Made by a program: the position numbers and the translations under genes
Source of the DNA: Rhytidiadelphus loreus
Lineage: Eukaryota; Streptophyta; Bryopsida; Hypnales; Hylocomiaceae
Assembly: GCA_947034895.1 (NCBI GenBank)
Contig: OX344761.1
Span: 37,894,863-37,958,862 of the forward strand
Length of the DNA: 64,000 bases
Direction: 5' to 3'
Part shown: positions 1 through 64,000 of the stretch, one piece after another
Numbering within the stretch: the stretch's first letter is position 1
Layout: each line of letters starts with the position of its first letter
The notes under the pieces: model-generated
What the model saw: the letters and a program-made list of their open reading frames with translations, nothing else
Told to the model about the DNA's origin: nothing
Databases searched by the model: none

Positions 1-142
1 TTATCATAGTGCAACACTTGTAGCAGATTATGTACAACCTAAGAGTCATTCTACCAAAAGAAGGTCCATACCGGATCCTCAACCTGATCAATCGACTTCG
101 GCTAAATGTGGGATTCAATTTGGAGTTTTGAGGTACTGAACA
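1..142 (+). other. possible exon-like open stretch, unknown
   Basis: A reading frame open from base 2 encodes a hydrophilic peptide with a basic stretch (KSHSTKRRS) and a Pro/Asp/Gln-rich stretch (IPDPQPDQS), and runs into a possible donor site (TTGAG|GTACTG) near base 141. Base composition is more balanced than the surrounding AT-rich DNA. I could not join it in phase to a downstream exon, so it may be the edge of a gene or transposon lying to the left, or a relic. I recognise no domain. Confidence 0.2.
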
Positions 143-649
143 ACATTGTTTGACTAAATTTGTTTAACTTAATGTTTTGATTCATTGTATTGCGAGTTTC
201 TTAGAAGTGAGCATTCATTTTGTTTGTATTTTTGTTTTTTTATTCATTGTGTTGCAGGTGTTGGTGGCTATGAAAGTCTGAGGACTACTTTGAGGTCACT
301 AAAGTAATTAGTGTAGTTTTGAATTGAAGGGGGACGGCAAGACAAGGTTCTTCAATGATAAGAGATATTTAGAGTTTTGGCTTCTTGATAGAGAGTGAGT
401 GGTAGTCAAGTTTGTGACCTCCTTTACTAAGAAAATTAGGTCCTTCTTGTGCTGTAATACGACCATTATTATGAAGTCGTCTTGAATATTGGGTTTTCTC
501 TTGATTGTCACTTTTGCTCCTTAGACATGGCATCTCTTCTATCACAAACTCTTAATGTTGCTTCCCATTCAAGCTGGCAATTGGAAATGGAGTTTGAACA
601 ATTGTTGTTGTTGTTTTGACTCTTGTTGCCCTTGTTGCTTCTACTCTTG

Positions 650-833
650 TAGATAGCAAAAAGACGAGGAAGAACAATTCTAAGGCAGTTGCCAAAAGAA
701 ACTCTCTTATAGTTGATGGAATAGGTCCTAATGCTGTAAAGAGTACTCGATGCTTAAAACCTCTTTGTATGAAGAAAATTGTCACTAAAAAGGCTCCCCC
801 AAAACAAGAACAAATTGAACGCAAGCGGAATTG
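650..833 (+). other. possible lysine-rich exon, unknown
   Basis: After an acceptor-like site (CTCTTGTAG) an open frame of about 60 codons encodes a Lys-rich peptide (motifs SKKTRKNNSK, VTKKAPPKQEQIERKR) and ends in TGA at 831-833. Its charge pattern resembles a nuclear-protein or transposase tail, but I recognise no family. It may belong with the open pieces at 1-142 and 1474-1878, which lie on the same strand. This could equally be a decayed mobile-element gene. Confidence 0.18.
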
Positions 834-1473
834 AGTGTCACAAATTTTGTTGGCAACTCAGACATCTCACTTGATTGGTTGAAAACAATGAAAATTCCTA
901 GAAAAAAATGTATTTGTAGACTCTATTCTATTGAAAGAAGCAGTGTTATAATGAAGCTCCATTTGTAGATGGTTTGCCGGATTATAGTTGCTAGTGCATC
1001 CATGGTCAACAAACTAATCAAAACCTACTTTGCTTGGAACAAACTAGGAGTTGTCCCTATTGGTCACTAAATCCTCAACAAAACATTACGAAACATTGGT
1101 TTTCACACTTGTATTGGCATACTCAGTTTTGCATTAAAGACAAAGGAGAGGATCACTTCGATGTGTTCAATGGAATTTGACGTCTCAACAAAGGGAAGAA
1201 GGTGTAGAGAAGTATGTTAAACACAGGACTCCTTTTGCGAAAAATCAAGTTGTTTTGACTCATAAAATTCTCATTGAAAGAATTGCTACTTTTTGCAGAT
1301 ACAAACTTAAAAAACAATTGGACAACATACTTCCAGGCACAATCCTCCCCATGCTACAATCAAGACAAAATATCCCGTCTGCTTCATAGGTTCTCCTTAT
1401 TTGGCAAGGCATTATGGAATACACGAGAGTCACTATTATGTGGAAATGTATGATGTAGCCAAATACTGTCACC

Positions 1474-1878
1474 ATGGATGATGTGACTCAAATTTTTTTT
1501 GAGCACACAAATTTTGGATCCCGTCTTGCCGACTTAGGATGGCAAAGGCTAGCTATAGCATTAGATGAGGCTTGTGAAGGCACACAACATGATTTCATGG
1601 TTCTAGGTATTATTTTCAACAATTTTTTTCATTTTCTCTTGCAATTAATTTGTGTTGGCTTCATTGTCCAATTAGTTTGTCTTTATTTCTCTTATTAGTT
1701 TTCTGAATTTGCAGATACAGTTCTTGGAGATGTTGGTCGAATAGTTGACGATATCATTGTTGTTGAAGACACCCAAGACAATCCATTGTCACCCATGGTA
1801 CTTATTAAATACACTCCTCTGATACCTCTGGAGAACACTACTAATAGTATGTACATACCCATTGTATACAGTAATTGA
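1474..1878 (+). CDS. small two-exon ORF, unknown function
   Basis: An ATG at 1474 in a strong plant context (CACCATGG) and preceded by an in-frame TAG opens 44 codons. A donor at 1606/1607 (CTAG|GTATTA) and an acceptor at 1714/1715 (TTTGCAG|AT) join in phase to 54 further codons ending in TGA at 1876-1878, giving about 98 residues. The predicted product is acidic in its middle (GDVGRIVDDIIVVEDTQD) and has no signal peptide or recognised domain. The acceptor at 1456 (GATGTAG) would allow a further 5' exon, so this may be the 3' end of a longer gene or of a degraded transposon. The phase match is the only support beyond the open frame. Confidence 0.3.
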
Positions 1879-2346
1879 AATACTCTCAATAGTTTTGTTG
1901 TTTAGGTTATGATTTTGGAGGGATTTTTTGGTTTCCACACGTCACAATACAAAACGTGTATAACACTTTTAAACTTTGTTTTTCACCCTTTGCAATACTC
2001 ATGAATCCTATTTTCTTTAATTTCATATGAAGTTTTTTTTTGGTGATTCTTCATGTTATAAACTTCAACAACCTTGTACTTTGGTCTTCCTCTCATGGGG
2101 TCATGTGGTTTTTTAATCATTGAGGACGTGTAAATGGGTGCCACATGTGCAAGTTGACATAAAATAAATCAAAATTGTAATCATTTTGAGGATTTGTTCA
2201 CTTTTCCTCACTATAGACTCAATAGACAGAACTCACTATGCAACCATAGCCAAAACAATTTCAACAAACACAATTAGTTTTATAGACAAAATTATCATTC
2301 CACATCAACAAGATCATCAATGAATTGTTCAAACTTTACAAAAATG
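1879..2346. other. AT-rich intergenic DNA, no gene seen
   Basis: I see no coding exon or structured RNA here; the stretch leads into the inverted-repeat element that follows. Confidence 0.4.
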
Positions 2347-2669
2347 CATTGGATGGGATTTGGGGGGGTTGGAGGGCCGTTTCAGGCTGTTCCCAGCTTT
2401 GTTCCCCCATCCGTTCCCCCGGGCATCGAACGCGGATACTAGTTGTTGTTGTTTTCAAAAATAAAAAAATAAAAAATAAAATTTAAAGTTCTTAAAATGA
2501 AAAACAAAGTTACTTCTTTTATTCTTTCTTTTATTCTTTTTTTTTAAATCGATGTGGCAGTCGCTCGACCAAGTCAGCAAGCCTCGCGAACAACCAATTT
2601 TGTCCAGTTTTGTCCAGTTTCCCACTTGGGAACTCGCGGCCCTTCCTTGTAGGGAAATTCCATCTAATG
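2347..2669. mobile_element. MITE-like inverted-repeat element, copy 1
   Basis: The left end starts cattggatgggatttggg and the right end, read on the other strand, starts cattagatggaatttccc. The two ends match imperfectly for about 34 bp, up to a shared gggccg. Roughly 323 bp long, non-coding, GC-richer at the ends and AT-rich in the middle. Its left part is clearly related to the element at 4841-5135 (shared cgtttcaggct and ttgttcccccca-like segments). Such a structure fits a non-autonomous DNA transposon. I could not identify a convincing target-site duplication, so the exact ends are uncertain by a few bases. Confidence 0.55.
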
Positions 2670-4619
2670 ATTCACTACTACAGCTTCAAACTATAGTTTC
2701 ATTCTATCAATTAATACACATTACATTTATAACTGACAATTCATTAATTCTACTTACTCATTTAGAATTAATCCACGACACTTGGATCACTCTTAAACTG
2801 TACAAAATCCTAAACTTACTACCAAAACGCCAGAGATACACACCAATACAACAATTTTTTTAAATCCGATTGCATTAGATGAAGGAATTCATAATACAGG
2901 AAACTAAAACAACTATTCACTAAAAAGAAGACCAAGAAAGTGGGTGCCAAAAACTACTAATTGTCTGGCTATATCAGAAGAGATGAAAACAATTGTTTGT
3001 AACTGCTAAAAATACTAATTGCATGCTAGCTTTCCTCTCATTTCCTTAATCTACTCTGACAACTGGTTCATGGAAATACTTCAAATAGGAGTAACTTGAC
3101 TATTTGTTCACTTTAACTATTTGTCTACGTAATCAAAAAAAATCTTTCCATTCTTTACCAACAAAAGACAAATAGTAAAAAGAACCAAAATTTCAAGTGA
3201 CAACGGCTTTTCTAACCCTTCCAAACTAGGTGAAGTTTTGTCTTTCAACATTCATTTAGGAAAAAATGGTTTGTCCTATAACCTGTGCATTTAGTTAATA
3301 TGTTGGAAAATGGTTTGAAAATATATTTAAAATGTTTTAACCAAAAAAAATTCTTATTCATCTTTAGGAAAATATAACGGGGAGGGTGGTATAAATTGGA
3401 AGAAAAAACTAGTTTGCTAATGATTTTTAAAAGAAATTGAAAATTATTAATTCCAACAATGAGAATGTTGTAGTGAACAACAAATATCTTTCATTTTTAT
3501 TTTTATTTGAAAATTTTCAAAATTGAGAGCAAGAAACAAATTTATATGTTTTTACTACCTTCATTGATGCAAAATAAAACTTCTCATAATTTTTTCCTCA
3601 TTTTTTGGAATTGAATGGTTCAAATAATTTTGAGTAGGTATCAATCTACACAATTTTTTCAAAAAATAATTCATATTTTTTAGAATACAATTTTTCTTGT
3701 TTGGTTTGACATTGAAATCAAAAAAATCCTTCTAAGTTTTGTAATCAAATAAATCACTAGAAAAAAATATATTTCTTGACTGAATTCTTGAAGTTAATCT
3801 TTAGTTTTTTTACAATGTTTTGAGGTCCAAAATTATTCCAAAGTACTCTTATCCAAAACAAGGGTAGAATGTTTATCTTTAATTTATTTCTTAATATATT
3901 CAACTACAAAATCTCTTTTTCATATTGTTCAAGTATACCCTCCTTAAATTTTAGATTAAAAATCCCCACTAGTTGCAAGATCAATGTGCCTAAACTTCAG
4001 AATCAAGACTTATATAGTCCTTTCCAAAAGTAATAATATCCTCTTTCAAACTTAGAGTAGAACATGTGTGCCCAATACCTTTTGTGTTTTAGATAAAATG
4101 TTGGAAAATGTTTTGCAAACTATGTATGGAAAAAAACTTAAACAAAAGAAATTCCACATTGATATTTAAGAAAATTAGGGTTTATAGTGTGGACTTGAAA
4201 AACTTACCAATTTATTTTCACCAAGGACGTGTTCCTTTGGTTATGTGTATTTTTTCTCCATATCAATGGAAATTGTCCAAGTGTTTCAAGGAAGTTTTTT
4301 TTTAATGTACCAATTAAACTTTAACTTTCTAAAGAATTATTTTGCAAGATTAAAAAATTTCCCTTTATAAAAGAAAAAAGAGACATTTAATTGAACCTTG
4401 TCAAGAAGTAGAATTTTTAGTTAATATGTGAAGAGAAAACAAAAAACTTGAATGCAACAAATTTGCACAATGACAATGAAGCGTGTATTGACACTAGTGC
4501 AACGACGGTTCTACTTTGATATAAATTTTCTATGATTTTTCATGTTTGTAAATAGAATATTTTTCTTTGCATAACCTCCAAAGACACTTTTTAACACTAT
4601 TAAATAATATTATATTTAA
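2670..4619. other. intergenic repeat DNA, no gene seen
   Basis: AT-rich and without supportable exons. About 3180-4110 resembles about 19290-19900 in scattered blocks, for example gttttgtctttcaaca with cttttgtctttcaacg, and the ttgcaag-tcaatgtg-ctaaa block near 3975 with its counterpart near 19475. It is therefore a copy of a dispersed non-coding repeat rather than unique sequence. Confidence 0.4.
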
Positions 4620-4720
4620 TATAATTTTTATTATATATATAACATTCAAAAATCTTTCTTAAATTTTTATTATACAAATAATATTTGAAAGTGATTTTTA
4701 GATTTGCCTTAGTTTTGTTG

Positions 4721-4740
4721 ATATATATATATATATATAT
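4721..4740. repeat. (AT)10 microsatellite
   Basis: Ten AT dinucleotides in a row, lying inside the first copy of the local duplication. The second copy has only a short atatat at the matching place, so the expansion is recent or unstable. Confidence 0.9.
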
Positions 4741-4840
4741 ACACATGTTATTATAAAAATCAAACCTTACTCCTATACATTTATGGTTGTCATTGGAATT
4801 TATTTGGCAATGATTTTAGTCAAAGACACTTTGCTAACCG

Positions 4841-5135
4841 CATTAGATGAGATTTGGGACCTTCGGAAGACCGTTTCAGGCTTGTTTCCTTCATTGTTCC
4901 CCCCACAGTGAAAGAATGTCCGGCTATCAGAAAAAATAAATTTAAATTTAAAAATAAATAAAAATAAAAATTCTTGAAATGCAAATTCTTTTTAAAAGTA
5001 AAAAAAATTTGAGAAATGAGGTGGCAAACTCTTGGCCACATAGGACTAATGCAATGTCACCGCAGTAGTGAAGTTTGTTGGTTATCATTACATGATAACT
5101 CATGGTCTTCCAAACTCCCCAAATCTCACCTAATG
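4841..5135. mobile_element. MITE-like inverted-repeat element, copy 2
   Basis: Starts cattagatgagatttggg and ends cccaaatctcacctaatg, which is the inverse with one mismatch. The match continues inward to ggaagacc for a terminal inverted repeat of about 34 bp. Total 295 bp, with no coding capacity. It is the same family as 2347-2669. Flanking bases (accg on the left, acta on the right) give no clear target duplication, so the superfamily stays open. Confidence 0.65.
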
Positions 5136-5348
5136 ACTACTAAATGTTGTAGTTATATCTTTTATTATACATATAACATCACTAGAAGTTAGTCTTAGAC
5201 TTTTGTTATACAAACAACATTCCAAAATGAATTTTAGATTTGCCTTAGTTTTGTTGATATATGTCTTGATATGCTACTTATAAAAAACAAACCTTACTAC
5301 CACACATTTATGGTTATCATTGGAATTTGTTTATCAATGATTTTAATA

Positions 5349-7223
5349 TGGATTTTTTCCAATCTTTGTCTCTCAAAAAGACTCTCCAAAGCATATGAGG
5401 GCATTGAAATTGAATGTAAGGTCCCTTACGCGCTCGGTGTCTAAAAGCGACCATCTTCCATAATGTACATTATTTGTACATTTTTCTTTCTCATTGCACT
5501 AGCAATGTACCAATAGTTTACATTTCAGGAGGTGAACGTTTTGTAATGAACGCCACTTTCTTTCTCATACATCCCAAAGCTTAAAAAGGCATTGAAATTG
5601 GATGTACATTACATTTGAATTAAGTGTAAATGATTCTCATACAACTTTTAGAGTTAGATGAACTCATGAAGTCATGATTAATTTTCAACTTCTTTAAATA
5701 TCTTTTAACCCTCAAAAGATGCCAAAGATGTTTTGTGTCCACCTTTGAATGGTCAACTATACTTTGTGCATATTAAAGAATGGGTGATTTTCTTCTGATT
5801 TTTTGTGTGCAACTTTATTGATGCTATAGCCACATCATTGAGTTAAGATCAAGACATTTTAGTTATTTTATTATTTTATATGAGGTGGTTTATCAAAGCT
5901 ATGGTACACTATCCAATGTGTTTCAATGCTTTGAGCTTTTTCCTTTAAAACTTGATTTTGACCTTAAAAACAATTCTTTGTTTTTTTATATAACTAATAA
6001 AATTAAGCTTCAAAATTGTGGTTTCTACTCTATTTGAAAATAAACAACTTCATTTAAGGTATTTCATGGGCATGGATGTAATATCCAAATGTAGATGAAA
6101 ACATATCACTTTACCCAAAAGTGTGTACATTAATCCAAAAACAAACAATATTGTTTCATGATTTTTTAGCAAATTAGCAATCATGTCCATTGTAAAAGGA
6201 CGTTTTGGGGAACATTTTGTCAATAATTTTCTCTCAAAAAATCATTACTTTTGAGCATCTTTTTACTCAAAGAAAAGAAAATGCAATATTTTGTGATCCC
6301 TTTAGCTTGCAATTGAAAATTTGAAGTAAAATAATGCATTCTAAGAAATTATGCTCATGACAACAACTAAATTTTGAAGTGGATGCTTTGAATAAAAAAA
6401 TTTAGAGGGTACAATAGTTGTTTTGACACCCCCAAATAAGGAGAGAGTGGCATCCTAAGTTTTGGGAAAGTATCAAATTTATACTCTACTTGGCCATTGA
6501 CCAAGTATAATTACAACATAGAACTTTATCTTATAAAATTTAGAAGTACAACATTCCAATATCGAATTTTCCAAAGAGGTAATTATTTACTACCCTGAGA
6601 TTTTTGAATTCTATATTACATTATTGACAATTTTTAATCAATTTTCATATAGAAGTGTAAGAACCATGAGATTGAGATTTTGATTTTTTCGAAATTGAGA
6701 TTTGGAATGTTTATTGTGATTGTGAAAGAACACAATGGCATTTCAGTTATGTAAGATTGCATTTGAAACGGGGTACTTCAATGGAAAACATGGGAGTTAA
6801 ATTGGCAATTTTTTTAAAAAATAGGACAATAATAAAACATTTAATAATATAACTTTGACTCCATTACAGCTTGCATACGGCATCCACATGATGCATTCTC
6901 TGGCGAGCTGGAATCCTCTTTCATTGCCCAACAATCGCCAACAAGAACATTTTAAGAAACCGATGAGTCTACAACAATATTACAACAGTACTACATGTAC
7001 GAACATTCAAAAAATCACACGAACAGAATTCAATCATGTCTACTGAACATCCAAAACCTTTTAAGTTATATTCAAGTTTAACAAAATAAATATTCTCTTC
7101 TTGACAAACATATTTGAACCTCAATGAGAGCAATTGTCACAGAGCACACAATGGAAAATGAAAACGAAAATGTTGAAATGAGCAGTGTAATATTCTAAAG
7201 TTTTCAAAATCAATTAAAACGAC
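5349..7223. other. intergenic DNA, no gene seen
   Basis: AT-rich. A short open frame around 6855-7046 has no recognisable product and no splice context that I can support. No RNA gene was seen. This stretch lies 3' of the MAP kinase and may include its distal 3' flank. Confidence 0.4.
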
Positions 7224-7351
7224 TTCACCCACGTAAAGAATATACCGATATAAAGCATCTTGTTCTCACAAGAAAAAAAATCACTCATTCACCCACCTAA
7301 AGAATATACCGATATAAAGCATCTTGTTCTCACAAGAAAAAAAATCATTCA
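7224..7351. repeat. 64-bp tandem duplication
   Basis: Two adjacent 64-bp units, 7224-7287 and 7288-7351. Each carries aaagaatataccgatataaa and gcatcttgttctcacaagaa and is nearly identical to the other apart from one or two substitutions. The high identity says the duplication is recent. It is non-coding, 0.8 kb downstream of the MAP kinase stop. Confidence 0.85.
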
Positions 7352-7906
7352 TTCACACAACTTGATTGTTGAAGACGACGTCCAGCAAGGAACCTTCACC
7401 TCCTGTGAAGAATGACAAGCACACAGCTGTGGACAACAAGACAGATCAGTCGTGATAACTTATCATAAACAGTTCTCGCCTGTCTGTCTGACAACTTCCA
7501 GATGCAGTGACTTCAGCATGCTTACATTGGTAGACAAGTTGAGCCTACAGAAAACACTTTTGTTCATATGCCAGTAGCCCATCCAAAAACTAAATCCCGC
7601 AAAAAAAAGGAGAAGAAAAAAGGAAGAAAAAAGAGGAAAGAGGAGAAGAAGAAGAAACGTTATAAATACTCCAGTTTCTTTAAAAAGAAAAGACCCTATT
7701 TACACATGACTCGGCACCTCTCTTCGTCTTCTCAGCTACTACACTTCCGTTACAGTTTGTTCAACAAAAAAGAATACACTCATTGTGGCAACGGACAGAT
7801 GGGGCTTACTAACAATGTTTTTTTCTTTTTCCTGCCCATCACCCCAATGATTTCACAGTGGTTTCTAAAATTGCAAAGAAAGAGGCTCTCGCTACAACAG
7901 GCATAG
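7352..7906. other. 3' flank of MAP kinase with purine tract
   Basis: No exon supported. About 7597-7656 is an almost pure A/G run on the plus strand (a C/T run in the sense of the kinase). The rest shows no structure. It could hold the kinase's distal 3' UTR and polyadenylation site, but I saw no clear AATAAA on the minus strand. Confidence 0.35.
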
Positions 7907-8245
7907 TTTTTAGGGTTAGGGTTTGGAGATGACAGCAGCCAACACCGGCAACACCAGCAGGAGCAGCAGCAGGCGCAGCAAGACGAAGAAGAAAAAAGAA
8001 AGCCCATCAGGTCTGTATGGCTGCTGCTTCCGGGTCATCTCATTCCAAACCCTTTCCCGCACTGCGTCTTCCTTGAGTTTTAGGGTTAGGGTTTGGCGAT
8101 GCCATCAGCAACCCCCGCAGCAGCAGCAGCAGCAGGACGAAGAAAGGAAAAGAACGACCATCAGACCTCGATGGCAGCTTCCGGATGGTAGAACAGCATC
8201 TCATTCCAAACCCTTTCCCTTAACGCATCTTCTTTCAGATCTTCA
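7907..8245. repeat. tandem duplication of the MAP kinase 3' end
   Basis: Two units of about 170 bp. Both begin tttagggttagggtttgg, continue through a cag-rich and gaagaa-rich stretch, and end in the coding tail, sharing tcattccaaaccctttccc. The unit at about 8077-8245 contains the real last codons and stop of the kinase. The unit at 7907-8076 is a diverged copy of the same segment, now downstream of the stop. On the sense strand the copy still reads VRERVWNEM and still has TGATGG after it, but has lost the LFYHP part. Confidence 0.8.
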
Positions 8246-8844
8246 TCTTCGAAATCGAATTCAAACGGCGCAGGAGCAGAAGGCTCAACAGACGCGTCGT
8301 GCAGCATCGACAGGTACGGATGCTCCAGCGCTTCGTGCACCGTGATGCGTTTCCGCGGGTCGAACACGAGCATCTTGTCGATCAACTGAATCGCCAGAGG
8401 ATTAGCGCGCGGGTAGAGACGAGCCAGGGAGACGCGGGGAGTGAACGGAAGAGACCGGATGTAGCTCCGTGCTTTCTGCGATTGAATGAAGTGGAGATCG
8501 GTCTCGTCGGGAGAACCGATGATGCTGATGATGAGCTTCAGCTGGTGAATGTAGTCCTTCCCGGGGAAGAGAGGCTTTCGGCCTAAGAGCTCAGCGAAGA
8601 TGCAACCCACGGACCACATGTCGATGGCGGAGGTGTACTCGTCGCAGGAAAGGAGAAGCTCAGGGGCACGGTACCAGCGCGTGACCACGTACTCGGTCAT
8701 GAATTGGCCCTTGTCGCTGCCGGTGCGGGCTAAGCCGAAGTCGCAGATCTTTAAGTCGCAGCTCGCGTTCAGGAGGAGGTTGCTGGGCTTGAGGTCGCGG
8801 TGGAGCACGTTCGCGGAGTGAACGTATTTTAAACCTCGCAACAA
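8161..8844 (-). CDS. MAP kinase exon 2
   Basis: Begins after TGTGCAG with [10 protein letters not shown], in phase with exon 1, and carries the catalytic loop, DFG, TEY, the MAPK insert and the C-terminal tail, ending ...EAAIEV and TGA at 8161-8163. No internal disruption was seen. Confidence 0.94.
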
Positions 8845-10080
8845 CTGCACAAATCACGCAATGCGTTAGAATCCAATGCCGTGGTCATTGCTAACAAAGG
8901 GGCGATCAATGGAAATTGCAAATTTAAGACGGAGCAATTGCCCGCTTCAGTTGGAGAAAACAATGCCATCGCCATCGCCAACGAAGTCGAATCGATGGGA
9001 ATGTAAGAGGGATTCATTCTCTGCTTCAGTTGACAACCAATGCTGTCGCCATCGCCATCGCTAACAAAGGGCGATCAATGGAAATTGAAAATTTAGGACG
9101 GATCAATTCTCCGCTTCAGATGGAAAAAACAATGCCGTTGCCATCGCCAACAAAGTCGATCAACAGAAATTGCAAAGGTACGAAGGATCGTCTCCGCTTC
9201 AGTAGGAAAAAACAATGCCATCGCCAATTCCTACAAAGTTGATCGATGGAAATCGGAAATATAAGAAGGATAAATTCTCTGCTTCAGTTGAAAAAACTAA
9301 TGCCATTGCCATCGCCGACATAATCGATCGATGAAAATTACAAATTTAAGAAGGATAAAAATAAGAAGGATCGAAAATAAGAAGGGTTCTCCGCTCCAGT
9401 TGACAAAAAATAATCCCATCGCCATTTCCAACATCGATCAATGGAAATTGCAAAGTACGAAGGATCGTCTCAGATTCAGTCGAAGAAACCATGCCATCGC
9501 CATTTCCAACAACACCGATCAATGGAAATTGCCAAAGTAAGAAGGATCAATTCTCTACTTCAGTCGAAGGAACAGCGCCATCGCCATTGCCAACAGCATC
9601 GATGAATAGAAGTTGCAAAGGTAAGAGCCCCGATCAATTCCGTGCACCCTCTCTCACCTGATAGATAAAATACTGGCAGTGATCATCCGTGAGCGTCTGC
9701 GACGACCGTATGATCTGATGCAGGTCCGTATCCATCAACTCATACACAATGTACACATCGTTGAAGCTCTGTCTCCCCACGGGCTTCATGATGTCCTTCA
9801 CCGCGATGATATTCTCATGGAACAAGTGGCGCAGCAACCGAATCTCCCGCAACGTCCTCCTCGCATCCGTCGTATTCTCAAACGCATTCGTGATCTTCTT
9901 GATCGCCACGCGATCCCCTGTTTCGTTGTTCTTCGCCGAGCACACCACTCCATACGCGCCTTTCCCAATCGGCTTGATCGGGACGTACTTGGTGTCGATC
10001 TCGAACACGCTCCGCCACAACATGTAGTGGTGTTTCCCTGGCGGACAGGTGCCCTCGGGAACTTCCACTTTCGTTGCCAT
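8161..10080 (-). CDS. MAP kinase, TEY type, plant group C-like
   Basis: A serine/threonine kinase at the end of a MAPK cascade, phosphorylated by a MAPK kinase on TEY and acting on cytosolic and nuclear substrates. Two exons, 9658-10080 (141 codons) and 8161-8844 (227 codons plus TGA), give 368 residues, the usual length. Visible are the glycine loop GKGAYG (39-44), catalytic lysine K61 in VAIKK, HRD with D158, DFG 176-178, activation motif TEY 191-193 and RWYRAPE. The start at 10080 (GAGAATGG) matches the family; upstream in-frame codons lack an ATG. The two-exon structure, the N-terminal [14 protein letters not shown] and the tail [12 protein letters not shown] point to group C (MPK1/2/7/14). 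However, LHDASVEP before the tail resembles the common docking motif (LHDxxEEP) of groups A and B. The product looks intact and active. The intron is a minisatellite and the 3' end is duplicated downstream. Confidence 0.95.
8876..9650. repeat. degenerate ~80-bp minisatellite filling the kinase intron
   Basis: About nine imperfect tandem units, each 76-112 bp, run through nearly the whole 813-bp intron (8845-9657). On the plus strand each unit shows, in order: aatgccatcgccatcgccaa, then a gatcaatggaaattgcaaa-like block, then gaaggatc, then ttctccgcttcagttg. Starts lie near 8876, 8962, 9040, 9131, 9214, 9299, 9411, 9489 and 9573. Units differ by many substitutions, so the array is old. The units are GC-richer than other introns in this window. 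Confidence 0.85.
9658..10080 (-). CDS. MAP kinase exon 1
   Basis: Codes for residues 1-141, from [10 protein letters not shown] through the glycine loop, the catalytic Lys and the C-helix to QYFIYQ. It ends in phase 0 at CAG|GTGAGA. Base composition is clearly GC-richer than the flanks. Confidence 0.93.
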
Positions 10081-11440
10081 TCTCAGAATCAAAACTTCCT
10101 AAAAAGCACGAAACCCTAGATTTTCACAAACCCCACCCCCTCCTTCTCCTCCTCCTCCTCTTCTTCCCTATCTGGCTCGACAGCTCGGTCCACCATAGCC
10201 TAACTGATTCAAACCACTTCGCCGATTCGCTTCGACTCTTCGCTTTCCCGCAAGAATCACACTGTCACGCTCCATCAACTGAAACCCCCAACGCGATTCC
10301 AAACCACGTCCAAGCAGCAAGATCTTGACACAAAATTCTTTTACCCTAACTGATTACCCTAACACGGTCGTCGTCTTCCACAACAATCGAAACAGGCTTC
10401 CAAGAAGCAAACCCTTTGGAATTTGAACAATTTCCAAAAGACGAAATCCTGGAAAGCCCCACTCGATCGATCCAAACTTACAATGCTCTGCCTTCTTCTC
10501 CTTCTCCTACTCCTTCCCCTTCTTCCCCTTCTCACCACCTCAACCCCACCCCCACCCCCAAATGAAATCTAAGAATGGCACCCTGCAATTCAAAATGCCA
10601 CTCCGTGTTTCTGCAATCTATTACCCTAAAACACACACATGCACATACACACCACACCCCTCGCTTACTCGCAACCCACCATTCGCACTACAGTACTCCA
10701 CCTTCAAAAAAAGTCTTCCCTCCACATTCCACAACACCCCCAAGACGCGATTCTTCTTGATTCTGCGGATCCACACAACAAGATTGATGGCCAATCGAGG
10801 AACGACCCAAATGCACTAACACCCAACCAACCGACCTCGCTCCCGTCACTAAACTATTGGCTACTGAACTAAAAGCAACTGAACAACAGGGCAGGCAAAC
10901 CTAAACTCCCCACTTCTCATCCGCCCACGAAACAACACTATACCTTAAGCTTCCTACTACTACTACTACTTCTACTGCAATGGGCTTAAACTCGGAGAAC
11001 GCAGCATCTGGCAAGGCCAAGGCCAAGGCAAAAGTAAAGCAAAGAGGACCCCACTTGCTCTCTCTCATCTATCCAACTTCGTTTTATTATTATTATTATT
11101 AATAAAAAAACTGATGATACATCAATATCTTGGCAAGGAGCATACAATCCCATCCGCCTGGCTGGCTGGCTCGCTCGCTCACTCACACACGGACAAACCG
11201 CCAAACAAACAAACAAACAAAACCCAACAACAACAACAAAACCCACAAACGTGGAAATCACTACTACTCACTCTCAAGTGAAGGAGGAGCGTAAGGGAAG
11301 GTAACCCGTCCCTCCAAGTTGGTCCTTTTGGCTTCCGGAAACGGCAACGCCCGCGAGGAACTGGGAGTGCGGGGTGCAACTATCTTGTTCAGCTTAAAAG
11401 TGGCACCTTGGGGTGGAGATCAGGGGCTGTTTTTTTCTTT
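10081..11440 (-). promoter_or_regulatory. probable leader and promoter region of the MAP kinase
   Basis: Immediately upstream of the kinase ATG, base composition is much less AT-rich than the intergenic DNA. The sense strand carries purine-rich (GA) tracts, seen as cttcttctccttctcc on the plus strand near 10492, typical of plant 5' leaders. Also present are CA-rich and (CTA)n stretches and ggctggctggctcgctcgct at 11158-11177. No exon of another gene was recognised. I cannot place the transcription start or a firm TATA box; a leader intron is possible. Confidence 0.4.
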
Positions 11441-14299
11441 TTTTCTTTTTTTCTTCTTCCCCATAAAATGTTATACATTCTTCCACATATTGGATACAAA
11501 ATATCACATTTACTCTAGCACATATCTTGTGTGCATAATTTTGTTTTCATCCACAATCTGGAGATTTCATACAAGATTTTTTTTTTTTATTTGAAGATTT
11601 TTTTGGCGAAAAAAAACTTCATGATTTGTTGCCATTTTTCAGCCCAATTAATTTTTATTTTTTTTCTGATGCAATCTGGCACTATAATTATAATAAAAAT
11701 AAAAAAGGCCCTGGTGGAGATGGGATGGGATTTTTTGGGTGGGGATTTGGGGGAAGTGAGGAATTGGGTGAGTGGGTTTAGGGTTTCAATTGGGGTTATG
11801 TAGGTGGGTTTGATTTTGATTATTTTTACCGGTACTTCATTACTTTTTTGTTCATGGGTTGGGTTGAGTTTGTTTTTTATTTATTTATTTATTTATTTAT
11901 TTATATTACTTATTACTTTCGTTTTATGTTTCTGGGTCAATTCATGTGTTGCTGAGGAGGGAGGTCTGACTCCTCCACCACCGTGCTCATGCGAGGTCAT
12001 GAATGGGAGCTGACCTCCATTATTGTTTGGGGGGGATGGGTTGGGTTGGGTTGGGGCCTCGTGGGAGCCAGGCTCCATAGCAGCCCCCCAAAAAATTGGT
12101 CTCTTGTTGGTAATGTAGGTAGGCCCTATTTATGTTAAGCAACTTTTTTTAAGAGCTGATTGATTGCATTTGGGGGGAAGCTGAACTCCTTTGAAAAAAA
12201 AAATTTAAGTAAATTTTAGTAGGAAGGAAAAATGGAATGGGTATCGAACTCAAGGAATTTGTTTCATGTTTTGGGGACCTTTGTGGAATTAGGTATGGAT
12301 TTGTGAAGCTGAAATGCACGGGTCACCGACGGAAAGCAACCACCTCCTGAAATGTACACTATTGATACTATTGATAGAATGAAGAACGCAAAATGTACTT
12401 TCCTTGTGTTAGTGGTGACTTTTAGAGTAGGGGCGCTTTTAGAGCACCCTACCTTATTATTTGGGTTACGGTTTAGAAGCCACACTACTTGTCTCATTGA
12501 TTTTATGTAGCAATGATATTGTACACTTCAAATTTTGAAATGAGGCCTTATACTAGTGGTATTAATAGCAATATTTGGGGAGAGCTACTAGTTAGTTCAT
12601 TGTTAGTTGGGGGAATTGGGGGAAAAAATCGTTTGCAATTTGAAAACATCATTAAAAAAAATAGTGAAAAAAACTATAAAATTTCTATTTAGAGATTAAA
12701 ATATAGGAAAAAAAACCCACAGATTGTGTAATTGAGTAATTGGTTCTATTTTGGGAATTAAAGAAAAATAGCTACTAAAACTCAAAAAATGTCCTAAATA
12801 CTAGTTTATAGTGACTATAAAGTAGCACTACAAATACACACATGACGCAAATAGGATGTCCTATCTTAGGCAATGTGCACATGAAGCACATGCATGTGAG
12901 GGAAAAAAATGAATAGAATAATTCATATGTAAAAGTTCATCCATAAAACCATCTTTTACAAGTAACTTCCGGCATTTACATATTGAAAATTTTAATATAT
13001 TTTTTTGAGAAGATTTGGCAAATTCATTTGTTTATTTAGCCATCTTTTGGCATTAAAGGATCCTATGCCAAAATGAGGTCAAAGTTTGGAAAAAAAATTG
13101 CCTAAATTTTTTTATGTTGTTCTAAAATCTCTATATTTCACCCTTGCATTTGATTGCAAGAGTGAGTCCAACTCCAAATCTTCCATTGTATGGGATAAAT
13201 ATTCTAATTTGGCCATTTTTCATGGTTAGTTAATTTTGAACCAAGGCTTCCCTCATCACAAACTTGGTAGGGATAGAATCGAAGGGTTCATGTGTATTTA
13301 TACATATTTTACATTCATAAAAGGATTTTGGTGATTTTCAATCAAAATCTTAGTGATAGACTTTAGGTTGAAGTGGGTTTAGATATGACATTTACATGGG
13401 ATATCAATCAGTTTTTGAGAAGCTATAATGTGCTATTGTAGGAGAGGTGCATGAAATTTTTTTGACATGATTTTGATTTTTGTATATGTTTTAAATTTTG
13501 CCCTTTTGTATGTCTTTTAACATTTTAGACTCAAATAATTGTTTTAAAGTCTCTTGCTTTGCCAAAGGATGCATTAAATTGTGTTAAATGTTTAGAATTC
13601 ATCACATTAGGTTAAATTGAAAACCTTTCATCACTAACCAATAGAGTTGAGAAAAATATTGAATCTTGAGTTGATAGAAATAGGATAATTATGACTTACA
13701 ATACATGTATGTCTTATCACATGACACTTATTACGTAAAGATATACTTTTGTGGCTTATTTGGTTACTAATTGCTTTGTAAATTGTTAAAAATTCAATAG
13801 AGAATTTTTCAATTCATCTCAACAAACTTAAAAATCTAAGATTTGAAAATACAATAAATGATCAAATAGAAAAATTAACATAATAGAATCTTTTTAATAT
13901 ATTAATGAAAAAAATTTAATTTAAAATTTTAGAAATTTTAGATTCTATAATTTCAAACAATTAAATTTTTGAATGGGTGTATTTGATAGTGTTTCAAAGA
14001 CCATTGGTACCTCAATGTTGAAACAACTAATTCTTCTATGCCTACAAAACTTGTAGAAATCAATAAGTATATGGTCCTTTGTGTTCAAGATAAACTTCCA
14101 TGCCTCTTACAAAATTCAAAACATACCACTTTTTTTTATCTTTATCTTGTAACTATTGTGATCATGTTCAAAGTTGATTTTTTGGAATTAAATATTTAAT
14201 AACCCCTAAACTCCCAAGAGTTCTTGAAGGTTTGGGCAAGAACCTATGATCTCAATTTTTGGCAATTTCTTTTAAAAAAAAGTTCAAGATAAGAAAAGG
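11441..14299. other. intergenic DNA, no gene seen
   Basis: Composition grades from mixed (11.4-12.5 kb, with G/T-rich patches) to strongly AT-rich. I found no exon with splice support and no RNA gene. Short open frames here have no recognisable product. Confidence 0.4.
11876..11904. repeat. (TTTA)n microsatellite
   Basis: About seven to eight TTTA units in a row. Confidence 0.85.
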
Positions 14300-15760
14300 C
14301 TAATTAGCTTTCGGTAAATATAAATTTTATTTCAAAAAGTGCCTAAAAGCAAAAACTATGCCATGATAAGCCTACAACATAAGAAGATGGTAAAAAAAAG
14401 CTTGAAATCATTTTTAAAAATTTTCTTCTTATAGATCATATTTTGTCTATGTGGAATTATTTGATTCATTCCATTAGATAAGTGATGTGAAAAATATGAA
14501 GCTTCTTGTTTTGGAGGCAATCTTAGCAAATTTTTAAGAAAATAATGCATTGCATTTATTCGTGAACCCAATTTTAAGAAAAAAAATTCACATGGTTTAC
14601 TTTGCTTTCTAGGACAATCTTACAATTGGGATTAGTGTATTTCAGTTCCATCTTTTTTCTTATATGATATAGGGGTGTGAAAGTTATTTTTCAATCCTAT
14701 AGTGTATCTTTTTATTTCAAAATTTTATAACTAATTATTATCAACAAATAAAAATATCAATAATTCAAAATATGAACTTTCAAAGTAGGAAAATATATTC
14801 ATAATTTATTTATTTATATTTATAATTCAAAAAGTATATGGGGGTTTCAAAGTTTTGTTTGCACATGGTTTCTAATGGACACTCTAAGTAACTCCCCCAA
14901 GAATCCAACTATCTTCAACATAATTTTTTTTTAATTCACAATATGTAGTACAAAATTTTAATTTAAGAGGATTCAAAGCCTTATAATCTAGTCAGTCTAG
15001 GAGCAAAAGAACTTATTTTCTTTACTTTAAATGCTTATTTTTTGTAGTCGATACTCTCAAAGTTTTTGAAATTCTTCCAAACATTTTCATACTAGTATAG
15101 TGCAAGATCCTACAATTGGATATGCAAAAAAAACAAATGTTTAAAATTTTTGTTGTTTGCATTGAAAACAGTAGTTTTAAATGTTTTTTGGCAAAACTCT
15201 TGGGAACTTTGAATCATTCCATTTTGATTAATGAGATGAAAGTTACATATGAGGAGTTTTTGTAACCTACTCTAAAATAAACTTTGAAGTCCATTATTCA
15301 ACTCAATTTTCAATATTTTTTGAAAAAAATTAAATCATAGGATGTAAATTTTTTATTACAACATTTCAACCATTGGGATTGGTATTTTTCAAGCCTATAA
15401 CTAAATTCTTATCAATTTAGTATTTTGAATCATTCTCAACTTCTTTCTACTTACTATTTTTTTCCTATATGTTGTACAATTCCAAATGATCTGAAAATAT
15501 TCAAGCATGTAGCCAATTTGACTTGGAGGATGAATCCAAAGAAGCACCACCATTTTGGACATTTTTTCATACAAATGTGACCTTGTGAAGTGCAACTATT
15601 TGGTTTTTCACAAGGTCCCAAAAGGATTTTTGTCACTTCAAACACTAATATCTTGCAATCTACACGTTGAAAATTCCTGAAATTTTTTCCACATCTTCTC
15701 AAAGTAGCACACTACAATATCATATGGAGTGATTTTGGTAAAAACATAGTAAAAAATCTT
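14300..15760 (-). repeat. copy of a dispersed non-coding repeat family
   Basis: Read on the minus strand, about 15420-15720 matches plus-strand 52340-52640 in long blocks: gattgcaagatattagt, ttgcacttcacaaggtcaca, tgaaaaaatgtccaaaat, gcttctttggatt and gatcatttggaattgtacaa all occur in the same order. About 14850-14890 similarly matches 54720-54765 in inverse orientation. No long open frame is kept between the copies, so this is probably an old LTR-retroelement-derived or other non-coding repeat. Shorter related pieces occur near 46440, 55720 and 59930. Confidence 0.6.
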
Positions 15761-18135
15761 CAGAGATTAAACATTCTAGATCTTTTAATTAATTTACTTG
15801 AATATGTCTTCATTAGATTTTATATTGAAAATTTTACCAATAGAAAGATCAAATTGCTGAAAAGTCAAATACAAAAGATGAGTTTTGTAACCTTTGTAAT
15901 TTTGCATTAAAAAAATTTACATTTGGAAATATGTATAAAAACAAGAAAATAAAATCTCAAGTTTCACTCTTAAAAAATATAACGAATAGAAAGAGGTACA
16001 TAATGGAATGAAATGTTGAATTATAAATCATTTAAATAAAATTTGGAGAAATGTCAATTGTAACAACGAGAGTGATATTATAAACTATATGCCTCGTATA
16101 TTTTGTTTTGTAATTTAAATAATTGAAAGACAATGATGCCAACACGTGAGTGTAGAGACATGAGCTTATAAGCCTTAAACCTACAATAGTTGTAGGTATG
16201 TATGTACAAGCATTTGAAAGTGTTTATAATATATGCACCTATAACATAGATACTTATAACCAAGAAGGTATCTATAATATAAACTTTTAGGCTCATGGGC
16301 TCATAGATTCTACGCTCACCGGGACGCTTACATGTTAGCACTCTCTAATTGACATATGAGTTTTAAAAAGAACCACACAATATTTTATTTCATTTTTTAA
16401 TCTAAAATGATTATGCGCATAATATATTCTAGAAACTAAAACAAAGTAAGTAAAACATTACTCACTATGCACCCAAAAGAGGCTGTCTTTTTTGGTTTGT
16501 GATTCAGTAATTAACCCCTTCCATGGAAAAAATCGAGAGTTGTTGATTTGTTTTTAAAAAAGAATGACTCCCCCCCACTACTGTTGATTTTTTGAAAGAT
16601 CACAAGCCATTGATGTCCATCAAATACAATCTAGGCAATTCAAATGGATAGAGGATACGATACAAGATACAAATACAGATATAGATATAGAATACAATAT
16701 AATCTATAGGTATAGAATACAATAAAGAATATGGATATACATACATGGGATACTAATACGGATATATGGAAGTTTATTTATATTGTATTTTGTATCTAAA
16801 TGAAATTTTTACAATAATTTTTCATAGTGATCAACTTTGACATTGATGTAAACATTTGTCATTACACACTTTCTTAGCTCTTTTTACAACATATTGGATT
16901 TCAAACATTTAACAATATTTTAACAAGACTATGCAATGACTTTCAATGCTTTAGATTTTTCAAATCGAATAAAAAGTTGAAAGTAGAACCATTTTTGGAT
17001 GGTGTTATTATCACATATGACCCCCTTAGAAAAATAATTGTTTCTCAAATGAATAATTGAAATTTAGGTACATTCCTTGAAAGTCAATCTTATTAATGAA
17101 TCTTTTCAAAGTTTTGGAACAAAGTACTTATTGTACCTTGTTTGATAAAAGTGTGCATTATTTTCCACTCTAATGCATGGATTCAAGTTATGATGTCCAA
17201 AGCTTTTCAAATTGAACAAGTATTGTCAAACAACATATGTAAAAAGCCCTCTTTTATTTTTGAATTTGGTGAGTATTTTACTAGGTAGCAAGATATAGTA
17301 AGTAATGGAAAAAAAATACTACATATAGCTTAAAAAATCTCACTCCAAGAAGAGTCAAGGTTTTGCTTATCCTATCAACAAAATCTAAAGGTAGAAATTC
17401 TTCTTTTGATTGCCATTATTAGTCAATTTTGTATCATCAAAATTATCAAAATAAATTAAAAAAACCCTGCCAATAGCACTATAGTACTAATGTGAATTAG
17501 AAGATTTCATTAAAAAATTGTTTTTTATTTATACTCAATTCACTTGAAAATGGCATCTTTACAATTTAAGTCCAAATTTTATCTTAATCCTTTAGAGGTT
17601 ATGGAAGCAAGTGAAAGGGACAAAATTAGAATTATAAGTTCTCAAGCAAAAAATGTATGATTCAACAAAATTTGCAAATGGTGGAGTAAGAAGTTTTCTC
17701 ACAAATAAGAAGTTTGGGATGAAGGTGACAAGGAAGGTGAAAAACTTAGGACAACATGGCTAAAACAATCTTAATTTTTGATAGGAATTATCATGAATTG
17801 AATCTACATGAAATTCAAGATCATTTAATTTATAGAAAGCTTTAGTGCATGTATAGTCGCATGGAAAGTTGCAATGAAAATTACCATTACAAAAAGAATT
17901 GTAATTTTAAGCCTCCCACAACAAAATATATAGGTGTTTAATGAAATGCAAGTATTATTAATTCATTCAATATAAATTGCTAAAATATGTTAATTCAATT
18001 CTAAAATAGAAATTCAATGCATTGTTACATCAAATTTATTTTCAATATGATTTTGCATGGCATTTGAATTTTTACAAATTTTATAAATATGAGTTTTATT
18101 TTTGTTTAGAATTAAAGCAAATTTATCCATCCGTT
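15761..18135. other. intergenic DNA downstream of the protease gene
   Basis: AT-rich. About 16640-16790 is a run of degenerate GATACA/GATATA-like units. 17.0-17.3 kb resembles part of the 3.2-4.1 kb dispersed repeat. No gene was seen apart from the element at 16146-16319. Confidence 0.35.
16146..16319. mobile_element. inverted-repeat element, TGAGCCYATGAGC family, copy 1
   Basis: The left end reads gtgagtgtagagacatgagc. The right end, on the opposite strand, reads gtgagcgtagaatctatgag and continues cccatgagcctaaa. About 174 bp. The middle consists of tataacataga/cctataata-type short repeats. It belongs to the same family as 39984-40283 and about 51198-51396, and has no coding capacity, consistent with a MITE. 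Confidence 0.6.
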
Positions 18136-18141
18136 TTTATT
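18136..18141 (-). terminator. possible polyadenylation signal of the protease gene
   Basis: AATAAA on the minus strand, 67 bases past the TAG stop of the protease gene, a usual distance for a plant near-upstream element. In such AT-rich DNA the motif could occur by chance. Confidence 0.4.
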
Positions 18142-18207
18142 TTTTATAAATAAAATATTCACCACATTCTTGTTTTTCTATTTTTTTTTTTTTGTGTAAC
18201 TATAAAA

Positions 18208-18488
18208 CTAAGAATGTTCTACCATGGTATTTGAATATCTATGTCTTTGTATTACATTGTTTCGCCTATGATACATATAACATGCCGCCAAGCTAAAAAA
18301 TGATGCAATGATAATAATTGTACCAACATGAGAACCAGATGAATTTATTTCCATTGAATTATTTGTGGTATTTGTAAACAAATCCATTTCATTATAATTT
18401 TCAGGTATTGCCATAATTATACACAAACTATCATTTTTCACTTTCTTCCATCCTTTTATGCATTCATCACATGCCTTTCCGCCATAGC
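18208..18488 (-). CDS. protease exon 25: TM anchor and tail
   Basis: YGGKACDECIKGW closes the EGF-like module. A 43-residue polar stretch with several NxS/T sites leads to the hydrophobic helix VGTIIIIASFFSLAACYMY, followed by HRR and a 20-residue tail ending VEHS and TAG. This orders the protein as type I: protease outside, short tail inside. Confidence 0.9.
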
Positions 18489-21400
18489 CTACGTGAAATC
18501 AAGGAAATTTTATTGGATATTATTGAAATATGATTCTATAATTTAAAGAAATGAATTTAATGTATATTTAATTTTTAAACTAGTCATTATTTGAATAGTA
18601 TCAATTAGAGTATTAAAAAATATATGAAAATACCATATATATATTGCATGGATTACAGTGACAACATTTTTTATTTGAGATAAAGACGATTAACAACGGT
18701 GTAGAAATTGGTAATGACCATCAGCAGTTTATTCATTTGCTACATATTGAGTTTATTAATTATCATGTCCAAATAAAATTTCGGATTTTAACATTTTCGT
18801 TTTATTATTTATTTTTGAATAATCTCAAAATAATTTCAAATGTCAATAATTTTAAGACTAATATTAGTATTTTGTCAAACACTATTCAATTGCAAAAAAA
18901 TGCAAGGAATCAAAAATAGAATTTCAAATTTAGAATCTTTTGCATTTCATTAAAAAAATTATATTCAAAATGATTAAATTTAGATTCGGAATTTCATCAT
19001 ATTTTGCAAACACTATATCCATTATTTCAATTCAAGAATTGGAAACAAATAATATGGAATTTAAATTCAAATTTTCATTGAATCAATGTATGTCCAAAAT
19101 AAGAATGTAGGTAATATAGACAAGAAATTTCTATGGACAATGGATTTTTTTTAATGATTCCAAATTTCTTTTAAGTGATATAGGTATATTTTGCATTTTT
19201 ATATATATTTCTAATATCTCTTAAATTTAATAAAATTATCACAAATTCCTTAATAAAATATCTAATTTTGTAATATTTTTTTAGGTGGTATTATTTTAAA
19301 TTCCTAAAGGACTAAGGTGTTTTGAGACCAAAAATTACTTGAAAATACTCATACCCAAAGCAAGGCTAAAATATTCATCTATATTTATTCTTTAACATAT
19401 ACAAAAAAAGGATTCTAAATTGACTTATTCAAGTACATTCTATCCAAATTTTAAAGTGAAAAGCTCCTTTAATTGCAAGTCCAATGTGTCTAAATTTCAA
19501 AAAGTAGTAGTTTCTTCTAGCACCACCCAAAGATGAACTTTTGTCTTTCAACGTTTTTAGAAAAAACATATGTCATATACTTGTGTAACCAACTTTATTT
19601 TCATACTCATCCTTAAAGTTGGAAGGTAGTACCATTGTACTAGATGAAAAAAAAAACTAAACTTCTAATAACTTTGACAAAAAATTATGAATCATGAAAT
19701 TTAATGGTGAGAATATTCTAAATAACAATAATTATCCTTTTTTTTAGTTTTTATTTGAATTTATTTGAATTTGAGCTCCAAATTTAACAACTTTATATGT
19801 TTTCTTACATTTATTGTTCTAAAATAAAACTCTTCATAATTTTCATCTCATTATTTAGAATTGATTTTTGAGTAGGTGTCAATTTAATCCTTGAACATCA
19901 AAGGGATGATGCTCAAAATCATTATTTTGTATTATCGTGTGAATCATTGGTAAAAAAAATAGCAAAAGCACCTATTGGAAGTCAAAGTAATGTAGGAGAT
20001 CTTTCCTTCCGAAACCCAATTCCAAGAATGAATAGTTGCATTTTCATCCTACACTCATAGATCCCTTGTCATCCATCGGACGTTTGGTGTCCGTGTCGAC
20101 ATTCAAAGGTTAGAGATTCAAATAGAATTAATTAATCTTTCTCTTTTTAGTTACCTACTTTCACATTCAAATTGAAAACAAATTTCACATGTAATTTATT
20201 GGAATGACAAGAAACAAAACTTTACATGTAGTTTATGATGATTAGCATGCATCTTGAAAATTTCATGCAAAAATCCAAGTCAATAGAACCTACATAAGTT
20301 CTCAAATAATCCAAAATGGTCTCTTTAGTCTTTTAGGGGTTACCTCAAATTAAATAATTTAAAGCTAAAGTTTTGAAAGGATGTTCTTCTACTAGGCTTA
20401 GACCTTTCTATATAACATTTGCTCTTCATAGTGTAGACATCTACAAAATATGGGTTCATCCTTTTCAATGCAATTCTAGATGCAAGAAATAGATATTTGG
20501 TTGCTTTTCTAATGCACAATCATTTTGTAAGAATTGTAATAAAAAAAATTCTTTTGCATATATTTTGGAGATTACTTTTTCCAAAATCTAGATTTTTTGA
20601 AGCACACTCTTTTTATTGCTTAATATTTCTTTCATATGTTATTTTTTATTTTTTATTTTCTTTCTAAAATCTTGTTATATTCCTCGATGTTTCCTCTTAT
20701 AAGTACAAAAACTAGTAATGATTTCTTGGGATAACCTTTTAAGAATTGTTTTCTAAATATAGGCCAGAGAATTCATATTTTTATTTATTGATATGTCAAT
20801 TTTTAAATTAAATTTGAGAAGAAGGTTTGGAAACTTTATTTTCTTTTGTTCAGATTTTTTCATACTTAGAAATATTTCATACCAAAATTGCATACCTTCA
20901 AGGTGTTTTGATAACTTGATTTTTTTAACCTTTAAATTATTGAGGGTTAAATTTTGGATTTTAAACAATTTGGGCTAACAATTGCCACTTTTTTTATCCT
21001 AGGGTTGAAGTTTTCACATATATATGTACACAAATATTGTCTTAAATGGAGCCTAAATTTTATATAATTTTGATGATTGGTTACAAGGTTATGTTCAATT
21101 TACCCTTTTGCTCTCAACATGAGTAGATTGGGCAACTAAAACAAAAATTTATAATTATGTTTTGTTTTCTTTATTTTTTCCCTAGATTTTATAATAAGTA
21201 TTCAACTTGTACAAGTTGTAAGATACATATGTATTGTAAAAACAATTAAAAGATGAACTATACATTTGCAAAAGCATGCAAGGGAATTTTTTTGAAAGTT
21301 TTAATGTAAATATCTTATAATCAATGAAGTTTATCTATGAAGATTTTAATATGATATAATTTTAAAATTAATCAAAATATAATACATTTATTTGATGGCC

Positions 21401-24400
21401 CCATATTGAGACCAAAAACACCTTTCACTTCATAGTTCTACAACCACTTAGTTGCATCAAACAAAAATTGGTATGTTGGAATGTTAATAAAATGTCACAT
21501 TTAGATCCTCAATTTTTATCAATTTTTTATTACAAATTTTGACTTCAAAATGAATTTCCAAAATAATGCAAAAGTCTAAAATGGTTTCCTAGTTACTATG
21601 TCTTCATTTAATATAAATTTCTAAGAAAACAACATTTAAAAAAAAATTTAGAGTTCATCAAGAAAATCTCTAAGCCAATATGTTATAAACTTTTCATAGA
21701 ATCTATAAATTATAAGATATAAAAAATTACCTTTTAAAAAATTGTGTAAACTTGAATGTTTTCTGCAAAATATAATTTAATTTCTATTGTACACATACAT
21801 AGTGATTTAGATTTTAATAAATCAAGATTTAACAAAATTTATTAAAAATAACCTTGTACAAATTACTAATGTTGGTGATTTCTGCTACAAAGATTTTTAC
21901 AAGAATATAAAAGCATCAGTTAAAACACTCTTACACTTAATTATTTTTGAAATAAAAAATAAATAAAATTTTTATCTCGATCATCTATATTCATAGATTT
22001 TTACTGAAATTTCACACAACAAATTAATTAATATGCTTTTGAAGTACAATGTATGCACACACCCAAAAAGCACTGGCATTGTCCACTTGCATCTAAGCAT
22101 AAGCCTTTTCCAGAACATGCTCTTTGCGCATATGGTCCATTAAGAGGAATAGGACAAGTAGCTGAGATGTATGGACAATCTTCAAAACAACATGTTTTGT
22201 CTCCATGTTGAATTGCACTTTTACTTTGGAAATCACAACGTTCACCTTTTTCACAAATACCATTACCACAAACTCCAACTTTTTCCAAATGTAGTATTGA
22301 ATCAACATAAAGGGATACCTAATATAAAATATGAAAAATGATTTAAATATATTTTTTGAATAATGATTAAAATAATATATTACAAAATCATTTTTCAATA
22401 TCAATACAATACTATTTTTAGTAATATTTGATGAATGTTATAAAACCTGGTTTACCATTAGAGTGTTGCTCAATTTTTTTTCATTTATAGAAAATTCATT
22501 TGAAATATGTAGGTTTTTTAAAACTTCATAAATATCATTTGAAGCAAAAATCATTTGTGTAAGATGATCCTATGAAATAATAAAAATAGATTTTTAAGTA
22601 TATATTTTCTAAAACATGACTAAAATAACATTCAATTTTAATGATTTTTAATTTAATTTTATATTTTTAGAAAAAAATTATGTTGCACATTAATATGTAA
22701 TAAAAAATTATGTAGCATATACTCCATATTACCTTAGGTTTTGGTAAGAGAGTCATATTGATGACACCAAATTCATTATAATATCCATTTTGTAGACAAG
22801 CTTCGGCACGATCAGTACTTGTTGAACAATCACCTTAAATAAATAATTTTTAATTTTTAATGATTTTCTAAAATACATGAAATTATTCTCATAATCAAAA
22901 AACTTATTTTTTTGATGTTTTGCTCATAAATATTTATCTATATATTTATTTTTCAAAACCTATAATTGTTATAGATGCATGTATTGTGTGAATTTTTTTT
23001 AAAACATCTATTTATTGTTATTTTTCTATATGATCCCATTTTAGGCATTTGTTAAAGAAAATTTAAACTTACAAAATATCAAATATATCAAATAGTTTAC
23101 CTTCATAACTGTTTTTTAATTGCATGGAAGATAATATTATTGAGCCATCACCTAAACCTAGTTTTGATGCAATCTGTTTTAAAACAAATATATTTTTATT
23201 ATATTAATACGATAATTTTTTGTATTTGTTTCTAAATTTGGTACACTTAAATGATACTATTGATGATTTAGTAGCGATGTTAAGATTGTATTGTGCATGA
23301 GTAAATTTAAGCTTTGATGATAGTTCAAATTAGGCTTGAAATCTCCAAATAGTTTAAATGTTTTCAAAGATTTAAATATAAAATTTTACTTATATTGATT
23401 TTTATTTTTTAAATTTTATTCTAAATAGTTGATTTTAAAAGACATTATATAATTTCATTTTTATATGAATTATATATTTAATTTATTTTCCAATCCTTTC
23501 AATTATGGATCATAAAAATTAATGACTTAACAAGATTATTGGTTTGAAATCATATGAATGTATGATTATTAAATATTTTATTAGGCACCAAGTACTATAA
23601 GTTTAACAACCTCTAATATTGATCCTATATTTTTTTCTCACAATCTTTATGTCTAAAATATTAGAGGTGGTTTTTAAGAGACATTGTCAAACATTGCCAT
23701 TTTTAGCAAATTGACCAAAATAGAAAATTTGATTTTTTTATAGAATTTCAAGCTTACAAAAGTATAGTAGACCTCTTATATAGAAATCTATGGAAAAATT
23801 ATAGACTATTTGACCACATGAATAGGAAGATTAATTGTGACAATTGAAGTTTGGGAGCCCTCTTGGAGTAAAATTTTTGTTCTATACAATCATGTTAAGC
23901 CTCTATTCCATTCAATTAGTATGCCTTCTTAGATACACAAATGCAAAATGTTGGAAGCAAATTTGTGGTCTAACTTACTCTAATCACCCTATATTGCATG
24001 GAGGTTTAAAAAATTGCTATATACTAGTCAATTCTTGACAATATTCTACACCCTCAAATTTTTTCATTGACAAATACAAATGGAAAAAATATATAAACCA
24101 TCATCTTTCATGAGTAAGAAAATTTTAGTAGTTTTTAAAAAAAAAAATTGTTCACTTACGACTAATTTATCTTATCGCATTGTCTATGGTACTACACAAC
24201 TTGTTAAATTAGCACTCAATGCTTGACATGATTTTGTTATGGAACCTCGTAGATTGACAATATTGCAATGGCTAGAATTGAAGTGGAGGAACATAAATTT
24301 TTGGCCATTTTGGAATCAATTAGCAAACAACTTTCAAATGGGTAGGTTGCAATTTATAATTGCGCATGCTATGAGCAACAACCACAACAAGTGCATAACA

Positions 24401-27400
24401 AGTCCCTTTAAGATTTCCATGGTTTCAAGCCCCCTTACACCTTAATCCTCCCTACTGCAAGATTCATGTATCATTGATTGGTTTCCTTTAACAAAGTTTG
24501 GACAATGTATTTAAACTTTTTTATGATCCTCCTGTAAAGATTTTATCCTCACCCAACTACCCAAGCTTCCAAAACACTATCCATTGGTGTCCAAATTTCC
24601 CAAATTTTAAAAAAAGCATAACTTTTGATCTAGCCTCATGATTGGTGTTGGAATTTTTTTCCTTAAAAGAGGTAAACATCTCCATCTTGAGCCAAAACTC
24701 TAGAAACATTTATTCATTTCTTATATGAATCCAAATATCAAATGCCCCTTACATGGACATTTGGTCATGAAGGGATTAAAATTATTATTTTTACATTTAA
24801 TCTTTTATCGTAATGAATATCAATTTATAAGATATTGAAAAATTCTTATACTTGCGACTACATTCAATGGTCATAGTTTTTATAATTCTTCTATCTCTTC
24901 AAATTTAATTTATTAACCTACTCCACTATAAATTACTCCAAAAAAAAAGATTGACTATAACTACAATTTGGTGAAAAAATTTGTGGAATCCAAGGTGACT
25001 TTGAATGCATGTTGTTCCATAGCCTTGAATTTATTATAAGACCATCTAAATGAGTTTTCTTGCCACTAAAAGAATCATGGATAAATGGAGGTATTTATTT
25101 ATACCATTTGAAATTTCTAAAAAAGAGGGTTTAAATATTGAATTCAAGAATTATTTATGATAAATCTTTATAGAAAATTTTAAAAAATAGGTCAAAAGTT
25201 GAGATTTAATACAAATTGATATTTTACAAGTTAGATTGTGAAAGTTGTGATGACAATGCATATCATACTATCATTATTTTTTAAATCTTAGTTCGAATAA
25301 TACATGATTTTGTAAAATCTAGACAAATCATTCTAGATTTATAAAAAAGTTGTATACAAAATTGTGTAATTGGATTGTTCTTAAACTTTTTAAATTGAGG
25401 TATTCTAAAGGAGTCAATTGATTCTTTCAAACATTGATTATTGAAAATCACATTTAAAAAAATTAAACATATATATATATATATATAAGATATATTCCAT
25501 TTTTATAAGAATTAAAATATAGATTTTCAATGTAATTTACACATGTAGTTGTCTTACATTTGATGTTAGAACAAAAATGAGGAGTTTCCATTTTTCATGT
25601 GCTTCATTGGTAATTGTTAAATCTGAATTAAAATTTACTAGTAGAGTTACGTTCGTTGCGCAAGTTATTCCATCCCCATCACAAATGTGACATTCATCTA
25701 AATATCCGCTTGAACAACATATGCCTTTTTCATCACGGATTGTACTACAACATGTAGCTTGAGAGTCCACATATCTATATAACAAGGTATTGTAGTTTTA
25801 GCTTTACATCTTAAACTTTGAACACCACAAAAAGTCTTTGCATTCTATAATTGTATTTACATTTTTTTTTTTTGAATGAAAAAATGCATGGAGATAGTGA
25901 AAATTAAGCATATATATACATTTCAAATGTTGATTGACGTGAACAATTTGAAAACACAGTCTATTAAGGATAGTTTTATATTTAAAAAATAAACTTATAT
26001 ACTATATATAATATCAAATTTATATTCATATAATTATTTAATTAATATTAATATTAAACTTTATTTAATTAATTAATATTAATATTAAACTTTATTTCAT
26101 TAATTAATATTAATATTAAACTTTATTTCATTAATTAATATTAATATTAAATTTATTTATTCATAATAAATTGATAATTGAATAAACTAATGTAGAATTT
26201 GAAGAAATTTAATAATTGTTATTCTATTTTGCAAATAAAATATTGAACAATAAAATATATTTCTTATGATTTATCAATTATCAAAATTTTAGGCTTATTG
26301 AAATATGTATTAGATAAACATATTCAATTAGTATTAGATTAAATAATTTTGGTTGTGTCGTATTTTTTTCAATTTGGGGTGGTGACAAATATTTACATCA
26401 TTGTTAAATAATCAATCAGTAATTTAAAATTTTGAATTTATACTTGTATGGAGGTGTACTTTAGTGGACTATTTTTAGCAAACCATATTTCTACTAGTGC
26501 TATAATTGTTATAATTTTTTTTGCTAAGTATTTCAATACATTGAAACAATAATAAATTTGAATGAGCCATGTTCTTTTGTTTTTGTTGAATTCCTTTTTG
26601 TATAACTTTGAGTTTTAATAATATTTAGTGAAAACTAAATGTATACTACAATATTTATATGTTAATATATTATGATATTTAGTAGTTACAATGTTATTTT
26701 ATGATTCTTCAAATCACTAGGACTTAGTTTATATTTGATAAAGATAGAAAGACCTATTAAGAGGGCATATAAATTCAAAGGAATTTTCTTATGCTACTAT
26801 CTAGTAGTTAGTTCAACTAATATTAGACAATTCTAATTTTTTTTTGAAAATTATGGATTATCCAAGTTTAATTTACTTGATACAACTTAACCACAATTAA
26901 TTTTGAAGGAGTCTTGGCTCATTGATAATTACTTCTTTCTTTCAAATCAAATTTAAATGTATTCTTGATTTTAATGTAATTTTTACAAATAGTTAATACT
27001 TGAACTAAAAATGGAAATTCAAAGTGTGGTGTTAATAAATTATTTATATAATTAACCTTAAATTGGAGTCATACATCTTTGCATAATCAATTTAAAACAA
27101 TGCAATTTGAAAATCTACAAATTTTTAAAGCAAGTGGATTATTCAGAGACTAAACTTTGGTATCGTACACATAGTGTAATAAGTAACTATATTTTAATTT
27201 TGATTTTGTATCCAAAATTTTAGAATATAATTTATAATTTAGATTTATTTGATATGTGTGTTTTTTAATTTTTTAATTTTTTAATAGCATTTTTTTAAAT
27301 TATTAAACAAAGGCAAAATAAAAATTTGATTCCATTGTTAGAAGTACCAAATCCCTTCCAGAATGTTCTAAGGAGATGAAAAACACCTTAAAAGAAGATG

Positions 27401-30400
27401 GGCAAAATGTACACAAAAATAATAAACATACTTGTTTAGTGAATGAAAATGTCTATATAATGGATGATTATATAGTAAATGATATTGTCATTCATTTTAA
27501 CATATTTGATTGTTCATTCAAATGTACATCATCCATACACATTGACACATTTTTTTGCAATTATATATAATAATTTTATGCCTTACTAGATTATAAATTT
27601 GTTAGAACATTCATTAAATAGCCAAAAATTTCAAACATTTAAAAGGAGTCAACTTCATTCTTAATAGATAATACAATTATTTGTAATAAGAGGGCATTAT
27701 AAAAAAATCACTAAAATCTTTAATTATGGTAATTGTTGAGAATTTGAATTGAAATGATTGTAGACTGTTATGGCCACAATGTATCCATGATGAACTATTG
27801 TGTTCTAGATTGAATGTCTAATTGAATGAAATGTCTTTTATAGATGTTGTAGAAGGGTAAGGATTCATGTGCATAACTCACAACTTTCCAATTGAATGTT
27901 TATATGCTAGTGAACAATGTTTACCAAATAGGTCTCCTTTTTCATGTGGGTGTTGTGGATTGAGCGTAATGATGTGGCCTTCAACAACATTTGGTGGCAT
28001 CTAGTTAAACTCTTGCAGTGCATCTAATTAGGCTTGATCGACTATGGGCATGTTGAATGAGACAAGGCTTGCAAGGAACAAGAGTTGTCCTATTAGGAGG
28101 AAGTTCGTTAGGAGTAGGTTTGCTACCAAGTGGATTTGGACTTTTTTGTTTGCTAAGATGGTCAAAGGTTCATCTAGGTGGAGGTTCTTTGGGCCTAGGG
28201 CCGGTATTGTGTTTCAACCGCCTTAGGCAGTTCTGCCCTCGTGGGATAGGCTTTGCCCTCCCGGGTGGTATCTTCTTTATATTTTAGTTCAGTCTGTGTT
28301 AGTTATTTGCCCTTACAAACCGCTTGCGGCTAGGTTCTATTTCTTTTTCTTGCAATAAAGGCTTCCTTTATTTGTGTTTAAATAAATAAATAAGTCTCAA
28401 TTTTGGGGTACAAATAGGAATTTTATCTTGATTACTTGCATATTACCTCCTAGTGGGAATGAGTCAAATTGAATTGGTATAGAAAGTTCCAATGAAGATT
28501 ACAACTATTTAATGTTGGATAGTTAGAATGAGCAAGTGCCATTCCATAAGGATAAAGGAAAAGAATCCAATTAGAGTGCACCATGGCTTGAAGAACATGT
28601 ATCGAGTCCTATGTAATTGTGATATTTGATTGTATATTCTTTTGAATTTGAGGACATAATTGATTTGTTTTAAGTAAAATGTGGAGATCATGAAAGTGAA
28701 AAGTGTATGGAATTAAATAATTAGTTTTAATTGTTAATGTAGATTTTTTATAATTGTCCTATTTTGGATGTTGTTTAATGTGCACTAGTAGGTAAAAAGT
28801 TGAAGTAGTAGATTTATATATGATGAAATTTGAAAATATTAATAAAACTATTATAAAAAGATAAAAATAAAATTGTGATGTCTAAAATTGAAGTGCAAAG
28901 TGTGGTGAATATTAATATCATGTAAAATTAGGAGAGTCAAAACAAAATTAGAGATTTTGTGATTTAATTGTTGAATGATTTCATGATTTAATTGTGTAAG
29001 GCAAGTACTTCCTCTTTTGAACTCATTGTCATTGTCATTGTGACACAATGAGCTCAAAAAAATTTGGATTTATTTATTTTTCATTAATCCCCCTCCAAAG
29101 AGAATTTAAAAAGTTTTAAAAATTAAATTAAAAAATATTTTTCAAATACCCCCTACGTCTATCATTTTCCTTTTGTAATTTTCAGGTAAGGTAGGGTTGG
29201 CATTTGATATGGAATATGTCCTGTATCCAAATCCATATCCTTAGCTATGTATATATTTGTATCCATATCCATATCCCAAATTTTTTTTTTGAAATCAACG
29301 GCATTTGAATGTGTGTGTGTGTGTAAAAAATTGAAGGCTCTCAATTTTTGGAGGAGAGGGGGGGAGGAAATGCATATAAAACATCATGTTGCCTCTTTTC
29401 AGTACATTGTGTGTCATTAGTAATTTAGCAAAAAGGACTTCCAAATAAGACAAACTATCATTTTTTAATAATAAGATATAAATAAGAGTGATGACATGAA
29501 AGGTGACTTGATTTTCCTCAGGTTTATTATTCTATTAGAAAATAAATTACTCTTGTAATTCCTTATTGAATTTTGCTAGAACTCTAATTTTAACTAGAGG
29601 TAAATCCATTTTTCTATAAACATAAAATTTCTATTAAATAGTTAATTTCCATGGAGTGAGCTTAGAGCTAAGAGTTAGATTAATCCAATTTGGATGATTA
29701 TTGATTCTTACTATATATGCTTCATCTCTTATATTTTTGTACATTCTATTTATACAATGAAGTCCTATATTCAATGCAAAAAACTCACTCTATGCATGTT
29801 TACATTTAATAAAATCATTTTCCTATGTTATTGGTGTTAATATATTGTAATGTAATAAACAATTTGTTTATTTGCAAAATAATTTGCTAAAGCCACATAG
29901 TATAATAATTTTATGATTAGTAGAGTTAGTAAAATTCTAATTAAATACATAAATAGAGAGAGAGAGAAAATCATATGCACAAAGCACAATTTTGTATACT
30001 TAATGTAAATAGTGAAGTATTCTTACTTTGCAATTCCATTGCATTGTCCACATGCATCAATATTACCTTCTTCACAACACAATCCATCCTGGAAAATTCA
30101 ATGATAGTCATGATAGTGGTAATATACTCATAAAAATGAAATTATCTAGTATAAAGTATCCATTAGGAAAATTTTCAAGCCAATAATGGGTTGCGAGTTT
30201 TTTCGGTAGTAGTGCAATTATAGCAAAAAATTTATTAAATAATAATTTAAAAAATATATATTTGACATAGCACTACTAGTGCCATGTTAGTGCCATGTCA
30301 AATTGGTGATTTCAAATTTTTGTTATTTATTTATCTTTTCTATAAATAAAATAAAATATTATTTTATTTCTCTATATTTACACTGCCTCCTAAAATCAAA

Positions 30401-33400
30401 TAGTTTTGTTAGTAATTTGGATTTTTTTGTCATGCAAATCCAAATTTCTTCACCACTTTGATTCAGTGATCATGAGTATAATTCTATATTTTTTATTCAA
30501 TTATGAACAATGATTATCTTTTAAGGTCAAGTATATTACAATGGCTAAAGTTGATGTTGAACTTTTACAACAATTACGGTTTATGTCAATAGTATAATAA
30601 GGGCAACAATCCAATTTGTTGTCAAAATTTCCAATAGGGCGACCTTGGCATTTTTTATAATTCTCACATTGACGACCTTCCCAACCATCTTGGCAAACAC
30701 ATTTGCCTCCCTATGATTATGATTAGAATTAGAATTAGAACTTGTTAAATTTGCATATTGGAATAATGGATCAATTAACTTTAAAAAATATCAAATTATC
30801 AGACATTAAATAGAACATAATTTGATTGTATTTTGATTATAAATACCTCAAATTGCCCATATTCAGAGCAATACATTTGATTATCACAAATAACATTTGA
30901 TTGTGAGCACAACATAGTTGAACTTGGCATGTTTCTTGCATCACAAAGTTGTATAGGAGATGTAACTCCTGAACCATCTACACACTACAATAAATAATGC
31001 AAAATAAAGTAATTGTGTAATTTAAAAATTCAAGATTTTATCAATGATCATAAACATATATTTTAAAAACTGATAAAAAAAATTGTTTATAATAAAAGAT
31101 GTTTCAATTTTAATAAAAAAATTCTTGCAATACTAGTAATGAAATTTCATAAAAGAAATTACTAATAATGTGAAAACAAAAACAATGTTAAATTTTGTTT
31201 TTATGAATATTGCATGATTTCAAAATCTTTTATACAATTGAATTAAAATTTGAATTAAATTTGTAGATTTAATCAATATTTTATTATTCTTGAAAAAAAT
31301 ATCAATTAATATCTCTTGAATATCTTCTCATTTTGGAATGGGTTTTATGGAAGTTATGAAAGGAAAGAAATCCAAATATTCTCATGGACCAATATAGAAA
31401 ATATGTAAAAATTACATGGATTGTTTAAAGTGAAATTTAGTAAATTTAAATTTCACAATTTCAACTAAATAGAGCCAAATTTTGATAGCTACTTCTTTCT
31501 AATGTAATTAATTTTTTATTTTAAGTGAAACAAAATTACAATTTTTACAAATAACCTATTATATAGTTTTAGCTTGCACATGATGAAAAATAATCCTATA
31601 TTGTTTGTTTTAATTTTCAAAGGTTTTGAGTACATGTGCATGGGGATAGAAATAGATTTGAAAAAGGTGCAAGGTTTACACCTACAAAAGCCTTGAATAT
31701 TATTCTAGGATATGAAGATGTAAAACTTTTATTCTAATAAAGTGAACATTTTAATGCTTCACTTTTAGTTATTTAGTCGTTTCTTATCCTATTAGCACTA
31801 AAAATGGAGATGTGATTGGAATTAGACCTTAACTTGAATGGAGCCACAGAGGTGTATTTGATACCATTAGAATACTCTCCAAAAAGAACCAAACTCTTTT
31901 GGTTGTTTCTAGTTTCGAACTCACTACACATAAAATAATGAATTTAAAATTCAACTTGGATTAGGATTTACTTAGGTTATTATTCAAGTTATATTCATGA
32001 GAATTTGTTCATTGTAGTTGTGGCAAGAAAATAGGACAAATTAGTTTGAACTCAATTAACTCCTAAAGTCTCAAGGCCTTTTTTTCATCCAATAATGCTC
32101 AAAACTGCCAATTCTAGTGTGAAGAGCAAAAAATTGAATACATAAAATTGAAATGTATCTCCATTGGATCTTGCAATAGAATAATATGAGAAAATGTAGA
32201 AAAAAATTCAAAAACTTTAACAATATAAACTGCAAGATAATTATATACATAGTGAAAAAAACATGTTTTTATGGCACCGTGGCAAACTAGTTCATAAGAC
32301 TTTAGATTCTCTTTAACTTAAAATTCTTACATTTTAGATTTTGAAATAAGAAATATTTACTATGAAGAATTGCGATGATGGTCTAGAAAAAAAGATAACA
32401 TGATTATCATTTTTTTTTAAATTGTTAAGTAGAAGTAGGTACAAAATAGAAGGAAAAAGTAAATTGTTAATAGCTTTAAGATGGAGTTGAAACATACTAC
32501 TTAACTCTAGAACTTTTGTTTATAGAAAAATTTAAAAATTTAACTCAAAAATTAGTCTAATATATAATTTTTTCAAGACTTTGCTTTGCTTTCTTGCAAA
32601 ACAAGATGCTTCATAAATTTCTCATCACTTATCAGCATGGAACAAACAAAAGCTTTTCATGTAGAAAAAATATAATCCACGAGAAGTAAAATTTTAAAAT
32701 TTTAATTTCAAGTTTTTGTGATTTGTATGCTACTCAACAAGTTGAAATTTGTACTTAGGAGGGCATAACTTTTGCTCCAAATTACCTTGATTGAAACAAA
32801 AATGATATCCCAAAATGCTTATGTATTTTTCTATCTTTAAAGAAAGGTTTCAAAAAATTGCACCAAAAATTGAGATAAGAGGAATCTTTCAAATTTTAAA
32901 TTGTCCCTCAAGGGGGCAAATGGGACTTTAGGAATAAATTATTTTTTAAATAGTAAAATTAACAAAATCATATATCCTAAATAATGATTACAAATAGTTT
33001 CATTGTTTTTTGTAAGTTTGTGGGTTTATACTATAAAGCCTCATCATCTTAGTCTTATAATAATATAATAATTTGTTTTGCAATGATATTGGTTTATAAT
33101 ATATTACATTTATAATATTTTAAAATTGTAATAATATTGTTCCAATGATGATTTTCATATATAATAATAATTTTGTTTTACATTATATTTATAGTGTTCA
33201 AATTTTATAAATATAATGTAATGTACTTCTAGAATAGTGTTACTACAATATGAATTATAATATTGTTTTGAATTGGTATTGACATTATGACTTCTTTTTT
33301 ACAAATTCACAAAAACATTGAAGAAGAATTGAAACTATAGATAATCAAAGTGTGAAGACTTTTGAGATATTGGCTAGTGTTTGAATAATAATATCAAATT

Positions 33401-36400
33401 AAAAAAGTCTATAAATATAAATACTTATAAGACATATATTGAAATAATTATTAAATATTATAGTCTATTTAAATTATCATTGTCAAACTTCAATATATAA
33501 TAATAGTTGTGGTATTTTATTATATTTTAGAATAGCATCATAAAGATAAATACGATATACTTACTTGTACTTGACGTATTTGAATGCCTTCACAAGTACC
33601 CAAACAATCATTCCAAGGACCCACTAACCATGAATATGTTTGGCAAGGCTGTGAAATATATAATAGTTGAATGAGGTGATATTATAAAATAAAAAAACTG
33701 AATTTAAATAAATTATTATGATTTATTGAATCTATAAGTTTAATTCAATTTATTCTTTTATAACTTAAATTTTAACACAACACATTAAAAAACATAGTTT
33801 ATCTTTAGAATAAATGACAATAAATGATATTATAAGTATAATAAGTCACAATATAAAAATAAAAATAAAAGATATTTTAAATTTTTAACAAGTATTTGTT
33901 TTATAAGAATTATAAGATCTAAAAAAAACAAGTACGTGTTTAAGAACTTTTAATAAAATAAAATGCATCAAAATATTATTTGATAGAATATCTTTAAAAT
34001 AAAAATTTAATGAAGATTTTTTTTACGAATTTAATTAGAATTGGGTTTCAGTTGCAATAGATAGGATCTACTTTAATTGCCAATATAAACACTGCATTTG
34101 TAAGATGAAATCCATAATAAGGACATTTCAGTTTTTTGTAAATAAGTAAAAGAACATATGATTAATTCTACATTTTATTCCTAAATATCTATGTATGAAA
34201 TTTATAGATGTGCTATGTTCAATTCTATCCCAATTATTTTATTTAAATAAAATCTAGAATTCATGGAATTATTGCAATTGCTAGTAAGTTGTCCATGTCA
34301 AAATCCAAATTCCAAATATTAGGATTTTTTCTTTGAATTCTATAAGTTTAAGTTTAAATAAAAAAATTCCATTATAAACTACACTACTCAATACACTATT
34401 TTCTATTATAAACTACTTTTTTTCTTCTTAAAACCTCAAAATATATTAATAAATATCATGAAAAATATTACTATTTTCATATTCTATCATGATGGAAACC
34501 CTAATAATTTTCATTTTGATCTTTCTTCAATAAATTTTGAATTCTTTTTATCATTTATGAGAATATTTCAAAATTTATTTATTTAATGATACAATAACTT
34601 GATTAAGTACAATATTTGTGATTGAACTTGAAAATCACACTCAAGTGTGTTTTAAGTGTGAAAAATATATTTATTGTTTGAAACTATTTATTTTTTACTC
34701 GACACTTCAAAAATAGATTTGAAAGTAATTAACTATTTTTTAGTATTTAAATTTTTTCCTATTATAATGATTTCAAAAATTATATGAATCTCATTTATTC
34801 CCAAATTTATTGTGAATCTTTATGTCCATAAAATCATATGGTTTTATGTGGTATAAATACAATATTAATAACTATATAATATTTTAAAAGCCAAAACAAA
34901 TGTAGGTTGAATCAATGTTTATCACACTTCTTAAGAGGTTGAATCAATGGTTATCACACTTATGAATACAAGTTTATAAATGGGTTATTTTCATAAATCC
35001 AATTCATTTTTGTACTATCTACAAAATCGAGAGTGTTATGTTGATATACATATAGACAATGTCAATTAATGCCATCTAAGAAAGTTATTTGATCTCTTAT
35101 TCAAAGTTTAAAGTAAAAGAAGGAAGTCTAATATGAAGAAAAGAATTGAAAATTGAAAATTGAAATTGAAAATTGAAATTGAAAATTGAAATTGAAAATT
35201 GAAATTGAAAATTGAAATTGAAAATTGAAATTGAAAATTGAAATTGAAAATTGAAATTGAAAATTGAAATTGAAAATTGAAATTGAAAATTGAAATTGAA
35301 AATTGAAATTGAAAATTGAAATTGAAAATTGAAATTGAAAATTGAAATTGAAAATTGAAATTGAAAATTGAAATTGAAAATTGAAATTGAAAATTGAAAT
35401 TGAAAATTGAAATTGAAAATTGAAATTGAAAATTGAATTTGAAAATTTTATAAAATTTGATGAATACATTGCCAAATATAAATATTGGACTTTTAAGAAC
35501 TTAACCTTTAAGTTTTGGTAGTTAGATTTGGTGAATTGTATTAAAATCATATCATTTATTTAGATAAATAAAATTTAAGGGACATTTTTTTTTTGACCTT
35601 TTGATATTTGTATATAAATCAAATCATATGAACTAGATTTAAGACATAGCCATAGTATAATTACATGTGTATTGCAAGTTTTTTGAGTAGTTGGAAGTGC
35701 TAATTGATAGCATGCAGAGTCCATTTCAATGTGAAGTGAAGATCTACAAATAACATCTCTTGATCTCACTCCCATACCACATGGCACATTGCAAAATTCC
35801 CAATTCATTACATCCCAATATGTAGCATTACAAATTTGAGAAATACATGTTTGAGTCTTTACAACAAGGTCATATTCAAGCCCACATAGACTAGAATGTG
35901 CTATGTTGCCTAAATTATCTAAGCACAATACCAATCTGCAAAATATCATTTTATAATATTATGTATCTTAATTAAAAATTAAATATAATCAATTTTGTTA
36001 CTATAAACAAAATATTATATATTACTTGTATTTAATCTAAATTCTTTTTTTATATATTTAGAATAATTGCACACTAGGATACACAAAAGTCCTATCATGC
36101 ACTTTGGTTGCATATAGCACTTTATTTTAATCAAAATTGTAATATTTGGCACCGAAAATTGCACTAATATATCCAACCTTTTTTTTCCACAGATAATTCA
36201 TGACCTTCAACAAGAATTCCAAGACAAATGTGCCTTCACCAATTGTATAAAATAAACATTGAAAAATAAATAAAAGAAAGTTTTTTTTAAACCTTTCAAA
36301 TTTGATCTAAGATTTTGAACTTCAAAGTTGAAATCCTAAATTCAAAAAATCCTAAAATAATATGAACTTAAAAATTACAATCATTTTAAAAATATATATT

Positions 36401-39400
36401 AAAAAAATTAGAAATTATCTCAAGAATTTTCAATGAGATTTCTAAATTTAGTGTGCACAATGAGTCATCACAAAACACTCTCTTAATGTAAATTTTCCAA
36501 TTTCGAGCACTTGAAGAGTTTCTTTAAACTTTGGGGAGGGGATGGTGGCCCTTTTCCCCAAAAAAACTGTCTACCACATCAAGTTCAACATGCATTTATA
36601 GTTTTAATGTTCAAATGACATTTTTCAAGTTTATCAAAACTCTACACATTTAAGTCCATCGTGATAAAAACCTTGAATATTGTAGCATGCAAGCATCTTA
36701 TATATAGAGAAAAAATAAAAATTATGTTCATTACTAGTCACCTAAAACTAGTCACCAACATCATAGGTGTTATTTTCTCATGTCCTAGTTATAGATAGCC
36801 TTTAACTACTAATGTACTTTGATTCTATGTTCTTGTATTTCGGAAGCTATTATAATTATAACTAGTTGACAATATTAAATGATTATTTTTGTAATTTTAT
36901 ATCTTGTATGAGCTAGTCAACATCTTATCAACCTTTAGACAAGTATTGTCATCTCAAAAGCAATTTTCTTTAAAATTTTCATAGATCCCTATAATAGAAG
37001 TTTTCCAATGACTTTTAGTGGATTTGGAGAATTGTTTAAGGTAATACGGAGTACTAATCAAGGAGCTTCTACTATGAGAATTGAATAGTACTTTAGAGAA
37101 TTTGACAACTAATTGCTATTTTCATTTAATCCATATAAATAATATATTTATCTTTTAATGTCCAATATAAAATAATTTCACATTTTGTACTAAGTGTAGT
37201 TTACAATCTCCATGCATTTGCAAGCAAACTAAGGTATTTTTGCAAAATGTCATTGCTACACATTCATCAAATTTTGGATATCAATAAATTCTCTTCCACT
37301 ACACAAGTGTATAAGAAAATTCATAATTTTTACCATAAAGATTTTAAGAAAATAGTGTTTGAAGTTAGAAGAATTAATTTTTTCTTATAGGTCAACAAAT
37401 TTTAATTTGTCCTAGAATAAGATTTTTGTGCTACACTTAGGGTTTTTTTTAGCAATTACATTCTACATCATGTTAGATACTATATGTTGGAGTCAAATTC
37501 ATCCTATCGGGGTTGAATATTCTTTCATTAACTTTATTGTGGTACTCAAATCTATCATGACCTTTGGAAGTAGGGTCCTCCTAACTTAGTAAGTTAGCAA
37601 AAGAATTGGTCAAGTTGCAATTCCTTTCAATGAACATAATCTCTTTTCGAGGGGGGAAAAGGAACTAAGCTAAGTAAGCTTATGTATTCCATGATTTTTT
37701 ACATTTATAAAGCAATCACCTGGTTATATATATTATTTTTCATTTTTCATTGGATTTCGTTTTAAGATACATTTAAAAAATATATATTTTATGCACTATT
37801 CAATTATGCCACGTTATGATTTTTGAATATTTCATTACATGCCATATTTAATTATTTTTTGAATTATTTTTTAACAAATCTAATCCAAGCGTAGGGTACA
37901 CGCTTGCAAAATTTTACAACGAAAAGACGATTTTTTATGAGCTACCCAAATTGCCTAAAAATATTCAAGGAACATAACTTTGATTTGGTCATTCAATTAG
38001 AAAAAAATTACTTTTTCAAGAAGGAAGTATGTATCTACACCTTGTATCAAATTTTTAGAAATATCCATTCAAAATTGACTTCTTAGTTAGGAATGTGTCC
38101 AAATATTCAAAAGGTTGTTCAATGCTCGGTTCAATGACCTCTTGGTCCTTTAAAGGTTAAGATGTCTAGAACTTTATAAATGAATTAAGATAATAATTTG
38201 TATCAAATACCACACCCTAGATCAACTTCAACACTAGTATATCAAAATAATTTAATTTTAAAATTCTAGTTGAATGAAATGTCATTTTTAAAATTTAAAA
38301 TTATTAGAAAAGTTTCTTATTCTACATTTCAAATTTTACACAAATTAAAAACCTTTGAATAATTTTATTTTTTTAATCAAATACTAGATTAAAAATTTAA
38401 TAAATCTAAGAAATGCTTCAAGTACTGCTTGATTATTTACCAAACTCAACTAAATGTATAGTATAACTTTACTAATATCTATCAACATTAGATTTGTATT
38501 TATCACCTTCTTTGATAACCTTCTCCACAGACTTTATCACATTCATTCCATGATCCTATATATAGGTTGTATTGTCTACATTCAATTATATTACATTCCT
38601 GCATAATTAATCCTTTTTTAATGAGAATGAAAATCAAATTAGTTGTTGCAAATGACACAAATCATGATATTTTGATCATAATTTTTGGTATCAAGTATCA
38701 AATGTATCAATTGTTTATAGTTTGTATTTATATATTTTTTAATATTAAATAATTTAAAAAAATACATTCCATTAATTATATTGACTTTTTTCCATAATTA
38801 TATAAATTTTATAAATAAAAATATGAATAGATGCTTGTAAATCCACCAATTTTAAACACTTCACTACAATTTAATTAAGAAATCATTTGTCTATGCTAAT
38901 TTTGTATTTTTGATATTCTTGAAACTAATTTTCAATTGATTTAATATCTTTAAAAAATAGTTTAGTCTATGCCAATCCTTCATTATATTTAGTGCAAAAG
39001 TCATGGACTTTACAAACTACAATATCTAGATATACAAATTTGTCTTCATATTTGCAATTAGGCCACAATGTAGTCTAATTGGATTTTAAAGATTATATTA
39101 AAAGATTTCAAATGATATTTGAAACTCAATGTGTCTTCATTTGATTTTAGATTTGAGTTTCATGCTTTGACTTAGTTCAATCTTCCTCTTTTTTGCAAGA
39201 TTTCAAATCTAAAAGGATGTATGTCATTTTTTCTTACAAACTACTTCAAAAGTTTAATGAACTCATCGTCAATTTCTAACTTCTATATCTTTTATTCTAT
39301 ATCTACAATGTCTAAGTTGATTAAAAATTTGAATTTATAAAGGTGAAATTAGGTTGTAATGATACAATGTACTCCTTTGATTATTAATTACACTTCATTT

Positions 39401-42400
39401 CTTAAGGACCAAATGTTCAAATTTGGACAACAAATGAATGCAAATATATTCAAAATTTCAAAACACACAAAAATACATTTTTCATCCATCAATATTTTAA
39501 GATTCTTGTATTAGTGTTTTAATAGTTATATAGTAAATATATTTTGAAGACTTTATTTTGCAAATATTTTGCAATTCAAAGGATATTGAAAGATTTTGTC
39601 TTAAAATTTTACCTTTTAAATTCAAAAAATGGTCTTTCAAAAAACAATTGAATTGAAAAATAAAGTAAAAAAAAACTTTTAAAATCACTATGATTAGACC
39701 TTAAGAATTTTGAACTCAAAAGAGAAAATTTCTTGTAAAAATCATACGTATTCAATCTACAATTGATTTTAGAAGGAATTTTTAAATTTTGGCTTCAAAT
39801 TTTGTTGGACATTATTGACTTTTTGCTTGACTAAACCATATAGATATAACTTGTGAATCAATTTTTATAGCTATTGTTTGAGAGTTTCTATTAAATCATT
39901 ATTCGAAATTGCATTTTATAAGACATCTTTATAGTTTTGAAAATTTAGACTATCCTTTGGTCCTTTAGGGGCAACAATGCTAGTATGTGAGCCTAGAAAT
40001 GTGAGCCTATGAGCCTTGAGCTTAGGTACATAGGTACTCTACAACTATTGGAGATGTCTATAATATATACACTTATAATATAAACATCCTATAACTATGG
40101 AAGGTGCTTATAACATAGACATCTATTATATAAATATCCTACAACTATGGAAGGTACTTATACATAGTCACCTATAATATAATTAGGCACCTACAATATA
40201 AACATCCTATAACTATGGAAGGTGCCTATAACACAAGAGTTTAAGCTCCTATGCTCATGGGCTCAAGATCCCAGACTCACATAATAGTAACTGTGCCTTC
40301 ATGGATTAAAGTAACAACACCTAAGTTCATCCAAATAAACATTTTAGGTTGGTTTCTATTATTAAACTATCTAAATTTATTGTTGGATGTTGTTGCTTGT
40401 CAAAAGAGGATTTTATATTCTTTTAGAATGCATACCTTGGTAAACGTATGAATAAACTATGAATTTCAAGTGCTAAAAATAGATGTGTCCAAAATCAACC
40501 ATGGACTCTCATATTCAAAGGACTTGCACTTTAGGCAAGAATGTAGAGGGAATAGTTTTGCAAACAAATTACAATCAAGTGCAATTAACTTACTCGTAAA
40601 AGGTCAAAGAAAAATTTAATCTCAATTTTTGAATTCATTTTAATCCCTTAACTTCTAAATGCCTAAAGCACCATATTTTGGTGTCAACTAAACTTTAAAT
40701 TTTAATAAAAAATTTATCACTTTACTATTTTGAGGTAATTATTTTTTACATAGTATCTTTTAAATTCCATTTTAATCATCAAAATCTAATTTTGAAAAAA
40801 TTGATTATGATTTTTCTATTGAAGATTTAATGGAAGGGTGTCCATTGCAAATCTTGATATTTTAGTTTTAGAGTTTTATAGAAATGAACCTTAACTATAC
40901 TAAATCTTCAAGGAAAATTACATTGAAATTCATTTAAAAAAAATGTAGAATAAATTTTTGAAAAGTTGTAAATTAATTGTAATTATATTTGTTTTGTCCT
41001 TTGACCTCATTTTTTTTTTTATCATGACCTTAGTTTTACTCTTGCAATGTACAAAGAGGATTGAAAGATTTTGAATTGGATTAATAGTTTTAATACTTTC
41101 TTGATTAAAAATTATAATCTTTTAATCCATAAGTGATATTATTATGATTTTATTTTATATATAATCTACAACATGTCTAATTGGAATTTGTATAGTTATA
41201 ATATTTTTCAAATGATAAAACATACAAAAACTTAGGTTGTTTATTTAGTTTTGAACAATTTTCAAGAAGCTCAAAAAAGGCATTGGGCATTTAGGGTTTA
41301 ATGACCACTTCACGGGTAGTCAAAATTGTCAAAATGTATCATAAATGTTATTTAGAATAATAATTTAATGATGACTTTATAGTGAAAGTTGTAAAATATG
41401 ATTCATAGATCATATCATATGGTTAGATCAACTATTACACTAATAAACATTTTTGAATAAAATTAAAAACCAAAAATCCAAATTTCTTTTAAAAATTGAT
41501 TATGGATTGGATACTTGTAATTTGTATAAGATTTTTTTTCCACTGAATTCAAAGCTTTAAGTTTTAAATATGGTAGTATTTTAAAATTCCACATTACTCA
41601 TTTATTCCTATATCTTTTACAAGATCATTTTTAGAACTAGGAAAGTAACTTTTATAGTGAAACATACTTATATATCTTGAACTATAGAATATTTGCAAAG
41701 AAAAATTTAGAAATGAATACCATAAAAATTTAAAAGAAATAGCATTCAAATCTACAAACATCTAGATGGATAAAAGAAACAAGTATTTTTTGTGCTTGAG
41801 ACATCTTTGTGTTCATCCATTGTTCAAAATTTGAGTGCATGATTTGTAGGGGTCAAAAAGATATTTCTATAATTCACTCAAATCTTGTTCAAGTCAAGCA
41901 AATTGGCAATCAAACTTGAAGTTAGAGTATTCATAATTTTTACACAAATCTCACGATTAGTTCTAAACATTGAGATGCTCATATGCAATACATTCTCTAA
42001 ATTCAACCTCATGAATAGAGACATTGTAAGCAACTTAGTACTCTTGAAGTATTTTTATCAAGTCCCCTAAGCTTAAATGAACACAACTATCAAGAGACAA
42101 CCTACCTACCCTCCAAATATAAAAAAAAATTACTCCCGACTCTTCAAATATTTTTCTTACAATCCTTAGATATATGGAATACGTTGATATGTTGATATAA
42201 ATATGGATGTGGATACATGGGCACATTACACAAGCACAATGTACATATATATAACATGAATATGTATATGTATACTGTATATACATATTGGCATTCATGT
42301 ATAGGCATGGCAAATAAATACTACAAATGGATATGGCATATGGTCACATATCTGATATCAACTGTAATCACATATATTTTCAAAAACAATATATGGTCTA

Positions 42401-45400
42401 GGCTTGGTAATGAAAATGAATATAAAATGCTATTTTTATTTTCTATATAGGATAATGAATTTTTATTTATTTTTAATTTGGAGGTCTTGTTGTCTCTTTT
42501 GAGTGATTGTCCACTTCAAAAAAGGGACACCCCTCATAGCTTGAGCTCAAATCTCATCAAAAGAATGATAGTTCTTTAATATTTTATCCATTTATGAGTG
42601 TTGAATTATGTGAAATTTTACAAGCATGGGAAAAACTTTTTCCCAAAATTTCCATTTGATTTTGTAATTAAATTTTGCAAAATTGTTACCAAATTTGTAA
42701 TTGATTCAAGCAAAAAGATTTGAAGATTTTATTTAGAAATTATTATTAACCATGAAAACCTTGATTATGATTTTATTTTCAAATCAAATCATATCATTAA
42801 AAAAAAATTATCCAAAAATTAAAATAAAAGAAGAGTATGGTATTTGAATATATCCTTGAGAACTTATAAACCTATAGTTTACTTAGTTCATGTATTTTAC
42901 ATTGAAAATCTTATGGATTAGTGATGTAGATTAGATTGCAAAAAACACATTTAACTAGAATTTTAGAATTCTCCCCTTATTACCTGTGAAATCTTAGGCA
43001 ATGTACTTTGTATACAATTGGATGCATCCGCTTCAATGTAATTGCCAATGTAGCACCTAAATTGAGCATCCTACATTATTTTATATAAGTCATTGAGAAT
43101 TTACAAAATATAAAACTTTAAGGACAATTATAAAATCAAAATTCAAAAGAAAATATAAGGAAAATATGATAATTACTTACAAACAATTTCTTTGACATTC
43201 ACAAGAATGAATTTTCTTAAAATGTTTATTTTTGTTTATTTAGGTATTATAAGGAATTTAAAAAGAAAATATTTCTTTAAAATTAAAAATTAAAACTTTC
43301 AATCCTTCAATCTGTTGATGGAGTTGGAGAAAAATTGATTCATAGAATGTTTACAATGCCCTTCTTAGGTATTTTCAGATTTTTAAATTATAAATAAATA
43401 ATTATAAGATTTCATGAAACAAATTAATATAAATTAATGACAAAATATATAGTTCTGCCTAAATGAGAAATAAACATATATATCTTTCTCTATGAAAATG
43501 TACAGTGCAATAATTAAAACTTATCATATGAAAGAAACTTTAAATGTTTAAAAATTTCAAATTAATTTAATTTAGAAATAAATTAGATAAGGTTTTTAGA
43601 TCATAATAAATGTTATATATAACCCATTTTATAGTACTAAATGCAAATTTTATATCACATTGAAGGCATTAGGTACCTGGTATCCACCTCCACATGAACT
43701 ATTGCATGGACCCCAAGCATTAGTACTCCAAAAATATGAACTTTGGGGTGGTGTTAAAAGTGGCACACTTTCATTAGTAGTTCTATTGTTCCATTTTGTA
43801 TTTGTGTTCAAATCTACTCTTTGTGATGAAACTTGAATGGAAGAGGTTGTGACAATAGATATTGGTGATGTTGTAGCTACATGATTAGTAGAAAATAGTG
43901 TTTATTTCGAAAGTAAAAAAATATTTTTCAAAGAAATTATCATATTATTTTGAAAAAATTAAACAATTCTTGTTGAAAACCAAATTTTTTATTTTTTTAT
44001 TTTTTATTCTTTAATTCATATAAACTTCAAAATTTAATATCATTCACATCGTAGCTCCCAATGCCACAAAACAAAGTTTGGGGGACACATGGTCCCGAAG
44101 ATCTTAACGTAACAAATAAACAAAACAAAACAAACAAACAAATTTAATCTAAGGATTGGTTTTAAATTTGAGTATTAATTTTTCTAGCATCCATTTATAG
44201 CAATTTGGTTTTGGTGAAATTTTTTTTGATACTAAATCAAATCATCTCTAGTATCCTAGCCCTTAAATACCCAAGGCATTATATTTTCATTATTTTGGTG
44301 TGAATTGAACTTTGATGTCAACATAAAATCTTACCAAAATTTTATTTTTAGTATTTAATTTTAATTTTAATACCCTTTAATTTATGTTTTAACCATCAAT
44401 ACCTCTCCAAATGAATTTATTATGAAAAAAATTGTTTATAATATTTTCTATTGAAGATATTATGGAAGGTTGTCCATTGCAAATCTTGATTTTTTTTTTG
44501 TGTTAGTGGCTCTTAGAGATGAGACTCAAAATATAATAGATCTTAGGGGCGGGATGTATATTGGGAATTCATTTAACAAAATTTGCAAAGTAGATTTTGA
44601 GAAGATATAAATTAATTGTAATTGTGCATATTATATCCTTTGACCTTATATTTTTTTTATGACCTCAATTTCAAATTTGACTAGTAAAAAGAGGATTGAA
44701 AGACTTCAAATTACTTTCGCAGTTTTAACCCTCTCTTGATCAAATGTTGTAATCTTTCAATCCATAAGTGATATTTTGTGTTTTCTTTTTCATAACATGT
44801 AGTTGAATTTGTATGGTTACAATATTAAAAATATTGATGAAACTCATCAAAACTTGGACATTTTGTTTAGTTTTGAGCTAACTCTCTAAAGCACAAAAAA
44901 GGCATTTAGAAACTAGAGTATACAATTTTAGAGTCAAATTAATTTAAAATATGCATTTTATAGAGGCATATTAATCCAAGTTCCATTAGAAGAAACTCAA
45001 GATATTAGGTAGATGGGCAATTTCATTAAAATGGTGCCATTCCACTACTTTGGCAGTTTTTACGGTTCAAATGGTTCAAACTGAAATGTACAATTGTTCT
45101 AGATGATGGAAATCTATATCCTTACTAGATGTTTGAAATCTATACTAGTCCTAGATATCACTTTTATATTTCAAACCATGCAATCTAAAATCAAAGATTT
45201 TTGAAATCTATACCTGCCCTAGATGTCACTTTTACAGAACATATAGGGCAATTTGAAAATGACACATGGAAAACCACCATTTCAATGAAATTGTCCATAT
45301 AGGCTTATATGACATTGTGACTACAATTTTGATTTGAGCTTTTGAAACATTTCTAGAAGATAGAAAAATACATTAACTTTGGGGGAATAGAATTCTAATT

Positions 45401-48400
45401 TCATTTGATGCCTACAATAGAAACAAAAGTTATGCTATACTTAGCCCAAAAAGTAGTTTGTGAGGCGACAAATCTACAAAAATTGGAAATACACACACTC
45501 AAATATATATATATAATTTTCTCAGAGATTATATTTTCTATCTGTATGGAAACATTTGATTCATTTTACGTGGATTAGTAATGTGAAAGTTATGGAGCTT
45601 CTTTTTTTGTGGGCAATTAAGGTAAATAAGCCCATTGTGGTCAGATTAAGGAGTTAGACATCATGTAGCTATTGAAATTTTTCAATTTTTTTTCCACAAT
45701 AGTATAAGCGTGAAAAACATTGAGAGCAATTGAAATTATGTTTTTTTGTAGAAATTGTGAGCAACTGAAAAAAACATTGTGAGCAATTGAAAAAAATTTA
45801 AAACATTGTGAGTAACTGAAAAGAATCTGAATCTATCATGTTCATGTTGTTCACCAAAAGCAGTTAAAGTCTTTTCTATCATGGAAGGCCTAAAATGTCA
45901 ATTCTCACAATGAATTTTCATTAAAAAATTAGAAGTACCTAATATGGTCACTAACTACTTCATTATTGTCATGTGAGACATGCATTGAAGCCAAAATCTG
46001 AAAAAACTGAAAAAAAACATAATGGGGTCAATTGGTAAGTGACCACTACGGGCTGATTGACCACAATGGGCTAATTTACCTTATAGCATCCATCTGAAAA
46101 AACAATATATTGGATTCATTTTTGAATTTGATTTTTACAATTGAAATTTTTTTCTAGAAATTTTACTTTGCTTACTACAAAAATCTCACTATTGAAATTA
46201 GTGTCCTTCAATTCCATTTTAGAGCTATTGAGTCTCATACTTGCTTCTACATAACAATTTTTTAAAGAACAAAAATTAAGTTTGTTTGTTAATTTAAAGA
46301 ATCTCAACAAAATTCTTTAAAATCATTTAAAAAAATTCCAAATCTATATTGAAATTTTTTTAAGCCCAGTAGATTCAAAGTCTTACATTTGACATTTGAG
46401 TCACTCAAGATATCCAAAATCTATATTTCTTTCAATTTGAACGCAAATATCTTGCAATCCATGTAGTTAAAGTATTTGAAATTTCTTTCATACATTCTTA
46501 TGCTAGTCTAATTTAAGATCCTATAGTTAAGCATCAAAGAAAAATAATTTTTCTTTTTCTCTTTGTAATAGAAATGGCTGTTTTTCAATATTTTTGATGA
46601 AAAAATGGTCATAAGCATTTATAATAAGAATTTTTAAATATTTACTTATTTAAATTATTTTCAAAAATTACATTTATTTATAAATCTTAATGATAGTTAT
46701 CTGAATTTGAATTTCGGAAATATGCATGGAACATATCTAATATAGTTCAAATAAATATGATCTTACAATATTTTTTAGATAATTCGTACTTTGGAATTTT
46801 TCATCATCTCTATTTTCTATTATCAAAATTTAGTATGCATTTAAAAAATTATCTATGAAAAATTAGAATGAAATTAATTTAGTTTTGATATTTTGCAATT
46901 TAAGAAAATTATTTTTTACTTTTCTTAAATTATTAAATATACAAATATTTTGTGAAATAATAATGAGATATCAAAATGCTATTTAATAAAAAAAATATAG
47001 AAAAATTACAATATCGTGGTATATTTCATATTAAATAAATTAAAATAACTTTAACATTTTATTTGTTGATTATTTTTTATTTTAATCACTCTAAAATTCA
47101 GTTGAAGAAAATCCAGATTAGAAGAAAATTAGTACATCGTGCATTATATATTGTAAATCACATATTTTCTATAATTTGCATTGAAATCATTTCAAGTTTC
47201 ATTATTAGTTATTTTTTTCAAGAATTAGACCTTAATGTAGAAGTTATGATAAATAATGATTAGACCAATCACCTTTAGTAGTGTAATTTGTTAAGATGAA
47301 GCCAAATGTACCACCTAAATTACTCCATCCATCAACAATCTTTATATATGAAACACCTAATCATTATTAAAAATTTAATTTACTTTGAATCAATAACAAA
47401 CTGTTTTTTAATTTATTATCATTATTTTCTTCAAATTAAAAAAAAATAAACATTATTATTAAGATCATTTCTTCAGAACACAATAGAATAATTAACTACA
47501 GTCATCATTAGCATTCTAGATTTACTTTTTACATATGAAAAATTCAAATTATATCAATATATTTTACTCCGTAGTATTTATCAAATTCTACATTAGAATG
47601 GACAACTGTAATGTCATTTCACTATTAGAAAATTCAGTTTTTTTTTGTTGATTTGGCCACATTGATTCATTCACTTTTTTTGTTGATTTGGACAGTAAGC
47701 TGTCTATTTGGACAAAAATTGACAAACTACTGAACCAAATAAATAAAAAATTGAATTTTTTAGCAATGTCATTTTTATTCCCTTTGTTTCTAAAAAAGAC
47801 TTGTATTTAATTTGTGTTTTACAAACAAAACATGGGGCTTTTTCAGAAACAGAGGTAGTAAAACTAGCCTATGACAGGCAGAATGGCTGGTTTGCCATGT
47901 TCACATTTTTGAAAAAAATTAATTTTTTTTTATATGAAGATAAACATGAGGAATGCAGAGAGCAACTGAAATTTTATTTTCTGGACAAAAAATGAATTTT
48001 TTATGAATGTTGTGTAGTTGGCTTAAAAGAATCTGTAGACTACCCCAAATCAGCAGAAAAGTGTTTCCATGATGGTCATCTAACCACCTAATGCAGTCAA
48101 AACATTTTCTAACATGGCTCCAAGATTTCCTAATATGGACATGACATGAAAGAATTACAAAATAACTTTTTACTATCAGTTTACACTGAAAATGGGTAAG
48201 TGTCCCAAGACAGTTACCAATAAGTTCATGACCATTTCCCAAGGCTTTGATTATGACCACAAATTAATCAAATACAGTTCTAACCCCATTTATTGGAAAA
48301 AGTTTGTCATGGGTTGATTTAAGACTGTATTGGGTAGTTCTCTAGGAGCCTGTCATAGGAGATTTGCCTGTCATGGGTTGGTTTACTTTATATATTTTGT

Positions 48401-51400
48401 ATATGAAATTTCATATAAAAAAAGTTTTTTTTGTATAACAATATCTAATATCCATTATAACATTATTTGTGGTCAAAGCCTTTGAGTTGTAGAATTTACA
48501 AAAATGTAAGTTATATTTGCTTTTAGTGACAAAGCTGTCAAAATAGAAATTTGATTCCATGCATCATCACTACAACCAATCATTGTTAGTTTTGATACAT
48601 TTCCTTGGATGGTCTTTTGATATGCAGATAGCATAGTATCAAAGTCTGTCTCTGTACTATTTAAAGATATTGTCACCAGCTACAACATGAAAAAATCACA
48701 CATAATTTGGTAAGTGTATTAAATTAAAGATTGCAATGTACTCTTATTACAACAATTTTTTTGACATTTAAACAATATGTAAAAAAGAAAAAGAAAATAT
48801 GAAGATTAAAATAAAAAATAAATTTTATATTCTAAAACATTTGCATTGGAGCTATTAAATAATCAATTAACGTACCATATTTGACTTGGGTGTATATTGG
48901 AAAACAACATCGGGGCCAACATTATGACAATAATCATAATTCACATCATATATATTTTGGTATTTCATAGCATTTTCAGTATAAGTGAAAGGCAATTGTG
49001 GAATAATTTTTGGATTGTCAATAGTTTGTCCACATGGATTTTGTATCGACCATTTACAAATTCCTACCAAAAATTAACAAAAAAAAATTTATCATTTGAA
49101 AACAAAATGTTGTGTTATAAATTAGTATAAACAATGATGCTTATTTTATATTGAAAGTTGATTTTTTATCATTAAATAATTTGAATAAATAATTTATAAT
49201 ATTTAATCATATTTTTAATAAAATATGAATTTTATGCTAAAAGAAAATTTAATAAAAATGAGTGTAATAGATAATTATGATGGTTGTATTATTCCATAAA
49301 AGATGATTATTAAGAATTTCCATTTAGGCAAATGGTAAGTTTTGAAATGTTGTAATTAAACTTAACTAATCATTTTACAACTATATTGAATCCATTAATA
49401 TTGATCAGAATAATTTTGTTTACAAAAAGCAATATTTTTTCAATCTATAATGTTTAATATAATTATTAATAAGTAGATAATCAAAATTTAAAAGACAACT
49501 GGCATTTCGTTTTTTCTAACTCATACAAGATAAATGTGGTTCTAATATATTTAATATAAAAAGTTAATACATAGAATCTTTATATTTTTGTATTTTTTTT
49601 TTTAAACAATACATACCTGTATCAAGAGACAAAACATATCCTTCAGGAGAAATATTATATCGAGCATCTTGACTTGTAAAAGACCATTGAATTACAGAGC
49701 CACGATCAAGATAATCTACATAATTTCATAAATTTAAACTTTAGATTAGATGGAATGAATTTCTAGTAGTAGCGAAAAAAATTAATAGAATATTGAGATC
49801 ATTTTCTTTTATTCATATAACAAAGAACTTCATTCAAATACCACTTTAAAAAAATAATTTAATGCTATTTCTTTTTTTTAATATTCTTGTATGTTTCTAT
49901 GTAAATTCAAATGCTCAAAAACAAAAAAAAATCAATTAATATAAGTTAAACTATCCCATTAAAGAATAAATGGGAGCAAGCCCATTGTGGGCAAAATTCT
50001 AATGGTGGTGTACATTCAAGTTTTCAAATGTACACCGCCATTAGAACTTTGGCTACAATGGGCTTGCTCCCACTTATTCCGTAATGAGGTAGTTTACCTT
50101 ATTTCATAGTTAGGACAAATTGATATATGAAATTCAAATTTATTTTGTCGTATCATTTTTGTTTAAAAAATTGTTTTCCCCCTAAATCTGCCAACAAGAA
50201 TATATCAATTTGTCCTAAGATGTGAAATTCAAATTTATTTTCTTGAATATTCTTAAACAAAAATGATACAACAAAATTTATAATGAGAATTCTTCTCCTT
50301 AAATTATTCATATCATAAATTGATGTAATTGGATATTTATTTTTATACATGTTAGTATATAATAATATATGTTAGTATGTTTTATGTATAAATATAAATT
50401 TTAACCTGTTCGATTAGCAACTATAAGCTTGATTTTTTGTACCATTGACCAACTTGCGTCATTTGCAAAATAAAGGTATGTTGGTTGAAAATATCCTAGT
50501 CAACCACATTATGAACAGAAATTTTATTTTGACAATGAATTATATTATAGTTAATAATTTACAACCAAAACCTGTTTTACAAAAGATAGTAAAGTTTATG
50601 AAATATTTCCAAATTTTATAAATGTATATTAATTCAAAATCAAGTAATGTTTATACCACGGTACATAGTTTGTATAACAAAAAAAGATCTAAATCTTTTT
50701 AATATATGTAAAAAAATGTAAAAGAAGTCTGTTGAACAACATGCTTGAGGTCAAAATTGTAAAATAATATGCAGTTTTGGGTGAGTTTTGGGTGTTATAT
50801 ATTGTACAAAAAATTTGTGTATAATTTTTAAAATTACATTGATTCAGATTGTAAAAATCTTTAGTGTATTTTTGCATTAATGCTATTATATTGTAAATTT
50901 TTTTTTAAAGTAAATTTTGTTTTGATTAAACTCATTACATAGGTTTTTACCTCTAAATTCCTAAATTCAAGGATTTATTAATGATGTCCTTCTTTCAACA
51001 TTTTTTTCATCCATTTAAAAGGTTATAGAAAAATGCATTAGGTACCTCATGATATAAATTCAACCATTTATATATCTGTTTTAATTAAGAATTTTCAAGA
51101 ATCACTTTTTGAAACAACTCGAGATTACTATATTTATAAATAATAAAAAGAATTACATAATCTCTAAAGGACTTGGGCTGCTATTATATAAACCCAGGAT
51201 CATGAATACATGAGCCTAAAACACTATACACTTATGATATAGGTATCTATATTATAAAATCTTCTATGATTATAGGGTACTTATGTTATAGGTACTTATA
51301 TTATAACTTGTGTTTATGTTATAAGCACCTTCAAGAATATCTACTTATATATACGCTCAAGGCTTATATGCTTGCATTTTCAGGCTCTTATGTAGTGTCA

Positions 51401-54400
51401 TAGAGTTTCTTTAAGAAACAAATGAAAGTATAGCACGTTTTTGTAATTCCAATTTTTGTTAGTAATTCTCTTAAATTTCATTTTAAGATAGATTTTTTTT
51501 TGTTAGTGGTTCTTTTAAAACTTCATTTAAAGATAGAAAAATTGATTATCTTTTGGAAATATATCTTTTATTTCAATTGGTGCCCAAGTGCAAAAATTAT
51601 GCCACTCTAAGCTCAAAATAAGCAAGCTTTAGCAACAAAAATATCCTAAGAACTAAATTTTTTTTTTAAATTTTTATCCTTGAACATATTTTAAAATTAG
51701 GTTCTTACATGTGTGTGTGGAAAGCTTTGGTCATTCTTTTTTTATTAGTGATTTGAAAATTATAAAGAGTCTTGTTTTGCGAGCAATCCTTGTGTCTTCA
51801 TAAAAAATATCATATAGGATATTAGGATTTTTTTAATGAAATTTTCACCATTTTCCAAATGAACACCGAAGAGCATTTAGGGATTTTGCTAGAACAAGTC
51901 TCACTAGTAGGACTGATTCCATGTTTGAATAAAATTAATGATTTAATATTTTTGTTTTTTCTTCAACTTGTACTTGTTTCTACTAAACAAATTCTTAACA
52001 ACTGAAAGTCAATTTTTTCTGTAATGATTTGGAGACCCTCAACTAAATTTTCCAAAATTATTATATTTAATTCAAAATCAATTCTACTAGAGATTTAAGT
52101 TACGAATACTAAAGTCTTACATAATTGTTTCTTTTACAAGGCAAAGAAAAGACAATTTGCTTCACTTCAAATGCTAAATAATATCATGCACTTTATGTTC
52201 TTTAAATTTATGACATTTTTTTACACATTCTCATATTAGTCTAGTTGTTCTTTGAGTATGATTTCACCAAAAAAAATTTAGAAACTATATCAAATTTAAA
52301 AAAAAAAAAAAATTTGGACACATGTAATTGTAGGATCTTGTAGTAAGATGGTTTGAGAAGATGTGAAAACAAGTTCATAAATCTTTACCACGTGGATTGC
52401 AAGATATTAGTCTATGAAGTGACAAATTCTTTTGGAGGCATGTGAATAATTAGGCAACTGCACTTCACAAGGTCACATCTATGAAAAAATGTCCAAAATC
52501 GTGGGGCTTCTTTGGATTTATTCTTCAAGTCAAGTTGGCTACATATTAGAAAATGATTAGATCATTTGGAATTGTACAATATATAGGGGGAAAAAAAGTA
52601 AGTAGAGAGAAGTAGAGGATGATTTAGAATTCAAAATTGTTAAAAACACTACTAGAAAACAATGACCAAAATAATAGAAAATCAACTCATTTTAGTTGAT
52701 TGGGGCACTGGAATGACCATTTTCATTGATTTTTAAACTTTATGTGAGAATCAACAAAATGGCATCTACTTTCTATTGATTTGCGTAGTGCATTGAACGA
52801 ATCAATAAATTTTTAGAAAATATAGAATCTTTTTGGAATCCTTTAGAATCTTTCAAAATCTTTTGGAATCTAATTTCATTTCCAAGATTCTATTTAAACA
52901 TTATCCTATTAAACATTATAATCTTTCAATCCATAAGTGGTATTGTTGTATTTCTTTGCCCGTGTGATCTCTAATATGTCTAGTTTAAATTTGTATAGTT
53001 ACAATTCAAAAAAATATTGATGAAACTTATCAAAATGTTGGCTTTTTGTTCAATATAGAACAAATTTCAAGAAACTTAGAAAAGGTCTTAGGCATTTAGG
53101 TGTTAAAAGTTTGATGAGGACCACAATTTGGAATTTGGAATTTGGAATAAGACCAATCATCAAATGCTACAATTACTAGTGTTATTTCAAAAATCTTGTG
53201 AAAACCTTAAAATTTAAAGATTGTGATTGCTAAAAACTCATCCTTTAGTTATTCATATTTTCTTCTACCATTTGCCTTTTCTGACTCCTTTCAAAGATTG
53301 TTGGGTGGTATGAAGAATATGCTATCATTTTAAGAATATGCTATCAAAACTATCCTATGAAATTTATTATTTTATGCAATCTCGATCATTACACCAAATT
53401 TCAATTTCAAAAAACAAAATCTTCATTTTTGGCAAATTGTTTTGAATGTTTTTCATTGTCTTACATAATAACTGATTGAAAAATTTTGGTGATGAGTTTT
53501 TCAAATTTTATTGTGGAAACATTTAAAGAACATCAATGTGCTCAACACACTTTATGAAAAAGTTCACATTACCTTTAAAAGAATTTACAATAGAGAAAAT
53601 TCAATGTCAAGGTGTTTCCTTCACAAATTTTATTAAATAGATATTTCTAAATTGTAATTTTATTTTACTAATTGACCCTTGGATTATGACTACTTCTATA
53701 CATTTGAGCATGATTGTTCAATTGGTTTATCAAATCTTATTATATTATTGAAAAGGTTGTTCTACACATTTTTTATTAGATTTCATAAGGTAGGTGGTTC
53801 AAAATCTGCCCTTCTTCTTCAGATTGTCCTGTAAGTAATTGTAGAATGGATGCAAGGTGATCCTTGAATGGACCTCTTTGGGTTGTTAATGAATTTAAGA
53901 ATTTTATTTGATTTTATTGTAAGAGCCAATCATTGGCTTTGGATTCTACACATTTCTTTTAAGTCACAAGGGGATAGATTTTGGGATACATATGGTCACA
54001 AATAGGTGCCTATGAACGGGATCTTTAAAATTTTATAAGTAATTCAAAAATGCTTGGAAAAATATGAAACTACTTGTGTTGGGTGCTGCATCTATTTTTC
54101 TTTCTCTGAAAAATAAACTAAAAATCATTTTGTCCATGAAAACCTGAAAAAAGGCAAATCAGACCCTAAAAGATTGCTTCTAGAGCCTCCTACCTTAGTG
54201 GTGTTGAAAGACTTCTTGGTCAGTACTACACAATGGAATATTTTTTATAAATTTAACCATTCACAATTTGGTGGTCTTTAAACTTGGTAGACTTTGGCGG
54301 GCCATTTGAGATAGTAAAATAATTTTTCTCAAAAAACTTTGATCTAAAAAAAATCTTATAGTCAAGCTAATTTTCATTTCCAAAAATCCGATTGACATTT

Positions 54401-57400
54401 TGAGCTTCTAAACAAAAGTTGTGGGCAAAGTTAAGAGAGAGGTTGAAAAGGATATATTTTTGACATTTTCAAACATCCTCTATGATTTTTGTTCATAAAT
54501 TTTTCTTGGAGTCTCAAAATATCAAACGGATTTTTGGAAATTAAATTTAGCTTGATTTTGCAACTTTTTTACGTTCAATTTAAAAAAAAAAATTGTTCTA
54601 CTATGCCAAAATGACCTCCAAAGTCTGTTGATTTTATGAAGGAAACAAAAACAATTAGAAAAACTAGTTAAAATAAAAACCTGCATACAACTATTGTATG
54701 CAAAGCTATGCACTTGAGGGATGGTCATTTAGAGTGTCCATTAAAAACCACGTGCGAACAAAACTTTGGACCCCCTATATACTTTTTGAATTTTAAATAA
54801 AACAAAATTAAAAAATATGAATAGATTTTCCTACTTTGAAAGTTTATGTTTTGAATTATTGATATCTTTTTATGTTAATAATAATTAGTTACAAATTTTT
54901 GAAGTAAATAGATACATTGTAGAACTGAAAAATAACTTTCACACTCCTATATTATATTAAAAAAAATTGTCTAAAAAATGAACAAAAAATTTCTAAAAAT
55001 AATTCTCTTTTGAAAGCTCATTTTGAATTGAATATTGATTCAATGGTCATCTAAATGTGTCCTCTATAATTATTTGAGTTCAAAAACATGCCATCTTAGT
55101 TCATTTTCAACTTCTTATAGAAATCATTTCATATTTTATTTGAGTTGAAAATTTTGGCAATAGCAAGTTTTAGTCATTATTAAACAATGTTCAAAATTTT
55201 AGGTTGAAATTATAGTTTATTAGAAACCACTTGTTTGCATGTGGTTTGTTGTAGTAGAACTAAGTGCACCCCTCGAGGCTATGCATGGTGTAGTGGTTGA
55301 AACCTTGGACCTCAATCACGAGGTTCAATTTTCAAACCTTGTGGTTTATGCCTACCCATGTGGCAGGGACTGCCTTGGTGGATCTCTTATTGAAAAAAAA
55401 TAATTTTTTTCTGAAATCCGTAGAAAATCTGGGCACTTAGGAAAAAAAATTGGATATGTCCAAAACAACCTATCAAAAATAACAAGTGCAAACAACAACT
55501 TCCTGTTGTTTTGGATGCAAGATTTTCTACTAGTGGAATTTAATTATGAAATTGAAAAATGCCAATCCCAATGGTGGAAATGTTGTAATAAACAATCTAG
55601 ATCATTTTTTTATTTTTTTTCAAATATATTGAAAATTGAGTTAAATAATGGGCTTCAAAGTTTGTTTTATGGATTTAGGAGTAGAAAATCTATAACTACC
55701 TACAAACTAAAACCCCTTGTAACTTTCATCTCATTAATAAAAATGGAATGATTCAAAGCTTTCTACATATGTATAACTCTAGAAAACCAATTTCGAATTT
55801 TGTTTTTAAAATTGTTGGGCCTTAAAGAAAAAACTTGTCCCCATGTTTTGTGAAAATTTTAAAAATAAAAGTAAAAATCAAAATTCCATTCATAGGGAGT
55901 TGTCCAAAATTGCTAAAGTTGCCAAATTGCTAAAGTTGCCAAAAAACACAACTTGGTCCTTTAGGGATTAAGATTTAAGATAAAATAGTTCACTACTCAA
56001 CAATTTTTTAATTTTAGTTGCTATTGTTGATTATACTAGAAATGGTAATTTTATAGTAGACAAGGATAAAACAGAGTCATGAAGCTTTTGTAGCTAATTT
56101 ATCCCTTAAAAATAATTAAATATTGATTTAAGGATTATTGAATTTAAAATCAAGTCATTCTAATAACATCTTTAAAAAATAATTATTTTTAAAGATAAAT
56201 TATTCAAAGTCATTTATTGTAATCAACTATTAGAGTCAACTTTAAGTTTTTTTTATAATTGATGCTAGAATTTTGGAAATTTTATTTTTCCAAAAGATGA
56301 TTGTACAGAGAAAGTATGATTTTTGAAGGAAAGTTTATATTTTAAACATTTGTCAAACATTTTCTTACAACTTTAATTAAATATTTGCATAAAATGTTGA
56401 CTATTATAACTTGGTACAGTAGTAAAGATCTATTAACTCTTAACTTTTAACATATAAATTATATTAATCATCATGTTAACCCTATTGACACCCACTTGAC
56501 CTACTCACATTTTTGGGGTGAGGGGAGCTATGGAGTGCAATCTAAAATTCAAAGGTACTTAATAGTGAATTATTTAGTTATAAAATTTTCTAAGAAGTAA
56601 ATAAATAATTGAAGGTAAGTTGCTATTGTACTTTATTCTTGAAAAAAGTAAAGCCTAATATATTCTTAATTTACTATTTTTGCATATCAACATTTTCTTT
56701 AGATATTTGTTTTTGTATTTACTTTACCATTGAAAATTATATCAACATCTATCATAATATTGCATTGACACTCAAAACTCTTGTTTTAAGAACTAATACA
56801 CTATAGTTTGCAATTACTCATTTTTTGTTTCATAATATAAAAGTAGATCTCTATCTTTATAATCTAAAATTATTAAAATATAGACCAATAATTTGAATCC
56901 AATGTGATTTCAATAGTGATTAAATATTATTAGGTGAAAGTATTGATATTTTTGCCATCTATTTATTTTCAATTTAAAAAAATCAATGGATGATGAAAAT
57001 TTATAAACTGAAGTTTGAATTCTAAATATCTATGTATTTTTTCAAATTGGATGTGACAATTGGATGTGATTATTTTTGTCTATACAATTAATTTTTCATT
57101 ATAATGGTTATTATTTGTCTTTTTGATGCAAATTTCAAAACAATCATGAATGACTTATTTTATAGCTTTTCTGTATTTTATTTGTGAACCTTTTGAATTT
57201 AACATTATTCTTAATTGTTGACTTTCAATAAACTAAAGAAGAGTTGTTTTGTCCAAGATAGATCAAATCAACTTCTATGTGACCAAATGAATAATAAGTT
57301 GGTTTTCAAATTTTGGATGTAATTTCTTTTAATAGAATTTATGAACATATTTTTATAAAAGTTTTTAATAAAATCCCTCGAAAATCAAATTTGAAAGAAC

Positions 57401-60400
57401 TAACTATAATTTAAAAAAATATTATATTTAGAAATACTATGCATTGTATTTACTATGGTCAATGTTGATATGATTGCAAACTTTTCATCTTTTCATTTGA
57501 AAATTTATTTTTGAATCATGAATGATTCAATTTCATTTATGACCTCCAACTCCAAATATATTTCATTTATTTTCAAATGAAAAGAATGAGTGTTGATTTG
57601 AATATTATTTATTGATTATTTTTGGAAATAATTTTTTTCTACGTTCATCGTTTATTTTATTTGTATATGTGTTTATTCAAATAAAGTGTATTTATTAAAA
57701 CATATAGGAAATGATTTTTTTGTTAATGTATCGTGTCGTATAATATATTGGTATTTTATGTTTAATTCTAAAATGTATTTTCTGTAAATTATATGTACTA
57801 AAATAAAAACAAAAATATAGAAAGAATCATATTCATTTATTTTTTATTTTTTATTAAATCCATAAATATAATAATGGATATTAGTTTATTAGATATACCA
57901 ATAGACGAGTCAATAAGAGTTGGAGTAACCGTAACACTGCTTGTTGGCTTTATTCGTAATGATATCATGCTAGTTTGAGAAGTGCCTTCAAAGACATTAT
58001 AAAATTCTCTTGGAGTGATGTTAAAAGGTGGTTGCATCATATTGACAACATTCAAAAACTTTGTAGTGGTATTAGCTAGTGCATTATTATTTATAGCCCC
58101 AACTTCACATGCATCAAGCAAAGCTTGTCGTACATCTTTAGGCCTTGCATCTATATATTGACTTAAATAAAGTGCAGCTCCACCAGCCTAAACATTATAT
58201 TTTTAGGAATTAAATTCAACTTGTAAACCCATTCTTGTTCTAAAAAAACAAAAACATTGAAATCTTTAATAAGAGATTCTTCTATTTTTTATATCGAATG
58301 ATATACAATTTTATTATAAGTATCTCATATAATAAACTAATGAAAACTATATATAGTAGGGTTTTATTTTCATTTTGGAACATAATCATTCCAAGTAAAA
58401 TTTTCTTTTTGAAAAAAAATGAATTTCATCTAATAGTAAATTAGAATCAATTTTCATATTTCCCATAAGTAAGCAACTTCTAAAATTTTATGTAATAATT
58501 ATTGATATTTATAAGATTTAATTGAAAAATTATTATCTTCATTTTTATAAGCCATTAATTTGAAATCAAATCAAACCTCTATAATAATCGAAGATAAAAT
58601 TAAAATCATTTCAATATTTTTTAAACACCAAAATTGTAAACAAATTCATTTTCATAGTAAAAGCCACCTTCATGTTTAAAACTATTTTGAAACCTATAAG
58701 TTTAACTTTAATGTCTGAGTTGTTTCTAGTTTGATTTTTTTTGGTTGAAAGAAAAACAAGATTTAGAAATTTAGAGAAATTTTTAATAAATACACATTAT
58801 CCTTAATAGTATACTCATCAAAGTTTGAGATGTATTTATGTACCACATGAGGACAAGCCATAGATGTTCCTGAAATAGTATTATATGAAGTATCACTTGT
58901 ATTCCATGTACTTGTTATAAGTTCACCCTAACCATTTCAAAAACATTAAAATTACAAATTTGAAAGGAATCAAGTGAAATGAGAAGAATATAATTTACTA
59001 CAATAATGGTTTGCAAAGTATATATAAATTAACAAAATAGAAACCAACGCACAATTGTATAATGCATGTTGTAATTTATTGGACACAAACACCATTCTTT
59101 ATAGCATTAAAAAAAACAGAAATATTGGTATGATTTTTTAAATTTAAATTTTTTTTTTTTAAATTTGAAAAATAATAAACCAGAAAATTTTAGTCAACTT
59201 TTTTTGGGACAATGCTACTTATTACAACTATCCATTCCAACATTGTATAGAAATAAAAACAAGTTTATGCTATTAAAAATTTGAAACTTTCCTTAGTAGA
59301 TTCTCTTTGAAGTTGAGTGATGTAGTGACAAAGGTTTAGGATTATGATTCCTTGTTGAATTTTAGCCATACAATAAAGTTTTAACCAACCAATGTCACTA
59401 CTTTCCCCTCAAAGATAAATTAGATCCACAAAGTCCAAGGAAAGGACATGTAAATGTCTATTCTTGTCATTCTCTCATTCTCTTAACTTTGAAAGTCCTA
59501 AGACCCATTATTCACTCAAAACTATTATTTATTGTAAAAAGCAAAAAGCTTAATAATTTGCTTTTTTGGAATATTTCACCAACAAATCTCATATAGATTA
59601 TAAGATATTTACATTTAAAATGAATAAAGTGGATTTTTGAATATGATCCCAGACCAAAATTATTTGATTTTGAAACTTCTTAACTTAAAATCCTTACACT
59701 AGAAATTTTGATTTAAAAAAATTTATGTTGAATAATTCAATTGAAATTCTAGAGAAACAAAACTAAAAAAATACTTTATTTTCATATTGAAATAGACACA
59801 AACCAATAGTGAGATTGTTCTAGCAAGTATACTTAACTTTGTGGAGCTTTTTCTAAATTGTCAAAATTGAGTTCAAAAACAAATTTAGTACAATGTTTTC
59901 TCAAGAAGTTTCTATAATTGCCCCCAAACAAGATGTTCCATAACTTTCACATCACAAATCCAAATGGAATGATTCAAAGCTTTCTATGCAAACAAAAGTA
60001 TAACCCATGAGAAAAAAAATTCACAAAAATTATTTCAAGTTTTTGTGAATTTTTGTGTTGTTTGGTATTCTCTAATTTGAATTTAAATATTGTGGTATAA
60101 CTTTTGCTTCCAAGTACCAATTGAAATAAAAAAATTATTTCCAAGATGACAATATGATTTTAAATATTTAAAAAAACTTTCAAAAAATCATGTCAAAAAT
60201 TGAAGTTCATGAGCCTACCCAAAATTCATTTTGTCCCTCATAGAGACAATGAGATTTTAGATGTAAGCCATCATAGATTGCAAGCACCACCAAAAATTTA
60301 AGATTGACTAGAATGTTCTAAAATTTAGAGAATCAATTTCCAGGATCAATTTTAAACCTCTCATCTATTACAAAATACAAAGCAAACACCATTTGAATTA

Positions 60401-62761
60401 TTCTGAAATGTTGAAATGTCTTTCTCCAAGCTATATTGGTTAGTTTTTGTATATAAAACTATATAGTCAAACTATATGGTCAAATTATTTGAGATATATT
60501 GAGGTGCTCAATATTTAACATTGATATCCAATAGTCATATTCTTGACCATCTAATCTTTAAAATAATTAGAGAAAAAATTAGTCAAAGTATTTTATTATT
60601 TTTGCAATTTAAGCCTATTTTGAAAGTCACCTAGTTTGGTCTTTAGGATTCAAGGTGGAAAACATTCTTTCAACCAATAGGATAATAGCAAAAAAATATA
60701 TTTTAAATTATCTAAATTAAATTAAATCATTGTAGTTAAATTGAATGGTTTATTGCAACCATTGCAACCTCATATAATTTAATTAATCAAATTCTAAAAT
60801 AACAAAAATTTAGAGAATCAACTTTTTTTAAATAGAAAAATATAACAGAACAATTTTGGTCAGCATAAGAAAACAATTGACATATATAAAATATTCATTC
60901 CAATAAAATTTGCAAAATTTACAAGTAATATATGAATATATGTAACATAAGTGCAATTTATTTGTAATAGTTGAAAAGAGCCTTTTATTGTTTTTTTCTT
61001 ACTGGAGCAATAATTGATGAACAACTACCATAGTTTGAGAACCAACTTATAACATTTAGAACGGAACTAGAAGCAACAGACAATGTAGAAAGTACACGAG
61101 CAGGAGAATAATTGCATGCATCGTCATGAAAATTGCCTGCAGCTACTACCTAATTCAAAATATATAATATTTAAAGATGGATGTTTAGAATGATTTCAAT
61201 TATTGTATACAATATGATTTTTTTTAAATCAAAATTTAATTTAATTTACTCAAATGATTGATATACTCAAATCAATAGAAGAATGTACAAAATATATTTT
61301 AGATTGAATTGGTTTATTATAGGCAATAGTATATGAAATAATTATAATTTTTAATATCTTATATCACATAATATTTATCTTTAATTATATTACATCACTT
61401 TCAATTAAAGTTTCTATAAAACTCTAAACATGAAATTGCAATTTAATCATATCAATAGTATTGTTGGTAGAAAAAAATTCAAATTTACATTCGAAGTTAA
61501 AAATATAAAAATGAATGCAACCTAAATAAGGATGATTTTTTTTTTTAATAAAATCAAAATCTTTATATATATATATGTAAAATGTCATTCATTCTAATGT
61601 TTTCTTGGACGTTTGTAGTCCTTGACTTCTATGAATTTCTAACATGCATTTATTATTATTATTATTTTAATAAAATATATAGTTGAAATTGCATTTACTG
61701 ACTATGAGAATGCCTTGGGTGTCCATAAAATTTATAATTGCTTGATCAATACTAATGGATGCTGGAGATGCAAGAGACATAGAAATTATTGCAGGCGAGA
61801 TAGCATTGTAGCTTAACCAATCAAGAGCATTTATAATATTTCCATAGCCTCCATTACCATCGCAAGACAATGCTCTAACTGGATGAACATAAGCACTTTT
61901 TGCAACTCCACTTTGTAAACCAGCAACAATGCCTTCAATAAATCATATTTTTATACTATTAGTGAATTGAAAAAAATGTAATCTATTTTCAATTAGAAGG
62001 ATTATTTTTTCACTTTCTACTTTCTGTCTTTTTTTAATAGTTGCATTTGCTAGAAATTACTTTATAATGTAAAATCAAAATAGTATTATCACTAGATTGT
62101 TATACATGATTATTTTCAACTTCTATTACCTGCACAATGTGTACCATGTCCATTGCAATCATTTGTTAAATAGCCATCACCAATTATATCTAGTCCAGCT
62201 AAACATCGAGTCATAGGTTTCTTATTTGAGTCAAGTCTTCCATCCGAGTACAAAAAATCTTTATGAGAACATCTAATACCCTTCAAATAAAGTACTATAA
62301 TGTTTCAATCAATAGAATTCTAAACTAGTTTAAAGTAACTTGGTCTTTTGATAAACCAATAACATTGATAAATTATATAATTTTTTAATTATATTATATT
62401 TTTGTTTACAAGGATTATACAACCATAGTTATTCTTAAAAAACATTTATTATTTTTCATCTCCTCTAAGTTTCTAACCTACAGTGTCAACAATGTAAACA
62501 TGTACACCACTGCCTCCACTTGTGACAGAATATAAATTATTTATAAGAGCTTGCTTAGATTGGTGGTCAATGCGATCGAGCCCCCAACTTGGAGGATTGG
62601 TTTGTGTAATATTTGTAGCAGTCATGCTTATGATAGATTGACTCACACGAACAACACCCTCTACTTCTACGTGCTCAATAAAGTTCAATTCAACTTCCAA
62701 AAGTTGATACAAATTATTACCGGTTAGAACCATCAACATGCCTTTCCACTTAGTATTGTAC
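18208..62761 (-). CDS. proteinase-K-like subtilase with thrombospondin repeats and TM anchor (5' incomplete)
   Basis: Twenty-five exons join in phase, all with GT-AG introns, to 1,319 residues ending in TAG. Numbering starts at the first full codon seen. Residues 1-41 are the end of an I9 inhibitor propeptide. The S8 catalytic domain spans about 60-325, with D92 (IVDTG), H138 (GHGTHCAG), oxyanion N226 (AAGN) and S291 (GTSMACPHVAG). There is no PA insertion, unlike typical plant subtilases. Then: a VTVTP-type segment (about 345-425), a PPC-like domain (about 457-600, GPDVVFQYTP, DFDTMLSAY), a Ser/Thr linker, four TSP1 repeats (650-704, 706-763, 767-820, 822-879), EGF-like 880-908, CC-doublet repeats to about 995, an unknown spacer, a Cys-rich/EGF-like module (1158-1237), TM helix 1281-1299 and a 20-residue tail. 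N-X-S/T sites are frequent. I infer a type I cell-surface or shed protease with an adhesive stalk; substrate unknown. The start and signal peptide are missing. Confidence 0.88.
18489..22062 (-). other. intron 24 (3.6 kb)
   Basis: AT-rich, with no exon supported inside. About 19290-19900 matches the 3.2-4.1 kb dispersed repeat in blocks. Confidence 0.6.
22063..22318 (-). CDS. protease exon 24: Cys-rich and EGF-like module
   Basis: Contains CGNGICEKGERC, then CCFEDC, then ACSGKGLCLDASGQCQCFL. The CGNGxCExGExC start is a common extracellular Cys-rich motif. The end is the front of an EGF/laminin-EGF-like module. Phase 1 donor TTGG|GTGTGT. Confidence 0.9.
22447..22569 (-). CDS. protease exon 23: spacer
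   Basis: Reads DHLTQMIFASNDIYEVLKNL and ends NTLMVNQ, phase 0 at both ends. No known domain; it is more AT-rich than the other exons, so this is the least certain of the 3' exons. Confidence 0.75.
22733..22833 (-). CDS. protease exon 22: spacer
   Basis: Reads DCSTSTDRAEACLQNGYYNE and ends INMTLLPKPK. Phase fits on both sides. Confidence 0.8.
23101..23173 (-). CDS. protease exon 21: spacer
   Basis: Reads IASKLGLGDGSIILSSMQLK after FVLTSN. The A-xx-LG-xxxx-I-x-I arrangement recalls small alpha/beta adhesion modules, but I cannot name the fold. Phase 1 out at GAAG|GTAAAC. Confidence 0.78.
23174..25557 (-). other. intron 20 (2.4 kb)
   Basis: Around 23.8-24.6 kb the plus strand is less AT-rich with short open stretches, possibly an old retroelement fragment, but no domain is secure. 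Nothing else was seen. Confidence 0.5.
25558..25774 (-). CDS. protease exon 20: second CC-doublet repeat and spacer start
   Basis: Reads ATCCSTIRDEKGICCSSGYL then DECHICDGDGITC, a second copy of the doublet pattern, comparable to the CGVCGGD-x-SxC end of animal ADAMTS Cys-rich domains. It then enters a non-Cys spacer ending VLTSN in phase 0. Confidence 0.9.
26033..26155. repeat. 31-bp tandem array
   Basis: About four copies of a 31-bp AT-only-like unit containing ttaatattaatattaaactt, spaced exactly 31 bp (the single C of aaact recurs at 26059, 26090 and 26121). Confidence 0.85.
27950..28394 (+). mobile_element. 5'-truncated LINE (L1-like) 3' end, degenerate
   Basis: Translated on the plus strand, 27950-28045 reads VLWIERNDVAFNN, then WWHLVKLLQCI, a stop, and LGLIDYG. 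This is the conserved tail of plant L1-type reverse transcriptase ORFs (WxxWxERNxxxF ... QxIWxGLxDYG). Stops interrupt the frame. A 3' UTR-like stretch follows (28200-28370), ending in aataaaggcttcctttatttg and a TAAA-rich tail. Only the end of the element is present, as usual for LINE insertions. It lies inside intron 19 in the opposite orientation to the host gene. Confidence 0.65.
29310..29324. repeat. (GT)n microsatellite
   Basis: Seven GT units, adjoining a stretch of tatccatatcc-type degenerate repeats (29210-29280). Confidence 0.8.
30027..30088 (-). CDS. protease exon 19: CC-doublet repeat
   Basis: Reads DGLCCEEGNIDACGQCNGIA, the pattern CC-xxG-xxD-x-C-xxC-x-G. Short, but both borders and phase fit. 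Confidence 0.85.
30540..30710 (-). CDS. protease exon 18: EGF-like end and Cys-rich segment
   Basis: GGKCVCQDGWEGRQCE is a standard EGF C-terminal half. It is followed by DNKLDCCPYYTIDINRNCC, the first cysteine doublets. The donor ATT|GTAATA is chosen for phase 0 with the next exon. Confidence 0.85.
30847..30984 (-). CDS. protease exon 17: TSP1-4 end and EGF-like start
   Basis: CVDGSG follows RQVQ without a gap. The exon closes the fourth repeat at MLCSQSNVIC and opens an EGF-like module (CDNQMYCSEYGQFE). Confidence 0.9.
30985..33564 (-). other. intron 16 (2.6 kb)
   Basis: AT-rich; no exon, RNA gene or clear element seen. Confidence 0.6.
33565..33648 (-). CDS. protease exon 16: TSP1-3 end and TSP1-4 start
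   Basis: PC completes TCNTHPC of repeat 3. Then YSWLVGPWNDCLGTCEGIQI begins repeat 4. Phase 0 at both ends. Confidence 0.9.
33649..35664 (-). other. intron 15 (2.0 kb)
   Basis: AT-rich, dominated near its 5' end (in gene sense) by the 13-bp array listed separately. Nothing else was seen. Confidence 0.6.
35144..35440. repeat. 13-bp tandem array in intron 15
   Basis: About 22-23 nearly perfect copies of the 13-bp unit gaaaattgaaatt. The period is not a multiple of three, so the long open frame it creates on the minus strand (cycling FNFQFSI residues) is a by-product of a stop-free repeat, not a protein. The homogeneity points to recent expansion and probable length polymorphism. It starts about 225 bp downstream of the exon 15 donor. 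Confidence 0.95.
35665..35935 (-). CDS. protease exon 15: TSP1-2 end and TSP1-3
   Basis: Finishes the second repeat (TCISQIC) and holds nearly all of the third (MNWEFCNVPCGMGVRSRDV and later KTCNTH). Ends in phase 0 at CAT|GTAATT. Confidence 0.9.
35936..38506 (-). other. intron 14 (2.6 kb)
   Basis: AT-rich with no supportable exon or element. Confidence 0.6.
38507..38598 (-). CDS. protease exon 14: TSP1-1 end and TSP1-2 start
   Basis: Reads ECNIIEC, closing the first repeat, then YIGSWNECDKVCGEGYQRR, opening the second. Phase 0 in, phase 2 out (AGAAG|GTGATA). Confidence 0.88.
39984..40283. mobile_element. inverted-repeat element, TGAGCCYATGAGC family, copy 2
   Basis: Starts TATGTGAGCCTAGAAATGTG and ends with CTCACATA, the exact inverse of its first eight bases. 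The inverse match continues inward through TGAGCC-ATGAGC for about 40 bp. Length 300 bp. The core is a set of imperfect direct repeats of the type acatcctataactatggaag followed by gtgcctataaca. TA at both borders would fit a TA target duplication (mariner/Stowaway-like), but this is only suggestive. Confidence 0.7.
40600..41300. repeat. dispersed repeat family B, copy 1
   Basis: Resembles 44200-44920 in the same order and orientation. Both have ggtgtccattgcaaatcttg or its one-base variant, then taatctttt/ttcaatccataagtg, then aaacttgg/aggttgtttagttttga and aaaaaaggcatt. A third, partial copy lies at about 52900-53110. No coding frame is conserved. Confidence 0.6.
42984..43070 (-). CDS. protease exon 13: TSP1-1 middle
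   Basis: Reads DAQFRCYIGNYIEADASNC and ends PKISQ, supplying the central cysteines of the first repeat. Phase 0 at both ends. Confidence 0.85.
43677..43876 (-). CDS. protease exon 12: Ser/Thr linker and TSP1-1 start
   Basis: A linker rich in Ser, Thr and Asn (TTSPISIVTTSSIQVSSQR), likely O-glycosylated, leads into WSTNAWGPCNSSCGGGYQ, the Trp-Cys-Cys core of the first thrombospondin type-1 repeat. Confidence 0.9.
44200..44920. repeat. dispersed repeat family B, copy 2
   Basis: Same block order as 40600-41300, about 3.6 kb away in direct orientation across exons 12 and 13. Divergence is considerable, with many substitutions and indels. Confidence 0.6.
45619..46082. mobile_element. inverted-repeat element with AAGCCCATTGTGG ends
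   Basis: The left end aaggtaaataagcccattgt(ggtca) and the right end tgaccacaatgggctaattt(acctt) are inverses over 25 bp with one mismatch. Length 464 bp, with no coding capacity. The terminal motif recurs in the hairpin at 49945-50098, which suggests one MITE family with long and short members. Confidence 0.7.
47273..47339 (-). CDS. protease exon 11: PPC-like domain, end
   Basis: Reads IVDGWSNLGGTFGFILTNYT, the expected last strands after TYIF (usual pattern YIVVDGxSGxxGxF). The acceptor ATAAAG is chosen over one 16 bases upstream because only this one keeps phase. Confidence 0.8.
47340..48499 (-). other. intron 10 (1.2 kb)
   Basis: AT-rich, with GC-richer patches around 47.8-48.4 kb where cctgtcat occurs in repeats. 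No exon fits in phase. Confidence 0.5.
48500..48679 (-). CDS. protease exon 10: PPC-like domain, middle
   Basis: Reads LVTISLNSTETDFDTMLSAY and then GCSDDAW, the DTxL and DD elements of the PPC-like fold, ending NITYIF in phase 0 at TTT|GTAAAT. Confidence 0.88.
48876..49063 (-). CDS. protease exon 9: PPC-like domain, first half
   Basis: Contains CGQTIDNPKIIPQLPFTYT and NVGPDVVFQYTP, which match the pattern of the bacterial-type pre-peptidase C-terminal domain (IPxLPFT, then GPDVVYxFTP). Ends in phase 0 at ATG|GTACGT. Confidence 0.88.
49617..49715 (-). CDS. protease exon 8
   Basis: Reads SVIQWSFTSQDARYNISPEG and ends SLDT. Borders ATGTAG|AT and ACAG|GTATGT. I do not recognise the fold; it links the beta segment to the PPC-like domain. 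Confidence 0.82.
49945..50098. mobile_element. near-palindromic hairpin in intron 7
   Basis: Arms of about 73 bp (49945-50017 and 50026-50098) are inverse to each other at about 85% identity, with a loop of only 8 bases. The arms share gggagcaagcccattgt exactly. Transcribed in either direction it would fold into one long hairpin. It lies within the 690-bp intron between exons 7 and 8. The shared AAGCCCATTGTGG motif connects it to the element at 45619-46082, so I take it as a short MITE rather than a microRNA gene. Confidence 0.8.
50406..50495 (-). CDS. protease exon 7: beta segment, continued
   Basis: Reads YFQPTYLYFANDASWSMVQK then IKLIVANRT, the second half of the VTVTP-type segment (compare the P-xx-LxF-x-N-x-W-xx-Q pattern of such repeats). 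It lies after a 7.4-kb intron. Both borders fit in phase. Confidence 0.8.
51198..51396. mobile_element. inverted-repeat element, TGAGCCYATGAGC family, copy 3
   Basis: The left part has catgagcctaaaacac and the right part has gctcaaggcttatatgc then caggctcttatg, the inverse in degraded form. The core has ttataggtactta/tgttataagcacctt units as in the other two copies. The ends are approximate. Confidence 0.5.
52340..52640 (+). repeat. dispersed repeat, inverse match to 15.4-15.7 kb
   Basis: The plus strand carries the same ordered blocks as the minus strand of 15420-15720, roughly four-fifths identical by eye. No shared open frame. It marks a moderately old high-copy family inserted in both intergenic and intronic DNA. 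Confidence 0.65.
52900..53110. repeat. dispersed repeat family B, partial copy 3
   Basis: Contains taatctttcaatccataagt, then gatgaaacttatcaaaatgt and a tttcaagaaactta block, as in the copies at 40.6 and 44.2 kb. Confidence 0.55.
55272..55405 (+). mobile_element. tRNA-derived SINE
   Basis: An A-box-like TGGTGTAGTGG (55286-55296) and a B-box-like GGTTCAATTTT (55322-55332) are 25 bases apart, as in tRNA-type polymerase III promoters. A GC-richer tRNA-unrelated part follows (cctacccatgtggcaggg, ttggtggatctctt) and an A-rich end (ttattgaaaaaaaa). The contrast with the AT-rich surroundings and the short length fit a SINE inserted in intron 6 opposite to the gene. The B box deviates from consensus, so this copy is probably dead. 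Confidence 0.6.
57899..58187 (-). CDS. protease exon 6: end of S8 and start of beta segment
   Basis: Starts AGGAALYLSQY, completing PHVAGGAA, then ARPKDVRQALLDAC, the C-terminal helix of the catalytic domain. It ends with a segment carrying SVTVTPTLI, reminiscent of the Calx-beta-like or VTVT repeats found after bacterial S8 domains. The donor at TATTG|GTATAT gives phase 1; the frame stays open beyond it for 20 codons, so the border rests on the phase match to exon 7. Confidence 0.85.
58188..58843 (-). other. intron 5 (0.66 kb)
   Basis: AT-rich, nothing visible; it splits the codon series for HV|AG of the Ser box. Confidence 0.7.
58844..58927 (-). CDS. protease exon 5: catalytic Ser
   Basis: Twenty-eight codons from GELITSTWN to GTSMACPHV, carrying the catalytic Ser in its standard box. 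Phase 0 at both ends (GTG|GTACAT). Confidence 0.93.
58928..61002 (-). other. intron 4 (2.1 kb)
   Basis: AT-rich. 59.9-60.25 kb resembles fragments of the dispersed repeat near 14.5 and 55.7 kb (ccaaatggaatgattcaaag). No exon seen. Confidence 0.6.
61003..61145 (-). CDS. protease exon 4: oxyanion Asn
   Basis: After the acceptor TTAGGTAG it reads AAGNFHDDACNYSPARV, with the oxyanion-hole Asn, and ends SSIIAP in phase 0 at CCA|GTAAGA. Using the upstream acceptor (GAATTAG) would break the phase with exon 3. Confidence 0.9.
61146..61698 (-). other. intron 3 (0.55 kb)
   Basis: AT-rich with a short tatata run and (TTA)n; no further structure. Confidence 0.7.
61699..61932 (-). CDS. protease exon 3: S8 core
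   Basis: Continues HCAG with IVAGLQSGVAKSA, then VRALSCDGNGGYGNIINALD and IISMSLASPAS, the substrate-pocket strands of proteinase K-like enzymes. Ends ILIV at a phase-1 donor (GTCA|GTAAAT). Confidence 0.92.
62130..62280 (-). CDS. protease exon 2: catalytic His
   Basis: Begins GIRCSHKDF directly after DT, completing the DTG motif, and ends in CNGHGTHCA, the catalytic His box of the proteinase K group. Phase 0 in, phase 1 out (GCAG|GTAATA). Confidence 0.92.
62482..62761 (-). CDS. protease exon 1 (first seen): propeptide end and catalytic Asp
   Basis: Starts after TACTTGTAG with a single base completing a split codon, then YNTKWKGMLMVLTG, typical of the end of an I9 propeptide. It continues through PPSWGLDRID, the usual start of a mature subtilase, to VHVYIVDT. 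It ends in phase 0 at ACT|GTAGGT, placing the catalytic Asp (residue 92) two codons before the border. Confidence 0.88.
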
Positions 62762-64000
62762 CTACAAGTAAAATATAAGATAAGAATAAATATAAAAACA
62801 CACACACAAATATCTATATCTATATATAGAATTATGACTTCACAAAAAAATGTTGTAAAAATCTATAAAATTATCACCTTTGACAAAGGTATTTAAATAC
62901 CAAATGTAATAAATTTTCAATATCCCAAAAAATCTTTGTAAATCAAACTTGTTATTTTTTAGCTCTTAAATGGTTCCATTCTTCATTGAAAACAATTTAT
63001 TGTTGATTATAAAGTTGATCTTCTATATTACTTTCAAAATTTAAATAAAATAATATAAATTTATTTCTAGTGGTTATTGATATGAAATAAATATCAAGTA
63101 AATATTGAAGTAATTTGAACAACTTCTATTAATTTTTATAATTTACATTATTTAAAATAAAATATTTCTAACAATTCTAAAAGATTCTTATTATTTTACA
63201 TTATCTATGAATCTTATAAACTATATAACGAATAATTAAAATATATATTTATTCATGAAATAAATATGCATTTATGAAGGCTTGTAATGATTGTCTTTAT
63301 TTTGTGATAAATTCTAAATTTATCAAACAATTTGTGCCATAAAAACTATCTTAAGACCAAATCATTGTGGAAGTGGTTGTTTAATTTTTGAAAAATATTT
63401 TAACTAAAATATTTCTATCATTATTTTTTTTTTTTTTAAATTTATTTGAAAAAGTGTTAGCATCGCTACAAACATGACTAATTGTATATCCATTTAGAGC
63501 ATGAAAATATTTTTACTTTTTGAAAAAATAGATAATACATAATGTGTATTAATTTTGACAAATATATTTTTAGTATTGTTCAAAAATCCTCGAGAATAGA
63601 GTGTTTGTATTGATTCTATGACATGCACTATATTCTATTTTCAATTATTGTTGTTTTAAAAATAAAATAAAGTTAAAAATAATCCAAAAATAATAATTTC
63701 AGCATACATCGGATCACCCAAGTTTTCAAAATAATTTATGTATACTAGAGGACTACTAAAACAATTAGTTTTCTTTCAATTATCATTTGTGATATTGAGA
63801 TCTTTTAAACCATGACCACTACTTGACTATAGAAAGTGTTGTAAATAAACCATCAATAAGGAAGGATGAACTCATTATGTTTCATAAAAACTAGATTTAC
63901 AAAGTTGCAATGTGTAATTTGTTGATTTTGAAGTGTTTGCCATCAAAATGAATAGAAAACATGTGAATTTGTAAAAGTAATCAGATTTTTGCACTAATTG
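62762..64000 (-). other. upstream intron of the protease gene, 5' exon not found
   Basis: Exon 1 as listed begins inside a split codon, so at least one more coding exon lies upstream. I find no ATG-led segment with a signal-peptide-like hydrophobic run and a phase-2 donor here. The stretch is therefore probably intron, with the start beyond the edge. Confidence 0.55.

Follow-up and report, generated by a model that had tools for sequence, protein, structure and literature searches.

The locus analysed here raises the question whether a moss encodes, in a single gene, a membrane-anchored subtilase of the proteinase K type that carries four thrombospondin type 1 (TSP1) repeats, modules usually viewed as components of the surfaces of animals and protists. 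The stretch of DNA under analysis, hereafter the window, comprises 64,000 nucleotides of contig OX344761.1 of Rhytidiadelphus loreus. We put at roughly 0.7 the probability of the reading developed below, under which one gene of 27 exons encodes a proteinase-K-type subtilase joined to four TSP1 repeats, EGF-like and Cys-rich modules and a predicted transmembrane (TM) helix, and the product is likely an active, surface-tethered protease with the mechanism and history proposed here.

Structure and support of the gene model

The spliced model lies on the minus strand and consists of 27 exons spread over 53.6 kb, from position 71789 (window with the extension locus L009 appended) to position 18208, encoding 1,419 residues (Table 1). 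The 25 in-phase exons put forward in a preliminary description of this DNA reappear as 25 in-frame window exons with identical outer ends, 62761 and 18208; as a gene, that set was incomplete, two further exons being located upstream of the window. These are exons 1 and 2, in L009, 7.8-9.0 kb upstream of exon 3, and they encode the hydrophobic, signal-like start of the protein and the N-terminal half of the propeptide. The predicted product contains, in this order, the signal-like N-terminus, an I9-like propeptide, a proteinase-K-type S8 domain, a beta domain, a PPC-like domain, four TSP1_ADAMTS repeats, an EGF-like module, a Cys-doublet module, a SEA-like domain, a second EGF-like module, a TM helix and a short tail. 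An HMM search of the joined protein, as suggested in the preliminary description, was run with Pfam: it recovered the S8 domain and the four TSP1 repeats of the original domain list, left EGF just under the cut-off, and gave no match to I9, PPC or the 'VTVTP' segment, the first two of which gained slight support from profiles built here. The SEA-like domain, for which a ferredoxin-like fold is predicted, had been missing from that list.

Table 1. Coordinates of the predicted S8-TSP1-EGF-TM gene and its parts, in window positions
Feature	Position	Strand	Evidence
S8-TSP1-EGF-TM gene, window part (25 of 27 exons)	18208..62761	-	spliced model; tblastn of P0001; P0080 aligned from residue 1
Exons 1-2, beyond window end	71789-71587 and 70673-70569 (L009 appended)	-	spliced gene model
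Exon 3: second half of I9-like propeptide, start of S8, catalytic Asp195 at 62487-62485	62482..62761	-	model, tblastn, fold order, profile test
Exon 4: S8, catalytic His241 at 62148-62146	62130..62280	-	model; invariant 14/14
Exon 5: S8 core	61703..61932	-	model, tblastn
Exon 6: S8, oxyanion Asn329 at 61134-61132	61003..61149	-	model; invariant 14/14
Exon 7: S8, catalytic Ser394 at 58864-58862	58844..58927	-	model; invariant 14/14
Exon 8: end of S8, start of beta domain ('VTVTP' segment)	57899..58187	-	model, tblastn, predicted beta-rich domain
Exons 9-10: remainder of beta domain	49617..50495	-	model, tblastn, structure prediction
Exons 11-13: PPC-like beta domain	47273..49063	-	model, tblastn, structure prediction, weak profile match
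Exons 14-16 (part): linker and TSP1 repeat 1	38578..43876	-	Pfam TSP1_ADAMTS
TSP1 repeat 2	35830..38571	-	Pfam; P0077 gapless
TSP1 repeat 3	33643..35820	-	Pfam; only genome-wide TSP1_ADAMTS match (exon-by-exon reading)
TSP1 repeat 4	30886..33636	-	Pfam; P0077 gapless
EGF-like module 1	30666..30870	-	EGF_Teneurin match, just below cut-off
Cys-doublet module with repeated CC and DxCxxCxG motifs	25660..30608	-	alignment: many cysteines invariant or nearly so
SEA-like domain, ferredoxin-like fold	22307..25659	-	predicted structure
CGNGxCExGERC Cys module	22154..22270	-	motif, alignment
EGF/laminin-EGF-like module 2	18421..22120	-	EGF_laminin match below cut-off
Predicted transmembrane helix	18274..18330	-	hydropathy 1.90
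Basic predicted cytoplasmic tail (21 residues) and stop codon	18208..18273	-	gene model

All introns of the model are GT-AG by rule of the search, and the splice-site weights were approximate plant values. A first model, built on codon and splice scores, included two small exons lacking homology support and missed others, and a second one, with a higher intron penalty, dropped true exons. The final model was guided by extra score for eight stretches that match the Physcomitrium patens protein and is, therefore, not independent of that homologue.

In tblastn searches, the P. patens protein (P0001, 1,429 residues) matched 26 of the 27 exons, all except exon 1, collinearly and in frame, and in an alignment the N-terminal region was matched by the Ceratodon protein P0080, from residue 1 over 529 columns. 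Protein P0077, encoded by a JGI contig of 1,570 bp, aligns without gaps and at 86% to residues 805-1271 (467 residues), crossing ten predicted junctions and spanning about 16 kb of the window. That contig is too short for introns like those of the window, so P0077 is probably derived from a transcript. The final model is 59% identical to the P. patens protein (1,364 aligned columns), 68% to that of Ceratodon, 48% to that of Sphagnum and 44% to that of Marchantia; for the draft protein, identity to P0001 was 57% over 95% of the query. Collinear homology and the identity of both the draft and the final protein to the P. patens protein rule out chance or non-gene open reading frames.

All 20 matches to P0001 at E<=0.001 in the Rhytidiadelphus genome (407 Mb; 32 candidates scored) fall within this locus. 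Nine of them extend into stop codons that fall outside the exons in the spliced model. A TSP1_ADAMTS search of the whole genome, read exon by exon so that repeats split by introns are easily missed, produced one match, to repeat 3 of the same gene. No paralogue was found by either search, and the S8-TSP1 gene was thus found in one copy in this genome.

Neighbouring and other features

Several further features were recorded. Two long open frames on the minus strand at window positions 8164-10098 were read by eye as pieces of a plant MAP kinase with a TEY activation motif, an ordinary neighbour gene; between the pieces, at 8874-9626, there are minisatellite-like arrays whose units measure about 84 and 169 bp. 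A 13-bp unit is repeated 23 times, with 99% matches, at 35144-35447, in the intron between exons 17 and 18. On C1, the contig of the window, two S8 genes, L007 (C1:13341596-13342969, minus strand) and L008 (13347686-13349059, plus strand), lie in opposite directions about 4.7 kb apart and are equal in score, open-frame length, GC content and first residues, which would fit recent duplication in inverted orientation or an effect of the assembly.

The protease half

Peptidase_S8 was matched by the final model with E=1.8e-40 and was the sole peptidase domain found in the Pfam scans. The preliminary description had claimed a full set of catalytic residues, and indeed Asp195, His241, the oxyanion Asn329 and Ser394 could all be located. 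These four do not vary among the 14 proteins aligned; P0007 and P0011 stand outside the alignment, yet show all four motifs. Compared with solved S8 structures, P0001 scored 249 bits with 8c4z, 222 with aqualysin, 134 with the best fungal enzyme seen, about 120 with proteinase K, 115 with PCSK9, and 96 or less with subtilisins. By these scores, the catalytic domain is nearer in sequence to the aqualysin/proteinase K enzymes than to subtilisin.

The regions flanking S8 were approached with profiles built here and with predicted structures, the latter of low confidence (mean pLDDT 61.7 and 55.9, with S8 mostly below 60). The I9 profile matched the regions preceding S8 in 6 of 176 proteins and in none of 176 shuffles (E<=0.01), slight support for an I9-like propeptide, and the I9-like order strand-helix-strand-strand-helix-strand is predicted at residues 76-141 of a fern protein. 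The PPC profile weakly matched two of 176 other proteins and none of 176 shuffles; the two were P0042, annotated with PF04151, and P0047, which lacks that annotation, and of the 11 listed proteins annotated with PF04151 one was matched and the other 10 were not. The profile of the VTVTP segment found no relative among the 176 proteins at E<=0.01. Structure prediction gives this segment a beta-rich fold (fern orthologue, residues 441-550; block pLDDT 73-93), and no solved structure was assigned to it because S8 took up the list of structure matches.

The stalk half

TSP1_ADAMTS was matched by four stretches of the final model (E=2.5e-30), and TSR structures head the Foldseek list for the Selaginella model. 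The first EGF-like module scored 23.3 bits with EGF_Teneurin against a cut-off of 24.3, which is exceeded in P. patens P0001 and Marchantia P0002; similarly, the second is below the EGF_laminin cut-off in the window protein and above it in Marchantia.

The signal peptide and the TM helix were judged from hydropathy alone, with values of 1.91 at residues 6-24 and 1.90 at residues 1381-1399, the latter at the edge of the threshold. A C-terminal hydrophobic helix is predicted for the proteins of the window species, Physcomitrium, Marchantia, Calypogeia, both Riccia, Klebsormidium, Selaginella, Chara and Chlorokybus, and the orthologues score 1.96-3.37 where it was found. By hydropathy, none was detected in Sphagnum P0004 and two Closterium proteins, the annotated C-terminal ends of which look cut or garbled.

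The sugar signals of animal-type TSP1 repeats appear to be mostly missing: among the 36 TSP1 repeat cores matched in 11 proteins, none contains WxxW and 11 contain CxxS/TCxxG. The core pattern used for this count missed the fourth repeat in several proteins, including that of the window, and misplaced the first repeat in Sphagnum.

Distribution among streptophytes

S8 and TSP1_ADAMTS co-occur in 10 of the 76 listed homologues (P0001-P0008, P0010 and P0011, in precomputed Pfam lists). Apart from the window species, the two domains are joined in Physcomitrium, Sphagnum, liverworts, Klebsormidium and Closterium. Of the six proteins scanned, five, including that of Klebsormidium, contain exactly four TSP1_ADAMTS stretches, and the Closterium one contains two. 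Orthologues with the same domain order, for which the preliminary description had proposed a search, are therefore present, contrary to the possibility that no such orthologue exists. Judged from these sequences, the S8-TSP1 protein is an old streptophyte family and not peculiar to one genome.

Other homologues include parts of the architecture. The Ceratodon protein P0080 is a partial entry ending ahead of TSP1. Diphasiastrum P0009 continues past S8 as far as TSP1 repeat 1, where it breaks off, and Selaginella P0012 comprises the half from TSP1 to TM without S8, with part of the linker kept before repeat 1; these two, and Chara P0028, which also lacks S8, look like cut gene models. The fern proteins (Adiantum, 728 aa; Ceratopteris, 698 and 689 aa) have the PPC-like domain as their last one and no TM helix. 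Chlorokybus P0016 has TSP1, EGF, Cys doublets and TM without S8. The metagenomic protein P0020 (18 member sequences) likewise lacks S8, and its TSP1 repeats, EGF, Cys doublets, CGNGxCExGE and TM follow one another as in the window protein. The occurrence of each half alone supports a modular reading, with a protease module and a surface module.

In seed plants, no protein so named was found among the matches listed, of which many are nameless and one set consists of the best 120 of 7,374; in hornworts, none was found among the matches listed. Apparently, the protease half alone was kept in ferns and the gene was lost in seed plants. If the latter reading is true, the function of this protein would be hidden from the standard angiosperm models.

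According to a 2019 study (PMC6713707), homologues of proteinase K occur in Archaeplastida, among them Marchantia and Physcomitrella, 'but not in vascular plants'. Neither 'TSP' nor 'thrombospondin' occurs in the main text of that study. The homologue lists obtained in this work contain proteinase-K homologues of lycophytes and ferns, which correct the statement on vascular plants. No paper on the present architecture was found among the matches listed in the open-licence literature, in agreement with the preliminary description, which had called the protease undescribed; the Klebsormidium database entry, however, already bears a corresponding name (see below). A search of the open-licence literature with the Marchantia locus number returned no paper. 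PMC8792609 names a Marchantia wall subtilase, Mapoly0013s0084. Membrane-anchored proteinase-K-like subtilases with TSP1 repeats are conserved and, apparently, uncharacterised. In the genetic models Physcomitrium and Marchantia, a conserved protease with four TSP1 repeats would give access to a wall-facing form of proteolysis invisible from Arabidopsis or rice, and a knockout could test its role directly if the gene is single-copy in the model species, as found in the genome of the window.

Evolutionary origin

In a tree of 60 S8 domains, a branch with support 100/98 separates the 15 streptophyte sequences from all others, in a bootstrap that had not fully settled. These 60 were taken from 178 cut domains, mostly top matches of unnamed or bacterial origin, leaving out the streptophyte sequences P0007 and P0011 and five long-branched ones. 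An earlier quick tree of 75 domains, with the very long P0052 among them, did not set the streptophytes apart at a single branch (two changes, against one). Because the sampling consists mostly of unnamed or bacterial top matches and the bootstrap is unsettled, the tree shows neither the donor nor the direction of transfer.

The history that we propose would begin with an aqualysin-like, bacterial-type I9-S8 protease with beta and PPC-like domains, which would have joined a TSP1-EGF-SEA-like-TM surface protein early in streptophytes; later, ferns would have retained the protease half only, and seed plants would have lost the gene. To the more specific proposition we assign about even odds: that streptophytes preceding land plants fused the bacterial-type proteinase K enzyme to an older TSP1-EGF-SEA-like surface protein of the green lineage, giving rise to a membrane-tethered pericellular protease comparable, on the plant side, to the ADAMTS and membrane protease systems of the animal matrix. 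On this view mosses and liverworts have kept it, ferns retain a soluble protease as its remnant, and seed plants have lost it.

Proposed mode of action and alternatives

The signal-like N-terminus would direct the protein into the secretory pathway, where the I9-like propeptide would fold the catalytic domain and then be self-cleaved and released, as in proteinase K and aqualysin. The mature protease would face the apoplast atop a rigid, disulfide-rich stalk of TSP1, EGF and SEA-like modules, held by one TM helix with the N-terminus outside. The TSP1 array and the PPC-like domain may hold the protease on ligands of the wall or matrix, and cutting would thereby be local to the interface of plasma membrane and wall, where surface or wall proteins or peptide precursors could be processed. 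For the biological role, the preliminary description tentatively named matrix remodelling and gamete or cell adhesion.

Some animal SEA domains are cleaved at a site of the GS-V/I type. The predicted SEA-like domain of the window protein is close to the membrane, and a single GSII is present in this region, at residue 1155, and also in P0077; together with the fern form, which has neither TSP1 nor TM, these features are compatible with a protein that is made as modelled and then cut in the stalk, becoming a soluble apoplastic enzyme like ordinary plant subtilases, with the TM helix acting as a delivery anchor only. P. patens and Marchantia do not share this GSII, however, and the stalk modules and TM are retained from Klebsormidium to mosses; we regard release of this kind as unlikely.

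Somewhat less probable still is a protein in which the TSP1-EGF-SEA-like part does the work, as an adhesion or signalling receptor, and S8 mainly matures it or binds. The relatives without S8, P0016 and P0020, share the order from TSP1 to TM, and PCSK9, which is related by fold, is known to act as a binding protein. In contrast, the catalytic residues of the S8 domain are invariant throughout the alignment and ferns keep the protease half by itself, which suggests selection on catalysis and suggests, in the case of ferns, that catalysis matters on its own.

A false merger of two adjacent genes, one for an S8-PPC protease and one for a TSP1-EGF-TM surface protein, over the 3.4-kb intron that separates exon 13 from exon 14 is very improbable: each half does exist alone (the protease in ferns, the TSP1 part in Chlorokybus and P0020), the P0077 match does not reach the exon 13/14 junction, and the Selaginella and Diphasiastrum models contain one half or little more, but S8 and TSP1_ADAMTS are joined in the 10 listed proteins of a moss, Sphagnum, liverworts and algae, exon 14 (43876-43677) encodes the linker after the PPC-like domain together with the first part of TSP1 repeat 1, and the P. 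patens tblastn match continues through the linker (residues 717-781). The single gene of the preliminary description is thus upheld, and we retain the surface-tethered protease as the preferred reading.

Comparison with known systems

The closest counterparts are the Klebsormidium nitens protein P0008, named 'Subtilisin-related protease with thrombospondin repeats', and the unnamed orthologues of mosses and liverworts, which share the order S8, four TSP1_ADAMTS repeats, EGF, Cys doublets, CGNGxCExGERC and TM. P0008, known here as a database entry, is 37% identical to the draft window protein, and its annotated N-terminus begins inside the propeptide.

With the aqualysin I/proteinase K subfamily (I9-S8, often with PPC), the window protein has the catalytic domain in common and, with slighter support, the I9-like and PPC-like parts. 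Members of that subfamily are soluble and are not known to carry TSP1, EGF, SEA-like or TM modules. PCSK9 also lacks TSP1, EGF and TM and has a different C-terminal domain.

The plant subtilases SBT1-5, of the pyrolysin type, are likewise S8 enzymes of plants, and are secreted. They carry a PA insertion between the catalytic His and Ser and an Fn3-like end. Neither PA nor Fn3 was matched in the window protein by Pfam, and 153 residues separate His241 from Ser394, so that membership in SBT1-5 was rejected.

Animal ADAMTS proteins resemble the window protein in that a protease is followed by TSP1_ADAMTS repeats and by Cys-rich modules with DxCGxCxG-like motifs. ADAMTS enzymes are secreted zinc metalloproteases, whereas no reprolysin domain was found by Pfam in the window protein, a predicted S8 serine protease with a predicted TM helix, which excludes it from the ADAMTS proteases. 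The analogy to ADAMTS drawn in the preliminary description, in layout and not in catalytic fold, stands as an analogy only.
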